Assembly (NCBI RefSeq): GCF_014518425.1
Contig: NZ_JACVCU010000006.1
Coordinates: forward strand, 62,001-126,000
Length of the DNA: 64,000 bases
Origin: Terrabacter sp. MAHUQ-38
GTDB taxonomy: Bacteria > Actinomycetota > Actinomycetes > Actinomycetales > Dermatophilaceae
Direction: 5' to 3'
A program made the position numbers and the translations under genes. This document shows, piece after piece, positions 1 to 64,000 of this stretch. How positions within the stretch are numbered: position 1 is the stretch's first letter; every line of letters begins with the position of its first letter. The notes below the pieces were generated by a model. It worked only from the letters and a program-made list of their open reading frames with translations. It did no database searches and was not told the DNA's origin.

Positions 1-55
1 TCTCTCGTAACTCTCGTTAAGTCTTTGGTCTGAGTGGGATTCGAAGACGCCGGTG

Positions 56-89
56 GCGTATGCCGCTGAGCTGGCCCAGCGGCATACGC
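56..89. repeat. Perfect 13-bp hairpin in the rpoB-rpoC intergenic region
   Basis: Arms GCGTATGCCGCTG (56-68) and CAGCGGCATACGC (77-89) pair perfectly around an 8-base loop. The hairpin lies just downstream of the rpoB stop on the minus strand, where the operon would run into rpoC beyond the window edge. There is no T-run after it, so it is more likely an intercistronic RNA structure or a DNA site than a terminator. Both arms contain the window-wide word CGTATGCC/GGCATACG. Positions 1-55 hold no gene I can see. Confidence 0.8.
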
Positions 90-113
90 ACCGCCTGTCG
101 TGTGGTGGCCTTC

Positions 114-3100
114 TCAGACCTCTTCGACGCTGGACGGCTCACGCCGGCTCAGGTCGATGCCGAGCTCCTCCGCAGCGCGGAAGACCTCCTCGTCGGACTC
201 CTTCATCTCGATCGTCGTGCCGTCGGAGCTCAGGACCTCGACGTTGAGACACAGGGACTGCATCTCCTTGAGGAGGACCTTGAACGACTCCGGGATGCCC
301 GAGTCGGGGATGTTCTCGCCCTTGACGATCGCCTCGTACACCTTGACGCGTCCGGGGACGTCGTCCGACTTGATCGTCAGCAGCTCCTGGAGCGTGTAGG
401 CGGCGCCGTACGCCTCGAGCGCCCAGACCTCCATCTCACCGAAGCGCTGGCCACCGAACTGGGCCTTACCGCCGAGCGGCTGCTGGGTGATCATGGAGTA
501 GGGACCCGTCGAGCGAGCGTGGATCTTGTCGTCGACGAGGTGGTGCAGCTTGAGGATGTACATGTAGCCGACCGCGACGGGCTCCGGGAACGGCTCGCCG
601 GAGCGGCCGTCGAAGAGGCGCGTCTTGCCCGAGGCGTCGATGAGGCGCACGTCGTCGCGCGTCTTCAGCGTCGAGTCGAGCAGACCGGTCACGACGTCCT
701 CGGACGCACCGTCGAAGACGGGCGTCGCCACGCGCGAGCCGGGCGGGGCCTCGTGCGCGTCGGGTGCGATCTCGGCGGCCCACTCGGGGTTGCCCTCGAT
801 CTTCCAGCCGCGCGAGGCGGCCCAGCCGAGGTGCAGCTCGAGGATCTGGCCGAGGTTCATACGACGCGGCACACCGTGCGGGTTGAGCACGACGTCGACG
901 GGCGTGCCGTCCTCGAGGAACGGCATGTCCTCGACCGGGAGGATCTTCGAGATGACGCCCTTGTTGCCGTGACGGCCGGCGAGCTTGTCACCGTCGGTGA
1001 TCTTGCGCTTGTTGGCGACGTAGACCCGGACGAGCTGGTTGACGCCCGGCGGGAGGTCGTCGCCCATGTCGGCGCGGAACTCCTTGACTCCGATGACCGT
1101 GCCGGTCTCGCCGTGGGGCACCTTGAGCGACGTGTCGCGGACCTCGCGCGCCTTCTCACCGAAGATCGCGCGGAGCAGGCGCTCCTCCGGGGTCAGCTCG
1201 GTCTCGCCCTTGGGCGTGACCTTGCCGACGAGCAGGTCGCCGTCGCGGACCTCGGCGCCGACGCGGATGATGCCGCGCTCGTCGAGGTCGGCGAGGACCT
1301 CCTCGGAGACGTTCGGGATGTCCCGGGTGATCTCCTCGGGGCCGAGCTTCGTGTCGCGGGCGTCGACCTCGTGCTCCTCGATGTGGATCGAGGAGAGGAC
1401 GTCGTCCTGGACGAGACGCTGGCTGAGGATGATCGCGTCCTCGTAGTTGTGGCCCTCCCACGACATGAACGCGACGAGCAGGTTGCGCCCGAGCGCCATC
1501 TCGCCGCCGTCGGTCGCGGGACCGTCGGCGATGACGCCGCCGGCCTCGAGACGGTCGCCCTCGTTGACGATGACGACCTGGTTGTAGCTCGTGCCCTGGT
1601 TGGAGCGCGCGAACTTGGCGATGCGGTACGTCTGGTAGGTGCCGTCGTCGTTGGCGACGGTGACCAGGTCGGCCGACACCTCCTGGACGACGCCGGCCTT
1701 CTCGGCGCGGACGACGTCACCGGAGTCGACGGCGGCGCGGTACTCCATGCCGGTGCCGACGAGCGGGGCCTCGCTCTTGACGAGCGGGACCGCCTGACGC
1801 TGCATGTTGGCGCCCATGAGGGCACGGTTGGCGTCGTCGTGCTCGAGGAACGGGATCATCGCCGTCGCGGCCGACACCATCTGGCGCGGCGAGACGTCCA
1901 TGTAGTCGACCTCGTCGCCGGGCACGAGCTCGACCTCGCCACCCTTGGTGCGCACGAGGACGCGCTCGTCGACGAAGTCACCGGCCTTGTCGAGCGGGGC
2001 GTTGGCCTGCGCGACGACGTAGCGGTCCTCCTCGTCGGCCGAGAGGTAGTGGATCTCGTCGGTGACGTGGCCGTTCTCGACCTTGCGGTACGGCGTCTCG
2101 ATGAAGCCGAACGCGTTGATGCGGCCGTAGGACGCGAGCGAGCCGATGAGGCCGATGTTCGGGCCTTCCGGCGTCTCGATCGGGCACATGCGGCCGTAGT
2201 GCGACGGGTGGACGTCACGGACCTCCATCTGCGCGCGGTCGCGGGAGATACCACCCGGGCCGAGCGCGGACAGGCGACGCTTGTGCGTCAGACCCGCGAG
2301 CGGGTTGTTCTGGTCCATGAACTGCGAGAGCTGCGAGGTGCCGAAGAACTCCTTGATCGACGCCACCACGGGGCGGATGTTGATCAGGGTCTGCGGCGTG
2401 ATGGCCTCGACGTCCTGCGTCGTCATGCGCTCGCGGACGACGCGCTCCATGCGGGACAGACCGGTGCGGACCTGGTTCTGGATGAGCTCTCCGACGGAGC
2501 GCAGGCGGCGGTTGCCGAAGTGGTCGATGTCGTCGACCTCGACGCGGACGTCGATCTCCTCGCCGTTCTTGACGCCCTTCATCGAGTCCTGGCCGTCGTG
2601 CAGCGTGACGATGAACTTGATGGTCTTGACGATGTCGTCGATCGACAGCGTCGAGTCGTTGATCGAGGCGTCGAGGCCGAGCTTCTTGTTGACCTTGTAA
2701 CGGCCCACCTTGGCGAGGTCGTAGCGCTTGCCGTTGAAGTAGAGGTTGTCGAGCAGCGTCTGCGCGGCCTCCTTCGTCGGCGGCTCGCCCGGGCGCAGCT
2801 TGCGGTAGATGTCGAGCAGCGCGTCGTCCTGGCCCTGCGTGTGGTCCTTCTCGAGGGTCAGGCGCATCGACTCGAACTCGCCGAACTCCTCGAGGATCTG
2901 GGCCTCGGTCCAGCCGAGGGCCTTGAGGAGCACCGTGACCGACTGCTTGCGCTTGCGGTCGACGCGGACGCCGACCATGTCGCGCTTGTCGATCTCGAAC
3001 TCGAGCCAGGCGCCACGGCTCGGGATGATCTTGGCCGTGTAGATGTCCTTGTCGGACGTCTTGTCGGGGGTGCGCTCGAAGTAGACGCCCGGGCTGCGGA

Positions 3101-3596
3101 CGAGCTGCGAGACGACGACACGCTCGGTGCCGTTGATGATGAAGGTGCCGCGCTCGGTCATGAGCGGGAAGTCGCCCATGAACACGGTCTGGCTCTTGAT
3201 CTCGCCCGTCTGGGCGTTCATGAACTCAGCCGTGACGAAGAGCGGCGCGTCGTAGGTCTGGTCGCGCTCCTTGCACGACTCGATCGACTTTCGGGTCTCC
3301 TCGAAGCGGTGGTCGCGGAACGACAGCGACATCGAGCCGCTGAAGTCCTCGATCGGGGAGATCTCCTCGAAGATCTCCTCGAGCCCGGACCGGTCCGGGA
3401 CGTCGGTGCGTCCCTCGGCCTTGGCCGCGGCGACGCGAGCTTGCCAGCGCTCGTTGCCGAGCAGCCAGTCGAAGCTCTCCGTCTGAAGGGCCAGGAGGTC
3501 AGGGACCTCGAGCGGTTCGCGAATCTTCGCGAAGGACAGACGTCCCGAAGGGGTCTGTGCGGTGGACATGTTCGTCGCAGTACGCGAGGCAGCCAA
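114..3596 (-). CDS. rpoB: DNA-directed RNA polymerase beta subunit
   Basis: RpoB forms the catalytic centre of RNA polymerase with RpoC and is the rifampicin target. The reading frame gives about 1160 residues, the usual actinobacterial length. The rifampicin region (about residues 420-450; coordinates near 2260-2340) reads [15 protein letters not shown] then [13 protein letters not shown]. The Asp, His and Ser equivalent to E. coli 516, 526 and 531 are all the susceptible type. I chose the TTG at 3596: the resulting start MAASRTATN matches the MAASRN start of Streptomyces RpoB as I recall it, and GGAAGG lies upstream. An in-frame ATG at 3569 is the alternative. rpoC should follow to the left, outside the window. 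A promoter of its own lies upstream (3749-3777), and rplJL is about 19 kb away rather than adjacent. Confidence 0.98.
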
Positions 3597-3748
3597 GGAG
3601 GGTCCTTCCACGGGCCTTTTTCGAATCTTCAGATCCGCGTTGCCGCATGGCTCCGCTCGCGGGTCCCGAGGTCGTGCCGGATGCCGGATGGCATGGTGAG
3701 TGGCCTGACCGAGGTCGCGAGGGGTGGGCATGGGCAGCGCAAAGGCCT

Positions 3749-3777
3749 AGCCTACCGTCAAAGGGCAGGAGTGTCCA
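3749..3777 (-). promoter_or_regulatory. Probable rpoB promoter
   Basis: Read on the minus strand, TGGACA (3777-3772) and TAGGCT (3754-3749) are separated by exactly 17 bases, close to the housekeeping sigma-factor consensus. Transcription would begin near 3742 and give a leader of roughly 145 bases before the rpoB start. This fits rpoB being detached here from rplJL. It is inferred from sequence only. Confidence 0.6.
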
Positions 3778-4150
3778 GCCGGGTCAAGAGACGGAGATCG
3801 TCTGCCGAACGGCCACCGGTCGCTGACGACCTGTGGACCTCGGCGTGACCTGCCACGCCCCCCGGACCGGGAGCTCGCGATGCGAACGCGACGAATATGG
3901 CCCTCCGCGGGCCCGGCGTCAAGACCCCGGCTGTCCGAGGCGCGTCGGGAGGGGCTCCGAGGAGCGCCGCCACGCGGGTCGTGAGAGTGTCCCTCGACCG
4001 CCCGCGACACGCCGGGCGTCACGGCCGAGGACCTCGTTGACCTGCGACGACGCGTCGCGGCAAGGCCCCTCGGGATGTCCGTCCGGGCGCCCCAGCCCTA
4101 GCATGGGGGACCGTCAGAGATCAGCCGACGCGACCGTCCAGAAGGAAGCC
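3778..4150. other. Intergenic region between rpoB and the DUF4282 gene
   Basis: This stretch holds no gene I can support; its open frames lack homology-like composition. It carries the divergent promoters: rpoB's at its left edge and, for the plus-strand gene, a possible -10 hexamer TAGCAT at about 4099-4104. I see no -35 of quality for the latter. Confidence 0.5.
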
Positions 4151-4630
4151 ATGTCCGACCCCAACCCACCCGAGCAGCCCTCCTTCAACCAGCCCGCCGG
4201 CACCCACCCGACGACGCCGATGCCGACCGGCCAGCCCGCCTCCTCCTCGCCTTCGGCCTCGTCCTCGCGCGGGGCCGGCACACCGCCGCCCGCTCCGACC
4301 GGAGGCGCGACCGGGATGTCGAGCATCCCCCACCCCGCCAAGGAGGGCGCCGGGTTCCTCAGCGCGCTCTTCGACTTCAGCTTCACCAACTTCGTCACAC
4401 CGATCCTCGTGCGCTTCGTCTACCTGCTCGCGACGGTCGCACTCGTGGCCAGCTGGCTCATCTTCGTCTTCGTCGGCTTCGCACAGGGCTTCGGCAGCGG
4501 CCTCACGGCGCTCATCCTCGGCCCGATCATCCTCGTCATCTACCTCGCCGTGATTCGCATGACGCTGGAGTTCTACCTGTCGGTGGTCCGCATGAGCGAG
4601 GACATCCACCGGCGACTCCCCCAGGCCTGA
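4151..4630 (+). CDS. DUF4282-type membrane protein
   Basis: The 159-residue product has a Pro/Ser/Thr-rich N-terminal half (about residues 1-60, low complexity, probably disordered) and then two strongly hydrophobic segments (about 85-110 and 117-140). It ends in a short charged tail, YLSVVRMSEDIHRRLPQA. This layout (flexible proline-rich head, two transmembrane helices, conserved RMTLEFY-like segment) is that of DUF4282 proteins, whose function is not known. The ATG is preceded by GAAGGAAG, a good ribosome-binding site. It is a single gene, divergent from rpoB and convergent with aguA, with only 11 bases between the stops. Confidence 0.8.
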   Translation: MSDPNPPEQPSFNQPAGTHPTTPMPTGQPASSSPSASSSRGAGTPPPAPTGGATGMSSIPHPAKEGAGFLSALFDFSFTNFVTPILVRFVYLLATVALVASWLIFVFVGFAQGFGSGLTALILGPIILVIYLAVIRMTLEFYLSVVRMSEDIHRRLPQA

Positions 4631-4641
4631 CCCTCGCCCTG

Positions 4642-5721
4642 TCAGAGGGAGGGCTGCTGCTGGGTGATGCAGTGGATGCCGCCGCCACGGTCGAAGAGCG
4701 GCCGGGCGTCGACGCCGACGACCGTGCGGCCGGGGTAGGCGTCGGCCAGCACCCCGAGCGACGCGTCGTCCTGCTCGTCGCCGAAGGTGCAGGCGATGAC
4801 GGCGTCGTTGACGACGAGGTGGTTGATGTAGGACCAGTCGACGGGGCCCCCCGCGTCGGCGAGCGTGCGAGGAGCCGGCACGCCGACGACCTCGAGGCCC
4901 TGGCCACGCGCATCGCGGGCGTCCTCGAGCAGCTCTCGAAGCTCGCGGGTCACCGCGTGGTCGGGGTGCTTGGGGTCCTGCTGGTCGTGGAGCAGCACGA
5001 CACCCGGGCTCGGCATCGTCGCGACGATGTCGACGTGGCCGCGCGTGCCGAACTCGTCGTAGTCGCGCGTGAGACCGCGCGGCAGCCAGACGAACGCCGT
5101 CGCGCCGATCGTGCGGGCGAGCTCCGCCTCGACGTCGGCGCGGGTCAGGCCCGGGTTGCGGCCGGGGTCGAGCTGGACGGTATCGGTGAGCAGCACCGTG
5201 CCGATCCCGTCGACGTGGATGCCGCCGCCCTCGTTGACCAGCGACGAGCCGATGACCTCCGCGCCGGAGAGCCCGCCGACGAAGGACCCGATGCGCGCGT
5301 CATGTTCCCAGCTCGCCCAGGCCTGCGCGCCCCAGCCGTTGAAGACCCAGTCGACGGCGCCGAGGCGCGAGCCGTCGGCGGAGTGCACGAACGTCGGGCC
5401 GATGTCGCGCATCCACGCGTCGTCGAGGACGGCCGGGACGAGCTCGACATCGGGGTGCAGCAGTGACCTGGCCACGCCGACGTCGTCGGGCACGACGACC
5501 ATCCGCACCGGCTCGAACGGCGCGATCGCGTTGGCGACCGCCGCCCACGTGCCGCGTGCCGTCTCGACCGCGGCCGGGGTGTCGCCCAAGGTGTAGCCCT
5601 GGCTCGGCCACGCCATCCACGTGCAGTCGTGCGGGGCCGTCTCGGACGGCATCCGCCAGAGCGCCTCGCTCCCGGCGGTGTCCGCCGCAGCGCGAGAGGG
5701 CGCCGGGGCGGCCTCCGTCAC
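4642..5721 (-). CDS. aguA: Agmatine deiminase
   Basis: The enzyme hydrolyses agmatine to N-carbamoylputrescine and ammonia (EC 3.5.3.12) in the cytoplasm. The 359-residue length is normal for the family. N-terminal MPSETAPHDCTWMAWP and the C-terminal motif GGGIHCIT, with the nucleophilic Cys at about residue 351, identify the peptidyl-arginine-deiminase fold. Asp/Glu/His-rich stretches such as DDAWMRDIGPTF and NEGGGIHVDG supply the rest of the active site. The GTG start at 5721 overlaps the TGA of aguB (GTGA) and has GAGG upstream, so the two are translationally coupled. Together they convert agmatine to putrescine. No arginine decarboxylase is in the window, so agmatine may come from outside. 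Confidence 0.93.
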   Translation of the reverse strand: MTEAAPAPSRAAADTAGSEALWRMPSETAPHDCTWMAWPSQGYTLGDTPAAVETARGTWAAVANAIAPFEPVRMVVVPDDVGVARSLLHPDVELVPAVLDDAWMRDIGPTFVHSADGSRLGAVDWVFNGWGAQAWASWEHDARIGSFVGGLSGAEVIGSSLVNEGGGIHVDGIGTVLLTDTVQLDPGRNPGLTRADVEAELARTIGATAFVWLPRGLTRDYDEFGTRGHVDIVATMPSPGVVLLHDQQDPKHPDHAVTRELRELLEDARDARGQGLEVVGVPAPRTLADAGGPVDWSYINHLVVNDAVIACTFGDEQDDASLGVLADAYPGRTVVGVDARPLFDRGGGIHCITQQQPSL

Positions 5722-6680
5722 TCGTCGACCTCGCGACGGTGCTCGTCGCGCACGGGGGCCGTCAGGGCGGCATACGAGTCGGGGCGCCGCGTCGCGAGGA
5801 ACGGGAAGAGCTCGAGCCAGTCGCGGCGCTGAGCCACGTCGAGGTCGGCGACGAGGGCCACGGCCTCGTCGCGCGGCGCCTGCACGAGGATCCGGCCGTA
5901 GGGGTCGGAGATGAACGAGCTGCCGTAGAAGGTGATCAGGCCCTCGGTGCCGAACCGGTTGGGCACGACCATGAAGAGGCCGTTGGCGATGCCGTTGCCG
6001 ACGATGACCTGCTGCCACAACGGCTGGGTGTCGAAGTGGGGGTGGTCGGGCTCGGAGCCGATGGCCGTGGGGTAGCAGAGCACCTCCGCGCCCCCGAGCG
6101 AGTACAGGCGCGCCACCTCGGGGAACCACTCGTCCCAGCACGTCGGGAGGCCGAGCCGCAGCGACGGGTCATCCAGTGTCACAACGGGATAGGCGTCCTC
6201 TGGCGGACCGGGACGGAAGTACCTGTCCTCGTAGTAGCCGGCCGTCACCGGGATGTGCGTCTTGCGGGTGCGCGCGACGACTTCTCCGCTCGGGGCGACG
6301 ACGACCGCGGTGTTGAAGCCGAGGCCGTCGCCGGCGTCGGAGCGCTCGTAGAGGGACGCGTGGACGTGAACGCCGAAGTCGCGCGCGGCCTCGCGGGCGA
6401 AGGCGACCGTCGGACCCGTCTCCAGGTCCTCGGCGGTGGCGGACGGTGTCCCCTCCGGCAGCGCGTCGGCCGGGTAGCGCGACAGCGTCAGCTCCGGCAG
6501 GAAGACGATCCGCGCCCCGGCATCGGCGGCCGTGCGGATGCCGTCACGGAGCGTCTCGACGAGCGCACCGGGGTCATCGACCCACCGGTGCTGGACGAGG
6601 CCCACCCGAACCGGCGGGGCCTGTGGGTCGTCGACACGGGCGAGGGACTCAGGGACGCCGTTGGCCTGGATGAGCTTCAC
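5718..6680 (-). CDS. aguB: N-carbamoylputrescine amidase (carbon-nitrogen hydrolase)
   Basis: It converts N-carbamoylputrescine to putrescine, CO2 and ammonia (EC 3.5.1.53). The nitrilase-superfamily triad is visible: Glu63 in LPELTLSRYP, Lys140 in RKTHIP and Cys181 in GLPTCWDEWFP. The motifs TCWDEWFPE and QPLWQQVIVGNGIANG favour the carbamoylputrescine amidase branch over other C-N hydrolases, and coupling to aguA supports this. The GTG start at 6680 lacks a clear ribosome-binding site, so the true start may lie slightly downstream. At about 300-320 residues it is of normal size. Confidence 0.9.
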   Translation of the reverse strand: MKLIQANGVPESLARVDDPQAPPVRVGLVQHRWVDDPGALVETLRDGIRTAADAGARIVFLPELTLSRYPADALPEGTPSATAEDLETGPTVAFAREAARDFGVHVHASLYERSDAGDGLGFNTAVVVAPSGEVVARTRKTHIPVTAGYYEDRYFRPGPPEDAYPVVTLDDPSLRLGLPTCWDEWFPEVARLYSLGGAEVLCYPTAIGSEPDHPHFDTQPLWQQVIVGNGIANGLFMVVPNRFGTEGLITFYGSSFISDPYGRILVQAPRDEAVALVADLDVAQRRDWLELFPFLATRRPDSYAALTAPVRDEHRREVDE

Positions 6681-6721
6681 AGCGTGCAGTATGCCAACAC
6701 ACGGGGGCTCGCGGGCCTGGC

Positions 6722-6809
6722 GGCCCTGCGCCCCCGTGGACCCCCGAACAGGCCTACGCGCGGCTCACGACCGCGGACGGCCTGCGCCCCCGCGTGGACT
6801 CCCGAAGAG
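6722..6809. repeat. Imperfect direct repeat in the intergenic region before aguB
   Basis: A roughly 30-base unit beginning GGCCCTGCGCCCCCGTGGAC (6722-6751) recurs, with a few changes, at 6779-6809. A shorter shared string GGCTCGCGGGC appears at 6706-6716 and again at 6824-6834. There is no gene in 6681-6841. CACGGGGGC (6700-6708) and GCCCCCGTG (6730-6738) could also form a weak hairpin. No function is evident. Confidence 0.5.
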
Positions 6810-6841
6810 CCAGCCCGAAGCAGGGGCTCGCGGGCGCTGTC

Positions 6842-6873
6842 GGTCCCGGACGTCGTCGCCGACGCCCGGGACC
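6842..6873 (-). terminator. Hairpin ending the mce operon
   Basis: GGTCCCGG (6842-6849) pairs with CCGGGACC (6866-6873), and inside it CGTCG pairs with CGACG around a TCGC loop, with a single A/C mismatch between the two stems. It sits 9 bases past the stop of the last mce-operon gene. No U-tract follows, as is common in high-GC actinobacteria. Confidence 0.65.
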
Positions 6874-6882
6874 TTCCCCCCG

Positions 6883-7626
6883 TCAGAAGGCCGACAGGTC
6901 GCTGACGAGCCAGCGGTCGCCGACCTTGCGCATGGTGGCGATGACCCGGTTCTGGTCGATCGCCGGAGCCTGCTGGGCCTTGGTCGTCGTGGCCTGGTTG
7001 ACGAAGGCCATGACGCGCACGGTCGTGCCCTGGCCACCGTCGCCGGCCGCGTCCATGACACCCACGTCGTAGACCTTCGCCTGGACCGTGGCCTCGTTCT
7101 TGAGGGCCATCGGTCTGATGTCTGTGGCGGCGACCTTCGTGAACTGGTCCCTGAACGGCGAGGTGAGCTGCGGGGTGACCTCGCTGACGTGGCGGTCGAA
7201 GGTGGCACCGCTGTAGCTGAGCAGGCTCTCGAGCGTCGTGCGGGCCGACCCGGCCGCTGCCGTGCGGTCCGTGTCGGACACGCCCGGGCGCAGGGCGTAG
7301 ACGAGCGAGGCGGCCAGCACGGCGAGCGCGAGTGCGGCGCCGATCGCGGAGGACCAGAGCCCTCCAGATCGGCGTCCAGCGTGCTCGGCGTGAGGCCCCG
7401 GTTCCTCGGTCTCGACGGACGTGACGGTGGCGACCGTCCGCGGGGGCTCGAGGTGCTCCGGGGCGATGGGCCGGCCGGCCTCGACGGCATCCGGTGACGC
7501 GGGCGGCGCGACGGCTCTGAGCGTCTGGTGGGTCGTGGGACGGCCTCTACGCCGGGCTCCGGCGACGCGCTTGCGCGGGCTGGCGGCAGCGACGGCGGGG
7601 CGCGGGGAGTCAGCTGACGAAGTCAA
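6883..7626 (-). CDS. Mce-associated membrane protein (second copy)
   Basis: This 247-residue protein has a basic, disordered N-terminus (about 1-85), one transmembrane helix (about 90-113, IGAALALAVLAASLVYAL) and an extracytoplasmic C-terminal domain. That domain ends in the pattern RVIATMRKVGDRWLVSDLSAF, typical of Mam proteins that accompany mce operons and share an NTF2-like fold. Mam proteins are thought to stabilise Mce transport complexes. It starts with TTG at 7626, with GGTGAG just upstream, and overlaps the preceding mam gene by 17 bases. It is the last gene of the mce operon. It resembles the upstream mam gene in layout (TM helix, then a C-terminal VGD.W.VS motif), suggesting an old duplication. 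Confidence 0.85.
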   Translation of the reverse strand: MTSSADSPRPAVAAASPRKRVAGARRRGRPTTHQTLRAVAPPASPDAVEAGRPIAPEHLEPPRTVATVTSVETEEPGPHAEHAGRRSGGLWSSAIGAALALAVLAASLVYALRPGVSDTDRTAAAGSARTTLESLLSYSGATFDRHVSEVTPQLTSPFRDQFTKVAATDIRPMALKNEATVQAKVYDVGVMDAAGDGGQGTTVRVMAFVNQATTTKAQQAPAIDQNRVIATMRKVGDRWLVSDLSAF

Positions 7627-8269
7627 GGTTGCTCACCTTCCACGCGTCGCCGACCTTCACGAGGTCGAGGCGCAGCCGGTAGGTCTTCTTCTCGGCCTTG
7701 GGGGTCGAGGCGTTCGACGTCGGGGCGACCACCCCGACGATCACCTTGGCCGAGTCCTCGTCGCCCGACACGAGCGAGGCCTCGGCGCGCTCGACGGTGG
7801 AGACCGTCTTGTTGGCCGTGACGACCGGCTTGAGCTGCGCCAGGGTGGAGGCGTACTCCTTCTGGAACGAGCCGGTGGACTCGTCGAGGACGCGCTTGGT
7901 GTCGACGTCGAACGTCGCGGCGTTCATCGTCACGAAGTTCACCGCGATCTGGCGGCCGGCGGCCAGCGCCGCGGCACGGCTGTCGGCGTCCCGCTGTTGC
8001 TGATACGTCGCTCGGCCCAAGGTGGCCGTGACCGCGACCGCGGCTAGCAGGAAGAGGGCGGTCAGGATCCACAGAAGACGCGGGCCGGGACGCCACGTGC
8101 GGGCACCCCTGAGGTCCGCACGTGGCGCGCTGGGCGGACCGGATGTCGCGTCGGGGGGCGCTCCGACTGGATGAGCCGCGGCGCGCGCCGCGCGGTCGTC
8201 GTGGGTCTCGCGGGTCTCGGGCGACCGCGGGGGCCGCCCCGTGTCCGAGCGGGTGGTGACCATCGTCAT
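7610..8269 (-). CDS. Mce-associated membrane protein (first copy)
   Basis: The product has about 219 residues: a disordered Pro/Arg-rich head, one transmembrane helix (LLWILTALFLLAAVAVTA) and an extracytoplasmic domain ending RLDLVKVGDAWKVSNLDFVS, the hallmark of Mce-associated proteins. I chose the ATG at 8269 because GAAGGA lies 9-10 bases upstream. A GTG at 8290 in the same frame would place that site inside the gene. It follows mceF by 24 bases and overlaps the second mam gene. The predicted role is as an accessory subunit of the Mce lipid importer at the membrane. Confidence 0.86.
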   Translation of the reverse strand: MTMVTTRSDTGRPPRSPETRETHDDRAARAAAHPVGAPPDATSGPPSAPRADLRGARTWRPGPRLLWILTALFLLAAVAVTATLGRATYQQQRDADSRAAALAAGRQIAVNFVTMNAATFDVDTKRVLDESTGSFQKEYASTLAQLKPVVTANKTVSTVERAEASLVSGDEDSAKVIVGVVAPTSNASTPKAEKKTYRLRLDLVKVGDAWKVSNLDFVS

Positions 8270-8293
8270 CGAGGGGTGTCCTTCCGTCACCGG

Positions 8294-9592
8294 CTAGCGG
8301 AGCGCCTCCTGCATCATCCAGAGCCAGCTCGTGCCGTCGCCGGTCCGTGCGTCGCCACCGGCCGGGGCGACCGGGGACTGTACTGACAACGACGCAGGAC
8401 TGCCGGAGGTCACGGCCCGGTTGCCGAGCGCCACCGGCACGGGCCCGAACGCCATGGGGAAGCTCTGTCCGCCCTGACCGCTCCGGCTGGGCTTGGGGGC
8501 GTTCTGGGCGCCTCGCACGTTGACGCCCGAGCCGGGCGCGGCGGCGCAGTGCGCATCGAGGTTCACGGGCGGCAGGTCCTGGGTGCGGTGGGGGTCGACC
8601 TTCTTGGTGCCCTCGTAGCCGACCTCGCACGCCTTGGGGTCGTCGGCGTTGAGCACGAGCCCGAAGTGCGCAGTGCCGTCTCCGGGGATCACGGTGTAGC
8701 CGCCCGTGACGACGTCGGGGTAGGTGACGAGCAGCTGCTCGATGCCGTCGAGCCGTGCCGTCGTCACGTTGCCGATCGTGATGAAGTTGGCGAGCAGCGC
8801 CGCGAGACTCTGCTTGTTCTCGGAGATGAGGGCGTCGAGCTGCTTGACGGCGACGGAGCCGCGGTCGAGCACGACCCGCAGGTCGGGGTCGGCCTCGCGG
8901 AGCGCGTCGGCGACGTCGGCGAAGCCCGAGACGCTCGTGCGGATGTCGTCGCCGGTGCTCACCTGGGTGTCGAGCACGATCCGACCGTCGTCGATGAGCT
9001 TCGTCGTCTCCGGCAGCGCCTCGGAGGCGGCGATCGTCAACGCGTCGCCGGAGTCGACGAGGCGCTGGAGGTCGGCGCCGCCGCCCCTGAAGGCCGAGGC
9101 CAGCTCGTCGACGGTCGTGACGAGAGCGTCGCGTGGCACCGAGGCGACGGTGTTGTCGACGTGCTGGAGCAGCTGGTCGATGCGGATCGGGAACGCCGTG
9201 CGCGTGCGTGGGATGACGTCGCCGGCAGCGAGGTAGGGCGCGCGGGCGGTGCGCGGCTGCAGGTCGAGGTACTGCTCCCCCACCGCGGAGCGGTTCTCGA
9301 CGACGGCGGTCGTGTCCTTCGGGACCTCGGTGCCGCGGTCGAGACGGGCATCGACGATCACGCCGTCGCCCGAAAGACGCATGCCCTCGACCTTGCCGAC
9401 AGTGACGCCGCGGTAGGTCACCTCGGCGCCGACGAAGATTCCCCCGGACTGGGCGAGGTCGGCCGACACGACGTAGGTGCCGCCCGCGATCTTGTCGGTC
9501 AGACCGACGTAGTTGGCGGAGAGGATCGCGACAAGGGTGACCGACAGCAGGGCGAAGGCGGCGAGCTGGAGCCGCACGGTACGGGTGATCAT
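8294..9592 (-). CDS. mceF: Mce family protein, MceF position
   Basis: This is the sixth and last Mce subunit of the operon (432 residues). An N-terminal membrane anchor (LQLAAFALLSVTLVAILSANY, residues 8-28) leads into the MlaD/Mce domain, with GGTYVVSADLAQSGGIFVGA and VTYRGVTVGKVEGM. A long alpha-helical region and a Pro/Gly/Ser-rich tail with several cysteines (about 340-432) follow. Mce subunits assemble into a hexameric needle or tunnel that carries lipids across the envelope. The ATG overlaps the mceE stop (ATGA), so it is translationally coupled. Confidence 0.9.
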   Translation of the reverse strand: MITRTVRLQLAAFALLSVTLVAILSANYVGLTDKIAGGTYVVSADLAQSGGIFVGAEVTYRGVTVGKVEGMRLSGDGVIVDARLDRGTEVPKDTTAVVENRSAVGEQYLDLQPRTARAPYLAAGDVIPRTRTAFPIRIDQLLQHVDNTVASVPRDALVTTVDELASAFRGGGADLQRLVDSGDALTIAASEALPETTKLIDDGRIVLDTQVSTGDDIRTSVSGFADVADALREADPDLRVVLDRGSVAVKQLDALISENKQSLAALLANFITIGNVTTARLDGIEQLLVTYPDVVTGGYTVIPGDGTAHFGLVLNADDPKACEVGYEGTKKVDPHRTQDLPPVNLDAHCAAAPGSGVNVRGAQNAPKPSRSGQGGQSFPMAFGPVPVALGNRAVTSGSPASLSVQSPVAPAGGDARTGDGTSWLWMMQEALR

Positions 9593-10857
9593 CGGGAGCC
9601 TCCCGTGGGGAACAGCGTGGACCAGGACGCCTCGTCGGCTTCTGCGGACCCCGACTGCGGCGCGCCGAGCACGCCACCCGGCAGGGTCGTGGGCAGGCCG
9701 GTGGGCACCGGGACGCCCGGCACGGACGGCAGCGGGACACGGGGCACCGGCACTGACGGCGCAGGAACCGAGGGCAGCGGAGCCGAGGGCAGCGGCAGGC
9801 TCGGCAGGTCCGGCAGGCGGCCCACGCCGAGGTTGTCGGCGATCGTGTCGACGTCGGTGTCGAGGGTCACCCAGAGGTTGGTGAAGTCGCCCCTGATCGT
9901 GTTCTGGGCGTTGTTCGGGAACGGGTAGGTCAACAGCAGCTGGTAGCTCTTGGGCAGGTCGTCCCCGGCCTTGTTGAGCTGGCGCAGGATCGGGCTGACG
10001 GCGCGCAGGTTGGCCTCGAGGTCGGCGCGCGACCCGCGGATGACCCGGGTGCCGACCTCCCCCAGGTCGCGCAGCGCTGTCAGCATCGCGGTCAGCTGTC
10101 GACGCTGGTCGGCGAGGATCGTCAGGCCCTTCGGCAGCTCGTCGAGGGCCTTGCCGATCTTCTGCTGGTTCTTCGCGAGGGTGCCCGAGAGCCGGTCGAT
10201 GCTGTTGATCGCCCGGACGATCTCGGACTTCTGCGCGTCGAGCCCGCCGACGAACGTGTTCAGCTGCGTCACGAGGTCCTTGACATCGCTCGTGCGCCCG
10301 CGGAGCGCGTTGTTGAGCTCGGCCTCGATGGTCTTGAGCTGCGCCACGCCACCACCGTTGAGCAGCAAGGACATCGCGCCGAGGACCTCCTCCACCTCGG
10401 GGTTGCGGCTCGTGCGCGCGAGCGGGATGCGGTCGCCCTGGCCCAGGCGGCCCTGCGGCGCCTCGTCGGTCGGCGCGGCGAGCGCGACGTACTTCTCGCC
10501 GAGCAGCGACGTCTGCTTGAGCTCCGCCGTGGCGTTGTCCGGGAGTACGACGTCGCGCGGCAGGCGCAGGTGCACCGTCGCGGTCCATCCCGTGACCTGG
10601 ATGTCCTCGACGGACCCGACGGTGACCTGGTTGACCTTGACCGACGACTGCGGCACGAGGTCGAGCACGTCGGCGAACTCCGCCGTGACCGTGTAGGAGT
10701 CGTCGCCGGTGCCGGCGCCGCCCGGCAGCGGCAGGTCGTAGGCGCTGCAGCCTGAGACGGCGAGGAGAGCCACCAGGCTCAGCGTGAGGGCCACCACGCG
10801 GGTCCTTCTCGGGGGGTGCACGGGGGGCGTGGTCCTCCGTGTGGCGGCATACGTCAT
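9589..10857 (-). CDS. mceE: Mce family lipoprotein, MceE position
   Basis: The 422-residue protein carries a lipoprotein signal with lipobox VSGC (Cys37), as expected for the fifth (LprK-like) Mce subunit. The Mce domain (about 53-130) contains VTAEFADVLDLVPQSSVKVN and ATAELKQTSLLGEKYVAL. A helical stalk follows, and then an unusual Pro-rich tract (about 345-385) built of LPS.P, VP.PS.P units. That tract is probably an extended linker. The gene overlaps both neighbours (ATGA with mceF). Near its start, ACG TAT GCC GCC contains the window-wide octamer. Confidence 0.92.
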   Translation of the reverse strand: MTYAATRRTTPPVHPPRRTRVVALTLSLVALLAVSGCSAYDLPLPGGAGTGDDSYTVTAEFADVLDLVPQSSVKVNQVTVGSVEDIQVTGWTATVHLRLPRDVVLPDNATAELKQTSLLGEKYVALAAPTDEAPQGRLGQGDRIPLARTSRNPEVEEVLGAMSLLLNGGGVAQLKTIEAELNNALRGRTSDVKDLVTQLNTFVGGLDAQKSEIVRAINSIDRLSGTLAKNQQKIGKALDELPKGLTILADQRRQLTAMLTALRDLGEVGTRVIRGSRADLEANLRAVSPILRQLNKAGDDLPKSYQLLLTYPFPNNAQNTIRGDFTNLWVTLDTDVDTIADNLGVGRLPDLPSLPLPSAPLPSVPAPSVPVPRVPLPSVPGVPVPTGLPTTLPGGVLGAPQSGSAEADEASWSTLFPTGGSR

Positions 10858-12068
10858 CGGGAGCCTCCGAGAAGTCCGCCGAGGGTCGGGTCGGCACCGC
10901 GGAGGTTGACGAGCCCGTCGGGCTGCGGAGTGCCTTGCAGCGCCGAGCCGCTCGGCAAGGATGGAAGGGTCAGGAGCTTGGGCAGGATGGACTTCTTGAG
11001 GGAGTCGCAGAGCTTCGTGTTGCCGGTGCGGGTCGGTCCCGTGAGGATCGAGCAGACGAGCAGCAGCGGGTCGTCGAGGCCCTTGGCGTTGTTGCGGGTG
11101 TCGAGCGTGCCGGTCTGGGGGTGGTACGCGTTCTGGAGGTTCGACAACGCGACGGGCGCGTTCTCGAGCAGCTGTGCGAGAGCCTGTCGGTTCTTCGCGA
11201 AGGCGTCGGTGACGGTGACGGCCCGGTCCAGGTTGCTCTTGAGCAGCGCACGGTTGTCGGACACGAAGCCGGACACCTCGTCGACCGCCACGCCGAGGCT
11301 CTCGAGGGTGGCCTTGAGGTTGTCGCGCTCCTCGCTCAGCTGGACGGCGACGGTCGCGAGGTCGGAGTTGAGCCGGCGCACCTGGGCGTTGTTCGTGGCG
11401 AGCATCGAGGTGAAGGACTGGAGGTTCTTCACCGTGCCGAACAGGTCGTCGCGGCTGCCCGAGAGTGTCGAGAGCGCCGTCGACAGGTCACGCACGGTGC
11501 CGTACACCTTCTCGCCGTTGCCGTCGAGGTTGGCGGCCGAGGTGCGGAGCAGCCTGTTGAGGGCGCCGTCCTTGTTGGCGCCGTCAGGCCCCAGCGCGAC
11601 CATGAGGTCGTCGAGGCTCTGCGACACGCGGTCGAGCTCGACCGGAACCGCGGTGCGCTGCATCGGGATCCGCGCGCCGGCCGAGAGCGTCGGGCCGCTC
11701 TCGTAGACCGGGAGCAGCTGCACGTAGCGGTCGGACACGAGCGACGGAGCGACGATCGCTGCCTTGGCCGAGGCCGGGACGCGGTACTTCGCGTCGTAGC
11801 TGAACGTCACGTGCACGTGGTCGCCCTCCGGCGTCACGGTGTCGACCTGGCCGACCTTGACGCCGAGGATCCGCACGTCGGAGCCCGGGTAGAGGCCGAC
11901 CGCGCGGGAGAAGTCGGCGCCCACGGTCGTCTGGCCCTGACGCGGCCAGAAGACGATGCCCGCCGCGACGAGCGCGACGACGACGAGGCCGGTGACGAGC
12001 CTGCCGAGGACCGTCGCCGGACCGTGGAGCCGGCCGAACGGCATACGGGACGCCTGGGGCGCGGGCAT
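10854..12068 (-). CDS. mceD: Mce family protein, MceD position
   Basis: This is the fourth Mce subunit (404 residues). A membrane anchor (VLGRLVTGLVVVALVAAGIV) precedes the MlaD/Mce domain with VGLYPGSDVRILGVKVGQVD. A helical region with SGSRDDLFGTVKNLQSF and a C-terminal section follow. The start ATG overlaps the mceC stop (TGATG). A second in-frame ATG a few codons later (MPFGRLHG) is possible. That ATG itself lies in the octamer CGTATGCC. It functions with MceG, YrbE and the other Mce subunits. Confidence 0.9.
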   Translation of the reverse strand: MPAPQASRMPFGRLHGPATVLGRLVTGLVVVALVAAGIVFWPRQGQTTVGADFSRAVGLYPGSDVRILGVKVGQVDTVTPEGDHVHVTFSYDAKYRVPASAKAAIVAPSLVSDRYVQLLPVYESGPTLSAGARIPMQRTAVPVELDRVSQSLDDLMVALGPDGANKDGALNRLLRTSAANLDGNGEKVYGTVRDLSTALSTLSGSRDDLFGTVKNLQSFTSMLATNNAQVRRLNSDLATVAVQLSEERDNLKATLESLGVAVDEVSGFVSDNRALLKSNLDRAVTVTDAFAKNRQALAQLLENAPVALSNLQNAYHPQTGTLDTRNNAKGLDDPLLLVCSILTGPTRTGNTKLCDSLKKSILPKLLTLPSLPSGSALQGTPQPDGLVNLRGADPTLGGLLGGSR

Positions 12069-13099
12069 CAGCGACCACCTCCGGAGGTGCCGGGAAGGAG
12101 CAGGTCGGGCAGCTGCGTCCCGGGCAGGGCGAGCCCCGGCGCACCGACCGGCACGACGAGGTTGGAGACCCAGGTGTCGAACCACCGGCCAGTGCCCAGC
12201 GTGTTGGCGTACACGCGGGTGAAGGGTGCCATCGCCCGGATCGTCTTCTGCAGGTCGGCGTCGTGCTTCTGGAGCAGCGCAAGGGTCTTGTCGAGCTCGG
12301 CCAGCGCGGGCTTCAGCTGCGCACGGTTGTCGCGCGCGAGGCCGGTCAGCTGCTTCGCGAGCGCCGAGGTGTTGCGGAAGAGCGTGCGGATGTCGTCACG
12401 GCGCTTCACGAGCTCGACCATGAGCAGGTCGGCGTCCTTGATGAGCGTGCTGACCTGCTGGTTGCGGCTGCGCACGAGGCCCGTGACGCTGTTGGCGCGC
12501 TGGAGCAGCGAGCCGAGCTCGGCGTCGCGGCCGGCGATCGTCCGCGACAGGCGCGAGAGGCCGTCGAGGGTGGCCCGGACGTAGTGCGGGCTGTCTCGGA
12601 ACTCGGTGGCGATGACGGTCAGCGACGTCGCCAGCTGGTCGGTGTCGATGCGCTCGGTCGTGGTCGTCAGGTCCTGGAAGGCGTTGATGACGTCGTAGGA
12701 GCTCACCGTGCGCGAGACGGGGATCTGCGCGTCGGCAGCGAGCTGGCCGGTGCCCTTGGGATCGAGCGCGACGTACTTCTCGCCGAGGATCGTCTTCATC
12801 CGGACGGACGCACCGGTCTGCGGGCCGAAGCGCGCGTCCTCGGTGATGACGAAGTCGACGCGCGCGTGGTCGCCCTCGAGGTCGACGCCGGTGACCTTGC
12901 CGACCTTGACGCCGGCGATGCGCACGTCGTCGTCGGGACGGATGCCGCCGGCCTCGGAGAACGCCGCGCTGTATGCCGTGCCGCCGCCGATGAACGGCAG
13001 GCTCGCAGCGTTGAACGCCAGGTAGAGGAGCAGGGCGAGGACGGCCAGGCCGACCGCGCCGATGGGCACGGGGTTGCGCTCGCGGAAGGGCGTGCTCAT
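12068..13099 (-). CDS. mceC: Mce family protein, MceC position
   Basis: The 343-residue subunit has an N-terminal helix (VGLAVLALLLYLAFNAASL) and the Mce domain with SEAGGIRPDDDVRIAGVKVG and KTILGEKYVALDPKG. A long helical stalk (about 150-290) and a short C-terminal part with GRWFDTWVSNL follow. The ATG overlaps the mceB stop (ATGA). The strict overlap of every cistron from mceA to mceF suggests stoichiometric synthesis of the hexamer. Confidence 0.92.
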   Translation of the reverse strand: MSTPFRERNPVPIGAVGLAVLALLLYLAFNAASLPFIGGGTAYSAAFSEAGGIRPDDDVRIAGVKVGKVTGVDLEGDHARVDFVITEDARFGPQTGASVRMKTILGEKYVALDPKGTGQLAADAQIPVSRTVSSYDVINAFQDLTTTTERIDTDQLATSLTVIATEFRDSPHYVRATLDGLSRLSRTIAGRDAELGSLLQRANSVTGLVRSRNQQVSTLIKDADLLMVELVKRRDDIRTLFRNTSALAKQLTGLARDNRAQLKPALAELDKTLALLQKHDADLQKTIRAMAPFTRVYANTLGTGRWFDTWVSNLVVPVGAPGLALPGTQLPDLLLPGTSGGGR

Positions 13100-14127
13100 G
13101 AGGGGCACCTCGCGGACGAGACGTCGTACGTCGGGCTGACGCCGGGCAGGATCGGGTTCTTGCTGTCGAAGCGGCAGAGGTAGAAGTTGAACCACGAACC
13201 GTAGGTGGCCGTGCGTGTCAGGGTGGTGATGCGCTTGGGGGCGTTGGTGATGAAGTCCTCGAACTCCTTGACGTTCGCGGGCTTGTTGACCGTCGTCGCG
13301 AGGGTGCGCAGCTGGGCGATGTCGTCCTTGACGAGCGGACGCGTCGAGACGAGCAGGTCGGCGGTCTCGGCCGACAGGGTGTTGATGCCCGACAGCGAGC
13401 GGCCGATGGTCTCCCGGTCGGCCGCGAGGCCGCTCGTGAAGCGTTGCAGCTGGTCGATGAGCGAGAGCAGCTGCTGGTCGTGCGCGTCGACGGTGCCGAG
13501 CACGGTGTTGAGGTTGTCGATCGTGCGCCCGATGACGGCATCGCGGTCGGCGATGGCGGACGTCAGGCTCGCCGTCTTGGCGAGCAGCGTGTTGATGTCG
13601 CCCCCCTCGCCCTGCAGGGTCTGGATGAGCAGGCCGGACAGCTCGTTGACGTCGCTCGGCGAGAGCGCCGCGAACAGCGGCTTGAAGCCGTTGAAGAGGA
13701 CGGTCAGGTCGAGCGCCGGGTGGGTGCGTGAGAGCGGGATCGTCGCGCCGTCCGCGAGCGGCGCCGGGGCACCGGTGCCCTGGCTCAGCGCGAGGTATCG
13801 CTGACCGACGAGGTTGCGGTACTTGACCGTGACCTCCGTGCCCTGGGTGAGCACCGAGCTCTTGAGCACCGAGAACTCGATCTCGGCGTCGGCGCCGTCG
13901 GACGTGGCGTCGCGTGCGACGCGGACGTCGGTCACCTCACCGACGCGGACGCCGGCGATGCGGACGTCCTGGCCGGCGACGACACCCGTCGCGTCGCTCA
14001 CCACGGCGGTGTACGTCGCCTTCGAGCCGAGCTGGATGTTGGCGATGGTGAGAGCGAGGATGCTCGTCGCGAACAGCGTGACGGCCGCGAACACGATGAG
14101 CTTGACCAGCGAACCCTTGACCTTCAT
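13096..14127 (-). CDS. mceB: Mce family protein, MceB position
   Basis: The second Mce subunit has 343 residues. The membrane anchor is LIVFAAVTLFATSILALTIA (about 9-28). The Mce domain includes VVSDATGVVAGQDVRIAGVR and VKYRNLVGQRYLALSQG, and is followed by a helical stalk. The C-terminus has TATYGSWFNFYLCRF, the conserved aromatic/Cys stretch seen in MceB-type proteins. The ATG overlaps the mceA stop. Confidence 0.92.
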   Translation of the reverse strand: MKVKGSLVKLIVFAAVTLFATSILALTIANIQLGSKATYTAVVSDATGVVAGQDVRIAGVRVGEVTDVRVARDATSDGADAEIEFSVLKSSVLTQGTEVTVKYRNLVGQRYLALSQGTGAPAPLADGATIPLSRTHPALDLTVLFNGFKPLFAALSPSDVNELSGLLIQTLQGEGGDINTLLAKTASLTSAIADRDAVIGRTIDNLNTVLGTVDAHDQQLLSLIDQLQRFTSGLAADRETIGRSLSGINTLSAETADLLVSTRPLVKDDIAQLRTLATTVNKPANVKEFEDFITNAPKRITTLTRTATYGSWFNFYLCRFDSKNPILPGVSPTYDVSSARCPS

Positions 14128-15479
14128 CGGGTGCTCACCACCGTGCCGCGCATCATGGGCCCGGCGAGGAGGGTCTGGATGCCGCTCGCGCCGGCCGGGG
14201 ACGGGTCACCGTCACCCGCCAGCAGGGCGCCGACCACACGCTGCTCCTCGACGGTGCCGGCCGTGCCGGAGTCAGCCGCGGACGCGTTGCCCAGCAGGGC
14301 CTGGGGCAGCGCCGAGAAGGGTGTGGCGTCGCTCGCCGGGCGGGTGCCGTCGTCGAAGTGGTTGCCGGCGAACGGGTTCGACTGCGACCCGTCGGGGCTC
14401 GGCAGGCCGAAGCAGTTGGGGCCGCGCTTCTCGTTCCACTGCGGCTCCTCACCCGGTCGGTAGGGCTGGCGCGGCGGCACGACCTCGAGGGTGATGTGGA
14501 AGGTGTTGCCGGAGAAGGCGGCGTTGACACGCGGGAGCCAGTTCACCAGACCCGACGCGACGCAGGGGTAGATCGGTGAGTACTCGGCGAGGAGCCCCAG
14601 CGTCGGCCTGCTGACCTGACCGACCTGGATGATCCGCTGCTCGTTGTCGCGCAGGAAGCCGGCGGCCTCGTTGGCGAACCCGGCCGTGCCGACCAGGAAG
14701 GCGGCGAGCTGCTGGTCCTTCTCGACGATCGTGCGGTTCGTGACCCGGGCCGACTCAGTGAGCCGGAAGAAGTCCGGGGCCACGCCGTCGTAGAGGTCGG
14801 CTGCGTCGGCGAGCAGCGAGATGTCCTTCTGGATCGTCGGCATCTTCGGGTTGAGGGCCTTGAGGTAGCGGTCGACGAGCACGAGGTTGCGGCCGATCTG
14901 CTCGCCACGGCCGTCGAGCGTCGTCGACAGGGCGTTCAGGGTCGTGGCGAGCTTGGCCGGCTGGACGGTGCGCAGCAGCGGGTACAGGTTGTCGAGCACC
15001 GTTTCGAGCTCGATCGAGACCTTGCTGCGGTCCTGCGGGATGACGTCGCCGGCCCGGATCGGCCGCGCGCTCCTCGCCGGCGTCACGAGGTCGACGTAGC
15101 GCTCCCCGAAGAGGGTCTTCGGTAGCAGCCGCGCACTGACGTTGGACGGGATCTTGGCGACGTCCTCGGGTCGCAGGGCCAGCTCGAGACGCGCGCCGTC
15201 GGCGGTCGCCTCGACCGTGCGCACCTCGCCGACGAGCAGCCCGCGCAGCTTGACGTCCGAGCTCTCCTGCAGCTGGCTGCCGAGGCGGTTCGTCTCGAGC
15301 GTGACCATGACGACAGGCGTGAACCGCTGCTGGAAGGACGCGACGGCGAGCCCGACGAGCAGGGCCACGACGGTGAGGAAGACGATGCCGTACGCCTTCG
15401 CGCCGATCCGCCAGCGCGTCAGCTGGGTGAGCGGCCCCGGGGTCGTGTCAGTGCTCGGGTCAGCGCTCGTGTCGCTCAT
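14124..15479 (-). CDS. mceA: Mce family protein, MceA position
   Basis: This is the first Mce subunit (451 residues). A short acidic Thr-rich cytoplasmic head precedes the transmembrane helix (about 31-48, IVFLTVVALLVGLAVASF). The Mce domain has SSDVKLRGLLVGEVRTVE and LLPKTLFGERYVDLVTPA, followed by a helical stalk and a long C-terminal region with YSPIYPCVASGLVNWLP. This subunit is usually the outer-facing or substrate-contacting one. The start ATG at 15479 overlaps the stop of the second YrbE gene (ATGA), placing it directly after the permeases as in other mce operons. Confidence 0.92.
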   Translation of the reverse strand: MSDTSADPSTDTTPGPLTQLTRWRIGAKAYGIVFLTVVALLVGLAVASFQQRFTPVVMVTLETNRLGSQLQESSDVKLRGLLVGEVRTVEATADGARLELALRPEDVAKIPSNVSARLLPKTLFGERYVDLVTPARSARPIRAGDVIPQDRSKVSIELETVLDNLYPLLRTVQPAKLATTLNALSTTLDGRGEQIGRNLVLVDRYLKALNPKMPTIQKDISLLADAADLYDGVAPDFFRLTESARVTNRTIVEKDQQLAAFLVGTAGFANEAAGFLRDNEQRIIQVGQVSRPTLGLLAEYSPIYPCVASGLVNWLPRVNAAFSGNTFHITLEVVPPRQPYRPGEEPQWNEKRGPNCFGLPSPDGSQSNPFAGNHFDDGTRPASDATPFSALPQALLGNASAADSGTAGTVEEQRVVGALLAGDGDPSPAGASGIQTLLAGPMMRGTVVSTR

Positions 15480-16330
15480 CCGGCGATCCTCACGCTCGTC
15501 GTCGCACCCCAGATGGCGAGCGACAGGAAGAAGTCGACGATGTTGATCGCGACGATGGACGTGCGGACCGCCGTGCCGACGGCGACGCCGACACCGGCTG
15601 GTCCGCCCGACGCGGTGTAGCCGTAGTAGCAGTGGATGAGGATGATGACGACCGCGAACACCATCACCTTGACGAACGACCAGAACACGTCGCCGGGTGG
15701 CAGGAAGAGATGGAAGTAGTGGTCGTACGTGCCCTCCGACTGCCCGAAGTAGCTCGTCGAGATGAAGCGCGTCGCGGCGTACGAGCTGAGCAGGCCGAGG
15801 ACGTACAGCGGGATGACGGCGACGAACCCGGCGATCATCCGGGTCGTGACGAGGAACGGCAGCGAGGGGATGCCCATCACCTCGAGCGCGTCGACCTCCT
15901 CGGAGATGCGCATGGCGCCGAGCTGCGCGGTGAAGCCGCAGCCGACGGTGGCCGCGAGCGCGAGGCCGGCGACGAGCGGCGCGATCTCGCGGGTGTTGAG
16001 GTAGGCCGAGAAGAACCCGGTGAAGGCGCCGGTGCCGAGCTGGTCGAGCGAGGAGTAGCCCTGAAGGCCGACCTCGGTGCCGGTGAAGAAGGCGAGGAAG
16101 GCGATGACCCCCACCGTGCCGCCGATGACGGACAGCGCGCCCGTGCCGAGGGAGACCTCGGCGAGGAGGCGCACGACCTCCTTCTTGTAGCGGCGCAGCG
16201 TGCGTCCGCTCCACGCCAGCGAGCGCACGTAGAAGCGCATCTGCTCCCCGAGCGAGTCGAGCGCGCGGGAGGGCCGGCTCGCGATGTGCAGCAGCCGCTC
16301 CGCCGCAGCGTTCTGGGTCCTCGTCGTCAC
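15476..16330 (-). CDS. yrbEB: YrbE/MlaE-type permease, second copy
   Basis: The 284-residue integral membrane protein has five to six hydrophobic segments and the MlaE signature GCGFTAQLGAMRISEEVDALEVMGI, split here by me into GCGFTAQLGAMRISEE and VDALEVMGI (about 133-158). That cytoplasmic loop contacts the MceG ATPase. It starts with GTG at 16330, preceded by GGAG. With the first YrbE it forms the heterodimeric permease of the Mce ABC importer. The EVDALEVMGI coupling segment is intact. Confidence 0.93.
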   Translation of the reverse strand: MTTRTQNAAAERLLHIASRPSRALDSLGEQMRFYVRSLAWSGRTLRRYKKEVVRLLAEVSLGTGALSVIGGTVGVIAFLAFFTGTEVGLQGYSSLDQLGTGAFTGFFSAYLNTREIAPLVAGLALAATVGCGFTAQLGAMRISEEVDALEVMGIPSLPFLVTTRMIAGFVAVIPLYVLGLLSSYAATRFISTSYFGQSEGTYDHYFHLFLPPGDVFWSFVKVMVFAVVIILIHCYYGYTASGGPAGVGVAVGTAVRTSIVAINIVDFFLSLAIWGATTSVRIAG

Positions 16331-16339
16331 TGTCGTCTC

Positions 16340-17110
16340 CTAGATCTTCTGGGGGACGACCTGGAAGTACACGGCCGTGATGACGAAGTTGACGACGAAG
16401 AGCAGCATGAACGTGATGACGACGCTCTGGTTCACGGCGTCGCCGACCCCCTTGGGACCGCCCCCGGCTCCCAGCCCCTTGTACGCCGCGACAACGGCCG
16501 CGATGGCGCCGAAGATGAGGGCCTTGATCTCGGCCGTCCAGAGGTCGGGAAGCTGCGCGAGCGCGGTGAAGCTCGCGATGTAGGCACCCGGCGTGCCCCC
16601 CTGGACGATGACGTTGAAGACGTAGCCGCCGACGACACCGACGACGGACACGAGGCCGTTGAGCAGGACCGCGACGAGCATCGAGGCGAGCACCCGCGGC
16701 ACGACGAGGCGCTGGATCGGGCTGATGCCGAGCACCTCCATCGCGTCGATCTCCTCGCGGATCTTGCGTGAGCCGAGGTCGGCGCAGATGGCGGACCCGC
16801 CCGCGCCGGCGATGAGCAGTGCCGTGACGATCGGGCTCGCCTCGCGCAGCACGGCCAGGACGCTCGCGGCGCCCGTGTAGGACTGGGCCCCGAGCTGGCG
16901 GGTCAGCGTGCCGAGCTGCAGCGCGATCACGGCGCCGAACGGGATCGACACGAGGGCCGTCGGCAGGATCGTCACGCTCGCGATGAACCACGCCTGCTGG
17001 ATGAACTCCTTGACCTGGAACGGCCGCCTGGGCAGGGCCCGGAAGACGTCGAGCGCGAGCGCGAAGAGCGAGCCCGACTGGCGCAGGACGCCGGTGAGGG
17101 GTGCGGCCAC
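16340..17110 (-). CDS. yrbEA: YrbE/MlaE-type permease, first copy
   Basis: The 256-residue membrane protein has the same fold and coupling loop (ICADLGSRKIREEIDAMEVL) as its partner. It begins with GTG one base after the mceG stop, so ATPase and permease are made together. The signature residues for ATPase contact (EEIDAMEVLGI) are complete. It is predicted to carry lipids or other hydrophobic molecules delivered by the Mce hexamer. Confidence 0.93.
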   Translation of the reverse strand: MAAPLTGVLRQSGSLFALALDVFRALPRRPFQVKEFIQQAWFIASVTILPTALVSIPFGAVIALQLGTLTRQLGAQSYTGAASVLAVLREASPIVTALLIAGAGGSAICADLGSRKIREEIDAMEVLGISPIQRLVVPRVLASMLVAVLLNGLVSVVGVVGGYVFNVIVQGGTPGAYIASFTALAQLPDLWTAEIKALIFGAIAAVVAAYKGLGAGGGPKGVGDAVNQSVVITFMLLFVVNFVITAVYFQVVPQKI

Positions 17111-17111
17111 G

Positions 17112-18128
17112 TCAGCTCACCTCGCCCACGAGCTCGGACGGGACGGCATACGCGGTCGTGCTCCGCGTCGTGGACGCGATGGCGCCCGCCGCCACGGTCG
17201 AGGTCTCGAAGGAGCCCGGCGGAGGCGTCACGCCGTTGTCACGACACCAGGCACCCGCCGGGCGCGCGGTACGCCGCACCGAGCCGTCGCTCGTCGGCAG
17301 CTGCAGGGCGATCGGCGGCAGCGGCGGCAGCTCCTGACCCGACTCTGCCGCGAGCTCGTCGGCGTCCTTCTCCTCGGACATGCCGATCGGGCCGACACGC
17401 TGGGCGTTGAGGAACTGGCGGACTACGGGTTCCTCCGAGCTGAGCAGCATCTCGCGCGGGCCGAACATCGCCAGGTGCCGGTGGTAGAGCAGGCCGATGT
17501 TGTCGGGCACCGTGCGCGCCGTGTTGATGTCGTGGGTGACGATGAGGAAGGTCGCCTCGATCTGTGCGTTGAGGTCGACGATGAGCTGGTTGAGGTAGGC
17601 CGTGCGCACGGGGTCGAGGCCGGAGTCGGGCTCGTCGAAGAGGATGATCTCGGGGTCGAGCACGAGGGCGCGGGCGAGCCCGGCCCGCTTGCGCATGCCG
17701 CCGGAGATCTCGCCGGGCAGCTTGCCCTCGGCTCCCTGCAGCCCGACGAGCTCGATCTTCTCGCCCACGATGCGCCTGATCTCCGCCTCGGTCTTCTTCG
17801 TGTGCTCCCGCAGGGGGAACGCGATGTTGTCGTAGAGGTTCATCGACCCGAAGAGGGCGCCGTCCTGGAAGAGGACGCCGAAGAGCTTGCGCACCTCGTA
17901 GAGGTCCGACTCGCGCAGGCGGGTGAGGTCACGGCCGTTGATGACGATCGAGCCGGCGTCGGGCTTGAGCAGGCCGACGAGGGTCTTGAGGAAGACCGAC
18001 TTGCCGGTGCCCGACGGGCCCAGCATGACGGAGATCTCCCCCGCGGGAAGCGTGAGGGTCACGTCCCGCCAGATCGTCTGCGACCCGAAGGTCTTGGTCA
18101 GCCCTGTGACCGCGATCTCCACACCCAT
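17112..18128 (-). CDS. mceG: MceG/MlaF-type ABC ATPase
   Basis: This ATPase powers the Mce importer. Visible motifs are Walker A GPSGTGKS (37-44), signature ISGGMRKRAG (141-150), Walker B IILFDEP (161-167) and the H-loop His199 (VTHD). A long C-terminal extension (about 255-338), rich in Pro, Ser and Thr, is typical of actinobacterial MceG/Mkl, in contrast to MlaF. The start ATG at 18128 has AGGTGG 8 bases upstream. It heads an 11-kb operon. In mycobacteria mkl lies away from the mce operons but still between rplL and rpoB, as I recall; here the whole operon occupies that slot. Confidence 0.94.
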   Translation of the reverse strand: MGVEIAVTGLTKTFGSQTIWRDVTLTLPAGEISVMLGPSGTGKSVFLKTLVGLLKPDAGSIVINGRDLTRLRESDLYEVRKLFGVLFQDGALFGSMNLYDNIAFPLREHTKKTEAEIRRIVGEKIELVGLQGAEGKLPGEISGGMRKRAGLARALVLDPEIILFDEPDSGLDPVRTAYLNQLIVDLNAQIEATFLIVTHDINTARTVPDNIGLLYHRHLAMFGPREMLLSSEEPVVRQFLNAQRVGPIGMSEEKDADELAAESGQELPPLPPIALQLPTSDGSVRRTARPAGAWCRDNGVTPPPGSFETSTVAAGAIASTTRSTTAYAVPSELVGEVS

Positions 18129-18276
18129 GTGGCATCCACCTACATCTCTCGACCGTCTCGACTCGGCTATGGGGAAACGAGCGCGGGCGGCGCAAGTTAC
18201 GCGCCAGTTCACTTCTGCGGACCCCGGCCTGCGGGTGTGGATACGCTGTGTGGACCGTGCGGACGAGGAGGGGTGC
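18129..18276. promoter_or_regulatory. Divergent promoter region mceG / DUF4178
   Basis: These 148 bases must hold the promoter of the mce operon (minus) and of the DUF4178 gene (plus). On the minus strand TAACTT (about 18200) could be a -10; it sits inside the short inverted repeat GGCGC-GTAACTT-GCGCC, a possible regulator site. On the plus strand TACGCT (about 18242) is a possible -10 for the DUF4178 gene. None is strong. Confidence 0.35.
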
Positions 18277-18747
18277 ATGCGCGCAGAGCTCCGGCCGACG
18301 CAGGTGGCGCCGGGGGCCGTCCTCGAGGTCGCGGGCACGCAGCACCGGGTCATCGGCAGCCTGCGCTTCGACTGGGCCGGCACCCAGTGGGGCGAGCACT
18401 GCATCGAGAGCACCCCTGGACCCAACCAATGGCTCTCGATCCGCCCGCGCGGCGCGCCCACGGTCGTGCACTGGACGCCGCGGTACGACCTCTTCGGTGA
18501 CCCGGACCCTGCCGGTATGACCATGGACGGGCGCCAGTGGACCCTGCTCGAGGCCGGCACCGCGGCATACGACGCGGAGGGCGACACGGGCACGGGCTCG
18601 CGCGGTTCGTGCGACTTCGTCGAGTTCTCCGACGCCGAGGGGCTGCTCGTCTTCGAGAGCTTCGACGGCGGGGTCTGGGAGATCAGCCTCGGCCGCCTCG
18701 TCGACCCGTCGCTCCTGCGCAGCTACCGCGAGGTCGTGGGCGACTGA
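18277..18747 (+). CDS. DUF4178-type protein
   Basis: The 156-residue soluble protein is rich in beta-strand-like segments: LEVAGTQHRVIGSLRFDW, EHCIESTPGPNQWLSI, then CDFVEFSDAEGLLVFESF and GGVWEISLGR. The pattern of a property-value start, a W.EH strand and a closing W(E/Q)IS strand is that of DUF4178. The family's role is unknown; relatives are often found near stress or membrane-remodelling genes, but nothing here shows that. The ATG has GAGGAGGGG upstream. It is divergent from mceG and convergent with the next gene. Confidence 0.72.
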   Translation: MRAELRPTQVAPGAVLEVAGTQHRVIGSLRFDWAGTQWGEHCIESTPGPNQWLSIRPRGAPTVVHWTPRYDLFGDPDPAGMTMDGRQWTLLEAGTAAYDAEGDTGTGSRGSCDFVEFSDAEGLLVFESFDGGVWEISLGRLVDPSLLRSYREVVGD

Positions 18748-18756
18748 CCTGCCGGG

Positions 18757-19686
18757 TCAGTGGGTGGCGGTGACCTCGTGGCTCACCGTGTTGCCGTCCA
18801 CGCGAAGAGTGACGGCCGCGACCCGTCCGGCCTCCCCGTGGTTCGCCAGGCGCGCGAGCAGCTCGCCGAGGCGGGTGAACGTCTCGGGCGTCGGCACGGG
18901 CGCCTGCCCGTCGGCGTTGCCCGACAGGCCGGTGAGCCGGTGCTCGGGGTCGAGGGTCAGCTCGGCAGTGAGCCGCTGGACGGGAGCCCCGCGCTGGGCC
19001 TCGACCCCCTGCCGGAGCGTCGCCGCGACCTCGTCGAGGACGTCCGAGACCGTGAGCTGCGTGCTCGCGCGCACGTCGGCCTCGCCCTCCGTCGGGGACG
19101 CAGTCGGGGCGGCCGCGGTGACGTCGGCGGGCTGGGCGTCCGGCGCCGGGCGCGGCTGGTGGCCCTCGTTGAGCGCGCCGATGGCCGCGAACTCGATCTT
19201 CGCGAAGTCGACCTCGGCGTCCCTCGCGAGCGAGTTGTCGATGACGTACGCCAGGTTGACGGCGAGGTCGGTCATGCCGGGGTGGAGCTGCTGGCCGACG
19301 TAGCGGGCACAGAGGAGCAGCGCGTGGACCCGCACCATCGTGCGGCCCTTGCGATCCTGGACGCGCTGCTCGGCGTCGACGCGCCGCAGGTCGAAGCCCT
19401 CGCGCGGGTAGAAGTGCAGCGGTCGGTCCAGCACGAGGAGCGAGTAGTCGGGGCGGTCCGATCCCGGCATGAGCCGGTACAGCTCGCCGTTGAGCGGCAG
19501 CTGCCACTCGAGCTCGGGCGGGGCCGCCTCGAAGCGGGTGATGCTGACGAGCGGACCGTAGCGACCCACGGGTCCCGACGGGTCCGGGCTGACAGGTACG
19601 GGCGGCACGGGGTGCTCGGGGGACCCCGGCTCGGTGGTCGCCGTCGTCTCACCGGCGGGCCTGAACGTGCGAGACAGCCATCCCAT
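18757..19686 (-). CDS. Hypothetical protein, unrecognised
   Basis: I do not recognise this 309-residue protein. An N-terminal part with a short Arg segment and a Pro-rich linker (about 12-45) precedes a conserved-looking globular region (about 46-170) with VSITRFEAAPPELEWQLPL and FYPREGFDLRRVDAEQRV. A variable linker (about 175-205) and a second domain with TPETFTRLGELLARLANHG and a Val-rich end follow. There is no signal peptide or membrane helix. TAGGTT lies just upstream of the ATG, about the distance expected for a leaderless transcript. It is a single gene, divergent from the glycolate-oxidase gene. It looks real from its codon use. Confidence 0.7.
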   Translation of the reverse strand: MGWLSRTFRPAGETTATTEPGSPEHPVPPVPVSPDPSGPVGRYGPLVSITRFEAAPPELEWQLPLNGELYRLMPGSDRPDYSLLVLDRPLHFYPREGFDLRRVDAEQRVQDRKGRTMVRVHALLLCARYVGQQLHPGMTDLAVNLAYVIDNSLARDAEVDFAKIEFAAIGALNEGHQPRPAPDAQPADVTAAAPTASPTEGEADVRASTQLTVSDVLDEVAATLRQGVEAQRGAPVQRLTAELTLDPEHRLTGLSGNADGQAPVPTPETFTRLGELLARLANHGEAGRVAAVTLRVDGNTVSHEVTATH

Positions 19687-19799
19687 GCGGCAAACCTACC
19701 CGGAGCGGCCGCGCCGCCTCCTGGGGCGTCGGGCCGGTGCCGGGGCCCACGCCGGCGGGCGAGGGCGCAGTCCCGGGCGGGCGTGGTTACGGTGGTTCG

Positions 19800-21188
19800 G
19801 TGACGACACTGAGCAAGGACGCTCCGGACCTCGACCTGGCGGGGCTGACCGAGGCGCTGACGCCGGGCGCGCTCGTCACGGAACGCGAGAGCGTGGCCGC
19901 CTATCGCTTCGACTACACGGCTGACGCCGGCGCCGGTATGCCGCTCGCCGTGGTGCGCGCGTCGAGCGCCGCCGACGTGCAGGCCACGGTGCGGTGGGCC
20001 GCTCAGCACGGTGTGCCCGTCGTCCCCCGCGGTGCCGGCAGCGGGCTGTCGGGCGGCTCGAACGCGGTCGACGGATGCATCGTGCTGAGTCTCGAGCGGA
20101 TGCGCGCGGTCGAGGTCGACACGGCGACGCGGACGGTGACCGTCGAGCCGGGAGCCCTCAACGTCGAGGTCAAGCAGGCCGCAGCCGAGCACGGGCTGTG
20201 GTATCCACCGGATCCGTCGTCGTTCGAGATCTGCTCGATCGGCGGCAACGTCGCGACCAACGCCGGCGGCCTCTGCTGCGTGAAGTACGGCGTCACGGCC
20301 GACTACGTGCTCGGCCTCGACGTCGTGCTCGCGGACGGCACCGTCGTGCGCCTCGGCGGCCAGCGGGTCAAGGACAGCGCCGGCCTCTCGCTCGTCAAGC
20401 TCTTCGTCGGCAGCGAGGGCACACTCGGGGTCGTCACGCGCGCCATCCTCCGGCTCGTGCCGACCCAGGCCCCGCCCGCGACGCTCGTCGCGACCTTCGA
20501 CGACGTGGCCGACGCTGCCCGAGTCGTCGTCGCCATCGGTGGCAGGTTGCGAGCCTCGATGATGGAGCTCATGGACCAGGCCTCGATCAACGCCGTCGAG
20601 GACCACCGCAGCATGGGCCTCGACCGCACGGCCGGCGCCTTGCTCATCGCCCAGTCCGACGCCCCCGGCGCGGCCCGCGGCGAGGAGGTCGCCGAGATGG
20701 AGCGGCTGTGCACGGCCGGGGGCGCCCGCGAGTGCTTCACGACGACGGACGCTGCCGAGAGCGAGCTGTTCGTCGCCGCCCGCCGCGCGGCGATCATCGC
20801 GATCGAGCGGCGTGGCGCGATCATGCTCGAGGACGTCGGCGTGCCTGTGCCGCGGCTGCCCGACCTGCTGACCGGCATCGCCGAGATCGCCCGCAACCGC
20901 GGCGTCGAGATCCCCGTCGTCGCACACGCGGGCGACGGCAACACCCACCCGATCGTCGTGTACCCGCCCGGAGACGCCGACGCGAAGGAGCGTGCGGCGC
21001 TCGCCTTCTCCGAGGTCATGAGCCTCGCGATCGCCCTCGGTGGCACGATCACCGGCGAGCACGGCGTCGGCCGTCTCAAGCGGGCGGCGCTGCCCGAGCA
21101 GCTCGGACCGGACGTCATGGCCCTCACCCACCGCATCAAGAACGCCCTCGACCCGCTGGGCATCCTCAACCCTGGAGCCGGATTCTGA
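19800..21188 (+). CDS. FAD-linked glycolate oxidase/D-lactate dehydrogenase (GlcD-like)
   Basis: The 462-residue flavoprotein of the GlcD/VAO family oxidises 2-hydroxy acids such as glycolate or D-lactate. The N-terminal FAD-binding domain has VVPRGAGSGLSGGSNAVDG (about 79-97) and SIGGNVATNAGGLCCVKYG. The C-terminal oxidase domain has VVAHAGDGNTHPIVV and GEHGVGRLKRAAL, the conserved His cluster. The GTG start sits about 6 bases after TACGGT, suggesting a leaderless mRNA. The stop overlaps the aminotransferase start (TGATG). The pair suggests glycolate to glyoxylate, then transamination to glycine. D-lactate remains possible as substrate. Confidence 0.88.
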   Translation: MTTLSKDAPDLDLAGLTEALTPGALVTERESVAAYRFDYTADAGAGMPLAVVRASSAADVQATVRWAAQHGVPVVPRGAGSGLSGGSNAVDGCIVLSLERMRAVEVDTATRTVTVEPGALNVEVKQAAAEHGLWYPPDPSSFEICSIGGNVATNAGGLCCVKYGVTADYVLGLDVVLADGTVVRLGGQRVKDSAGLSLVKLFVGSEGTLGVVTRAILRLVPTQAPPATLVATFDDVADAARVVVAIGGRLRASMMELMDQASINAVEDHRSMGLDRTAGALLIAQSDAPGAARGEEVAEMERLCTAGGARECFTTTDAAESELFVAARRAAIIAIERRGAIMLEDVGVPVPRLPDLLTGIAEIARNRGVEIPVVAHAGDGNTHPIVVYPPGDADAKERAALAFSEVMSLAIALGGTITGEHGVGRLKRAALPEQLGPDVMALTHRIKNALDPLGILNPGAGF

Positions 21189-22387
21189 TGACGACGACCC
21201 CCACGCCCCCCGTGCCCTCCGTGTCCTCCGTGTCCCCTGTGTCCTCCGTGTCCTCCGTGTCCTCATCGCGGCGGGCGCCCGCCACGTCCCCTCGCCCGAT
21301 CGCCGAGCGGCACCTCTTCGGACCGGGTCCGTGCAACCCCTACCCGGAGGCGACGCTCGCTCTCGCCGCGCCGCTCCTCGGCCACCTCGACCCCGACTTC
21401 CTCGAGGTCATGGACGAGACCTGCGAGCTGCTGCGCCACATGTGGGGCACCGACAACCGGCGCACCCTGCCGCTCTCGGCCACCGGTTCCGCCGGCATGG
21501 AGGCAGCATTCGTCAACACCGTCTCCCCGGGCGACGTCGTCGTCGTCGCGGTCAACGGACTGTTCGGCGAACGCATGGTGGACGTCGCCGGCCGCCACGG
21601 GGCCACGGTCGTCCGCGTCGACCACGAGTGGGGCACGCCCGTCGACGCCGAGCGGGTCGCCGCGGCACATCCCGCGCCCTCGATCATCGCGGCCGTGCAC
21701 GCCGAGACCTCGACCGGCGTCCGCTCCGACATCGCCGCGCTCGGCGCCGCGAAGGGGGATGCGCTGCTGCTCGTCGACGCCGTGACGAGCATCGGCGGCA
21801 TCGAGCTGCGCGCCGACGAGTGGGGCATCGACATCGGCTACGCCGGCAGCCAGAAGTGCCTCGGCGTCGCCCCGGGGCTCGCGCCGTTCACGATCAGCGA
21901 CCGCGCGTTCGAACGCCGCGTCGAGAAGCCGTCGTCGTGGTACCTCGACCTCGGCCTGCTCGGCGGCTACGTCGGCGAGGCCTCCGGGTCGGGCCGGACC
22001 TACCACCACACCGCGCCGACGGCGATGGTGGTGAGCCTGCACGCGGGGCTGCAGCGCATCGCGGCCGAGGGGCTCGAGAAGGTGTGGGACCGCCACGCCG
22101 AGGCCGGCCGCCTGCTCCAGGAGGGCCTGGTGGACATGGGCCTCGAGCTCTTCGCCGCCGAGGGGGCCCGGCTGCCCGAGCTGACGACCGTACGCGTCCC
22201 TGAGGGCGTCGACTCGGCAGCCGTCCGCGCGTACCTCCTCGGACGGCACAACCTCGAGATCGGTGCCGGTGTCGGCGAGTTCGCCGCCAGCGTCTGGCGC
22301 ATCGGGCTGATGGGACACAACGCGCGGCCCGACCGCGTCGCCCTCGTCCTCGCCGCCCTGAAGGACGCCCTCGACCACGCCCGGTGA
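21188..22387 (+). CDS. Class V aminotransferase (alanine/serine-glyoxylate type)
   Basis: The 399-residue PLP enzyme is probably alanine-glyoxylate or serine-glyoxylate aminotransferase. Fold-type I motifs: FGPGPCNPYPEATLALAAPL at the start of the domain, SATGSAGMEAAFVN for phosphate binding, LLVDAVTSIGG with the PLP-binding Asp, and GYAGSQKCLGVAPG with the Schiff-base Lys. GRTYHHTAPTAMVV is characteristic of AGT-like enzymes. The gene is coupled to the GlcD-like gene by TGATG. The first 30 residues are an odd Ser/Val/Pro tract from a 9-base tandem repeat; the family normally starts near RHLFGPGP. Confidence 0.88.
   Translation: MTTTPTPPVPSVSSVSPVSSVSSVSSSRRAPATSPRPIAERHLFGPGPCNPYPEATLALAAPLLGHLDPDFLEVMDETCELLRHMWGTDNRRTLPLSATGSAGMEAAFVNTVSPGDVVVVAVNGLFGERMVDVAGRHGATVVRVDHEWGTPVDAERVAAAHPAPSIIAAVHAETSTGVRSDIAALGAAKGDALLLVDAVTSIGGIELRADEWGIDIGYAGSQKCLGVAPGLAPFTISDRAFERRVEKPSSWYLDLGLLGGYVGEASGSGRTYHHTAPTAMVVSLHAGLQRIAAEGLEKVWDRHAEAGRLLQEGLVDMGLELFAAEGARLPELTTVRVPEGVDSAAVRAYLLGRHNLEIGAGVGEFAASVWRIGLMGHNARPDRVALVLAALKDALDHAR
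21216..21268 (+). repeat. 9-bp tandem repeat inside the aminotransferase N-terminus
   Basis: Five to six copies of a unit close to TCCTCCGTG, some imperfect, run in frame and encode repeated Ser-Val-Ser. They lie between the overlapped start codon and the conserved domain. Because the unit is a multiple of three, gain or loss would change only the length of the extension. Confidence 0.75.
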
Positions 22388-22420
22388 CCGCCTGCCCCCG
22401 GGCCCGTCGCCCTGACAACC

Positions 22421-22453
22421 GTTTCGCGCGCTCGTCACAGGAGCGCGCGAAAC
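22421..22453. terminator. Perfect 13-bp hairpin between aminotransferase and rplL
   Basis: GTTTCGCGCGCTC (22421-22433) pairs with GAGCGCGCGAAAC (22441-22453) around a 7-base loop. Together with the next hairpin it separates the convergent genes and probably terminates the plus-strand glycolate pair. Confidence 0.75.
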
Positions 22454-22465
22454 ATCGAGACAGCG

Positions 22466-22500
22466 AAAGGCGGGCCCGACCAGTGGTCGGACCCGCCTTT
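22466..22500. terminator. Bidirectional terminator downstream of rplL
   Basis: AAAGGCGGG and CCGACCA pair with TGGTCGG and CCCGCCTTT, with one internal C/A mismatch. The flanking A and T runs make it work as a rho-independent terminator in either direction. A third, shorter stem (22519-22525 with 22537-22543) lies nearer the rplL stop. Confidence 0.85.
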
Positions 22501-22548
22501 GCGGTGTTGCTGAGGAGCCCCGGCTGACTCGCGTCTAGCCGGGACGGC

Positions 22549-22935
22549 TCACTTGAGCTCGACGGTGGCGCCGGCGCCCTCGAGCTGCTCCTTGGCCTTC
22601 TCGGCCGCAGCCTTGTCGACGCTCTCGAGAACGGGCTTGGGGGCGCCGTCCACGAGGTCCTTGGCCTCCTTGAGGCCGAGGCTCGTGAGCGCGCGGACCT
22701 CCTTGATGACCTGGATCTTCTTCTCGCCGGCGGCAACGAGAACGACGTCGAACGAGTCCTTCTCCTCCTCCTCGACGGGGGCAGCGCCGCCGGCGCCGGC
22801 CGCGGGAGCGGCGGCAACGGGGGCAGCAGCGGTGACCTCGAAGGTCTCCTCGAACTGCTTCACGAACTCGGAGAGCTCGATGAGGGTCATCTCCTTGAAA
22901 GCGTCAAGGAGCTCGTCGGTGCTGAGCTTCGCCAT
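22549..22935 (-). CDS. rplL: 50S ribosomal protein L7/L12
   Basis: The 128-residue stalk protein has an N-terminal dimerisation domain ([20 protein letters not shown]), an Ala/Gly/Pro hinge (about 35-55) and the C-terminal domain. The latter carries [20 protein letters not shown] and [13 protein letters not shown], which bind translation factors. It follows rplJ by about 70 bases and shares its leader control. Length and domains are normal. Confidence 0.98.
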
Positions 22936-23004
22936 GGTGGCTTCCTTCCTAGATATTGCCGTGAGTGGCGTGTTGTTGAATCGAGCTGGTGCGCGGGAGC
23001 GCGG

Positions 23005-23622
23005 TCAGCTCTCGTCGCCACCCTCGGCGACGTCGGTGGTTGCCTCGTCGGCCGCAACGGCCTCCGCGGCGGGAGCCTCGTCGGCGGCAGCCGGCGTGGC
23101 GGGACCCTGCGCCTCGACCTTCTGGCGCAGGGCGTCGACCACGCGGGCCGTCTGCGACAGAGGAGCGACGAAGAGGTATGCAGCCTTGGTGAGGGAGCCC
23201 TTCATGGCACCCGCAAGCTTGGCCAGCAGAACCTCGCGGGACTCGAGGTCCGCGAGCTTCGTGATCTCCTCGGGGCTCAAGGACTTGCCGTCGAGGACGC
23301 CAGCCTTGATCACGAGGAGGGGGTGAGCCTTGGCGAAGTCACGCAGACCCTTGGCCGCCTCGACCGGGTCACCGGTGATGAAGGCGATGGCCGACGGGCC
23401 CTGGAGGTGGCCGTCGAAGGCCGAGATACCGGCCTCCTTCGCGGCGCGCTCCGTGAGCGTGTTCTTGACCACGGCGTAGGTGGCGTGTTCCCGGATCGAG
23501 CTGCGCAGCTGGGAGAGCTGCGCCACGGTCAGACCGCGGTACTCGGTGAGAACGGCCGCACCGGACTCACGGAACTTGTCCGCGATCTCGGCAATGGCTG
23601 CGCTCTTCTCGGCGTTCGCCAT
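23005..23622 (-). CDS. rplJ: 50S ribosomal protein L10
   Basis: The 205-residue protein anchors L7/L12 dimers to the ribosome. The start [20 protein letters not shown] at 23622 has AAGGAGG immediately upstream. [17 protein letters not shown] and [14 protein letters not shown] mark the rRNA-binding domain. A long Ala/Glu/Asp-rich tail (about 170-205) is longer than in E. coli, as is common in actinobacteria. L10 with L12 represses its own leader in known systems, and the leader upstream fits that. Confidence 0.97.
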
Positions 23623-23830
23623 CTGGGCCTCCTTCCCTTGCGTGGTGGCCGCCGGCGAAGGGGCCCGCAGGGCCTGCACGAAAAGAGCCCCGGCGCAGGG
23701 CGCTCGGGGCTCGCAGCGGCATACGCTCGGTATGCCGTGAGGCTGAGTGTCCTGCGCTGGCTGCCCGCATCGTGCGGGACCTTCGGGAGATCGTGGTTGC
23801 CCACGCCCTCCAACCGGCGGTCATTGGTCG
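23623..23830 (-). ncRNA. rplJ leader with attenuator hairpin (L10 leader candidate)
   Basis: On the minus strand the hairpin GAGCCCCG (23712-23705) / CGGGGCTC (23692-23685) is directly followed by TTTTC, a rho-independent terminator about 60 bases before the rplJ start. Upstream of it lies a second stem, CGGCATAC/GTATGCCG (23737-23730 with 23724-23717). Such a leader is known to bind L10(L12) and control rplJL by attenuation; the family match here is inferred from position and structure. The 3' end of the leader holds the rplJ ribosome-binding site. Confidence 0.65.
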
Positions 23831-23836
23831 TCGCCC

Positions 23837-23866
23837 AGAGTACGGGACTCTGCGGGCGCCGGCCAA
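23837..23866 (-). promoter_or_regulatory. Candidate rplJ promoter
   Basis: On the minus strand TTGGCC (23866-23861) and TACTCT (23842-23837) are 18 bases apart. Transcription would start near 23830 and give a leader of about 200 bases, long enough for the attenuator. The -35 match is weak. Confidence 0.4.
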
Positions 23867-23984
23867 ATCGAGCGTGGCAGGCACCGCAGCACGGGTCGCG
23901 CCGACGGGATCGGTCCGCGAGAGCGCCCGCGCGTCACGCGCATGCTCCGTGCGTTCGCCGGGTAGGTGTCCTAGCGTGGCACCC

Positions 23985-24887
23985 ATGGCGCGTGGCTCAG
24001 CAGTCCGCCCCCCGACCCGCTCGCAACGCCAGGCGATCCGCCGCCGGCGCACCTGGGCCGGTCTTGCCGTCGTGCTGTGTGTCGCGGCGGACGTGTGGTC
24101 CGTGTCCTGGGCCGGCGCCGAGCAGCCCCTGGCCGACGGCAGCGTCGTGCGCGCCTCACGCGTGGCCCTCGCCGCCGGCATCGCGCCGGCCGTGTCGGTC
24201 GACCAGGTCGAGCGCGTGCCGGAGACCTCGACCGACACGCAGGGGGGCGGCGGCAGTGCAGATGGCACGACGAGGGCCGCCGACGCAGACACCGCCGGTG
24301 ACGGCCGCGACGCCGCGGGCGCCGTCATCGAGAAGGGGTCCGGCACCTTCACGGTCGTCGCGATGCCTGCCGCCGCGCTGAAGCCGTCACCGGCCACGGG
24401 CCGCGTCGTGCGCTACACCGTCGAGCTCGAGGGCGGCCTCGACGTCCGCGCCGCCGACCTCGCGACGAAGGTCGGCTCGGTGCTCACCGACGCGCGCGGC
24501 TGGCAGACCAAGGACGGCGTGCGCTTCGTCGACGTCGCACCCGCCGACGCCACCGCCGGGGCCCAGGTCGACCTGCACATCACCTTGGCCAGCCCGACCA
24601 CGACCGACAAGCTGTGCGCTCCTCTGCAGACGCGTGGTCAGGTCAGCTGCCACAACACCGGACGCGTCGTGCTCAACCTGCGCCGCTGGGTGCTCGGCGC
24701 CGCGGCGTACGGCACCGACGTCGACAGCTACCGCACCTACCTCGTCAACCACGAGGTCGGACACGGCATCGGCCACGCACACGCCTACTGCGGCGGCGCC
24801 GGTCGGCCTGCTCCCGTCATGATGCAGCAGACCTACGGACTCAAGGGCTGCACCGCGTGGCCCTGGCCGACGGCCAAGCCCGCCTGA
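23985..24887 (+). CDS. DUF3152-type secreted or membrane-anchored zinc metalloprotease-like protein
   Basis: The 300-residue protein has a basic start and one hydrophobic segment (about 24-45, TWAGLAVVLCVAADVWSVSW). A low-complexity linker precedes an extracytoplasmic domain with HEVGHGIGHAH; the HExxH zinc motif is at about residues 256-260. Further landmarks are CGGAGRPAPVMMQQTYGLKG and the C-terminal Trp-Pro stretch. That arrangement is DUF3152, a family seen across actinobacteria with no proven substrate. TAGCGT lies 8 bases before the ATG, so the transcript is probably leaderless. It is divergent from rplJ and convergent with the next gene. Confidence 0.85.
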   Translation: MARGSAVRPPTRSQRQAIRRRRTWAGLAVVLCVAADVWSVSWAGAEQPLADGSVVRASRVALAAGIAPAVSVDQVERVPETSTDTQGGGGSADGTTRAADADTAGDGRDAAGAVIEKGSGTFTVVAMPAAALKPSPATGRVVRYTVELEGGLDVRAADLATKVGSVLTDARGWQTKDGVRFVDVAPADATAGAQVDLHITLASPTTTDKLCAPLQTRGQVSCHNTGRVVLNLRRWVLGAAAYGTDVDSYRTYLVNHEVGHGIGHAHAYCGGAGRPAPVMMQQTYGLKGCTAWPWPTAKPA

Positions 24888-24939
24888 GCATCGCCTGGCT
24901 CCCGCCTGTTCTCGCCCTGACCGGCTGCCCGGACGCAGC

Positions 24940-24972
24940 GGTGGCCGCGGGTGGTGGGGACCCGCGGCCACC
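24940..24972. terminator. Terminator hairpin between convergent genes
   Basis: GGTGGCCGCGGGT (24940-24952) and ACCCGCGGCCACC (24960-24972) form a perfect 13-bp stem with a 7-base loop. It lies between the DUF3152 stop and the stop of the secreted-protein gene and could serve both. Confidence 0.75.
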
Positions 24973-24996
24973 TGGCCGGATGCCGTGCGGCTCGAG

Positions 24997-26262
24997 TCAG
25001 GCGAGCTTGCTGTTCGAGTAGCCGATCCGCACCACCGAGCCGGTCGGCAGGCTGCCGACGGACTTGTTCAGCACGACCTCGATCATGACGACCTCTATCG
25101 AGGTCGAGCTCTTCGTCACCTTGTGGAAGGTCACCTTGCCGAGCTGCGGGATCGTGACGACGGTGTTGGGCCGCACGGTGTCATTGATGGCCGGGAAGCC
25201 TGCGACCTTGAGGGCGAGGAAGCGCGACGAGTCACGCACCACCGGGGCCAGCGACCCCGTCTGGGAGACCGAGGTCTCGGCGGTCACCGCGGACGCCGAG
25301 ATGAGCCCGAGCAGCACCTTCGGTGATGCGATCGTGTTCTTGACGGTCACCGACCGCGAGGTCGACGTGGCCGTCGACTTCGAGGTCGTCTGCGTCGTGC
25401 CGGTGGACAGCAGGCCGGCCAGCGTCACGCCGGCGACGTTGCTCGCACCGTCTCCGGAGGTGCACCGCGCGTACACGAGAGCGGTCGGAGAGGACACCAC
25501 GCGGCCCTCGAGCGTGCTGGCCGAGGTCGCGTACCCCTTGCCACCCACGAGGCCGGTCACCGGGGCCGAAAGGTTTGCGCGGGACTGGGCGACGTCGATG
25601 CGCGAGCCGATGGGCAGCCCCAGGCTGTTGCTGCCGTCGATGATGACCGTTACCGCGGCAGTGGCCACGCGGAACTCACCGTTCGAGTTGACGCGCTCCT
25701 GCTTGTTGACAACGGCGGTCGCGAAGGGTGTCTGACCTGCTGCCCCGACCCGGATGCGGGTGTTGGGGCCGGCTGTCGCGCTCACGGGCCGACCCGAGAT
25801 GACGAGGTTGGTCAGCACCGCGCTGTTGCCCCCGGTGTACTGGCGTGCACCGTTCACGGACGCCGAGCTCGACGTCGAGAGCGCGTCCGCGCGGACGAGG
25901 CCACCGAGAAGGTTGACGCCCTTGACCTTGGCGCTGGAGAAGCTCGTCTTGCTCGAGAGCGACTGGCTCGTGCGCGCCGCCGTCGTGACGGCGCCGACCG
26001 AGCCGACGACGGGGAGGTTCGCCGACGTGATGGCCGCGGACGTCGACCGAGGGGCGGCCGTCGTGCACCCGATCGAGCTGAGGGCCGTGGGCCCGGACCT
26101 CACCACACCCCCGATGTTGACCTGGGTGCCGTAGGCCTGCGCCGTGAAGGCGACCTTCGGGAGCACCGCTGCCGAGGCGGGCGCAGCGGCGAGGGGCGCA
26201 CCCAGCCCCGAGATGGCGGCCGCCGCCAGGACGGCGGCTAGTTTCCTCTGCCTGGTTCGCAT
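24997..26262 (-). CDS. Secreted protein, choice-of-anchor-P-like
   Basis: The 421-residue exported protein has a classical signal peptide: MRTRQRK, a hydrophobic core and an AxA site near APASAA, with cleavage around residue 32. The mature part is Thr/Ser/Val-rich, with repeated beta-strand-like segments. Recurring phrases (FTAQAYGTQVNIGG; GRVVSSPTALVYARCTSGDG) resemble what is called choice-of-anchor P in actinobacteria. Cys residues appear as single residues in each half. There is no LPxTG or membrane tail, so how it is held at the surface is not clear. The ATG at 26262 has AGGAG upstream. Confidence 0.72.
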   Translation of the reverse strand: MRTRQRKLAAVLAAAAISGLGAPLAAAPASAAVLPKVAFTAQAYGTQVNIGGVVRSGPTALSSIGCTTAAPRSTSAAITSANLPVVGSVGAVTTAARTSQSLSSKTSFSSAKVKGVNLLGGLVRADALSTSSSASVNGARQYTGGNSAVLTNLVISGRPVSATAGPNTRIRVGAAGQTPFATAVVNKQERVNSNGEFRVATAAVTVIIDGSNSLGLPIGSRIDVAQSRANLSAPVTGLVGGKGYATSASTLEGRVVSSPTALVYARCTSGDGASNVAGVTLAGLLSTGTTQTTSKSTATSTSRSVTVKNTIASPKVLLGLISASAVTAETSVSQTGSLAPVVRDSSRFLALKVAGFPAINDTVRPNTVVTIPQLGKVTFHKVTKSSTSIEVVMIEVVLNKSVGSLPTGSVVRIGYSNSKLA

Positions 26263-26442
26263 GGTCCTGCTCCTGTCATCGATGCCCTGACATCGATCCC
26301 CTGACCGATGTACCCGGCTCAACGAGGCGACGACGGCATCCGTTATGCGGCACTTGTGCGGTTCGATGCGGCACGTCCGGTGCTGGCAATCAGCGCCGCG
26401 CCTGCCCGCCCGACCGGTGGGGCCAAATGCCACAATCGGGGC

Positions 26443-26910
26443 ATGACAGCACGGGCAGGTCAGGGGAAGGTGCGTCACGTGGCGGCAGGGGTCGTCTTCG
26501 CCCTCGTCGGCCTGGCAGCGGCGGGCTGTTCGGACCGGCCGCTGGACGCCTCAGGTGCGGCGACGGCATACGGACCGGTGGTCGACGCGGTGACGAAGGC
26601 GACCGGCGACGCGCTCGGCGTCGAGTGGACGCGGGGCAGCGACGAGACGACTCAGCGCGGGGACCACGGGTGCAGGTGGTACTCCACGTCGTTCGAGACC
26701 GCGACCGACCTGTCCTCGAGGATGCCCGAGGTGCGCCAGGCGCTCGACTCGAGTCTGGGCGACCTCGGCTTCGCGGATGCGCAGGACGAGCAGCTGCCCG
26801 GCGGCTGGGTCGCCGTGACGGCGACCGACGACCAGGACGCCCGGGTCGCGGTCCAGGCCAAGGGACGCAGCACCGTCCGGCTCAGCGTCCCGGTCAGCGG
26901 CGACTGCTGA
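26443..26910 (+). CDS. Small lipoprotein, function unknown
   Basis: The 155-residue product has a lipoprotein signal peptide with lipobox AAGC (Cys29). The mature part is acidic, with an internal CRWYSTSFETATDLSSRM and a final Cys two residues from the Ser-Gly-Asp end (VSGDC), so one disulfide is possible. CACAAT lies about 7 bases before the ATG, suggesting a leaderless transcript. The gene overlaps the convergent small gene by 17 bases at the 3' ends. I do not recognise a family. Confidence 0.72.
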   Translation: MTARAGQGKVRHVAAGVVFALVGLAAAGCSDRPLDASGAATAYGPVVDAVTKATGDALGVEWTRGSDETTQRGDHGCRWYSTSFETATDLSSRMPEVRQALDSSLGDLGFADAQDEQLPGGWVAVTATDDQDARVAVQAKGRSTVRLSVPVSGDC

Positions 26911-27181
26911 GCCGAACCTCGCCCTCGTCGCGCCACTCGAGGTCGACCGACTCGCGCCCCTCCGGCACGGGGCGGCGGTGCACCCCGGTGACGGTGAGCG
27001 ACCCGTGGCCGGGCACGTCGACGGTCGACCCCTCGGCGACGTCGACGATGCGGGACTCGTCGGGCGTGCGCACGGCGAGCCGCGCGGTCCGCACGCCCTG
27101 TTTGACGCCGGCCCGCATGATGCCGACGCGCACCCGCCCGAAGCGCGGCTGGCTGCCCTGGTCTGCCGTGACCTGCCTCAT
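26894..27181 (-). CDS. Small protein coupled to the calpain-like protease
   Basis: The product has 95 residues with no signal or membrane segment. The N-terminal half is basic (RFGRVRVGIMRAGVKQGVRT) and the C-terminal half is beta-rich (VDVAEGSTVDVPGHGSLTVT, then RESVDLEWRDEGEV). The latter part resembles the short beta-sandwich of DUF6406-like proteins, but I hold that loosely. The start ATG overlaps the stop of the protease gene (TGATG), so the two are co-translated. A partner, chaperone or inhibitor role is an inference from that coupling alone. Confidence 0.65.
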   Translation of the reverse strand: MRQVTADQGSQPRFGRVRVGIMRAGVKQGVRTARLAVRTPDESRIVDVAEGSTVDVPGHGSLTVTGVHRRPVPEGRESVDLEWRDEGEVRLSSRR

Positions 27182-28257
27182 CAGCCCTCCTTGCCCGGCA
27201 CGCTGTACGTGCTGTCGAAGTTCTCCTTGTACTCGTCCTCCGTCAGCCAGACGTCGCCGACCTTCTGCTCACCGTCGAGCGTGCCACCGTCGGGGCCCCA
27301 CGGGTTGATGAGGTGGATCATCCGTTGTCCGTCGCGCTCCTCGATGCGGTCCACCATGTATGCGTGGTTCGGCACGATCGTGCTGTCGTCGACCTCGTCC
27401 TCCCACCACCAGAACGCGTCGTCGTCCTCGGTGCCGACGGCCATGAGGTCGCCGTTGTCGAGGCGATCCTGGATGTCGTCGAAGCTCGACTCGCCGCCAC
27501 TGTCGGCGTCGCGCCCCGTGATCGTCTCGAAGGCGTCGTCGGAGTGGCCGCCGTCGATGTCGTCGTAGCTGCCGCCGTGGAAGGAGGCCATCGCCTTCTC
27601 GTAGATCGAGGCGTAGTTGGGGTTGCCGTTCGGATCGCGGGCGCCGTTCTCGACGACGGACGCATCGACGACGACATCGACCGGCTCGCCGTCGTCGTAG
27701 AGGGTCACGGTGTAGGTGCCGGCCTTGGCGTCGTAGCGGACGTGCTCGCGGATGAAGTCGGGGTCGTCCTGCGCCACCGGGCCGAGGGCCGCCAGGACCC
27801 AGCAGTCACCGATCTGGCCCTGCTCGATGTCGTCCATGCCGAGCGAGGCGTCGTCCATGGGGATGTCCTGGATGTCCTCGTACGGGCCGGGACCGTCCTC
27901 GGGGTTGCTCGAGTTGCGGTCGCCGCCGTTGCCGATGCCGTGGTCGCCGGGGGGGTTGCCCGAGAAGGGCGAGCCGCCTGCCCCGTCGCCGCTCGCGGCG
28001 TCCTGCGCGCCGGCGTTGCGGCGCAGGGCTGCCGCCATCGAGTCGAGGGTCCCACGGCATGCGGTCAGCTCCTGCGAGGTGGCGGGCCAGCGCTGCACGA
28101 GGTGGTCGAGGTCGCCCCCGCCCCAGCTGCCCCGGAGCGAGCCGACGGCGCGGTTGCACTCGACACCGATGCCGTCGAGCTCGCGGCCCATGCCGGTCAG
28201 CCGGTCCGCCGACGCCCGCAACGCCACGGTGTCGGCGCCCTTGCGGTAGATCGCCAC
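27181..28257 (-). CDS. WXG100-like / calpain-like cysteine protease
   Basis: The 358-residue protein has two parts. Residues 1-88 look like a WXG100-type helical hairpin: two long helices around SWGGGD (Trp45), with no signal peptide. After a Gly/Asn/Pro-rich linker (about 89-130) comes a calpain-family (C2) protease domain. It has QGQIGDCWVLAAL with nucleophile Cys152, YEKAMA, His298 in PNHAYMVD and Asn318 in LINPWG, so the catalytic triad is complete. WXG100 heads are typical of proteins exported by type VII (ESX) systems, so this may be a secreted protease or toxin; no ESX gene lies in the window. The GTG start has GGGGAGAG upstream. The small gene 26894-27181 follows with overlapping stop/start. 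Confidence 0.85.
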   Translation of the reverse strand: MAIYRKGADTVALRASADRLTGMGRELDGIGVECNRAVGSLRGSWGGGDLDHLVQRWPATSQELTACRGTLDSMAAALRRNAGAQDAASGDGAGGSPFSGNPPGDHGIGNGGDRNSSNPEDGPGPYEDIQDIPMDDASLGMDDIEQGQIGDCWVLAALGPVAQDDPDFIREHVRYDAKAGTYTVTLYDDGEPVDVVVDASVVENGARDPNGNPNYASIYEKAMASFHGGSYDDIDGGHSDDAFETITGRDADSGGESSFDDIQDRLDNGDLMAVGTEDDDAFWWWEDEVDDSTIVPNHAYMVDRIEERDGQRMIHLINPWGPDGGTLDGEQKVGDVWLTEDEYKENFDSTYSVPGKEG

Positions 28258-28330
28258 GACGCTCTCCCCTGTCAGCCGGTGCGGTTCGACCCGGTACGTC
28301 CCGCCACGCGCCCGAGCCTATGCAGGCGAC

Positions 28331-28374
28331 CGTGGACCGGTCGATGGGCAGCACTCCCCATCGACCGGGCCACG
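28331..28374 (-). terminator. Long hairpin downstream of ggt
   Basis: CCGGTCGATGGG (28337-28348) pairs with CCCATCGACCGG (28357-28368), extended after one mismatch by CGTGG/CCACG, giving 17 bp in all. It lies between the ggt stop and the protease start, both on the minus strand. No T-run follows on the minus strand, so termination is likely but not certain. Confidence 0.6.
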
Positions 28375-28401
28375 TCATGACGCAGGGCCTGTCAGCGCCG
28401 C

Positions 28402-30267
28402 TCAGGGCGCCGGCGACACCACCATGGCCGAGCCCCCACCTCGGCGGGTGGTCTCGGCGGCAGCCTCGAAGCGGCCGTCACCGAGGCTCCGGATCGCCGT
28501 CACGGCGCCGATCTCGCCGCCGTCGGACAGCTGGTGCCCCAGCGCGCGGAGACCGGCTGCGACCGGGCTGGCCAGAAGCGCAGGCTCCGCTGGCTCCGAG
28601 CCGCCGTTGCGTGAGCTGAGGCGCGGGGACGCGATGGCGTCGACGAGGGCGAGGTCACGCTCGAGGTAACCGAGGATCGTCTGCGCCACCGAGGTGATGA
28701 TCGTCGCGCCACCGGGTGAGCCCACCGCGAGGAACGGTGTGCCGTCGTCGAGGATGATCGTCGGGCTCATCGACGACCGAGGACGCTTGTCCGGTCCGGG
28801 CAGGTTCGGGTCGGGCGCCGTGCCCTGGGTCGGGGTGAAGTTGAAGTCGGTCAGCTCGTTGTTGAGCAGGAACCCGTAGCCGGGCACGGTGATGCCGGAG
28901 CCGCCGGTCTGCTCGATCGTCAGCGTGTAGGACGCCACGTTGCCCCTTCGGTCAGCGACGGTCAGGTGGGTCGTGGACTGGCCGTCGTTGGGTTGCCGCT
29001 GGGCGACCGACGCCAGCTCGCACGACGTGTAGCTGCCGTCGGGCGATCCGGGCGGGATCGGCCGCGTCTGCGCCACCGACGGGTCGAAAAGGCACGCCCG
29101 CTCGGCCGCGAAGTCCGGGTTGGTGAGTTCGCCCACCGGGACGCCTGGCACGTCGCCCACGTAGCGGTTGCGGTCGGCGAAGGCAGTGGCCGAGGCCTCG
29201 GAGAACCGGTGGTAGTAGTCGACGTCCGACAGCTCGCTCGTGTCGATGCCGGTGCGGTCCTCGTAGGCCGTCATGAGGTTGAGGATCTCGGCCACGGCGA
29301 TGCCACCCGAGCTCGGGACCGGCATGCCGTAGACGTCGTAACCCTTGTACTGCGAGTGGATCGGGTCCTTGGTCAGTGCCCGGTACGCGCCGAGGTCGGC
29401 CATCGTGATCTGGCCGGCCAGCACACTGGTGCCGTCGGTGTGCGGCGCCTGGGCCTCTGCGACCACCGCTCGACCCAGCGGCCCGGCATACAGGGCCCGT
29501 ACGCCCTGGGTGCGCAGTGTCCGGTAGGCCCTCGCCATGTCGGGGTTGGTGAACACCGAACCGACAGCCGGAGCGGCGCCGTTGCGCAGGAAGACACGTG
29601 CGGTCTCCGGGAACGTCTTGAAGCGGGCGGCGTTCGCCGCCGTCTGGTCGGAGAAGGTCTTGTCGACGACGAAACCCTTGGCTGCCAGTTTCTCCGCCGG
29701 CTTCAGAGCGTCGTTGAGCGACAGGGTGCCGTAGTCGCGCAAGGCCTTGTCCCACAGCGCGGGCGTGCCGGGGACGCCCACCGAGAGGCCGGAGTTCACC
29801 GCCGTGTTGAACGCGTACGGCTGCCCGGTGGCGGGGTCGATGAACGCGCGGTCGGTGAAGGTCGCGGGTGCTGTCTCGCGGCCGTCGATGGTCGAGACCT
29901 TCTTGCTCTTCGCGTCGTAGTAGACGAGGAAGCCACCGCCACCGATGCCGGCACTGTACGGCTCCGTCACGCCGAGGGCGGCCGCTGTCGCGACAGCCGC
30001 GTCGGCGGCGTTGCCCCCGTGGGCCAGCACGTCGATCCCGACCTGTGAGGCGTCACGGTCGACCGAGCTCACCGCCCCGCCCGAGCCGACCATGACCGGG
30101 ACCTTGGGCAGGTCGGACGTCGTGCCGTGTCGAGCAGTGTCGACGGTCGGTGCCGCCGGGGCGGCCGAGGGCTGCGCGCCGGCCTGCGGCGCGAGCAGTG
30201 CGAGGGGTAGGCCTGCGGCCACGCCTGCGACGATCCAACGTCCGGTGCTGCGGGTGTGTCGGCTCAT
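28402..30267 (-). CDS. ggt: Gamma-glutamyltransferase
   Basis: The 621-residue exported precursor hydrolyses or transfers gamma-glutamyl groups, for example from glutathione or poly-glutamate (EC 2.3.2.2 / 3.4.19.13). A signal peptide (about 1-31, ending QAGA) is present. Autocleavage would occur before Thr432 in STTHLTVADRRGN, producing large and small subunits. Conserved GIGGGGFLVYYD, DGRETAP and the small-subunit PRSSMSPTI and GSPGGATIITSV stretches are all seen. The ATG was chosen for the signal peptide; TACGGT lies upstream. Actinobacteria generally use mycothiol rather than glutathione, so the substrate may be imported glutathione or gamma-glutamyl peptides. Confidence 0.95.
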   Translation of the reverse strand: MSRHTRSTGRWIVAGVAAGLPLALLAPQAGAQPSAAPAAPTVDTARHGTTSDLPKVPVMVGSGGAVSSVDRDASQVGIDVLAHGGNAADAAVATAAALGVTEPYSAGIGGGGFLVYYDAKSKKVSTIDGRETAPATFTDRAFIDPATGQPYAFNTAVNSGLSVGVPGTPALWDKALRDYGTLSLNDALKPAEKLAAKGFVVDKTFSDQTAANAARFKTFPETARVFLRNGAAPAVGSVFTNPDMARAYRTLRTQGVRALYAGPLGRAVVAEAQAPHTDGTSVLAGQITMADLGAYRALTKDPIHSQYKGYDVYGMPVPSSGGIAVAEILNLMTAYEDRTGIDTSELSDVDYYHRFSEASATAFADRNRYVGDVPGVPVGELTNPDFAAERACLFDPSVAQTRPIPPGSPDGSYTSCELASVAQRQPNDGQSTTHLTVADRRGNVASYTLTIEQTGGSGITVPGYGFLLNNELTDFNFTPTQGTAPDPNLPGPDKRPRSSMSPTIILDDGTPFLAVGSPGGATIITSVAQTILGYLERDLALVDAIASPRLSSRNGGSEPAEPALLASPVAAGLRALGHQLSDGGEIGAVTAIRSLGDGRFEAAAETTRRGGGSAMVVSPAP

Positions 30268-30338
30268 CCTCCGACCGTACCCGTGCGGCCACCGCGAATC
30301 GCCCTGAGAACCCCACCGATCCGAGCCCTCCGGCACGT

Positions 30339-30376
30339 CGAGAGCCCGCCACCCAGCAGGGTGACGGGCTCTCGAA
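30339..30376 (-). terminator. Terminator after rplA
   Basis: TCGAGAGCCCG (30339-30349) pairs with CGGGCTCTCGA (30366-30376), and the inside adds an ACCC/GGGT stem. It lies 13 bases beyond the rplA stop and ends the secE-nusG/rplK-rplA group, which is therefore not continuous with rplJL. Confidence 0.8.
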
Positions 30377-30388
30377 CGAGCGGCGACC

Positions 30389-31108
30389 TCAGGCGGTCGC
30401 GTCCTCGTCGACGAGGAGGTTGCGCGTCTTGGAGAAGTCGAGCGGGATGCCCGGGCCCATCGTCGTGGAGACGGTGGCCTTCTCGATGTAGCGGCCCTTG
30501 GAGCTGGCCGGCTTGAGACGCAGGATCTCCTCGAGGGCGGCGGCGTAGTTCTCGACGAGGGACTTCTCGTCGAAGGACGCCTTGCCGATGATGAAGTGGA
30601 GGTTCGCGTGCTTGTCGACGCGGAACTCGATCTTGCCGCCCTTGATGTCGGTGACGGCCTTGGCGACGTCCATCGTGACCGTGCCGGTCTTCGGGTTCGG
30701 CATGAGGCCGCGGGGGCCGAGGACCTTGCCGAGACGACCGACCTTGCCCATCATGTCGGGCGTCGCGACGACGGCGTCGAAGTCGAGCCAGCCGCCCTGG
30801 ACCTTCTCGAGCAGGTCGTCGGACCCGACGTGGTCGGCGCCGGCCTCACGGGCGGCCTCGGCCTTGTCGCCGTTGGCGAAGACGAGGACGCGGGCGGTCT
30901 TGCCCGTGCCGTGCGGCAGGTTGACCGTGCCGCGGACGGCCTGGTCGGCCTTGCGGGGGTCGACGCCGAGGCGCATGGCGACCTCGACGGTCTCGTCGTA
31001 CTTGGCCTTCGCGGTCTGCTTCGCGACGCGGACGGCCTCGAGGGGCGCGTAGACCTTGCCGGGCGTGATGAGCTCGGCGGCTGAGCGGTAGTTCTTGCTG
31101 CGCTTCAT
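30389..31108 (-). CDS. rplA: 50S ribosomal protein L1
   Basis: The 239-residue protein forms the mobile L1 stalk and binds 23S rRNA; L1 commonly represses its own operon. [14 protein letters not shown] at the start follows [27 protein letters not shown] and [15 protein letters not shown] are the diagnostic L1 motifs. Length is normal. It follows rplK by about 110 bases, which contain the palindrome at 31174-31196. Confidence 0.98.
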
Positions 31109-31173
31109 GGAACTGCTCCTTGCGTGGTGGTGGAGTCGTGGTGCGGACCAGCGCTGGCCCTCCCACGTGACCG

Positions 31174-31196
31174 ACGGCATACGGTCCGTATGCCGT
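31174..31196. repeat. 23-bp perfect palindrome between rplK and rplA
   Basis: ACGGCATACGG (31174-31184), one T, then CCGTATGCCGT (31186-31196). It carries the octamer GGCATACG and its complement head-to-head. In RNA it would form a hairpin of up to about 10 bp in the rplK-rplA spacer, where L1 autoregulation acts in some bacteria. As DNA it is a near-symmetric binding site. Confidence 0.8.
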
Positions 31197-31217
31197 GCGG
31201 CCGGGGTGACGTCGAGC

Positions 31218-31649
31218 TCAGAGCTCGGTGTCGATGCCCATCGAGCGAGCGGTGCCGGCGATGATGCGGGCAGCCATCTCCTCGTCGTTGGCGTTGAGGT
31301 CTTCCATCTTCTGACGGGCGATCTCGAGGACCTGGTCGCGCGAGAGCTTGGCGACCTTGGTCTTGTGCGGCTCACCGGAGCCCTTGGCGACGCCGGCGGC
31401 CTTCTTGATGAGCTCGGCGGCCGGGGGCGTCTTCGTGACGAAGGTGAACGAGCGGTCCTCGTAGACCGTGATCTCGACCGGGATGACGTTGCCGCGCTGG
31501 GCCTCCGTCGCGGCGTTGTACGCCTTGACGAACTCCATGATGTTGACGCCGTGCTGGCCGAGGGCCGGGCCGACGGGCGGAGCGGGCGTGGCCTGACCGG
31601 CCTGGATCTGCAGCTTGATGAAGCCGGAGACCTTCTTCTTGGGGGGCAT
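31218..31649 (-). CDS. rplK: 50S ribosomal protein L11
   Basis: The 143-residue protein of the GTPase-associated centre is needed for RelA-type responses and is the thiostrepton site. [20 protein letters not shown] at the N-terminus and [13 protein letters not shown] give a clear identity. It follows nusG and precedes rplA, the classical order. Length is normal. Confidence 0.98.
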
Positions 31650-31743
31650 GGGTGCCTACCTTCTTCGTTGTGGGCCGACGCCGTGGGCGATGACCCGGTT
31701 GCATGCCGGCGCGGGTGCCGCGCCGAACGGGGGTGGGCCTTGC

Positions 31744-32610
31744 TCAGATCTTGGCGACCTGGGCGAAGGAGAGCTCGACCGGGGTCTCCCGGCCGAAGAT
31801 CGAGACGAGCACCTTGAGCTTCTGCGTGTCGGTGTTGATCTCGGAGATCGTGGCGGGAAGGGTCTCGAACGGCCCCTCCATGACGGTGACGGACTCGCCG
31901 ACCTCGAAGTCGATGACGCGGACGTCCTTCGGGGCAGCGGTCTTGGTCGCGCCGCCGCCCGACGCCGCCGAGGCGGCCTCGAAGCTCGGCGCGAGCATCG
32001 TGAAGACCTCGTCGATCGACAGCGGTACGGGCTGGTGCGCGTTGCCGACGAAGCCGGTCACACCGGGCGTGTGGCGCACCGCGCCCCAGCTCTCGTCGGT
32101 GAGGTCCATGCGGACGAGGACGTACCCGGGCATCCGGACGCGACGGACCTGCTTCTTCTGGCCGTTCTTGATCTCGGTGACCTCCTCCATGGGGACCTCG
32201 ATCTCGAAGATGAAGTCCTCCATGTTGAGGGTCTGGATGCGCGTCTCGAGGTTGGCCTTCACGCGGTTCTCGTAGCCGGCGTAGGAGTGGATGACGAACC
32301 AGTCACCGAAACGCGAGCGCAGGTCGGCCTTGAAGTCGGCGACGGGGTCGCCGCTGCCCTCGACCGGGGCGGCGCCGTCGGCGTCGTCAGCGTCGGCGTC
32401 GGCGACCTCGGCCTCGTCGTCGGCCTCGTCGTCAGCGGCATCGAGGTCGTCGACGTCGTCGGTGGCGGCGATGTCGGCGTCGACCGCGGTGTCCTCAGCT
32501 CCCGCGACGTCGGACGCCGAGAGCTCGTCGGACTCGACCGTGGGGTCGACGACGTCGTTCTCGGTGCTCTCGCCGTTCGGGGCGCCCTCGTGGGCGAACT
32601 GCTCGGACAC
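31744..32610 (-). CDS. nusG: Transcription termination/antitermination protein NusG
   Basis: NusG binds RNA polymerase and Rho or ribosomal S10. The 288-residue form has a roughly 100-residue acidic N-terminal extension (runs of Asp, Glu and Ala, about 20-85). The NGN domain follows ([37 protein letters not shown]), and then the KOW domain ([20 protein letters not shown]). The C-terminal [19 protein letters not shown] is standard. The acidic head is common in actinobacterial NusG. It starts with GTG at 32610. It lies between secE and rplK. Confidence 0.97.
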
Positions 32611-32692
32611 GCTCTGACCTACTTCCTTGCTCGTGGACCAGCCGGTCGCGGCTGGTGGTGACGTCCCATGACGCGGTGTGACCGCCGCTGTC

Positions 32693-32962
32693 TCAGATCG
32701 TGGTGCCCGTGAAGACCCACGAGATCAGCTTGCTCAGACCGAAGTCGAGCCCCGACACGACAGCCATCATGATCACGACGAACACGACGACGACCGTGGT
32801 GTAGCGAACGAGCTCCGGGCCCGTCGGCCGCACGACCTTGCGCAGCTCGTCGAGGATCTGGCGCACGAAGAGGCTGAGCGCGCCGAAGAACCGCGACACG
32901 GGGTTGCCGCCGCTGGCCCTGTCGGCCCGGCCGGACCCGCGCCTGGCGCTCGTCTCCGTCAC
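32693..32962 (-). CDS. secE: Preprotein translocase subunit SecE
   Basis: The 89-residue single-pass membrane protein stabilises Sec[21 protein letters not shown] is the conserved amphipathic helix, and [20 protein letters not shown] is the transmembrane helix. The short form (one TM) is normal for Gram-positives. It starts with GTG at 32962, with AAGGAAA directly upstream. It lies between tRNA-Trp and nusG, as in mycobacteria. Confidence 0.97.
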
Positions 32963-33078
32963 GTTTCCTTCTTTCTGCCTGGGTACGAGGCCCGCGACAG
33001 CCGTCCGGACCCGTGGTGTCCCACGTCAGGGCAGAAGCCGCGTGCCGCCTTGCACGACGACCACATCACTGGGATGCG

Positions 33079-33151
33079 CAGGGCAAGAGGGACTCGAACC
33101 CCCAACCGCTGGTTTTGGAGACCAGTGCTCTACCAATTGAGCTATTGCCCT
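33079..33151 (-). tRNA. trnW: tRNA-Trp (anticodon CCA)
   Basis: The 73-base gene has acceptor stem AGGGCAA/TTGCCCT, discriminator G, and anticodon loop CTCCAAA within the CTGGT/ACCAG stem. The T-loop is TTCGAGT. The 3' CCA is not encoded. Its place just upstream of secE is conserved in actinobacteria. Confidence 0.95.
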
Positions 33152-33375
33152 TCACCGGGACCGTTGGGTGGTTTCCGGCGGGACGGCATGCGTCAGCATG
33201 GCCAGCGAAGCCGTCCGAGCGACGATCATACGGGACGATCGGACCCCAGCGCGAACCGGCGGCGTACCCCCGGCGGCCCCACGGCGCGGGGCCCACGGCG
33301 CGGGCCCGCAGTCGGCGCCACCCGGCATACGGACCGGGCTCCCTCCGGTACACGCCGCAGTGGCAGGATCGAGAC

Positions 33376-34740
33376 GTGACGAACCCGCGCACCCCCCTCG
33401 CGTCCCTGTCCGACGACGACCTGGCCGGCTTCCTCGCCGAGCAGCGGTCAGCCTACGCGGCCCTGCAGGCTCGCGGCCTCAAGCTCGACCTGACGCGCGG
33501 CAAGCCGTCCGCGGCCCAGCTCGACCTGTCCGACGACCTGCTGAGCCTGCCGTCCACGACGAAGGACGCCGCCGGGGTCGACGTGCGCAACTACGGCGGC
33601 CTCGAGGGCCTGGCCGAGCTGCGCGCCATCTTCGCCGAGCTGCTCTGGGTCGAGCCGTCGCAGGTCATCGCGGGAGGCAACTCGAGCCTCACGATGATGT
33701 ACTCCACGATCGTCGACTTCCTGCTCTTCGGTGGCGTGGACTCCCCCCGACCGTGGTCGCAGGAGGAGCGGGTCCGCTTCATCTGCCCGGTGCCCGGCTA
33801 CGACCGGCACTTCTCCATGCTCGCGTCGTTCGGCATCGAGATGATCACGGTCGAGATGCACGACGACGGTCCCGACATCGCGGCCGTCGAGGCACTCGTC
33901 AAGGACGACCCGAGCATCAAGGGCATCTGGATCGTCCCGACGTACGCGAACCCGAGCGGCGCCGTCGTGTCGCAGGAGATCGCGGCGCGGCTCGCGGCCA
34001 TGCCGGCCGCGGCACCCGACTTCACGATCTTCTGGGACAACGCGTACGCGTTCCACCACCTCACCGAGGACGAGGCGAAGAGCGCGGACATCCTGACGCT
34101 CGCTGCGGCGTCGGGACACCCGAACCGGCCCATCATGTTCGCGTCGACGTCGAAGATCACCTTCGCCGGCGCGGGCGTGGCGGTGCTGGCCGCGAGCGAG
34201 GCCAACGTCAAGTGGTACCTGGCGCACCTGTCGATGGGATCCATCGGCCCCGACAAGGTCAACCACCTGCGCCACGTCGAGTTCTTCAAGAACGCCGACG
34301 GCGTACGCGCCCACATGCGCGGGCACCGCGAGATCATCGCGCCGAAGTTCGCGGCCGTCGACGAGGCGCTGAGCGAGGGCCTGGGCGGTCTTGAGGTCGC
34401 GGAGTGGAGCCACCCGAAGGGCGGCTACTTCGTCAACCTCGACGTGCTGGACGGCACCGCGTCGCGGGTCGTCGAGCTCGCCAAGGCCGCGGGCATCGCC
34501 CTCACGCCGGCCGGCGCGTCGTTCCCGCACGGCAAGGACCCCCGCGACCGCAACATCCGCCTCGCGCCGACGTTCCCGGCGCTCGACGAGGTGCGCACCG
34601 CGATGGCCGGCGTCGCCACGTGCGTCGCGCTCGCCGCCGCCGAGAAGGTGACCGCCGACCGGGCCGCCGGGGTAGGGGCAGGGGGCGACGTCCCGTCGCC
34701 CGAGACCGCAGAGCCCGCCACCGAAGGAGCCGCGCGATGA
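33376..34740 (+). CDS. Class I/II aminotransferase (aspartate aminotransferase, Ic type)
   Basis: The 454-residue PLP enzyme has LDLTRGKPSAAQLDLSDDLL, RNYGGLEGLAELRAIFAELL, VPTYANPSGAVVS and FASTSKITFAGAGVA with the Schiff-base Lys. This pattern matches the group represented by M. tuberculosis Rv3722c, the main aspartate aminotransferase there. It would move amino groups between glutamate and oxaloacetate. The C-terminal 30 residues (about 425-454) are Ala/Gly/Glu-rich and probably disordered. The GTG start at 33376 lies close after CAGGAT, which may be a -10 of a leaderless mRNA. The stop overlaps the next start (ATGA). Confidence 0.85.
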   Translation: MTNPRTPLASLSDDDLAGFLAEQRSAYAALQARGLKLDLTRGKPSAAQLDLSDDLLSLPSTTKDAAGVDVRNYGGLEGLAELRAIFAELLWVEPSQVIAGGNSSLTMMYSTIVDFLLFGGVDSPRPWSQEERVRFICPVPGYDRHFSMLASFGIEMITVEMHDDGPDIAAVEALVKDDPSIKGIWIVPTYANPSGAVVSQEIAARLAAMPAAAPDFTIFWDNAYAFHHLTEDEAKSADILTLAAASGHPNRPIMFASTSKITFAGAGVAVLAASEANVKWYLAHLSMGSIGPDKVNHLRHVEFFKNADGVRAHMRGHREIIAPKFAAVDEALSEGLGGLEVAEWSHPKGGYFVNLDVLDGTASRVVELAKAAGIALTPAGASFPHGKDPRDRNIRLAPTFPALDEVRTAMAGVATCVALAAAEKVTADRAAGVGAGGDVPSPETAEPATEGAAR

Positions 34741-35267
34741 GTGCCACCGATCCACACGAGCCCAACGAGAACATCGACGACGACCTGACGAGCTACAGCG
34801 TCGACGACGAGGACCAGCTGCAGCCCGAGGACACCCTCGACGACGGCGACCTCGAGGACGTCCTCGACCGCGGCTACTCCCCCAACGACCGCCCCCAGGG
34901 AGTCGAGGCCCATGGCACGACGGCCTACGAGGAGTCGATCGACGAGACGATCGACCAGCGGATCCTCCAGGAGGAGACCGACCCCAGCTCGGCCTACGGC
35001 CGGCCCGACAACGAGAGCGGGCTCGACGGCGACCGGGTCGGCGGCGACGACCCCGACTCGATCGACGCCGAGGACGACTGGCTCGGCGACAACGAGGTCG
35101 GCGACGCGAGGGCGGGGCGCCTCGTCGCCGACGACGAGGGCGCGCACGACGACGACGAGAAGCAGGCCTGGGCCAGCGACGTGGGCGTCGACGGCGCAGG
35201 CGCCTCGGCCGAGGAGGCCGCGATGCACGTCGTCGACGAGATCGCCGACGAGCCCGACGACCGCTGA
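34737..35267 (+). CDS. DUF5709-type acidic protein
   Basis: The 176-residue, extremely acidic soluble protein has no signal or membrane part. DLEDVLDRGYSPNDRPQGVE (residues 40-59) and EESIDETIDQRILQEETDP are the conserved DUF5709 stretches. The C-terminal half is mostly Asp/Glu/Ala/Gly with HVVDEIADEPDDR at the end. Function is unknown. The start ATG overlaps the aminotransferase stop (ATGA), so the two genes are co-translated. Confidence 0.8.
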   Translation: MSATDPHEPNENIDDDLTSYSVDDEDQLQPEDTLDDGDLEDVLDRGYSPNDRPQGVEAHGTTAYEESIDETIDQRILQEETDPSSAYGRPDNESGLDGDRVGGDDPDSIDAEDDWLGDNEVGDARAGRLVADDEGAHDDDEKQAWASDVGVDGAGASAEEAAMHVVDEIADEPDDR

Positions 35268-35314
35268 CCCTCGAGCGCGCGAGACGTGCGAGCCCGGGTG
35301 ACACACTGGCCCGC

Positions 35315-36388
35315 ATGACGCGTGCGGTGCAGGACCTGCCGAAGGCCCACCTGCACCTGCACTTCACCGGCTCGATGCGGGTCGACACCGTCCGGGAACT
35401 CGCCGCGAACCATGGCATCCGGCTGCCCGAGGCCCTCGTGTCCGGGTGGCCGCCGAAGCTGGCGCGGGCCACCGACGAGCGCGGCTGGTTCCGCTTCCAG
35501 CGCCTCTACGACGCGGCCCGCTCGTGCGTGCGCGGTGAGGCCGACATGCGCCGGATCGTGCGCGAGGCGGCGCAGGACGATGCGACCGAGGGGTCGCGCT
35601 GGCTCGAGATCCAGGTCGATCCCACGTCGTACGCGCCGTTCGTCGGCGGCATCACGCCCGCCCTCGAGATCGTCCTCGACGAGGCGCGCGCCGTGTCGAC
35701 GGAAGGTCGCATCGGCGTGGGGGTCGTCGTCGCGGCCAGCCGGATGCGCCACCCGCTCGAGGCCCGCACGCTCGCCCGGCTCGCGGCACACCACGCGGGC
35801 GAGGAGGCCGGCGCCGTCGTCGGCTTCGGCCTGTCCAACGACGAGCGCCGCGGACTCGTCGCCGACTTCGCGCCGGCGTTCGACATCGCGCGCCGCGCCG
35901 GGCTCGCGCTCGTCCCGCACGGCGGCGAGCTGCTCGGCGCCCAGTCGGTCATGGAGACTCTCGAGCACCTCGACCCCGACCGCATCGGCCACGGCGTGCG
36001 GTGCGTCGAGGACCCACAGGTGCTCGACGCGGTGGCCGAGGCCGGCGTGACCCTCGAGGTGTGCCCCGGCAGCAACGTGGCCCTCGGTGTCTACGCCGAC
36101 CCCGCCGACGTGCCGCTGCGACGCATCGTCGAGTCCGGCGTGCCCGTCGCCCTCGGCGCCGATGACCCTCTGCTCTTCGGCTCCCGCCTCGCGGCGCAGT
36201 ATGCCGCTGCCCGTGACCTCGGCTTCGACGACCCAGGCCTCGCCCGCCTCGCGCGGGCCTCCCTCGAGGGCAGTCGGATGCCGCCGCAGCTGCGCAAGGC
36301 GGCCCTCGCCGACGTCGACGCGTGGCTGGAGGCACCGGCCCCGACGTCGACCCCGTCGCAGGCCGCGGCGCGGGTCGCGCCCGCGTGA
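35315..36388 (+). CDS. add: Adenosine deaminase
   Basis: The enzyme deaminates adenosine or related nucleosides to inosine (EC 3.5.4.4). The 357-residue amidohydrolase has HLHLHFTGS (metal His pair, about 11-19), LVPHGGELLGAQSV (metal His and catalytic Glu), DRIGHGVRC and GADDPLLFGS (metal/catalytic Asp). CACACT lies 9-10 bases before the ATG, hinting at a leaderless mRNA. The family also includes adenine and methylthioadenosine deaminases, so exact substrate is not proven. It is a stand-alone gene between the DUF5709 gene and a lipoprotein gene. A few C-terminal residues (Pro/Ala/Thr) are a disordered tail. Confidence 0.85.
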   Translation: MTRAVQDLPKAHLHLHFTGSMRVDTVRELAANHGIRLPEALVSGWPPKLARATDERGWFRFQRLYDAARSCVRGEADMRRIVREAAQDDATEGSRWLEIQVDPTSYAPFVGGITPALEIVLDEARAVSTEGRIGVGVVVAASRMRHPLEARTLARLAAHHAGEEAGAVVGFGLSNDERRGLVADFAPAFDIARRAGLALVPHGGELLGAQSVMETLEHLDPDRIGHGVRCVEDPQVLDAVAEAGVTLEVCPGSNVALGVYADPADVPLRRIVESGVPVALGADDPLLFGSRLAAQYAAARDLGFDDPGLARLARASLEGSRMPPQLRKAALADVDAWLEAPAPTSTPSQAAARVAPA

Positions 36389-36513
36389 CACCGGCCACAC
36401 CGAGAACGCTCTGGTACCCGGCCAAAACGGGCGAGCCCGAGCAGCGTGACCCCCTCTTCGACGCTGGACCGGGTTTGCTCAGGGTCGGTCCGCCCGGTCA
36501 TGCTGGTCAGGAG

Positions 36514-37194
36514 ATGACAACTTCTGCCCCCGCTTCCGCACGCCCATCGACCGCCACCGGCCCCCGTCTGCGACGCCTCGCAGTCGTCGGCCTCGTCGCC
36601 CCCGTCGTCGCGCTCGCGGCGTGCAGCGGTGAGGCGCCCGTGACCGCCGACCCGACCGCTCCGGCCGGCACGACGCCCGCCACGAGCACGACCAGCACCA
36701 CGACGACCGAGGCCACGACGACGACCGCGTCGCCCACGAGCACGCCCCCGGCCGAGTACTCGACGCGCACCATCAAGGCCGTCATCAAGGACCCCGACCT
36801 CGGCCACACCATCACCGCGCTCCGGGTCTCGCGCAACCTGCCGTTCCCGAAGAACCAGCCGATCGGCGCCGAGGCCTTCGAGATCGTAGGCGTCAAGGTC
36901 GAGTTCGACGCGGGTACGCGCTACTCGGCCGCGCTCGAGCCCTCGATGCTGACGCTCATCGCCGCGAGCCCCAAGCAGAACGTCCCGGTGACGACCGAGT
37001 TCGGCGCCGCCTTCAAGGCCGACCCCCTGAAGACGACGAAGCGCGACGACCGCGACCGAGGCTGGGTGTTCTTCAAGGTCGACAAGGGCACGACGAGCTC
37101 GCTGCGTCTGGCCTTCAACCGCCCTGCCTACGAGGTCAGCACCACGGACAAGAACATCAAGGCGAAGACCTTCTCCGTCGTCCTCACGAAGTAG
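36514..37194 (+). CDS. Lipoprotein with a DUF4352-like beta domain
   Basis: The 226-residue exported lipoprotein has a Lys/Arg-poor head, a hydrophobic core and lipobox LAAC with Cys37. A Thr-rich linker (about 45-78, repeated TT/ST) precedes a beta-rich domain of about 140 residues. That domain has FEIVGVKVEFDAGTRYSAAL and GWVFFKVDKGTTSSLRLAF, an immunoglobulin-like layout as in DUF4352 proteins. The latter match is tentative. AGGAG abuts the ATG with almost no spacing, so initiation may be weak. It is possibly a cell-surface or antigen-like protein. Confidence 0.72.
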   Translation: MTTSAPASARPSTATGPRLRRLAVVGLVAPVVALAACSGEAPVTADPTAPAGTTPATSTTSTTTTEATTTTASPTSTPPAEYSTRTIKAVIKDPDLGHTITALRVSRNLPFPKNQPIGAEAFEIVGVKVEFDAGTRYSAALEPSMLTLIAASPKQNVPVTTEFGAAFKADPLKTTKRDDRDRGWVFFKVDKGTTSSLRLAFNRPAYEVSTTDKNIKAKTFSVVLTK

Positions 37195-37261
37195 CAGCAA
37201 CGCCGCGAACGCCGAGCGGCCCTGGACCCTCACGGACCCGGGGTCGCTCGCTTCGAGGCTG

Positions 37262-38335
37262 CTACAGGCGCTCGCCGACGAGCACCGGCTCGTTGACGAG
37301 GGTGACGCCGAACGCGTCGCGGACGCCGTCGCGGACCTGCCTGGCCAGGGCGAGGACGTCGGACGTCGTCGCTCCGCCGCGGTTGGTCACGGCGAGAGTG
37401 TGCTTCGTCGACAGGGCGGCCGGGGCCGGCAGCCCGAAGCCCTTGCCGAAGCCGGCCTGGTCGATGAGCCAGGCAGCGCTCGTCTTGACGCGGCCGTCGG
37501 GCTCGGCGAACCTCGGCGGCGTGGGACCCTCCCAACCGAGCCGCTCGCCCACCCGCTCGACGAGGTCGTCGAACTCGCGGCGGCTGAGGATCGGGTTGGT
37601 GAAGAACGAGCCGCACGACCACGTGTCGGGGTCGGCGTCGTCGAGCACCATGCCCCGCGACCGGCGCTGCTCCAGGACGGCCGCTCGCGCGTCGCACAGC
37701 GGCACCCGGGCGCCCAGCTCGACCCCGAGACCCTTCGCCAGGGCGGCATACGCGACGGGCCGGCTGAGGGTGGCCACCTCGAACTGGAAGAGGACATCGA
37801 GCACGACGTAGCGAGAGTGGCCCTTGAACCGCGAGTGGCGGTAGGTGAAGGCGCAGTCGGCGTTCATGAAGGTGCGGACGGCCTGCTCCTGGCGGTCCCA
37901 CGTGCGCACCTGGGCGACCGTCTGCGACACGTCCTGGCCGTAGGCGCCGACGTTCTGGATCGGGGTGGCCCCCGTCAGCCCGGGAATGCCGCTCAAGGCC
38001 TCGATGCCCGCCCAGCCCTCCTCGACGGCCCGGGCGACCACGTCGTCCCACACCTCACCGGCCGCGACGCGGACCACGGCCCCGCCGCAGAGGTCGGCCG
38101 ACTCGGGGTGGATGCCGGAGGTGGCGATGCGCACGACGGTCCCGTCGAAGCCGTCGTCGGACACGACGAGGTTGGAGCCGCCCGACACGACCAGGAGAGG
38201 CTCGTCGGCGTCGTCGACCTCGCGGACCGCGTCGACGAGCTCATCGGTGGTCTCGACGGTGACGACCCGGGCAGCAGGGCCACCCACCCGCATCGTCGTG
38301 AAGGTCGACAGCGGGACGTCGTGTTGCTCGCGCAC
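37262..38335 (-). CDS. murB: UDP-N-acetylenolpyruvoylglucosamine reductase
   Basis: It reduces UDP-GlcNAc-enolpyruvate to UDP-MurNAc, the second committed step of peptidoglycan synthesis (EC 1.3.1.98). The 357-residue flavoprotein has VVSGGSNLVVSDDGFDG for FAD binding, GIPGLTGATPIQNVGAYGQD, and SCGSFFTNPI with the catalytic Ser. C-terminal NEPVLVGERL carries the acid Glu. I chose the GTG at 38335, which gives VREQHDVPL, aligned with the family start. It follows hadB by 17 bases on the same strand. Confidence 0.95.
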   Translation of the reverse strand: MREQHDVPLSTFTTMRVGGPAARVVTVETTDELVDAVREVDDADEPLLVVSGGSNLVVSDDGFDGTVVRIATSGIHPESADLCGGAVVRVAAGEVWDDVVARAVEEGWAGIEALSGIPGLTGATPIQNVGAYGQDVSQTVAQVRTWDRQEQAVRTFMNADCAFTYRHSRFKGHSRYVVLDVLFQFEVATLSRPVAYAALAKGLGVELGARVPLCDARAAVLEQRRSRGMVLDDADPDTWSCGSFFTNPILSRREFDDLVERVGERLGWEGPTPPRFAEPDGRVKTSAAWLIDQAGFGKGFGLPAPAALSTKHTLAVTNRGGATTSDVLALARQVRDGVRDAFGVTLVNEPVLVGERL

Positions 38336-38352
38336 GCGGTGGACCGTCCCGG

Positions 38353-38808
38353 TCAGTCGAGCCGGGCGACGGCGAGTGCGCGGCCCAGCACCTTGGAGCC
38401 GTCGGCGGTCGCGGTGAGCTCGACGGTGACGCGCTTCGTCTCGGGGTCGGCCGCCTTGACGATGCCGGAGACCTCGATGTCGGCCCCCGTCTCGTAGGGG
38501 ACGACGACGGGCTTGGTGAAGCGAACGCCGTACTCGACGACGCGGCCGGCGTCGCCGACCCAGTCCGTCACGAGGGTCACGGCCGAACCCATGGTGAACA
38601 TGCCGTGCGCGATGACGTCGGGCAGCCCCACCTTCTTGGCGAACGGCTCGTCCCAGTGGATCCGGTTGCGGTCGAGCGACGCCCCGGCGTACTGCACGAG
38701 ACGGGCGCGGTCGACGTGAACGGTGATGGAGGGCAGTGCGTCGCCGACCGAGACGTCGGAGAAGGCCCGGACCGTCGCAGGCGCGGAGGTCGTCGGCTGG
38801 GTGCTCAT
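38353..38808 (-). CDS. hadB: MaoC-type (R)-hydratase, HadB-like
   Basis: The 151-residue hot-dog-fold protein has the catalytic D-x-x-x-x-H pattern in YAGASLDRNRIHWDEPFAKK and the MaoC signature VIAHGMFTMGSAV. With HadA it would make a heterodimeric beta-hydroxyacyl dehydratase. In mycobacteria HadAB act in FAS-II; here the lipid product is unknown, since mycolic acids are not expected for this group. The ATG at 38808 overlaps the hadA stop (ATGA). Confidence 0.88.
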   Translation of the reverse strand: MSTQPTTSAPATVRAFSDVSVGDALPSITVHVDRARLVQYAGASLDRNRIHWDEPFAKKVGLPDVIAHGMFTMGSAVTLVTDWVGDAGRVVEYGVRFTKPVVVPYETGADIEVSGIVKAADPETKRVTVELTATADGSKVLGRALAVARLD

Positions 38809-39254
38809 GACTCGTCTCCTCGGATGACGATGGTCGAGGTGGCCGTGCAGACGGCCTCTCCCGTCTCGGTGGCCAGCTCGGTGCGGGTGGTGACCATGGC
38901 GTGGCCGCCCGCCTCGCGCACGGCGTCGACGTGGAGCGTGCCGACGACGGCGTCGCCCGCCGTGAGCGGCCGGTGGTGGGTGAAGCGCTGCTCGCCGTGC
39001 ACGACACGGGAGAAGTCGATACCGGCCTCGGGGTCGCTGATCAGCTGCGCATCGCACTGCTGGGCGATGAGGACCGCGAACGTCGGGGGCGCGATGACGT
39101 CGGCGTAGCCGCGCGCCCTGGCGACCTCGGCGTCGACGTGGACCGGGTCGGACGAGCCGACGGCCTCGGCGAACTCGCGGATCTTGGCGGCACTGACCCG
39201 GTAGGTCTCGGTGGGCGGGTAGACCCGGCCCTGGAAGTCTGCGTTCACCGGCAT
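38805..39254 (-). CDS. hadA: MaoC-family dehydratase subunit, HadA-like
   Basis: The 149-residue partner of HadB has a hot-dog fold without the full catalytic pair. VYPPTETYRVSAAKIREFAE and VIAPPTFAVLIAQQC are the HadA-type signature. A -10-like TAGGGT lies 6-7 bases before the start, so the mRNA is probably leaderless. The start codon itself lies in the octamer CGTATGCC (39250-39257). The order rpmG-hadA-hadB is conserved with mycobacteria. Confidence 0.9.
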   Translation of the reverse strand: MPVNADFQGRVYPPTETYRVSAAKIREFAEAVGSSDPVHVDAEVARARGYADVIAPPTFAVLIAQQCDAQLISDPEAGIDFSRVVHGEQRFTHHRPLTAGDAVVGTLHVDAVREAGGHAMVTTRTELATETGEAVCTATSTIVIRGDES

Positions 39255-39310
39255 ACGGGCACCCTATCGAGCGTCACCGACCCCCGGCCCGACGCGTCCG
39301 GGAACGACGA

Positions 39311-39340
39311 CGCTCCCCCGGCCGGGTGGCCGAGGGAGCG
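39311..39340 (-). terminator. Terminator between rpmG and hadA
   Basis: CGCTCCC pairs with GGGAGCG, and the inner CGGCC with GGCCG, across one mismatch and a GGGT loop. It lies about 20 bases past the rpmG stop and would separate rpmG from hadA, which has its own start signal. Confidence 0.65.
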
Positions 39341-39359
39341 GTCAGAGGATCGCGCTGGG

Positions 39360-39530
39360 TCAGCGGGTCTCGCGGTGCTCCGTGTGCTTGCCGCACTTGG
39401 GGCAGAACTTGTTCATCGCGAGACGGTCGGGGTTGTTCCGACGGTTCTTCTTCGTGATGTAGTTGCGGTCCTTGCAGTCCACGCACGCCATCGTGATCTT
39501 GGGACGGACGTCGGTGCTCTTGCTGGCCAC
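39360..39530 (-). CDS. rpmG: 50S ribosomal protein L33
   Basis: The gene encodes 56 residues: [20 protein letters not shown] at the start, then [35 protein letters not shown]. Both CxxC pairs (CVDC, CPKC) are present, so this is the zinc-binding (C+) form of L33. It starts with GTG at 39530. It is downstream of tRNA-Thr and tRNA-Met on the same strand, a common actinobacterial arrangement. Confidence 0.95.
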
Positions 39531-39698
39531 GGCAACCTGCTCTTTCGGGAACGTTCTAGGTGATCGGTCGTCTTGCGACGGGTGTCGCGCGGAGCGTCAC
39601 GCGTTCCGGGCGGCATCCCGGGGTGACACGCAGGCGCGACGTCCAAGGTTACGCGACACCTCGATGATTAGAGAAATCGTCGCGGGTGCGCGCGGAAG

Positions 39699-39775
39699 TG
39701 GTAGCGGGAGCGGGGCTCGATCCCGCGACCTCACGATTATGAGTCGTGCGCTCTAACCAGCTGAGCTACCCCGCC
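39699..39775 (-). tRNA. trnM: tRNA-Met (elongator, anticodon CAT)
   Basis: Acceptor GGCGGGG pairs with TCCCGCT (two G-T pairs). The anticodon loop CTCATAA in the ACGA/TCGT stem gives CAT. The T-arm is GCGGG-ATCGAGC-CCCGC. Discriminator A is followed by an encoded CCA (39699-39701), unlike the two other tRNAs in the window. The first pair is G-T rather than the mismatch of an initiator tRNA. Confidence 0.92.
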
Positions 39776-39834
39776 ATGGGCTGCCGTTCCCCGACCTCGC
39801 CGCGACTGCGACGGACCGGGGCCCGACCGACCAG

Positions 39835-39907
39835 AGCCCCAATAGGGAATCGAACCCTAGACCTTTTCCTTACCATGGAAACGCTCTGCCGACTGAGCTA
39901 TTGGGGC
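39835..39907 (-). tRNA. trnT: tRNA-Thr (anticodon GGT)
   Basis: Acceptor GCCCCAA/TTGGGGC is perfect; the discriminator is T. The anticodon loop ATGGTAA in the TTTCC/GGAAA stem gives GGT. The T-loop is TTCGATT. CCA is not encoded. It lies upstream of tRNA-Met with a 59-base spacer. Confidence 0.94.
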
Positions 39908-40022
39908 ACGGCCGACGCTACGGACCGTCACGCGGACGGGCCCAGGTCGACCTGTTGTGCGACGGTGAGACTACACGCTCGACGGCGCGGATACGAAATC
40001 GGGACAGGGGCGGCCGTCTCTC

Positions 40023-40904
40023 TCAATCGGGGTCGCCGTGGGCGTCGAGCGCCTCCTGGGCCGCCGCCTCCTCCTGCTCGCGCCGATCACGGATGCCGGT
40101 CGCCTCCTCGAGCTCGCCCGTGACCTTCTCGAGCCGGCCGCGTGCCGTGGCGAGCCGCCGCTCGAGGTCGGCGATGCCCTCGGTGACCTCCTCGTGCCGG
40201 GCCGTGAGGACGGCGACCTGACGGTCGGCGGCGCGCAGCTCGCTGCGCGCGGCATCGAGGGCTGCCTGGAGCCTCGCGCGTTCGGCCGTGCGCTTGGCCC
40301 GGCGTCGCTCCTCGAGGTCGACGGTGTCGCCTCCCCCGCCGGCAAGGACCGACAGGGAAGGACGCGCCTCGTCCTCCTCCCCGACGTCGGCACCCGCGCC
40401 GAGCGCCACCACGTCCTCGACGTCGACCGAACCGAAGCCGGAGTAGCTCAGGGCCCGCACGAGCGAACCGGTGAGGACGGAGGCTTCCGCGTCCTCGTCG
40501 GCGATCAGCGCCGTCAGGGTGTCCCGCACCTCCTGGGCCACGCCTGCGCCCAGCCTCTGGCCCTCCGCCGCCGCCACCTCGGCGATGCGGTCCGCGAGGG
40601 CGTCGACGCGCTTGGAGCGCTCCCGCCCGAGCAGACGCAGCTGGTCGGCGTCGAGACTGCGCTGGGCCTCGCGGAGCAGCTCGGCGAAGGCCCGGAAGTC
40701 CTCGAGCTCGTCGCCGTGCCCGCGGACGAAGTGGTTGACCGCCCACGCGGCCACCGTCGGCTTGCGCAGCGCACCGATCGAGGCGGCGAGGTCCTTCTCG
40801 CCGGCCGACTTCGCCTGTGCCACCAGCTCGGAGCGCAGCGGGGTGAACTGCGCCGGCGGGGCGGCATACAGCTGCTCGACGGCGGCGCGCAGGTGCAGGA
40901 TCAC
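40023..40904 (-). CDS. Hypothetical coiled-coil protein
   Basis: I know no family for this soluble protein of about 293 residues. The N-terminal half (about 1-130) is helical with conserved-looking LRKPTVAAWAVNHFVRGHGD; the C-terminal half (about 195-290) is a long Glu/Arg/Ala-rich coiled coil ending HGDPD. An acidic/Gly-rich linker lies between. I chose the GTG at 40904 (AGGA upstream); a TTG at 40922 is in the same frame. It is divergent from the metallo-beta-lactamase-fold gene, with about 60 bases of shared promoter. LRKPT..AWAVN suggests a widespread actinobacterial family of unknown role. Confidence 0.75.
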   Translation of the reverse strand: MILHLRAAVEQLYAAPPAQFTPLRSELVAQAKSAGEKDLAASIGALRKPTVAAWAVNHFVRGHGDELEDFRAFAELLREAQRSLDADQLRLLGRERSKRVDALADRIAEVAAAEGQRLGAGVAQEVRDTLTALIADEDAEASVLTGSLVRALSYSGFGSVDVEDVVALGAGADVGEEDEARPSLSVLAGGGGDTVDLEERRRAKRTAERARLQAALDAARSELRAADRQVAVLTARHEEVTEGIADLERRLATARGRLEKVTGELEEATGIRDRREQEEAAAQEALDAHGDPD

Positions 40905-40963
40905 CCCTGCATCCTGCCCCAAACCAAGTGGTGCAGCCCGTTGCCGACGGGCAGGCTGGACCC

Positions 40964-41785
40964 GTGATCTGGATCTGTGCGACGTGTGCCGTCGAGACCG
41001 ATGACCTGGTGGAGCCGCCGGCGCAGTGCGCCGTGTGCGAGGACGAGCGGCAGTGGGTGCCCGAGTCGGGCCAACGGTGGACCACCCTCACCGAGCTGCG
41101 TGAGGCGGGCACGCAGATCACGATCGACCCCGTCGAGGACGACCTCTGGGGGCTGCGGGCCGACCCGCACGTCGGCATCGGCCAGCAGACCATGGTCGTG
41201 CGCACGCCCGAGGGCGTGTTGCTCTTCGACTGCGTCGGCTACGTCGACGACGAGGCGCTCGCCTTCGTGCGGTCGCTCGGGCCGACGCTCGCGGTCGCCG
41301 CGAGCCACCCCCACATGTACGGCGTGCAGACGGAGTGGGCGCGCGCCCTCGGCGGCGCGCCGGTCCTGGTCGCCTCCCCCGACGCGGAGTGGGTGCGTCG
41401 CCGCGACACCCTGGTGGAGCTCTACGACGAGCAGCGGGAGGTGGCACCCGGGCTCACGCTTCACAGGGTGGGCGGGCACTTCCGCGGTCAGGCTGTCGTC
41501 GAGTGGCAGGCGGGGGCGGACGGTCGCGGCGTGCTGCTCGCGGGCGACGCCGTCTTCCCCAACCCGGACCGCCGGACGGTGAGCTTCCTGCGCAGCTACC
41601 CGAACCGGATCCCGCTCTCGGGCAACGTGGTCCAGCGCATCGCACACCAGCTCGAGGGGCTGCACTACGACCGCCTCTACAACAACTTCGGCGCCGTCGT
41701 GCCGAAGGACGCCAAGGCGGTGGTGCGCCGCTCGGCCGACCGTCACGCAGCGTGGACGCGCGGGGACTTCGACCACCTGACGTGA
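40964..41785 (+). CDS. Metallo-beta-lactamase-fold protein with a CxxC knuckle
   Basis: The 273-residue cytosolic protein has two Cys pairs at its N-terminus (CATC about 5-8, CAVC about 23-26), a likely zinc knuckle. An MBL-fold domain follows, with LFDCVGYVDDEALAF, ASHPHMYGVQ in place of HxHxDH, GGHFRGQAVVEW and LLAGDAVFPNPD. The usual Asp-His of the second metal site is replaced by Tyr-Gly, so it probably binds one metal or a different ligand set. Substrate is unknown. The GTG at 40964 was chosen because it leads directly into VIWICATC; a GTG at 40928 is also in frame. Confidence 0.75.
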   Translation: MIWICATCAVETDDLVEPPAQCAVCEDERQWVPESGQRWTTLTELREAGTQITIDPVEDDLWGLRADPHVGIGQQTMVVRTPEGVLLFDCVGYVDDEALAFVRSLGPTLAVAASHPHMYGVQTEWARALGGAPVLVASPDAEWVRRRDTLVELYDEQREVAPGLTLHRVGGHFRGQAVVEWQAGADGRGVLLAGDAVFPNPDRRTVSFLRSYPNRIPLSGNVVQRIAHQLEGLHYDRLYNNFGAVVPKDAKAVVRRSADRHAAWTRGDFDHLT

Positions 41786-41871
41786 CCGGGCGTGCACAAG
41801 GCGCGGGGACCGGGTAGGTCCACTGCGGCGGCGTCGCCCGGCGCCGCCTCACACCCTCTGGAGGAGAAGCC

Positions 41872-42129
41872 ATGAGCGACAACCCGCTGGACCCGGTGGG
41901 CGACACCAGCGACGACCCGATGACCGAGGGCCCGGCCGACGGCGGAGCCGACGTGGGCAGCCACGACAGCGGAGCTGACGGCGGAGCCGACACCGAGGGG
42001 CCCGCCGACGGCGGAGCCGACGTGGAGAGCCACGACGGTGGTGCCGATGGCGGAGCCGACACCGAGGGACCCGCCGACGGCGGAGCCGACGTGGAGAGCC
42101 ACGACGGCGGTGCCGACGGCGGAGCCTGA
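41872..42129 (+). CDS. Acidic minisatellite-encoded protein
   Basis: The 85-residue protein is built almost only of Asp, Gly, Ala, Glu and Pro. Residues 18-85 are three near-identical copies of a 23-residue unit (TEGPADGGADV.SHD.GADG, then GAD). It has no signal or membrane segment and is probably disordered. The ATG is preceded by GGAGGAGA, a strong ribosome-binding site, and the stop overlaps the next start (TGATG). It is thus translated together with the oxygenase gene. I cannot assign a function. Confidence 0.75.
   Translation: MSDNPLDPVGDTSDDPMTEGPADGGADVGSHDSGADGGADTEGPADGGADVESHDGGADGGADTEGPADGGADVESHDGGADGGA
41923..42126 (+). repeat. Three tandem 69-bp repeats
   Basis: Unit 1 is 41923-41991, unit 2 is 41992-42060 and unit 3 is 42061-42126 (lacks the last codon). 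Each begins ACCGAGGG and contains GACGGCGGAGCCGACGTG. Most differences are third-base changes. Since the unit is a multiple of three, copy-number change keeps the frame. Confidence 0.9.
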
Positions 42130-43376
42130 TGACCGCTGGCACGACCGGCCGGGCGTCCACGCAGCGGCGTGGGCGCTCGGCGTTACGACGTCTGGTGCCG
42201 GTCGATGCCGAGACGTTCGCGCGCGACCACTGGGGACGCGCACCCCACCTCACGCGTGCCGACGACCTCCCCGGCGGCATCCTCGACCTGTTCGGAGAGG
42301 ACTCCGTCGACGAGCTCGTGTCGCGGCGAGGGCTGCGCGCGCCGTTCGTGCGCGTGGCCAGGGACGGCCGCACCCTCGGCGACCGTGAGTTCACGCAGGG
42401 CGGCGGGGTCGGTGCGACGGTCGGCGACCAGGTCAGTGACGACAAGCTGCTTCGGCTCTTCGCCGACGGCTCCACCATCGTCCTGCAGGGTCTGCACCGC
42501 ACGTGGGGTCCGCTCATCGACTTCACCCAGCAGCTCGCCGAGGAGCTGGGTCACCCCGTCCAGGCAAACGCGTACGTCACCCCCAGCCAGAGCACCGGTT
42601 TCAGCGACCACTACGACGTCCACGACGTCTTCGTGCTGCAGATGGGCGGCGAGAAGCGCTGGCGCCTGCACCCGCCGGTGCATACGGCCCCGTTGCGCGA
42701 CGAGCCGTGGACCGACCACCGGGCCGAGGTCGAGGAGGCCGCGCGGCAGCCTCCTGAGCACGAGCTCACCCTGCATCCGGGCGACGTGCTCTACCTGCCG
42801 CGTGGCTGGGTGCACTCGGCGACCGCTCTCGGTGGGGTCAGCATCCACGTGACCCTCGGCATCCACGTCTGGACGCGGCGCCACGTCGCCGACGAGCTGG
42901 TCACCATCGCGCTCGCCACGGCGAGCCGGGACGAGCGGGTGCGCGCGTCCCTCGACGTGACCCCGTCCGGCTTCGACCGTAACGCCCTCGTCCCCGACGT
43001 CGAGATCGTCCGCGAGGCGCTCGTCCAGGCGATGCGAGAGGTCGAGCCCGACGACGTCGTCGACGCCCTCGAGATCCGGGCCCGTGGCGCGCAGCGGCCG
43101 TCCCCGATCAGCCCTCTCGCTCAGGTCGCCGCGGCCGAGGCGCTCACCCCCGACACGAGCCTGCGACTGCGGCCCCATGTCGCCGCCCGGCTCGTCCAGG
43201 ACGCGGCCGGCTCGGTGACCCTGCACAGCCGGATCGCGGACCTCGCGGTCGAGCCCCACGACGTCGGCACGCTCGTCGCCCTCCTCGACGACGGCGTGCT
43301 CCGGGCCGACATGGTCGGGATGGAGCTCGCCCGGCGCCTCATGCTCGCGGGACTGCTCGTCGTCGCCGCGGACTGA
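42129..43376 (+). CDS. JmjC/cupin-4-type oxygenase
   Basis: The 415-residue protein belongs to the JmjC-like Fe(II)/2-oxoglutarate oxygenases related to bacterial YcfD (ribosomal L16 arginine hydroxylase). The iron triad is His161 and Asp163 in DHYDVHDVFVLQMGG, and His229 in LYLPRGWVHSATA. A Lys/Arg-rich KRWRLH follows the first site. A winged-helix-like C-terminal part (about 260-415) may aid dimerisation. A ribosomal-protein target is likely by family, not shown here. It is coupled to the acidic repeat protein (TGATG). Confidence 0.85.
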   Translation: MTAGTTGRASTQRRGRSALRRLVPVDAETFARDHWGRAPHLTRADDLPGGILDLFGEDSVDELVSRRGLRAPFVRVARDGRTLGDREFTQGGGVGATVGDQVSDDKLLRLFADGSTIVLQGLHRTWGPLIDFTQQLAEELGHPVQANAYVTPSQSTGFSDHYDVHDVFVLQMGGEKRWRLHPPVHTAPLRDEPWTDHRAEVEEAARQPPEHELTLHPGDVLYLPRGWVHSATALGGVSIHVTLGIHVWTRRHVADELVTIALATASRDERVRASLDVTPSGFDRNALVPDVEIVREALVQAMREVEPDDVVDALEIRARGAQRPSPISPLAQVAAAEALTPDTSLRLRPHVAARLVQDAAGSVTLHSRIADLAVEPHDVGTLVALLDDGVLRADMVGMELARRLMLAGLLVVAAD

Positions 43377-43387
43377 CCGCGCCAACC

Positions 43388-43419
43388 GGCCGCTCGACGG
43401 TTCGGCACGTCGAGCGGCC
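43388..43419. terminator. Terminator between convergent oxygenase and BtuF-like genes
   Basis: GGCCGCTCGACG (43388-43399) and CGTCGAGCGGCC (43408-43419) form a perfect 12-bp stem with an 8-base loop between the two stop codons. Confidence 0.75.
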
Positions 43420-43436
43420 ACCGAGCCCGGCGTGCC

Positions 43437-44201
43437 TCAGGCGCCGACGGCCTCGGCAAGGGCCCGTCTGGCACCGACGAGGGACGGGCCGTACCACGTG
43501 AGCAGGCGACCGCTGACGAGCGCCGTGCGGGCGTGCACGAATGCCTCCGGTCCGTCGTCGGCGGTGAACACGTAGGGCTCGTCGGGCAGCAGGACGACGA
43601 GACCTGGGCGGTCGAGGTCGGCCGGCTCCACGTGTGGATAGCGGTCGGCGTGGTGGGCGAGGACGTTGCGCCAGCCGAGCCGTGCCACGACGTCGCCCGT
43701 GAACGTGTCGCGGCCGACGGCCATCCACGGGTCCCGCCAGATCGCGACCGCGACGTCGCGGGACGGCTCGGGCACCGGCCCCGCCCACTCGTCACGAGCC
43801 TTCGCGAGCCACGCGGGCGTGCCCACCTCGAGCACCTCACCGAAGAGCCGTGCGAGCGAGTCGAGGGCGCTGGGCACCGTCTCGATGTCGGTGACCCACA
43901 CCGCGAGCCCGGCCTCCCGCATCCGGCGCACGTCGAGCTCGCGGTTCTCCTCCTTGTTCGCGACGACGAGGTCCGGCTCGAGTGCCGCGACGGCCTTGAG
44001 GTCGGGGTTCTTCGTCCCGCGGACGCGTTGCACCTCCAGGCCCTCCGGGTGCGTGCACCAGTCGGTGGCACCGACCAGCCGCTCCGGGCAGCTCGTCGCG
44101 AGCGCCTCGGTGATCGACGGGACCAGCGAAACGACCCGGCGCGGCGGCATCGCCAGCGACACGGCATGCGCCAGGTCGTCGACCAGTGACACGGGTGGCA
44201 T
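43437..44201 (-). CDS. BtuF-like helical-backbone metal-receptor domain protein
   Basis: The 254-residue protein has the fold of cobalamin/iron-siderophore receptors: VVSLVPSITEALATSCPERL, VGATDWCTHPEGLEVQRVRG and GTKNPDLKAVAALEPDLVVA, then DEPYVFTADDGPEAF. It has no signal peptide, lipobox or transmembrane part, so it appears cytosolic. That is unusual for this fold. It lies 28 bases after the B12-dependent icmF gene, on the same strand. It may bind or deliver a corrinoid; that role is an inference from location only. ATG at 44201 has GAGAGG upstream. Confidence 0.8.
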   Translation of the reverse strand: MPPVSLVDDLAHAVSLAMPPRRVVSLVPSITEALATSCPERLVGATDWCTHPEGLEVQRVRGTKNPDLKAVAALEPDLVVANKEENRELDVRRMREAGLAVWVTDIETVPSALDSLARLFGEVLEVGTPAWLAKARDEWAGPVPEPSRDVAVAIWRDPWMAVGRDTFTGDVVARLGWRNVLAHHADRYPHVEPADLDRPGLVVLLPDEPYVFTADDGPEAFVHARTALVSGRLLTWYGPSLVGARRALAEAVGA

Positions 44202-44228
44202 GCGTCGGCCTCTCGGCGGTGCGGCGGG

Positions 44229-47200
44229 TCAGACGTTGCGACGGTACTGGCCGCCGACCTCGAAGAAGGCCTCGGTGACCTGCTGGAGCGAGCAGACCCG
44301 AGCGGCACGCATGAGGACGTCGAAGACGTTGCCACCCTCGATCGCCACGGTGCGCAGCTCCTCCAGCGCGGTCTTCGCCTCGAGCTCGTGCTCCTTGCGG
44401 AAGGCGCGGACGCGGGAGAGCTGGCTCTGCTTCTCCTCCTCGGTGCCGCGCGCGAGGACGACCTTGCGCGGGGTCTCGCCCTCGTGCGGGTTGCGGAACG
44501 TGTTGACGCCGATGATCGGCAGGCTGCCGTCGTGCTTGCGGTGCTCGTAGAGCATCGACTCGTCCTGGATGCGGCCGCGCTGGTAGCCGGTCTCCATGGC
44601 GCCGAGCACGCCGCCGCGCTCGGTGATGCGGTCGAACTCCTTGAGGACGGCCGCCTCGACGAGGTCGGTGAGCTCGTCGATGACGAAGGAGCCCTGGAGC
44701 GGGTTCTCGTTCATCGCGAGACCCCACTCGCGGTTGATGATGAGCTGGATGGCGAGCGCGCGACGCACCGACTCCTCCGACGGAGTGGTCACGGCCTCGT
44801 CGTAGGCGTTGGTGTGCAACGAGTTGGCGTTGTCGTAGATGGCGATGAGTGCCTGCAGCGTGGTGCGGATGTCGTTGAAGTCCATCTCCTGCGCGTGCAG
44901 GGACCGGCCCGACGTCTGCACGTGGTACTTCAGCTTCTGGCTGCGGTCGTTGGCGCCGTACTTCTCCTTCATCGCGACCGCCCAGATGCGACGGGCGACG
45001 CGGCCCAGCACGGAGTACTCGGGATCCATGCCGTTGCTGAAGAAGAACGACAGGTTCGGCGCGAACTCGTCGACCTTCATGCCACGCGCGAGGTAGCTCT
45101 CGACGTAGGTGAACCCGTTGGCGAGGGTGAAGGCGAGCTGGCTGATGGGGTTGGCCCCGGCCTCGGCGATGTGGTAGCCGGAGATGCTCACCGAGTAGAA
45201 GTTGCGGACCTGGTGCTCGATGAACCACTGCTGGATGTCGGCCATCATCTTCAGGCTGAACTCGGTGCTGAAGATGCAGGTGTTCTGGCCCTGGTCCTCC
45301 TTGAGGATGTCGGCCTGCACCGTGCCCCGGACGTTGGCGAGGGCGTATGCCGTGAGCTCGGCGCGCTCGTCGTCGCTGGGCTCGCGGCCCTCCCGCGCGG
45401 TGAAGGCGTCGACCTGCTGGTCGATCGCGGTGTTGAGGAAGAAGGCGAGGATCGTCGGCGCGGGCCCGTTGATCGTCATCGAGACCGACGTGGTCGGCGA
45501 GACGAGGTCGAAGCCGTCGTAGAGCGCCTTCATGTCGTCGAGCGTCGCGATGGAGACCCCGGACGTGCCGACCTTGCCGTAGACGTCGGGGCGCGGGTCG
45601 GGGTCGCGGCCGTAGAGGGTCACGGAGTCGAAGGCCGTCGACAGGCGGGTCGCCGGCTGACCATGGGAGAGGAGCTTGAAGCGGCGGTTGGTGCGGAAGG
45701 GGTCGCCCTCGCCGGCGAACATGCGGGCTGGGTCCTCCCCCTCGCGCTTGAACGGGAAGACGCCGGCCGTGAAGGGGTAGTAGCCGGGGAGGTTCTCGCG
45801 GCGCAGGAAGCTGACCAGCTCGCCGTGGTCGCGGTAGCGCGGGAGGGCGACGCGCGGGATCTTGTTGCCCGACAGCGACTCTCGGGTCAGCGGGTTGCGG
45901 ATCTCCTTGTCGCGGATGCGGACGACCTGCTCGTCGCCGGAGTAGGACTCGACGACCGACGGCCACGCGGCGACGGCCTCGCCGACCTCGGCCGGCACGT
46001 CCTTGCGCGCCGCCTCGAGGAGGGACTCGACGCCGTCCGAGGCCGCCCCGGAGTCGGTGAGCTCGCCCCGCACGGACTCGAGCCTCTGCACGCGGGCGGC
46101 CGCGGCGGCATACGCCTCCGTCTTCTCGTGGTAGCCGCGGACCGTCTCGCTGATCTCGGCGAGGTAGCGCACCCGGGCCGCGGGGACGATGGTCGCGATG
46201 CGGGTCGACTGCTTCGTCGCCACGGGCGGCAGGACGCCCTCCTCGACGGGCATGCCCTTGTCGGAGAGGAGCTTTCGCAGCTCCTGGTAGAGCGCGGTGA
46301 CGCCGTCGTCGTTGAAGGTGGCGGCCGACGTGCCGTAGACGGGCATGTCGGCGGGACTCTTGCCGAACGCCTCGCGGTTGCGCACCATCTGCCGACCGAC
46401 GTCACGCAGGGCGTCCTCGGCGCCGCGGCGCTCGAACTTGTTGATGGCCACGACGTCGGCCTGGTCGAGCATGTCGATCTTCTCGAGCTGGCTGCTTGCG
46501 CCGAACTCGGGCGTCATGACGTAGAGCGAGACGTCGGCGTAGTCGACGATGGCGGCGTCGCCCTGGCCGATGCCCGGCGTCTCGAGCACGACGAGGTCGA
46601 AACCGGCGGCCTTGACGACGGACAGGACGTCGTCGAGGTGCGTCGGCACCTGAGAGCCGCCGCGCGTCGCGAGGCTGCGGAAGAAGACGCGGTCGCCGTC
46701 GAGCGAGCTCATGCGGATGCGGTCGCCCAGGAGGGCGCCGCCGCCGCGGCTGCGGGTCGGGTCGACGGCGAGGACGGCGACGCGGAGCTTGTCCTGCTGG
46801 TCCAGGCGGAGCCTGCGGACGAGCTCGTCGGTGAGGCTCGACTTGCCGGAGCCGCCGGTGCCGGTGATGCCGAGGACGGGCATCCGGCGGCGGGAGGCTG
46901 CCTCGCGGATGGCCGCGAGGGTCGCCTCGTCGATGTCGCCCTCCTGCGCGCCCGTGATCGCGCGCGCCACCGCTGCACGCTCCCCGGCGAGGACAGCCTC
47001 GAGCGCCGGCGCACCGATCTCCCACGGGTCGAAGTCGCAGTCGGCGACGACCTGGTTGATCATGCCCGCGAGACCGAGGCGCTGGCCGTCCTCCGGGCTG
47101 AAGATGGTGACCCCCGAGTCGCGCAGCCGGGCGATCTCGTCGGGGACGATGACGCCCCCGCCCCCGCCGACGACCCGGACATGCCCGGCGCCGTTCTCCT

Positions 47201-47510
47201 TGAGCAGCTGCACGAGGTACTCGAAGTACTCGACGTGCCCACCCTGGTAGGAGCTGACGGCGACGCCCTGCACGTCCTCCTCGATCGCAGCGTCGACGAC
47301 CTCCTGGACCGAGCGGTTGTGGCCGAGATGGACGACCTCGGCGCCCTGCGTCTGCATGATGCGCCGCATGATGTTGATCGACGCGTCGTGCCCGTCGAAG
47401 AGGCTGCTCGCGGTGACGAGCCGAACATGGTGCCTGGGCCGGTGCATGGCGGGCTTTGTGGGCTCGGTGGGCTCGGTGGGCTGGTGCTGCTGGGACGACT
47501 GCGCGGTCAC
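44229..47510 (-). CDS. icmF: Fused isobutyryl-CoA mutase (IcmF)
   Basis: The 1093-residue protein interconverts isobutyryl-CoA and butyryl-CoA using adenosylcobalamin. An N-terminal B12-binding domain (residues 28-160) has FDGHDASINIMRRI with the cobalt-ligand His41 and a VVGGGGGVIVP loop. A MeaI-type GTPase chaperone (about 205-430) has P-loop GTGGSGKSS (217-225) and VAINKFERRGAEDAL. The C-terminal TIM-barrel mutase (about 540-1093) has SVSISGYHIAEAGANP and FRKEHELEAKTALEEL. The single-chain order B12-GTPase-mutase is that of known IcmF. GTG start at 47510 (GGAGG upstream); the first 20 residues are an extra PTEPTEPTKP-type repeat. Confidence 0.95.
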   Translation of the reverse strand: MTAQSSQQHQPTEPTEPTKPAMHRPRHHVRLVTASSLFDGHDASINIMRRIMQTQGAEVVHLGHNRSVQEVVDAAIEEDVQGVAVSSYQGGHVEYFEYLVQLLKENGAGHVRVVGGGGGVIVPDEIARLRDSGVTIFSPEDGQRLGLAGMINQVVADCDFDPWEIGAPALEAVLAGERAAVARAITGAQEGDIDEATLAAIREAASRRRMPVLGITGTGGSGKSSLTDELVRRLRLDQQDKLRVAVLAVDPTRSRGGGALLGDRIRMSSLDGDRVFFRSLATRGGSQVPTHLDDVLSVVKAAGFDLVVLETPGIGQGDAAIVDYADVSLYVMTPEFGASSQLEKIDMLDQADVVAINKFERRGAEDALRDVGRQMVRNREAFGKSPADMPVYGTSAATFNDDGVTALYQELRKLLSDKGMPVEEGVLPPVATKQSTRIATIVPAARVRYLAEISETVRGYHEKTEAYAAAAARVQRLESVRGELTDSGAASDGVESLLEAARKDVPAEVGEAVAAWPSVVESYSGDEQVVRIRDKEIRNPLTRESLSGNKIPRVALPRYRDHGELVSFLRRENLPGYYPFTAGVFPFKREGEDPARMFAGEGDPFRTNRRFKLLSHGQPATRLSTAFDSVTLYGRDPDPRPDVYGKVGTSGVSIATLDDMKALYDGFDLVSPTTSVSMTINGPAPTILAFFLNTAIDQQVDAFTAREGREPSDDERAELTAYALANVRGTVQADILKEDQGQNTCIFSTEFSLKMMADIQQWFIEHQVRNFYSVSISGYHIAEAGANPISQLAFTLANGFTYVESYLARGMKVDEFAPNLSFFFSNGMDPEYSVLGRVARRIWAVAMKEKYGANDRSQKLKYHVQTSGRSLHAQEMDFNDIRTTLQALIAIYDNANSLHTNAYDEAVTTPSEESVRRALAIQLIINREWGLAMNENPLQGSFVIDELTDLVEAAVLKEFDRITERGGVLGAMETGYQRGRIQDESMLYEHRKHDGSLPIIGVNTFRNPHEGETPRKVVLARGTEEEKQSQLSRVRAFRKEHELEAKTALEELRTVAIEGGNVFDVLMRAARVCSLQQVTEAFFEVGGQYRRNV
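47450..47485 (-). repeat. Short 9-bp repeat in the icmF N-terminus
   Basis: Two full copies and partial copies of GGGCTCGGT (plus strand) encode Pro-Thr-Glu repeats just after the start. The tract precedes the conserved domain and is not part of the family core. Confidence 0.6.
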
Positions 47511-47530
47511 GACTGGCCTCCGGGGTGCGA

Positions 47531-47575
47531 CGTTGACGCCAAAATACTAGGACTTCCTACTAATGGACGTCAACG
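47531..47575. promoter_or_regulatory. Nested inverted repeats (MarR operator candidate) between icmF and marR
   Basis: Two inverted repeats share one centre near 47553. The outer arms are CGTTGACG (47531-47538) and CGTCAACG (47568-47575). The inner are TAGGA (47548-47552) and TCCTA (47555-47559) with a 2-base spacer. The inner region is A/T-rich and contains TACTAAT, a possible -10 for marR. Location in the 88-base divergent spacer suits autoregulation and control of icmF by the adjacent MarR protein. Confidence 0.6.
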
Positions 47576-47598
47576 CGTCGTGGTCCTACCATGGCGCC

Positions 47599-48135
47599 AT
47601 GAGTGCGGAGACGAACGCGGCCACTGGCGTCGCCGCAGGAGCGGGCCTCGGCTTCGACCCGATCGCGCGCGCCCGCGAGCAGTGGGTGGAGCAGGGTTGG
47701 GACGCCGCGGCCGACGGCATGGCCGCGATCACCTCGCTCATGCGCGCGCACCAGATCGTGCTGGCCCGCGTCGAAGCGACGCTCAGGCCGCTCGGCGTGA
47801 CGTTCGCCCGCTACGAGGTGCTCATGCTGCTGTGGTTCAGCAAGCGGGGGTCGCTGCCCATGAAGGTCATCGGTTCACGCCTGCAGGTGCACCCGACGAG
47901 CGTCACGAACGCCGTCGACCGCCTCGAGGACGCCGGGCTCGTCACCCGCTCGACCCATCCCGAGGACCGGCGAGCGATGCTCGTCGCCCTGACCCCTGCC
48001 GGGCGCGAGCTCGCCGAGCGCGCGACGAAGGCCCTCAACACGGATGTCTTCGAGCAACCCGACCTCGGCCCCCGTGACGTGCGCTCGCTCGTCGACGTGC
48101 TGACCCGCCTGCGTGCTCGCGCCGGCGACTTCTGA
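47599..48135 (+). CDS. MarR-family transcriptional regulator
   Basis: The 178-residue winged-helix regulator has the MarR core VTFARYEVLMLLWFSKRGSL, KVIGSRLQVHPTSVTNAVDR (recognition helix) and STHPEDRRAMLVALTPAGRE (wing). It is divergent from icmF and overlooks the inverted-repeat site. I chose the ATG at 47599; an in-frame ATG at 47563 would start inside the operator. A likely ligand is an acyl-CoA or fatty acid, given the neighbour, but this is a guess. Confidence 0.87.
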   Translation: MSAETNAATGVAAGAGLGFDPIARAREQWVEQGWDAAADGMAAITSLMRAHQIVLARVEATLRPLGVTFARYEVLMLLWFSKRGSLPMKVIGSRLQVHPTSVTNAVDRLEDAGLVTRSTHPEDRRAMLVALTPAGRELAERATKALNTDVFEQPDLGPRDVRSLVDVLTRLRARAGDF

Positions 48136-48150
48136 GCCCGCTCGCCCGCG

Positions 48151-50283
48151 TCAGGCGTGGGCGGTGCGTGCCGGCTCGCTCGACGTCGCCGTCCGCGCGA
48201 GTCCCTCGAGCACGGCGAGAGCGCCGTCGACGTCGCCGATCTCGCTCCGGTGGGCCAGCGGCAGGCCGCTGAGGATGCTGCCGGGCTCGACGACTCCCCA
48301 GACGTCCGTGCCTGAGCCGATGTAGTCGGAGTACTTCGACGGCAGGTACGGGTTGCGCGAGTGGGTCTCGCTGGTGCTCGCGTCGTTGACGAGCAGGACG
48401 TCGAGGCGCGTGCAGAGGCTGAGGTACTCGAGGTAGTCGACGAAGGGCTTCGCGATGACGACACCCGTGAGCCCGGCATCGGCGACGTCGGCCGCGAGGT
48501 CGTCCGGTCTGCGGGAGAAGACGTGCAGCCGGAGGCGGTCCCGGAGCGAGGGGTCGACCCGCCGGAGGGCCTCGAGGACCTCGTCGAGGGTCCGCGTGCC
48601 GTAGAGGACGCCGAAGTAGCCGATGTGGACCCTGCCCGGCTCCAGGTCGTAGCTGCTGGGCACGAGGCGGTAGAGCTCGGCCGGCGGCACGGGGTGCGGC
48701 CGCACGGTGGCGACTTCCCGGGCCCGAGCCGCCACGGCGGGGTCGGGGAAGTCCTCCAGCATGTAGTCGCGCTGGTGCTCGTTGGTGAACAGGATCTCGT
48801 CGGCGAGGGCGAAGGCCAACGTGACGCTCCACAGGTAGAGGTTGTCCGACTCGGGCGGCACGACCCCGCGGGCTTCGAGCGCGGCTCGGAACTCGGCCAG
48901 GAGCGCAGCATCCGCAGGCCCCGAGCTCTCGCGCTCGGACCCGTCGATGTCGTGCAGCACCGGGTCGGAGAACTCCGCCACCCAGCGCGCCCCGGGGTGT
49001 CGCAGCGTGTAGAGGGCCGCGACGACGTGCGGCGCGACGGGCGCGCTGCGGCTGTAGACGGAGCGGTAGCGGCCGGCGAGGCCCTGCCGCTCGAGCAGCT
49101 CGACCCCGCGGCGTGCGAAGGCGGTCACGCCGGGCCACCAGAACCACACCGGCTTCGTGGGAACGGTCCGGACCTGGTCGACGTACTCGGACCACACGAG
49201 GTCCGACGACTGGTCGACGCGGTGCTCGTCGTCGCGCTGAGTGGTGAGCACGTCGACGACCGTGCCCGCGTCGCGGATCCGGCGGGCAGCCACGTTGGCC
49301 GAGGTGTCCACGACGGGGACCGCATACTGCAGGATCGCCAGGTCGCGGGCGACGCCGCGGTTGAGCCGGGTGGGCTGCACGGTCCACAGGCCACGCGCAC
49401 GTCGCTCGGCCACGACGTCGCCGTGCGCCTCCGGGTGGGCTCGGAGGTGGCGGTTCAGCTGGTCGGTCTCCTCGACCACCATCCACGCCCGCGCGGCGAG
49501 CGCCGACCGGTCCGTGAGCGGCAGGCGGAGGAGCCGCGCGATGCCTGCGAGAAGGGCCCCGGGGGTCTCCTGGCGTATGCCGCGGGCGGCCACCGAGCGG
49601 TAGTGCACCGCGTCGTCGGCCGTCGAGCAGAACGCCACCTCGGGCTGCCCGGCGAGGAGGAGCCGACCGCAGAGGACGGCGTCCTCGCCGGTCGGCAGGT
49701 CGGCGTCGAAGCCCGTACGCCGGACCAGGTCGATCGGCAGCATGGTTGCGGCGAGGCTGCCGAGCGCGGAGGGTGCGCGACCGAGCGCGACCACCTGGCC
49801 CTGGCACGCGAGCTGCCGCTCGAGCCTGGGGGCGCTGAAGACTGCGGGCCGCCCGGCCGGCGGCGTGTCGACGTGGGCCGCGACGGCGACCCGTCCGTCA
49901 CCGCACCGGTCCCGCAGCGCGCGCAGCAGGTTCGGCGAGACGCGGTCGTCGTCGTGGACGAACATCACCCAGTGCCCCAGTGCGGCCGCGAGGCCGACGT
50001 TCTTCGCCGCGGCGCGCGTGCAGGCGTCGAGGGCCACGTGCCGCAGCTGGAACCCCGGGTGGCCGGAGCGGACCCGCGCGACGGCAGCGACGGTGCCGTC
50101 GTCGGGACCGTGCTGCAGGAGGACGACCTCGTACCGCTCGTGGGCGAGGGTCTGCCGGGCCAGCGACCGGAGGCAGGCGCCGACCCATGCCGACCCGCGG
50201 TCGGTCGTGACGATGACGGACACATCGGGCCTGTCGAACGTGCGGTCCACGAGTCTCTCCACGGGTCTGCCGGCGACGGTCAC
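48151..50283 (-). CDS. Two-domain glycosyltransferase (GT-A plus GT-B)
   Basis: The 710-residue protein joins an N-terminal GT2-like domain to a C-terminal GT4-like domain. The first has VSVIVTTDRGSAWVGACLRS, then HDDDRVSPNLLRAL as the DxD-type metal motif (about residues 112-125). The second (about 365-700) has WWPGVTAFARRGVEL, VRPHPVPPAELYRLVP, IGYFGVLYGTRTL and NPYLPSKYSDYIGSG, a donor-binding segment. No transmembrane helix is present. It would add two sugars to an acceptor, perhaps in surface-polymer assembly. GTG at 50283 lacks a clear ribosome-binding site; a GTG at 50250 follows GGAGAG and may be the real start. It is convergent with marR. Confidence 0.82.
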   Translation of the reverse strand: MTVAGRPVERLVDRTFDRPDVSVIVTTDRGSAWVGACLRSLARQTLAHERYEVVLLQHGPDDGTVAAVARVRSGHPGFQLRHVALDACTRAAAKNVGLAAALGHWVMFVHDDDRVSPNLLRALRDRCGDGRVAVAAHVDTPPAGRPAVFSAPRLERQLACQGQVVALGRAPSALGSLAATMLPIDLVRRTGFDADLPTGEDAVLCGRLLLAGQPEVAFCSTADDAVHYRSVAARGIRQETPGALLAGIARLLRLPLTDRSALAARAWMVVEETDQLNRHLRAHPEAHGDVVAERRARGLWTVQPTRLNRGVARDLAILQYAVPVVDTSANVAARRIRDAGTVVDVLTTQRDDEHRVDQSSDLVWSEYVDQVRTVPTKPVWFWWPGVTAFARRGVELLERQGLAGRYRSVYSRSAPVAPHVVAALYTLRHPGARWVAEFSDPVLHDIDGSERESSGPADAALLAEFRAALEARGVVPPESDNLYLWSVTLAFALADEILFTNEHQRDYMLEDFPDPAVAARAREVATVRPHPVPPAELYRLVPSSYDLEPGRVHIGYFGVLYGTRTLDEVLEALRRVDPSLRDRLRLHVFSRRPDDLAADVADAGLTGVVIAKPFVDYLEYLSLCTRLDVLLVNDASTSETHSRNPYLPSKYSDYIGSGTDVWGVVEPGSILSGLPLAHRSEIGDVDGALAVLEGLARTATSSEPARTAHA

Positions 50284-50350
50284 CGGCGCGGGTCACGGGT
50301 GCGGGTCGTCCACCCGGACAGCACCGCCCGGATTACTCTAGGGTGCACGC

Positions 50351-51919
50351 GTGACGGATTCGGACTGGCCGGCCGGCCCGGTGATCGTGGTGTCGGACGA
50401 CGAAGCACGCGCCGCCGTGCTCGCGGCGCACTTCCCCGACGCGTACCTCACCCGCCCGGGTGCGGACCGCGTCTCGCCACCGGGAGCACCGCGCGCCTCG
50501 CGGCTCGTCGTGCTCGCGGGTGCCGATGCCGGACGGGCGCTGACGGAGCTGGCACCCCGCCTCGCCGGCGACGCCACGCTCCTCGTCGAGTCGACCGGTG
50601 ACTCGGAGCCGCCGATCGCCGGCTGGCACCCGCTGCGTCGCCTGGACGCTGACGGCTTCCGGCTCGTCGAGCTGGGTCGAGGTGACGCCCCGACCGCGGC
50701 GGACGCCACCTCCCCCGTGACGACGGACGGCGCCGATGCGTCCACGGCCACGGCCACGGGCCCGGCGGCATCCGGCGACGGAACGCCGCCCGTGACGGCG
50801 GCGGGGCAGGCCGCCCAGGCCACCACGTCGGTCCCCGCGCCTGCGGCGGAGGCACCGACGGTTCCCGCCCCGGGATCCACGTCACGACGCAGCCGGTTTC
50901 TCGCCCTCGGCGCCGTCGCCGCACTGGCCGCCATCGCAGCAGCGGTCGTCGTGGCACTCGTGACGACGACCGGCTACGTCGGCTTCGCCGTGACCATCCT
51001 GGCGCTCGCCGCTCTGGGCGGCGGCGCCGGCCTCGCGTGGCTGCAGAGCCGCAGCGCGCGGCAGGTCCAGCAGGCGCTGCGCCGCCAGCGCGAGAAGGAC
51101 CGCGCAGCCCGGACCAAGGCCCAGAAGCAGCTCGCCGTGGCGACGTCGTCGATGCAGGAGCGGACGAGGGCCCTGGACGAGCGGCTCGCACTCCTGGAGC
51201 AGGAGCTCCACGTCGTGTCGGCCTCGACCCTCGAGACGGCACGCCGGCTCCCCGAAACGCGGACGCCCGAGATGTTCACCGACCCGCACGAGCTCACGGC
51301 CATGCACCAGACCCAGGCCGTCGCCAACCTCTTCGCGCTCGTGCCGGTCCGTGGGGTCATCCCCTTCATGGGCGGCTGGGCCGCCTCGCCCGACCTCGTC
51401 CTCACGCTCGTCGGCGAGGTCCTGACCCGCCGCCCGGCCCTCGTCGTCGAGTGCGGCAGCGGCGTCTCGACGTTGTGGCTGTCACTCGTCATCGACCACT
51501 TCGGTCTCGAGACCCGCGTCGTGTCGCTCGACCACGACCCCGTCTACGCCGAGCAGACCCGCCAGACCCTGCGCGACCACGGCGTCGCCCACGTCGCGGA
51601 GGTCCGCGACGCCCCCCTCGCGCCCACGGGTCTGCCCGGGCACGACACTCCGTGGTACGCCCTCGAGTCCATCGAGGACCTCCACGACATCGGCCTGCTC
51701 TTCGTCGACGGACCACCCGACGCCACCGGCCCGCTCGTGCGGCTGCCCGCCGTGCCCCTGCTCAAGGACCGGCTCGCTCCGCGCGCGAGCGTCGTGCTCG
51801 ACGATGTCGTGCGCGCCGCCGAGCAGGAGGTGATGAGCAGGTGGGCCGCGATCCTGCCGGACTTCACGCTCACCCGGCTGTCGCTGCAGAAGGACGCGTC
51901 CCGGTTCCGCCGGGGCTGA
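50351..51919 (+). CDS. Membrane-anchored methyltransferase-like protein
   Basis: The 522-residue protein begins with a soluble N-terminal part (about 1-110) and an Ala/Pro/Thr-rich linker. Two hydrophobic helices follow (about 180-200 and 205-225), then a coiled coil with RRQREKDRAARTKAQKQL (about 240-300). The C-terminal class I SAM-methyltransferase-like domain has LVVECGSGVSTLWLSLVIDH (about 365-384), VVSLDHDPVYAEQTRQTL and LLFVDGPPDAT. Substrate is unknown. It is divergent from the glycosyltransferase gene, so it may modify the same surface glycan. Its GTG start lies close after TACTCTAGGGT, a likely -10. Confidence 0.75.
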   Translation: MTDSDWPAGPVIVVSDDEARAAVLAAHFPDAYLTRPGADRVSPPGAPRASRLVVLAGADAGRALTELAPRLAGDATLLVESTGDSEPPIAGWHPLRRLDADGFRLVELGRGDAPTAADATSPVTTDGADASTATATGPAASGDGTPPVTAAGQAAQATTSVPAPAAEAPTVPAPGSTSRRSRFLALGAVAALAAIAAAVVVALVTTTGYVGFAVTILALAALGGGAGLAWLQSRSARQVQQALRRQREKDRAARTKAQKQLAVATSSMQERTRALDERLALLEQELHVVSASTLETARRLPETRTPEMFTDPHELTAMHQTQAVANLFALVPVRGVIPFMGGWAASPDLVLTLVGEVLTRRPALVVECGSGVSTLWLSLVIDHFGLETRVVSLDHDPVYAEQTRQTLRDHGVAHVAEVRDAPLAPTGLPGHDTPWYALESIEDLHDIGLLFVDGPPDATGPLVRLPAVPLLKDRLAPRASVVLDDVVRAAEQEVMSRWAAILPDFTLTRLSLQKDASRFRRG

Positions 51920-51978
51920 GGACACCTCGTTTCAGGACACCCGAGACGGTCCCGCCGGACCCTCGACACACTGGGAGC

Positions 51979-53217
51979 ATGCCCGACTTCCCGCTGCCGT
52001 CCGCCGACCACCTCACCTGGCTCGCGGAGCAGCGCCGGCGGCTCGCCGCGTTCGTGCGCGACGCCCAGCGTCCCGGTGGCGGCTTCGGCTGGCTGACCGA
52101 CGACGGGAACCTCGACCCGTCGCGGGGCGTCGAGCTGTGGATCACGGCCCGGATGACGCACGTCGCGGCCCTGGCCGTGCTCGAGGGCGACACGGCGTAC
52201 GGCGAGGTCGTCGACCACGGCGTGGCGACGTTCGCACCGGGCGGCCTGCTCCACGACCCCCAGCACGGGGGCTGGTACGCGTCGGTCCAGCCCGACGGGT
52301 CTCCCGACGTCGCCGACAAGCGCGCCTACGAGCACGCGTTCGTCGTCCTGGCCGCCTCGAGCGCGTCGGCGGCGCGGCGGGCCGGCGCCGACGACCTGCT
52401 CGATGCGGCGTTGCAGACCTTCGAGCAACGGTTCTGGAGCGAGTCGGAGGGTCTGGCCGTCGACGTCTGGGACCGCAGCTGGACCGTCCTCGAGGACTAC
52501 CGCGGCGTCAACGCAAACATGCACTCGCTCGAGGCGCTCCTCGCGGCCTGGGACGTCACCCGAGACCCGCGGTGGCTCGGTCACGCGCTGCGGATCACCG
52601 AGCGCGTCGTGCACGGTTTCGCGCGACAGGAGAACTACCGGCTGCCCGAACACTTCGACGCCGGCTGGCGCCCGCGGCACGAGTACAACCGCGACCTGCC
52701 GGCCGACCCGTTCCGCCCCTACGGCGTGACCCCCGGGCACCTGCTCGAGTGGTCGCGTCTGGCCCTGCAGCTGCGGCGCGCCCTCGGCGCAGAGGCGCCC
52801 GCGTGGCTGCTCGACGACGCGCGGTCGCTCTTCGACGTCGCCGTGCACGAGGGCTGGGACGCCGACGCGCAGGAGGGCTTCGTCTACACCACCGACTTCG
52901 AGGGGCGACCCGTCGTGCGAGACCGCCTGCACTGGGTCGTCACCGAGGCCATCGCCGCGGCCCGCACGCTCCACCTCGCCACAGGCGACCCCACGTATGC
53001 CGCGTGGTACGACCGCTGGTGGCGGCACGCGCGCGACCACTTCGTCGACGCCGACAACGGCTCGTGGCGGCACGAGCTGACGCCCGACCTGACGCCGTCG
53101 AGGACGGTGTGGCGTGGACGCCCGGACGTCTACCACGCCTACCAGGCCTGCCTGTCGGGTGCGCTCGGCGAGATCACGTCGTTCGTCGGGGCGCTGCGGG
53201 AGGGCGCGCTGCGCTGA
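51979..53217 (+). CDS. AGE-family sugar isomerase/epimerase
   Basis: The 412-residue (alpha/alpha)6-barrel protein belongs to the N-acylglucosamine 2-epimerase superfamily. RGVELWITARMTHVAALAVL, YEHAFVVLAASSA, GVNANMHSLEALLAAWDVT and YNRDLPADPFRPYGVTPGHL carry the conserved Arg/His/Glu. The late HWVVTEAIAA and PDVYHAYQACL match the sulfoquinovose/mannose isomerase branch (YihS-like). It probably isomerises an aldose and ketose. CACACT lies about 9 bases before the ATG. Exact substrate not established. Confidence 0.85.
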   Translation: MPDFPLPSADHLTWLAEQRRRLAAFVRDAQRPGGGFGWLTDDGNLDPSRGVELWITARMTHVAALAVLEGDTAYGEVVDHGVATFAPGGLLHDPQHGGWYASVQPDGSPDVADKRAYEHAFVVLAASSASAARRAGADDLLDAALQTFEQRFWSESEGLAVDVWDRSWTVLEDYRGVNANMHSLEALLAAWDVTRDPRWLGHALRITERVVHGFARQENYRLPEHFDAGWRPRHEYNRDLPADPFRPYGVTPGHLLEWSRLALQLRRALGAEAPAWLLDDARSLFDVAVHEGWDADAQEGFVYTTDFEGRPVVRDRLHWVVTEAIAAARTLHLATGDPTYAAWYDRWWRHARDHFVDADNGSWRHELTPDLTPSRTVWRGRPDVYHAYQACLSGALGEITSFVGALREGALR

Positions 53218-53233
53218 CCCCTCGACGCCCCGG

Positions 53234-54481
53234 TCAGCCGAGGACGCGGTCGAGGAAGGCGTTGCCGAAGGTGCGGTCCGGGTCCACCCGGTCGCGCAGG
53301 GCCCGGAAGTCCGACATCCGCGGGTACATCGGCTCCAGGTCGGCGGCCTCCGCGACGAAGCACTTGCCCCAGTGGGGTCTCGCCCCGAGCGGCAGCAGCG
53401 CCGCCTCGATGGCCGGCAGGACGGCATACACCCGCTCGACGTCGCGCAGCCACGTGAAGTGCACCCCGAGAACGTCGTGGCCGTATGCGCTGCTCAGCCA
53501 GTGCTCGTCGGCCGCGACGGTGCGCAGCTCGCAGACCTGCAGCACCGGGGCCATCCGCTCACCGAGGGCGCGGAGCCGCTCGATGGCGGTCAGCGCGTGC
53601 TCGCGTGGCAGGAGGTACTCGCTCTGCAGCTCCTCGCCGCGGCTCGGCGTGAACTCCATCCGGAAGTGCGGCAGCCGATCGAGCCACGGGCCGGGCAGGC
53701 CTCCCTGCTGCGTCACCGACTCGGTCGCACCGCCCTCGAGCATGTGCATCGTCGTCGTCGCCGCGAGGGCACCGAACAGCTCGGTGGGCGCGTCGTCGGC
53801 GCGGCTCTTGAGCCACACCTGCTCGATCCCGGCGTCGGTCCAGCGGGTGAAGAGGCTCACGCTGTAGGCGCTCTTCGTGATCGTCTCGAGCTCGCCGACC
53901 AGCGCGTCCCACGCGAGGCCGGTGTAGACGTCCTGGCGGACCTCGAAGGTGGGCTCGATGTCGAGCGTCACGGCCGTGACGACACCGAGCGCGCCGAGCG
54001 CCACGACGCTGCCGTCGAAGTCGGCGTCGCCTCGGCTGGTTTTGCGGATCTCGCCGTCAGAGCCCACGATGTCCAACGACGCGACGGACGTTGCGAGAGA
54101 GCCGTTCTCGACACCGGACCCGTGCGTCCCCGTCGCGACGGCGCCGGCGACCGAGATGTGCGGCAGCGACGCGAGGTTGGCCAGCGCCCAGCCCGCAGCC
54201 TGCAGCTGGGTCGCCACCTCGCCGTATGCCGCCCGGCCCGTGACGCGCGCCCTGCGGGTGCTTTCGTCGACGTCCACGGCGGTCGGGATGTCGGCGAGGG
54301 AGACCAGCACGCCGGCGTCGCTGTCCGTGATGTCGGTGAGGTCGGTGAACGAGTGGCGGGAGCCGAGCGCCCGCACCCGTGCCTCGCGCGCGACGACGTC
54401 CTGGAGCTCGTCGACAGACCGAGGCCGCTCGATGCGGGCCCGGTACGTGTGGTTGCCGGCCCAGTTCGTCTCGATGCTCAT
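53234..54481 (-). CDS. aldO: Alditol oxidase
   Basis: The 415-residue FAD enzyme of the VAO family oxidises polyols such as xylitol, sorbitol or arabitol at C1, producing H2O2 (EC 1.1.3.41). N-terminal NWAGN, RALGSRHSF with the covalent-FAD His43, and ANLASLPHISVAGAVATGTH are diagnostic. PHFRMEFTPSRGEELQSEYL and ARPHWGKCF are also those of Streptomyces AldO as I remember them. It follows the mmsB permease by 25 bases, so it is probably the last gene of the arabinose operon. No ribosome-binding site is obvious at the ATG. Confidence 0.88.
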   Translation of the reverse strand: MSIETNWAGNHTYRARIERPRSVDELQDVVAREARVRALGSRHSFTDLTDITDSDAGVLVSLADIPTAVDVDESTRRARVTGRAAYGEVATQLQAAGWALANLASLPHISVAGAVATGTHGSGVENGSLATSVASLDIVGSDGEIRKTSRGDADFDGSVVALGALGVVTAVTLDIEPTFEVRQDVYTGLAWDALVGELETITKSAYSVSLFTRWTDAGIEQVWLKSRADDAPTELFGALAATTTMHMLEGGATESVTQQGGLPGPWLDRLPHFRMEFTPSRGEELQSEYLLPREHALTAIERLRALGERMAPVLQVCELRTVAADEHWLSSAYGHDVLGVHFTWLRDVERVYAVLPAIEAALLPLGARPHWGKCFVAEAADLEPMYPRMSDFRALRDRVDPDRTFGNAFLDRVLG

Positions 54482-54506
54482 GAGCAGCAGTCTGGCTCGT
54501 GTCGTG

Positions 54507-55931
54507 TCATCTCGCGTCGGCGTCTTCGGCGCGGTCCGGCGGTGGCAGCTTCTGGACGCCCTCGGGCAGGTCGTCTCGATGCGTCCGGGCGACGTGCACC
54601 ACACCTGTCGGTGTGACGGTCTCGTCCGCTCGTACGGGGGTGGGGCTGGCGGGTCCGGGGGGTGTGCCGCGTCCGCGGGTGATCCCGTTGATGATCATCC
54701 CGATGAAGCTCGGGCGACCCTGGTACTTGGACAGGACGTCGAGGGCGACCGCTCCCAGGAGGACCAGCCCCTTGATGATCTGGACGTAGTTCGAGTCGAC
54801 GCTGAGGTTGGCCAGCCCGAGGTTGAGCACGCCCATCACGAGCCCGCCGACCATCGAGCCGGTGACCGTGCCGACACCGCCCGCCACCGCGGCTCCGCCG
54901 ACGAACACGGCGGCGATCGCGTCGAGCTCGAAGCCCACGCCGTCCTTGGGGTTCGCCGCGTTGAGGTAGGCGGTGAAGACCATGCCCGCGATCGCGGCCA
55001 GGAAGCCCATGTTGACCATCGCGAAGAGGTCGACGCGGCGGGTGTCGACCCCGGAGAGGCGGGCCGCGTTCGAGTTGCCGCCGACCGCGTAGATGTGGCG
55101 GCCGAGCACCGTGCGCTGCGTGATGTAGGTGTAGAGGACCACCAGCGCGCCGAGGATCAGGCCGACGACGGGCACACCCTTGTACGAGGCGAGGAGCAGC
55201 CCGAAGACGAGCATGAGGCCACAGATGACGACGAGCTTGAGCACGCTCAGCACCATCCGCGGCACGTCCATGCCGTACCTGCGAAGGTCCGCACGCTTGC
55301 GCAGCTCGAGGTAGACGATGACCGCGACGGCCAGGAGGGTCAGCACGAGCGTCGGGTTGTGGTACCCCGTGACGGGGCCCATCTCCGGGATGTACCCGTT
55401 GGCGATCTTCTGGAAGCTCTCCGGCACGGGGATCGACTCGGCGTTGAGGATGATGAGGTCCAGGCCACGGAAGAGGAGCATGCCCGCGAGCGTGACGATG
55501 AACGCGGGGATGCCGACGTAGGCGACCCAGAAGCCCTGCCAGATGCCGACGAGGATCCCGAGCGCCAGCCCGAGGAGGATCGCCGCAGGCCAGGGCAGGT
55601 CGAACTTCGCCATCGCCAGCGCGACCGTCGCCCCGACGAAGGCGCACACCGAGCCGACCGACAGGTCGATGTGACCGGCGATGATCACCATCACCATGCC
55701 GATCGCGAGGATGAGGATGTAACCGTTCTGGACGAGCAGCGACGTGACGTTGCGCGGCTGGAGGAAGAGCCCGTCGGTCAGGATCTGGAACATCGCCACG
55801 AGCAGCAGCAGGGCGATCATCATGCCGTACTGGCGGATGTTGCCACTGAGCGCGTTGCGGATGTCGCGGACGATGGACGTTCCTTCGCGGGCGCTCTGCC
55901 TGCCGGGTGCGGGGGCGGTCTCGATCGCCAT
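54507..55931 (-). CDS. mmsB: Multiple-monosaccharide ABC transporter permease
   Basis: The 474-residue membrane protein of the XylH/GguB class has about ten helices and DLSVGSVCAFVGATVALAM, VAYVGIPAFIVTLAGMLLFR and YAVGGNSNAARLSGVDTRRV with the EAA-like coupling loop. The C-terminal 55 residues are a soluble Pro/Thr/Arg-rich tail not usual for the family. It follows mmsA by one base. With MmsA and ChvE it imports L-arabinose or related sugars. Confidence 0.93.
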   Translation of the reverse strand: MAIETAPAPGRQSAREGTSIVRDIRNALSGNIRQYGMMIALLLLVAMFQILTDGLFLQPRNVTSLLVQNGYILILAIGMVMVIIAGHIDLSVGSVCAFVGATVALAMAKFDLPWPAAILLGLALGILVGIWQGFWVAYVGIPAFIVTLAGMLLFRGLDLIILNAESIPVPESFQKIANGYIPEMGPVTGYHNPTLVLTLLAVAVIVYLELRKRADLRRYGMDVPRMVLSVLKLVVICGLMLVFGLLLASYKGVPVVGLILGALVVLYTYITQRTVLGRHIYAVGGNSNAARLSGVDTRRVDLFAMVNMGFLAAIAGMVFTAYLNAANPKDGVGFELDAIAAVFVGGAAVAGGVGTVTGSMVGGLVMGVLNLGLANLSVDSNYVQIIKGLVLLGAVALDVLSKYQGRPSFIGMIINGITRGRGTPPGPASPTPVRADETVTPTGVVHVARTHRDDLPEGVQKLPPPDRAEDADAR

Positions 55932-55932
55932 C

Positions 55933-57468
55933 TCAGTCAGCCTTTCGCTGGGTCATGTATCGCATGAGTACTTCCTGGTTCGCCTGTTCCCGCGGGACAT
56001 CCGCGGTGATGACCCCTGCACTGAGTGTGTAGATGCGGTCGCAGAGCCCGAGCAGCTCGGGCAGCTCGGAGGAGATCACGAGGACGCCGCGCCCGCTGTC
56101 GGCGAGGCGGTTGATGATCTCGTAGATCTCGTACTTTGCACCGACGTCGATCCCCCGGGTCGGTTCGTCGAGGATCAGGACGTCGGGCTCGGTGAACATC
56201 CACTTTCCGAGGACCACCTTCTGCTGGTTGCCCCCGGAGAGCTTGGCGACCCCGGTCTCGATGGACGGCGTCTTGATGTTCATGCTCTTGCGGTAGCGCT
56301 CCGCGGCGAGGACCTCCTGCCGCTCGTCCACCGCGCCCGCGCGGCCCCTGATCGACTTCAGGCCTGCGGCCGTGATCGAGACCCGGATGGAGTCGAGCAG
56401 GTTGAGGCCCAGGCTCTTGCGGTCCTCGGTGACGTAGGCCAGTCCGCCGTCGATCGCACGCCTGACCGTGTTCGCCTGCAGCGTCGCGCCCTCCTTGACG
56501 AGCTCGCCGCTGATCTTGTGGCCGTAGGACTCGCCGAAGACGCTGCGGGCCAGCTCGGTGCGGCCCGCGCCCATGAGGCCGGCGAGGCCGACGATCTCAC
56601 CGCGGCGGACCGTGAGGTTGGCACCCTTGACGATGAGGCGTGCCACGTCCTGCGGGTGCGCCACGGTCCAGTCGCGGATCTCGAGCAGCACGTCGCCGAC
56701 GGTCGACTCGTGTGGCGGGAAACGATGGTCGAGGTCGCGGCCGACCATGCCACGGATGATGCGGTCCTCGTTCACCTCGCCGCGGCGGACATCGAGGGTC
56801 TCGATGGTGCGTCCGTCGCGGATGATGGTGATCGAGTCCGACACCTCCTCGATCTCCGCCAGCTTGTGGCTGATCATGATCGACGTGATCCCCTTGGCCT
56901 TGAGGCCGAGGAGCAGGTCGAGCAGGTGCCGGGAGTCGGTGTCGTTGAGGGCCGACGTCGGCTCGTCGAGGATGAGCAGCTTGACGTCCTTGGCCAGTGC
57001 CTTGGCGATCTCGACGAGCTGCTGCTTGCCGATGCCGATGTTCTTGATCTGCGTGTCCGGGTCCTCGTCCAGCCCCACCCGGGCGAACAGCTCCAGCGCG
57101 CGCTGGCGTGCGGCCAGCCAGTCGATCCTGCCGGCGGAGGCCTGCTCGTTGCCGAGGAAGAGGTTCTCGAGGATCGACAGCTCGGGGACGAGTGCCAGCT
57201 CCTGGTGGATGATGACGATGCCCGCGGCCTCGCTCTCGCGGATGCCCTTGAACTCGCAGAGCCGCCCGTCGAAGTGGATCTCGCCGGTGTACGTCCCGTG
57301 CGGGTACACGCCGGAGAGCACTTTCATCAGGGTCGACTTGCCGGCACCGTTCTCACCGCAGATGGAGTGGATCTCGCCGCGCTGCACCTCGAGGTTGACG
57401 TCGGACAACGCCTTCACTCCGGGGAACTCCTTGGTGATGGAGCGCATCGACAGGATCGTCGTGTTCAT
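55933..57468 (-). CDS. mmsA: Multiple-monosaccharide ABC transporter ATPase
   Basis: The 511-residue duplicated ATPase (two NBDs in one chain) has Walker [17 protein letters not shown] (N-half), [13 protein letters not shown] and [16 protein letters not shown]. In the C-half are [31 protein letters not shown] and [13 protein letters not shown]. This is the GguA/XylG class. I give the ATG at 57468; a GTG two codons upstream (57474) is also plausible. A strong hairpin separates it from chvE. Confidence 0.94.
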
Positions 57469-57500
57469 GGTCACTCGCGTTTCTCTCTCGATCCGAGAAG

Positions 57501-57543
57501 GCCCGGGTGCGGCGGGTGTGTCACCGCCCGCCGCACCACGGGC
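57501..57543 (-). terminator. Intercistronic hairpin between chvE and mmsA
   Basis: GGTGCGGCGGG (57506-57516) pairs with CCCGCCGCACC (57527-57537), extended by GCCCG/CGGGC with a bulged A: about 16 bp in total. It lies within the operon, between the binding-protein gene and the ATPase gene. It may reduce read-through or stabilise the 3' end of chvE mRNA, giving excess binding protein. Confidence 0.7.
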
Positions 57544-57554
57544 CAGGGGCTCGG

Positions 57555-58649
57555 CTACTTCAGCTGGTCGGCCGTGTAGTACTTCGCCTTGACCAGCACG
57601 TCCGTGACGTTGGCCTTGTCGACGGCAACCGGCTCCAGCAGCATGGTCGGAACGTTCTTGATGCCGTTGTTGTACGAGGTCGTGTCGTTGACGGTGACCG
57701 TCTTCTTCGTGTCGATCTCCTGGATCATCTTCACCGTGGCCTGGGCGAGGTCGCGGGTGTTCTTGAAGACCGTCGAGTACTGCTCGCCGGCGAGGATCGA
57801 CTTGACCGACTCGAGCTCCGCGTCCTGCCCCGTGACGACCGGGAGCGTCTTGCCGCCGCTGCCGTAGCCGCTGCCCTTGAGGGCCGCGATGATGCCGCGC
57901 GAGAGGCCGTCGTACGGCGAGAGCACGCCGTTGACGTCCTTCGTGGAGTACGCCTTCGTCAGGAGGTTCTCCATCCGCTTCTTCGCCACGGCGGCATCCC
58001 AGCGCAACGTCGCGACCGTCTTGAAGTCCGTCTCACCCGAGGCGATGACGAGGTCGCCGGAGTTGATCTTCGGCTTGAGCACCTCCATGGCGCCGTTGAA
58101 GAAGAAGGTCGCGTTGTTGTCGTCGGGCGACCCGGCGAAGAGCTCGACGTTCCACGGCTTCGGGGCGCCGCTCGCCTCGAGGCCCTTGAGGAGCGACTCG
58201 GCCTGCAGCTTCCCGACCTTCAGGTTGTCGAAGGTCGTGTAGTAGTCGACCGCGTTCGTGTCGCGCAGCAGCCGGTCGTAGGCGATGACCGGGATGCCGG
58301 CGTCCTTGGCCTCCTGGAGCGCACCCTTGAGGGCAGTGCCGTCGATCGAGGCCACGACCAGGATCTTGTTGTTCTTGGTCACCATGTCGTTGACCTGGCT
58401 GACCTGGGTCGGGATGTCGTCGTTGGCGTACTGGAGGTTGACCTTGTACCCCGCGGACTCGAGCTGCTGCTTGATGTAGTCGCCGTCCTTGATCCACCGC
58501 TCGGAGGTCTTCGTCGGCATCGCGACGCCGATCGTGCCCTTCTCGGTGGTACCGCCGGCCGCCACTGTCGGCTCGGTCTGGCGACCGCAGGCGCTCAGGC
58601 TGACAGCCAGTGCCCCCACGGCGATCGCCGCAACGGTTCTGCGAATCAC
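57555..58649 (-). CDS. chvE: Sugar-binding lipoprotein, ChvE type
   Basis: The 364-residue solute-binding protein has a signal peptide with lipobox LSAC (Cys21). [60 protein letters not shown] and [20 protein letters not shown] are standard for the ChvE/XylF group (periplasmic-binding fold type I). It binds arabinose, xylose or galactose. The GTG at 58649 has GGAG upstream. It leads the transporter set chvE-mmsA-mmsB. Confidence 0.93.
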
Positions 58650-58668
58650 GGGTGTGCTCCATTTCTTC

Positions 58669-58679
58669 GGTTGTCAACC
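58669..58679. promoter_or_regulatory. Small palindrome GGTTGTCAACC near the chvE start
   Basis: An 11-base perfect palindrome with a central T lies 20 bases before the chvE start, inside the likely leader. It may be a regulator site. It is short enough to occur by chance. Confidence 0.3.
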
Positions 58680-58769
58680 TGCTCCGTTCGGCCGGTTGAT
58701 CGGGTGGTGCCGGCGTCGTGACCGCCGGCGGTGGGTCGCCGCCCTCGCCCGGGTCATCGACCCTGCGAG

Positions 58770-58777
58770 GAACGTTC
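58770..58777. promoter_or_regulatory. Possible LacI-family operator upstream of chvE
   Basis: GAACGTTC is a palindrome with central CG, as in many LacI/GalR operators. It is located about 120 bases upstream of the chvE start, in the araA-chvE spacer (58650-58914), which holds no gene. An identical string occurs at 39548-39555 near rpmG, so it is not unique to sugar genes. Confidence 0.35.
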
Positions 58778-58801
58778 GGGTGCGGCGGCCGACCGTGTCG
58801 T

Positions 58802-58907
58802 CCCCCGGCGGCTGCACTCGTGCGCCCACTGGTCTTGAGTTGTCTGAGCTTGCTGCATGCTCCCGACGGCGCAGGCGGTACGCGGTTGGCGCCCGCGCCG
58901 CCGGGGG
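58802..58907. repeat. Spaced 11-bp inverted repeat in the araA-chvE spacer
   Basis: CCCCCGGCGGC (58802-58812) and GCCGCCGGGGG (58897-58907) are perfect complements about 84 bases apart. They flank a sequence of lower GC content that could be the chvE promoter. Folding at that distance is speculative. Confidence 0.4.
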
Positions 58908-58914
58908 TCTTGGG

Positions 58915-60456
58915 TCAGAGGCGTGCGGCGAGGCGGTGGTAGGCCGCGCTCCAGCGCAGCTCCTGGCGCAGGCTCTCGGGTGTCGTGTCGGCGTCGATGA
59001 CGACGAGCTCGGTCGAGATCATCTCCGCGAGGTCGCGGAACTCCTCGGTGCCGATCGCGGTCGACAGGACCGTGTGGTGTGGGCCGCCGGACAGCAGCCA
59101 TGACTCGGCCGACGTCGAGAGGTTCGGGCGCGGCTCCCACACGGCGCAGGCGACGGGCAGCCGGGGCAGGTCCTCGTCGGGCTCGACGACGTCGATCTCG
59201 TTGAGGGTCAGGCGGAACCGGCCCCCGAGGTCGCTCATGCCGACGACCACGCCCGGCCCGGGGGCGGCCGTGAACTTCAGGCGCACCGGGTCCTCCCGGC
59301 CTCCGATGCCCAGCGGGTGGATCTCCAGGCTCGGTTGCCGGCTCGCGATCGTCGGGCACACCTCGAGCATGTGCGCGCCGAGGATCTTCTCCTCGCCCGG
59401 CACGAGGTGGTACGTGTAGTCCTCCATGAAGGATGTGCCGCCCGGCACTCCCTGGGCCATCGCCTTCGCGGTGCGCAGCAGCACCGAGGTCTTCCAGTCG
59501 CCCTCACCGCCGAAGCCGTAGCCGTCGGCCATCAGCCGCTGCACGGCCAGGCCGGGCAGCTGCCGCAGCCCGCCGAGGTCCTCGAAGTTCGTCGTGAACG
59601 CCCTGAAGCCGCCGTCGGTCAGGAACGCCCGCAGGCCTGCCTCGATCCGCGCGCCGTAGCGCAGCGACTCGTGCCGCTCGCCGCCGCGACGCAGCTCGGG
59701 CACGACGGCATACGTCTGCTCGTACTCGGCGACCAGCGTGTCGATCTCGGCGTCGGCCACCGCGTCGACGACCTCGACGAGGTCGTTGACGCCGTACGTG
59801 TTGACCGACACCCCGAACCGCAGCTGCGCCTCGACCTTGTCGCCCTCGGTGACCGCGACGTCGCGCATGTTGTCGCCGAACCGGGCCAGCCGCAGCGTGC
59901 GCAGCTCGGCCACGCCGGCGGCCGCGCGGCCCCAGGCGCCGATCCGCTCGACCACGGCCGGGTTGCTCACGTGCCCGGCGACGACCTTGCGAGCCACCCC
60001 GAGGCGTGCGCCGACGAACCCGAACTCCCGGTCACCGTGGGCGGCCTGGTTGAGGTTCATGAAGTCCATGTCGATCGTGGACCACGGCAGCTCGGCCCCG
60101 GCCTGCGTGTGCAGGTGCAGCATCGGCTTGCGCAGGGCGTCGAGCCCCGTGATCCACATCTTGGCCGGCGAGAACGTGTGCATCCACGTGATCACCCCGA
60201 TGCAGCCCGCCGACGCGTTCGCCTCCAGGACCGCCGCGTGGATGGCGGCCGCGTCGGCGAGGATCGGCTTCCATACGACCCGCGCGGGCAGCACGCCACT
60301 CGCGTCGATCTCCTTCGCGATCGCCTGCGACTGGTCGGCCACCTGCCGCAACGTCTCCTCGCCGTAGAGGTGCTGGCTGCCGGTGAGGAACCAGACCTCT
60401 CGCGCGGCGCCGCCGGCGTGGCCGGCCGTCGTTGCGGTCGTGGTGGTCGCGGTCAT
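58915..60456 (-). CDS. araA: L-arabinose isomerase
   Basis: It converts L-arabinose to L-ribulose (EC 5.3.1.4). The 513 residues are slightly longer than usual due to a Thr/Ala/Gly head. [68 protein letters not shown] and [20 protein letters not shown] are diagnostic and include catalytic Glu/His residues. The ATG has AAGGAG upstream. It follows araD in the operon. Confidence 0.97.
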
Positions 60457-60526
60457 GATGGGTCTCCTTCGTGGGATCCGTTGTGGCGCAGTGCAACTGG
60501 CTGTTCGGGCTGGGCCCGGATGCCGG

Positions 60527-61204
60527 TCAGCGCTGGCCGTAGGCGTTCTGGTAGCGGTCGAAGAGCGAGTCGACGTCGGCCTGGTCGATGGGGATGGGGT
60601 TGCCGAGCTGGCGCGCGATGTGGACGGTGCGCGCGACGTCCTCGCACATGACGGCCGCCTTGACGGCCGAGCGGGCGTCCTTGCCGATGGTGAAGACCCC
60701 GTGGTTGCGCATGAGAACCGCGGCCGACCGGCTCGTCGTCAGGGTGTCGACGATGCCGCGCCCGATCGAGTCGTCGCCGATCAGGGCGAACGGCCCGACG
60801 GGGATCTCGCCGCCGAACTCGTCGGCCATCATCGTCAGCGCGCACGGGATCGCCTCGCCACGTGACGCCCAGGCGGTGGCGTACGTCGAATGGGTGTGCA
60901 CCACACCGCCGATGTGCGGCATGTGCCGGTAGACGTAGGCCTGCGCGTCGGTGTCGGACGACGGCGCGAGGTCGCCCTCGACGACGCGGCCCTGCAGGTC
61001 GCAGAGCACCATGTTCTCCGGCGTCAGGTCGTCGTACGAGACGCCGCTGGGCTTGATGACCATGAGGTCGTGGCCGGGCACCCGCGCGGACACGTTGCCG
61101 GCCGTCCAGATGACGAGCTGGTAGCGCGTCAGCTCGGCGTGCAGCGCGCACACCTCCTGCCGCAGCTTCGTGATGGTCGCGTTCACATCGATGGCGACGC
61201 TCAT
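60527..61204 (-). CDS. araD: L-ribulose-5-phosphate 4-epimerase
   Basis: It converts L-ribulose 5-phosphate to D-xylulose 5-phosphate (EC 5.1.3.4), which enters the pentose-phosphate pathway. The 225-residue class II aldolase-fold protein has [24 protein letters not shown] and [12 protein letters not shown] with zinc His103 and His105. His168 in LMRNHGVFT is the third ligand. The ATG overlaps the araB stop (ATGA). Confidence 0.96.
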
Positions 61205-62964
61205 GCCGCCTCACCGCCTTCGCTGGACTCCTGCTCGGGAGTCGTCGTGTCCGTCGCGTCGACGGAGCCGGACTTGCCTGCAATCGCCTTACGTCGCAGG
61301 GCCTTCAGCCGCTTCATGACGTCGTTGGCGCCGCGGCCGAAGTAGTCGTGCAGACACACGTACTCCTCGAACAGCGGGTCGTATGCCGTCGCGCCGGCCT
61401 CGTCGGGCACGAAGGCCGCGCGCTCCACCCGCCCCATGCTGGCGGCGGCCGTGGCGACGTCCGGGTAGGCACCCGCCGCCACCGCGGCGTGGATCGCCGA
61501 ACCGAGAGCCGGGCCCTGCGCGGAGCCGATGACCGAGAGGGGGAGCCGCGTCACGTCGGCATAGATCTGCATGAGGAGGCGGTTCTTCGCGAGACCGCCG
61601 GCGATGATGAGCTCGGTCACCGGCACGCCACTGTCGCGGAACGTCTCGAGGATGACGCGCGTGCCGAAGGCCGTCGACTCGAGCAGTGCCCGGTACACGT
61701 CCTCGGGGCGCGTGGCGAGGGTCTGCCCGACGACGGCGCCCGACAGCTCGTGGTCGACGAGGACGGAGCGGTTTCCGCTGTGCCAGTCGAGGGCGACGAG
61801 CCCGTGCTCCCCGACGGCCTGGGCCGCCGCCTTCTCGGTCAGCAGCTCGTGCGCCGAGAGCCCCCGACGGGAGGCCTCCTCGGCGTAGTCCGCCGGGAAC
61901 CCGGTGCGCGTGAACCACCCGAAGATGTCGCCGACGCCGGACTGGCCCGCCTCGTAGCCGTAGAGCCCCTCGATGATGCCGCCGTCGACGACACCGCACA
62001 TGCCCGGGACCTCTCGCAGCACGTCGCTGCTCATGACGTGGCACGTCGAGGTGCCCATGATCGCGACCATCTGCCCGGGCGCGGTCGCCTGCGCGGCCGG
62101 AGCGGTCACGTGCGCGTCGACGTTGCCGACGGCGACCGCGATGCCCTCGGGCAGGCCGGTCCACGCCGCCGCCTCGGCGGTCAGCCGTCCCGCGACCGAG
62201 CCGAGCTCACCGATCGGGTGGTCGAGCTTGTCGTCGACGAACGACTCGAAGTCGGGGTTGAGCGCTGCCAGGAACTCGCGCGACGGGTACGCCCCGTCCT
62301 GGCGGATGCCCTTGTAGCCGGCCGTGCACGCGTTGCGGACGTAGGTGCCGCACAGCTGCCACACGATCCAGTCGGCGGCCTCCACCCACCGCTCCGTGGC
62401 GGCATACACCTGGGGGTCCTCCTCGAGGACCTGCAGCGCCTTGGCGAACTCCCACTCGGAGCTGATCAGGCCGCCGTAGCGCGGCAGCCACGACTCGCCA
62501 CGCTCGGCCGCGAGCGCGTTGATCCGGTCGGCCTGACCCTGGGCGGCGTGGTGGCGCCACAGCTTGACCCAGGCGTGCGGACGGGCGGACCACTCGGGCA
62601 GCTCACACAGCGGCACGCCGTCAGCCGTCGTCGGGAGCACGGTGCACGCGGTGAAGTCGGTGGCGATGCCTATGACGTCGGCCGGGTCGATGCCGGCAGC
62701 GGCGACCGCCTCGGGCACCGCGTGGCGCAGCACGTCGCGGTAGTCCTGCGGCACCTGCAGCGCCCACTCGGGCGGGAGCGACGGGGTGTCCGAGGACGCT
62801 CCGGGCAGCCGGTCGGTTACGACCGCATGGCTGTACTCGTGGACTGCAGAACCGAGCTCGGCGCCGTCGGAGACGCGGACGACGAGGGCCCGCCCCGAGA
62901 GAGTCCCGTAGTCGACGCCGACGACGTACTGCGGCGGGTTGCCAACGGTGGCGGTCTCGGTCAT
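61201..62964 (-). CDS. araB: Ribulokinase
   Basis: It phosphorylates L-ribulose (EC 2.7.1.16). The 587-residue FGGY kinase has YVVGVDYGTLSGRALVVRVS at the N-terminus, IGIATDFTACTVLPT, AVAVGNVDAHVTAPAA and IIAGGLAKNRLLMQIYADVT. The length is in the family range; the C-terminus adds a short Gly/Ser/Glu tail. ATG overlaps the lacI stop. Confidence 0.96.
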   Translation of the reverse strand: MTETATVGNPPQYVVGVDYGTLSGRALVVRVSDGAELGSAVHEYSHAVVTDRLPGASSDTPSLPPEWALQVPQDYRDVLRHAVPEAVAAAGIDPADVIGIATDFTACTVLPTTADGVPLCELPEWSARPHAWVKLWRHHAAQGQADRINALAAERGESWLPRYGGLISSEWEFAKALQVLEEDPQVYAATERWVEAADWIVWQLCGTYVRNACTAGYKGIRQDGAYPSREFLAALNPDFESFVDDKLDHPIGELGSVAGRLTAEAAAWTGLPEGIAVAVGNVDAHVTAPAAQATAPGQMVAIMGTSTCHVMSSDVLREVPGMCGVVDGGIIEGLYGYEAGQSGVGDIFGWFTRTGFPADYAEEASRRGLSAHELLTEKAAAQAVGEHGLVALDWHSGNRSVLVDHELSGAVVGQTLATRPEDVYRALLESTAFGTRVILETFRDSGVPVTELIIAGGLAKNRLLMQIYADVTRLPLSVIGSAQGPALGSAIHAAVAAGAYPDVATAAASMGRVERAAFVPDEAGATAYDPLFEEYVCLHDYFGRGANDVMKRLKALRRKAIAGKSGSVDATDTTTPEQESSEGGEAA

Positions 62965-63992
62965 GTGGCTTGGCTCCTGGTCTGGCCGGGCGGGGCGCTG
63001 CTCGCCCGGACGATGAGTTCGGGGTCGATGAGGCTGGGGACCTGGTCGGTCTCGCCGGAGATGGCGGCGGTGAGCATCGAGATCGCCTCGCGGCCGATCG
63101 CGGCGAAGTCCTGTCGGACGGTCGTGAGCGGCGGGATGAGGTACTCGGCCTCGGGCACGTCGTCGAAGCCGACGACGCTCACGTCGCGCGGCACCGACCG
63201 ACCGGCCTCGTGCAGGGCGCGCAGCACACCGATCGCCATCTGGTCGTTGGCGGCGAACACCGCTGTCACGTCAGGGTTCTCGGCCAGCGCAAGCCCGGCA
63301 CGGTAACCGCTCCCGGCGCTCCAGTCCCCCGACACCGGCTCCATCGGACGGTGCCCGGCGGCCACCATCTCGGCGCGCCAGCCCTCGGCACGGGCCCGTG
63401 ACTCGGCCCAGTCGAGCGGTCCGGTCACGTGGGCGATCTCGACGTGGCCGAGGTCCATGAGGTGCCGGGTCGCGAGGCGGGCTCCGGCGACGTTGTCGAC
63501 GCCGACGGTGCGCCGCGCGCGGGTCAGGTCACCCTCGACGATGACGAAGGGCAGCCGGGCGCTGCGCGAGCGGGCCACCTCGAGCGCTTCGTCGTGGCCG
63601 GCGATGACGACGATGCCCTCGACGGCGAGCCGGTCGAGGTGGTCGACGGCGGCGTCGAAGCCCTCGCGGGTCATCTCGGCGAGCGACACGGACGAGGCGA
63701 AGAAGCCGGCCTCGCGGGCCGCCGTGTTCACCGTGCGGTGCACGCTGGTCGGCCCGAAGAGCGTCGAGGCCGTCGTGATGATGCCGATCGTCGCCGACCG
63801 ACCGCGCACGAGGGTGCGCGCCGCGGTGTTGGGCCTGTAGCCGAGCCGCTCGATGGCCTGGAGCACGCGCTCGCGAGTCTCGGGCCGGATGCTCGACGCA
63901 CCGTTGATGACGCGCGAGACCGTCTGGTGCGAGACGCCGGCCAGCCGGGCGACGTCCTGCATGACGGGCGCACGTGACACGGTGTCGCTCAT
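62961..63992 (-). CDS. LacI-family transcriptional regulator (arabinose operon)
   Basis: The 343-residue regulator has an N-terminal HTH (MQDVARLAGVSHQTVSRVIN, residues 11-30), hinge helix PNTAARTLVRGRSATIGII and a periplasmic-binding-type effector domain. It leads the operon lacI-araB-araD-araA, each junction overlapping or close. It probably represses these genes and the chvE transporter unless arabinose is present. The promoter lies beyond the window edge. Confidence 0.93.
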   Translation of the reverse strand: MSDTVSRAPVMQDVARLAGVSHQTVSRVINGASSIRPETRERVLQAIERLGYRPNTAARTLVRGRSATIGIITTASTLFGPTSVHRTVNTAAREAGFFASSVSLAEMTREGFDAAVDHLDRLAVEGIVVIAGHDEALEVARSRSARLPFVIVEGDLTRARRTVGVDNVAGARLATRHLMDLGHVEIAHVTGPLDWAESRARAEGWRAEMVAAGHRPMEPVSGDWSAGSGYRAGLALAENPDVTAVFAANDQMAIGVLRALHEAGRSVPRDVSVVGFDDVPEAEYLIPPLTTVRQDFAAIGREAISMLTAAISGETDQVPSLIDPELIVRASSAPPGQTRSQAT

Positions 63993-64000
63993 GGGGTTCT

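What the first reader, a model, noticed from the sequence alone, without database searches (positions are those of the whole stretch)
1..64000. Over-represented octamer GGCATACG/CGTATGCC across the window
I find 21 exact copies: 57, 81, 5769, 10846, 12040, 17145, 18564, 23718, 26565, 31176, 31187, 33324, 37745, 39250, 45344, 46107, 49574, 52994, 54223, 59707, 61380. Near matches GGCATACA or AGTATGCC add more (29485, 36199, 40863, 53423, 62401). Assuming about 71% GC, I estimate by hand only about two by chance in both strands. In genes it falls in different frames: GCA-TAC, TAT-GCC, CGT-ATG-CCG and GGC-ATA-CGC. It thereby forces codons (GCA, TAT, ATA) that are rare here, so selection seems to act on DNA. 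No clear polarity is seen. It could be a site for a nucleoid protein, methylase or segregation factor, or a mobile palindrome relic.
Basis: partly seen in the sequence, partly recalled or inferred. Interest (0 to 1): 0.72.

Follow-up and report, generated by a model that had tools for sequence, protein, structure and literature searches.

The report
DNA-uptake-like signal in soil actinobacteria
A short DNA word repeated about two thousand times in this soil actinobacterium, and swapped for other words in its relatives, looks like the "self" tag that some bacteria use to choose which loose DNA to take up, a kind of tag best known from two families of Gram-negative bacteria.

Summary
In detail: 21 exact GGCATACG, shuffles give 0.67. 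The core is CGGCATAC: 29 in the window against 0.9 expected, 2,024 in the 5.16 Mb genome, strands equal. The genome is Terrabacter-like.

It acts on DNA: the rare codon TAT is 73% of tyrosines where neighbours complete the motif, 4% elsewhere. No strand polarity was seen. Low-GC blocks hold five times fewer sites. Of 20 close inverted pairs, 19 are intergenic, 18 of these after a gene end.

In 186 family genomes the word has dialects: CGGCATAC, CGGCGTAC, CGGCATCC, and an unrelated CCCCCTTCG in two genera. None of 362 genomes of other families in the order exceeds 180 CGGCATAC.

These are genomic hallmarks of DNA uptake sequences of Neisseriaceae and Pasteurellaceae. Best reading: an uptake signal for Tad-pilus/ComEA-ComEC transformation in Actinomycetota. 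My searches of the held library (capped listings) found no report of one. Uptake and receptor are untested. Motif-poor genomes carry the competence genes too, so machinery alone does not explain the motif.

The parts
58..87 (.). inverted pair of CGGCATAC (sites 58- and 80+), hairpin downstream of rpoB
   Evidence: rpoB by Pfam
23717..23737 (.). inverted pair (23717+ and 23730-), hairpin upstream of rplJ
   Evidence: L10 by Pfam; both copies intact in L002, one of two in L003
31175..31195 (.). inverted pair (31175+ and 31188-), hairpin between rplK and rplA
   Evidence: L1 and L11 by Pfam; both intact in L002, both lost in L003 and in L005
5768..5775 (+). CGGCATAC site, genic (TAT-GCC)
10845..10852 (+). 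CGGCATAC site, genic (TAT-GCC)
12039..12046 (+). CGGCATAC site, genic (CGT-ATG-CCG frame)
12971..12978 (-). CGGCATAC site, genic (GCA-TAC)
17144..17151 (+). CGGCATAC site, genic (TAT-GCC)
18563..18570 (+). CGGCATAC site, intergenic
19936..19943 (-). CGGCATAC site, genic (same frame as 12039)
26564..26571 (+). CGGCATAC site, intergenic
29484..29491 (+). CGGCATAC site, genic (TAT-GCC)
33323..33330 (+). CGGCATAC site, intergenic
36199..36206 (-). CGGCATAC site, genic (TAT-GCC)
37744..37751 (+). CGGCATAC site, genic (TAT-GCC)
39249..39256 (+). CGGCATAC site, at a gene edge
40862..40869 (+). CGGCATAC site, genic (TAT-GCC)
45345..45352 (-). CGGCATAC site, genic (GCA-TAC)
46106..46113 (+). CGGCATAC site, genic (TAT-GCC)
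49575..49582 (-). CGGCATAC site, genic (GGC-ATA)
52995..53002 (-). CGGCATAC site, genic (TAT-GCC)
53422..53429 (+). CGGCATAC site, genic (TAT-GCC)
54224..54231 (-). CGGCATAC site, genic (GCA-TAC)
59706..59713 (+). CGGCATAC site, genic (TAT-GCC)
61381..61388 (-). CGGCATAC site, genic (GCA-TAC)
62400..62407 (+). CGGCATAC site, genic (TAT-GCC)

Best explanation
CGGCATAC is a DNA uptake sequence: a short self-tag that a surface DNA receptor of the natural-transformation machinery prefers, so that fragments carrying it are taken up and recombined more often. Biased uptake plus homologous recombination then spreads and keeps the tag across the genome (molecular drive), in genes as in spacers, without strand polarity, and leaves recently arrived DNA poor in it. 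When the receptor's preference changes, the whole genome drifts to a new dialect or a new word. Shown here: the enrichment, action on DNA, lack of polarity in the samples, scarcity in low-GC blocks, hairpin pairs downstream of genes, dialects, a replacement word, and the presence of ComEA, ComEC and Tad-pilus genes.
For: Density 1 per 2.5 kb (2,024 in 5.16 Mb) is in the DUS range (943 to 5,918 per genome; PMC3630211, one section). The 8 other genomes of the genus hold 1,423 to 2,358. No polarity: 92+/75- in a 400 kb sample of contig C1; 127+/115- in 20 stretches along a single 4.16 Mb contig of another genus, none of them one-sided among those with 8 or more sites. Synonymous codon forcing: TAT 85 of 116 in motif context against 88 of 2,273 elsewhere; GCA 37 of 76 against 14 of 206; in G122 (genus g18) TAT 68 of 74 against 352 of 1,698, while genomes with another word show 0 of 14 and 0 of 4 in that context. 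Genic sites in G000 face against the gene 98 to 51, comparable to 245 to 123 for the neisserial uptake sequence (PMC2346458). Of 20 close opposite-facing pairs 19 are intergenic and 18 of these lie downstream of a gene end, as for neisserial USS hairpins (PMC1852404). Low-GC blocks: 8 sites in 17 five-kb blocks against 186 in 75 others; one empty stretch holds a phage integrase and a C5 methylase. Dialects and an unrelated word by genus, including a switch inside genus g26: G126 has 1,463 CGGCGTAC and 4 CGGCATACG, G127 and G033 have 1,361 and 527 CGGCATACG. ComEC in 180 of 186 family genomes, ComEA found in 20 of 20 ComEC loci examined, TadE in 35 of 35 chosen genomes; in Micrococcus luteus comEA-comEC and the tad-1 Flp pilus are needed for transformation (PMC8467076, passages).
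Against: No uptake or transformation experiment in this family was found. Motif-poor genomes carry ComEC and TadE as well, so the machinery does not predict the motif. No receptor was found; ComEA was compared only by eye, on part of the alignment. In the window's own genome the prfB-linked tadA gene is split by an element, so this strain may not be competent now. The orientation bias differs between genomes: anti/sense 79/61 in G122, 31/17 in G059, but 22/29 in G130, 26/39 in G034 and 19/35 in G024. In G059 the word CGGCGTAC is rarer outside genes than inside (0.30 against 0.76 per kb), so codon usage may add to it there. The total of close pairs (10 in G000, 14 in G122) is above the simulated means (4.1, 7.1) but within the simulated maxima (12, 18), and no chance level was worked out for their position after genes. 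Even spacing was significant in G000 (P 0.0024) but not in G122 (P 0.35). Site conservation: 8 of 9 in one relative (background 45%), 5 of 9 in a second (44%), 0 of 2 alignable in Knoellia (41%). In genus g16 about 20 bases are shared, which could also fit a dispersed repeat.
Confidence: 0.72

Rival explanations
1. Binding site of a chromosomal protein (nucleoid-associated, structural or regulatory) with about 2,000 selected sites.
For: DNA-level constraint in genes and spacers; fairly even spacing in G000, not in G122.
Against: Thousands of sites would have to switch together between dialects, once inside one genus; low-GC blocks hold few sites; hairpin pairs at gene ends are not expected.
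Confidence: 0.12
2. A DNA methyltransferase or a mutation/repair bias creates the word, as proposed for the palindromic HIP1 of cyanobacteria (recalled).
For: Genus-level variation of the word; an adenine inside CGGCATAC could be methylated. Not tested.
Against: The word is not palindromic; a fixed 8-base context overrides synonymous codon choice at 73 to 92%; a mutational bias should also act in low-GC blocks; unrelated word in g63 and g67.
Confidence: 0.08
3. Recombination signal (Chi) for RecBCD or AdnAB, or an FtsK-orienting word (KOPS).
For: Copy number similar to E. coli Chi (recalled).
Against: No strand polarity; RecC found in 14 of 30 chosen genomes and not in motif-rich ones such as G002, G015, G025, G030, G012, G034, G130.
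Confidence: 0.05
4. Relics of a dispersed mobile palindrome or repeat.
For: In G023 (genus g16) the sites share about 20 bases; tandem triplet at G000 C1:114144.
Against: In G000 and G122 flanking bases are only weakly preferred; sites fall in codons synonymously.
Confidence: 0.03

Closest known systems
DNA uptake sequence (DUS) of Neisseriaceae
   Same: About 1,000 to 6,000 short words per genome with lineage dialects (PMC3630211), genic and intergenic, no general orientation bias, in-gene orientation bias (PMC2346458), inverted pairs as hairpins after genes (PMC1852404), atypical distribution in integrated elements (PMC7371117 abstract).
   Different: Different word; Actinomycetota host without outer membrane (recalled); Tad/Flp rather than type IVa pilus genes (PilM in 7 of 186 genomes); no uptake test; no receptor known here.
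Uptake signal sequence (USS) of Pasteurellaceae
   Same: Same genomic pattern; more than one word within the family and a longer extended motif in some species (PMC2346458, PMC1852404).
   Different: Unrelated sequence and host; no uptake test here.
HIP1 of cyanobacteria (recalled)
   Same: Highly iterated short word with lineage variants.
   Different: HIP1 is a palindrome and denser.
Chi and KOPS (recalled)
   Same: Short over-represented chromosomal words.
   Different: Those are strand-polar; no polarity was seen here.

Membership tests
DUS/USS uptake signals | Hundreds to thousands of copies, far above chance, genome-wide | tested here: met
   2,024 copies; 167 against 8.9 expected in 400 kb
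DUS/USS uptake signals | No genome-wide orientation bias | tested here: met
DUS/USS uptake signals | Present inside genes with one orientation favoured | tested here: met
   98 antisense, 51 sense in G000; weaker or reversed in other genomes: 79/61, 31/17, 22/29, 26/39, 19/35
DUS/USS uptake signals | Inverted pairs forming hairpins at gene ends | tested here: met
   19 of 20 intergenic, 18 downstream of a gene end; in G122 14 opposite and 0 tandem close pairs, in G000 6 and 4; the total number of close pairs is within the simulated maximum
DUS/USS uptake signals | Lineage-specific dialects | tested here: met
DUS/USS uptake signals | Scarce in recently acquired DNA | tested here: met
   by the proxy of low GC: 8 sites in 17 low-GC blocks against 186 in 75; only L084 was shown to hold mobile genes, L096 was not
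DUS/USS uptake signals | Host carries transformation machinery | tested here: met
   ComEC 180 of 186, ComEA 20 of 20 ComEC loci, TadE 35 of 35; but tadA of one cluster is split in the window's genome
DUS/USS uptake signals | The word raises DNA uptake or transformation | not testable with these tools
   needs experiment
DUS/USS uptake signals | A specific surface receptor binds the word | not testable with these tools
   no receptor identified; ComEA compared by eye only
Chi recombination site | Strand polarity and cognate RecBCD | tested here: not met
   AdnAB not tested
KOPS/FtsK orienting sequence | Strand polarity from origin to terminus | tested here: not met
   127+/115- along a 4.16 Mb contig
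HIP-type iterated palindrome | Palindromic word | tested here: not met
   CGGCATAC is not its own reverse complement (sequence)
Dispersed mobile repeat (REP-like) | Shared sequence beyond the core | tested here: not met
   weak flank preferences in G000 and G122; but about 20 shared bases in G023
Methylase recognition site | Modified base in the word | not testable with these tools
   no long-read signal data

The most novel reading that the evidence does not exclude
This is the first uptake-signal system in Actinomycetota, and in any bacterium without an outer membrane: a family whose genomes are written in at least four 'self' words (CGGCATAC, CGGCGTAC, CGGCATCC and the unrelated CCCCCTTCG), read by a Tad-pilus-linked receptor. 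The word has been replaced genome-wide more than once, once within a single genus.
Probability: 0.62. Interest if true: 0.92.

Novelty: new variant of a known kind. Interest (0 to 1): 0.82.

Why it matters
A 2016 review names two families, both Gram-negative, with sequence-specific DNA uptake (PMC5031613, passages). A third, independent case in Gram-positive bacteria would show that self-tagging evolves repeatedly and does not need an outer membrane or a type IVa pilus. The dialect switches, one inside a single genus, and the unrelated word in two genera are natural experiments for finding the receptor and for testing molecular drive. It could also help ordinary genetic work in soil actinobacteria that are hard to transform.

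Tried and rejected
Strand polarity: the listing seemed to show all sites on one strand; one search showed that the tool lists + sites first on each contig, so this was an artefact. Polarity was then measured on fetched DNA and not seen; the replication origin was not located.

Type IV pilus: PilM in only 7 of 186 genomes. ComEC and TadE do not separate motif-rich from motif-poor genomes. RecBCD does not either. ComEA/ComEC were extracted from 20 loci and ComEA looked at by eye, in part; no statistical test was made. Tad loci were fetched to look for a receptor; only orthologues were mapped.

Genomes in which I saw no candidate word in 80 kb samples: G207 and G067. G125 shows CCGCATCG 55 against 12, not followed up. 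G009 is intermediate (CGGCATCC 23 against 8 in 80 kb; 1,336 against 310 in the genome). G126 looked negative until the CGGCGTAC count; G097 until CCCCCTTCG. G065 (Arsenicicoccus piscis, inferred from a shared contig length) shows several other enriched words, not followed up.

Paper searches for an uptake sequence in Actinomycetota gave none in what was listed; the listings were capped (for example 20 of 4,294, 25 of 1,561, 12 of 144). sought the word itself: 2 papers, unrelated by title. PMC10526031 (passages) says none is reported for mycobacteria. The library holds no preprints and few subscription papers, so absence from print is not established.
Full report
OBSERVATION. All 21 octamers are at the stated places; 100 dinucleotide shuffles gave a mean of 0.67 and at most 3. 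The core is CGGCATAC: 29 of 30 GGCATAC have C before them; the window holds 29 CGGCATAC against 0.92 expected by an order-2 Markov model. In the genome (5,156,829 bases, 18 contigs) there are 1,018 forward and 1,006 reverse copies; the backwards control gives 142 and 167 and is itself inflated, because CGGCATACGGC contains it. The 8 other genomes of the genus hold 1,423 to 2,358.

WHOSE GENOME. The rplA protein of the window (Ribosomal_L1) is 97% identical to that of Terrabacter aerolatus and of Intrasporangiaceae bacterium URHB0013; the family is taken as Dermatophilaceae (name recalled). The window holds rpoB, rplL, rplJ, rplA, rplK, nusG, secE, an mce-type gene and araA.

IT ACTS ON DNA. 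In 464 kb of the genome (400 kb sampled from contig C1 plus the window; home-made gene finder) 196 sites fall as 149 in genes, 45 in spacers and 2 at edges. TAT is 88 of 2,273 tyrosine codons outside the motif context but 85 of 116 when the neighbouring bases complete the motif; GCA is 37 of 76 alanine codons in its context and 14 of 206 outside it, all before TAC. In G122 of another genus TAT is 68 of 74 in context and 352 of 1,698 outside; in two genomes that use another word the context gives 0 of 14 (G130) and 0 of 4 (G097). So synonymous sites are bent to the word. Genic sites face against the gene in 98 of 149 cases in G000; the anti/sense split is 79/61 in G122, 31/17 in G059, 22/29 in G130, 26/39 in G034 and 19/35 in G024, each for its own word, so the favoured orientation is not the same throughout.

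HAIRPINS. Opposite-facing neighbours within 45 bases number 6 in G000 (with 4 tandem) and 14 in G122 (with 0 tandem); random placement gives totals of 4.1 and 7.1 on average, at most 12 and 18. Of these 20, 19 are intergenic, and 18 of the 19 lie downstream of a gene end; the exception is upstream of rplJ in the window (for the pair at 58-87 the next gene lies outside the window, and rpoB ends 27 bases away). I worked out no chance level for position. In N. meningitidis the same pattern is reported: tail-to-tail 94, tail-to-head 124, head-to-head 10, intragenic 3 (PMC1852404, passages).

DIALECTS. Counts in 186 family genomes (both strands): CGGCGTAC exceeds 1,000 in 11 genomes (for example G129 4,185 against control 207; G130 3,903; G060 2,618; G069 2,529; G031 2,216); CGGCATCC exceeds 2,000 in 7 (G082 4,480 against 262; G034 3,949; G071 3,838; G024 3,816); CGGCATACG reaches 500 in about 70, by a hand tally of the table. 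Genomes rich in one word are mostly poor in the others; g54 has CGGCATCC with some CGGCATACG, and g71 mixes CGGCATAC with CGGCGTAC in G180 and G183. Within genus g26, G126 has 1,463 CGGCGTAC and 4 CGGCATACG, while G127 and G033 have 1,361 and 527 CGGCATACG. The unrelated word CCCCCTTCG has 797 to 1,860 copies in the 16 genomes of g63 and 1,317 to 1,939 in the 3 of g67, at most 80 in the other 167; it is also frequent in two named Janibacter loci (13 CCCCCTTC in 41 kb), so g63 is probably Janibacter (inference). Genera such as g9, g10, g11, g14 and g15 show none of the four words strongly in these counts. Some intermediate counts (g2; G000 itself with 1,239 CGGCATCC and 870 CGGCGTAC) are raised without being dominant. 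In G023 (g16) the word sits in a longer consensus, AGCYCAGCGGCATACGGC (34 sites); H. influenzae USS also has an extended motif (PMC1852404, passages).

OUTSIDE THE FAMILY. Of 396 genomes of the order, 34 are of the family; the 362 others have at most 180 CGGCATAC, that one with a control of 195; ratios to the control reach about 3 to 4 in some, on counts of 131 or fewer. Other words were not sought there.

CONSERVATION. In the 20-kb rplA region, of 9 alignable sites (of 11) 8 are intact in T. aerolatus (background for 8-mers of equal GC 45%) and 5 in strain URHB0013 (44%); in Knoellia only 2 are alignable and neither is intact (41%).

MACHINERY. ComEC in 180 of 186; ComEA found in 20 of 20 ComEC loci examined (in G000 Pfam HHH_3 and SLBB); TadE in 35 of 35 chosen genomes; type IVa marker PilM in 7 of 186; RecC in 14 of 30 chosen. 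In Micrococcus luteus comEA-comEC and tad-1 are required for transformation (PMC8467076, passages; the terms 'uptake sequence' and 'specificity' have no occurrence there). In the window's own genome the prfB-linked tadA is in two pieces about 8.6 kb apart (C13:116198-117214 and 125840-126181), with a serine recombinase between them; in G126 a tadC fragment lies beside another serine recombinase. Insertions into competence genes are known elsewhere (PMC4774983, passages).

READING. The hallmarks of DNA uptake sequences that a genome can show are met: copy number, no polarity, gene orientation bias in this genome, hairpins, dialects, scarcity in low-GC DNA, machinery. Lack of polarity speaks against KOPS and Chi; lack of shared flanks against a mobile relic in G000 and G122; lack of a palindrome separates it from HIP1. 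What is not shown is function: no uptake test, no receptor. A chromosomal protein or a methylase remains possible. I place the uptake-signal reading at 0.72 and file it as working like a DUS; membership in the strict sense waits for an uptake experiment.

LITERATURE SEEN. PMC3630211 abstract and one section; PMC2346458 first of three parts; PMC1852404, PMC5031613, PMC8467076, PMC4774983 and PMC10526031 passages; PMC7371117 outline and abstract; others in search listings only.

Noticed in passing
L228:18198-19301 and L207:7840-8181 (G000 C13:116198-126181): The prfB-linked tadA gene of the window's own genome is in two pieces about 8.6 kb apart with a serine recombinase between them: an element sitting in a likely competence-pilus gene.
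   Followed up: partly
L209:10415-11883 (G126): A tadC fragment lies directly beside another serine recombinase (33% identical to the G000 one): probably a second element in the same pilus cluster.
   Followed up: partly
L162-L165, L007, L008: CCCCCTTCG is about twelvefold over-represented in an 80 kb sample of G097 and abundant in all genomes of g63 and g67 counted, on both strands alike; also frequent in two Janibacter loci.
   Followed up: yes
L178-L181, L197 (G023): In genus g16 the word lies in a shared consensus of about 20 bases, AGCYCAGCGGCATACGGC.
   Followed up: partly
L166-L169 (G125): CCGCATCG is enriched 55 against 12; possibly yet another word.
   Followed up: no
L174-L177 (G065): Several words such as AAGGTGTA and ACCTACAC are strongly enriched in a genome (probably Arsenicicoccus piscis) that lacks CGGCATAC; a local repeat family was not ruled out.
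   Followed up: no
L085:9144-9165: Tandem run of three overlapping copies, CGGCATACGGCATACGGCATAC.
   Followed up: no
[not shown]
   Followed up: partly
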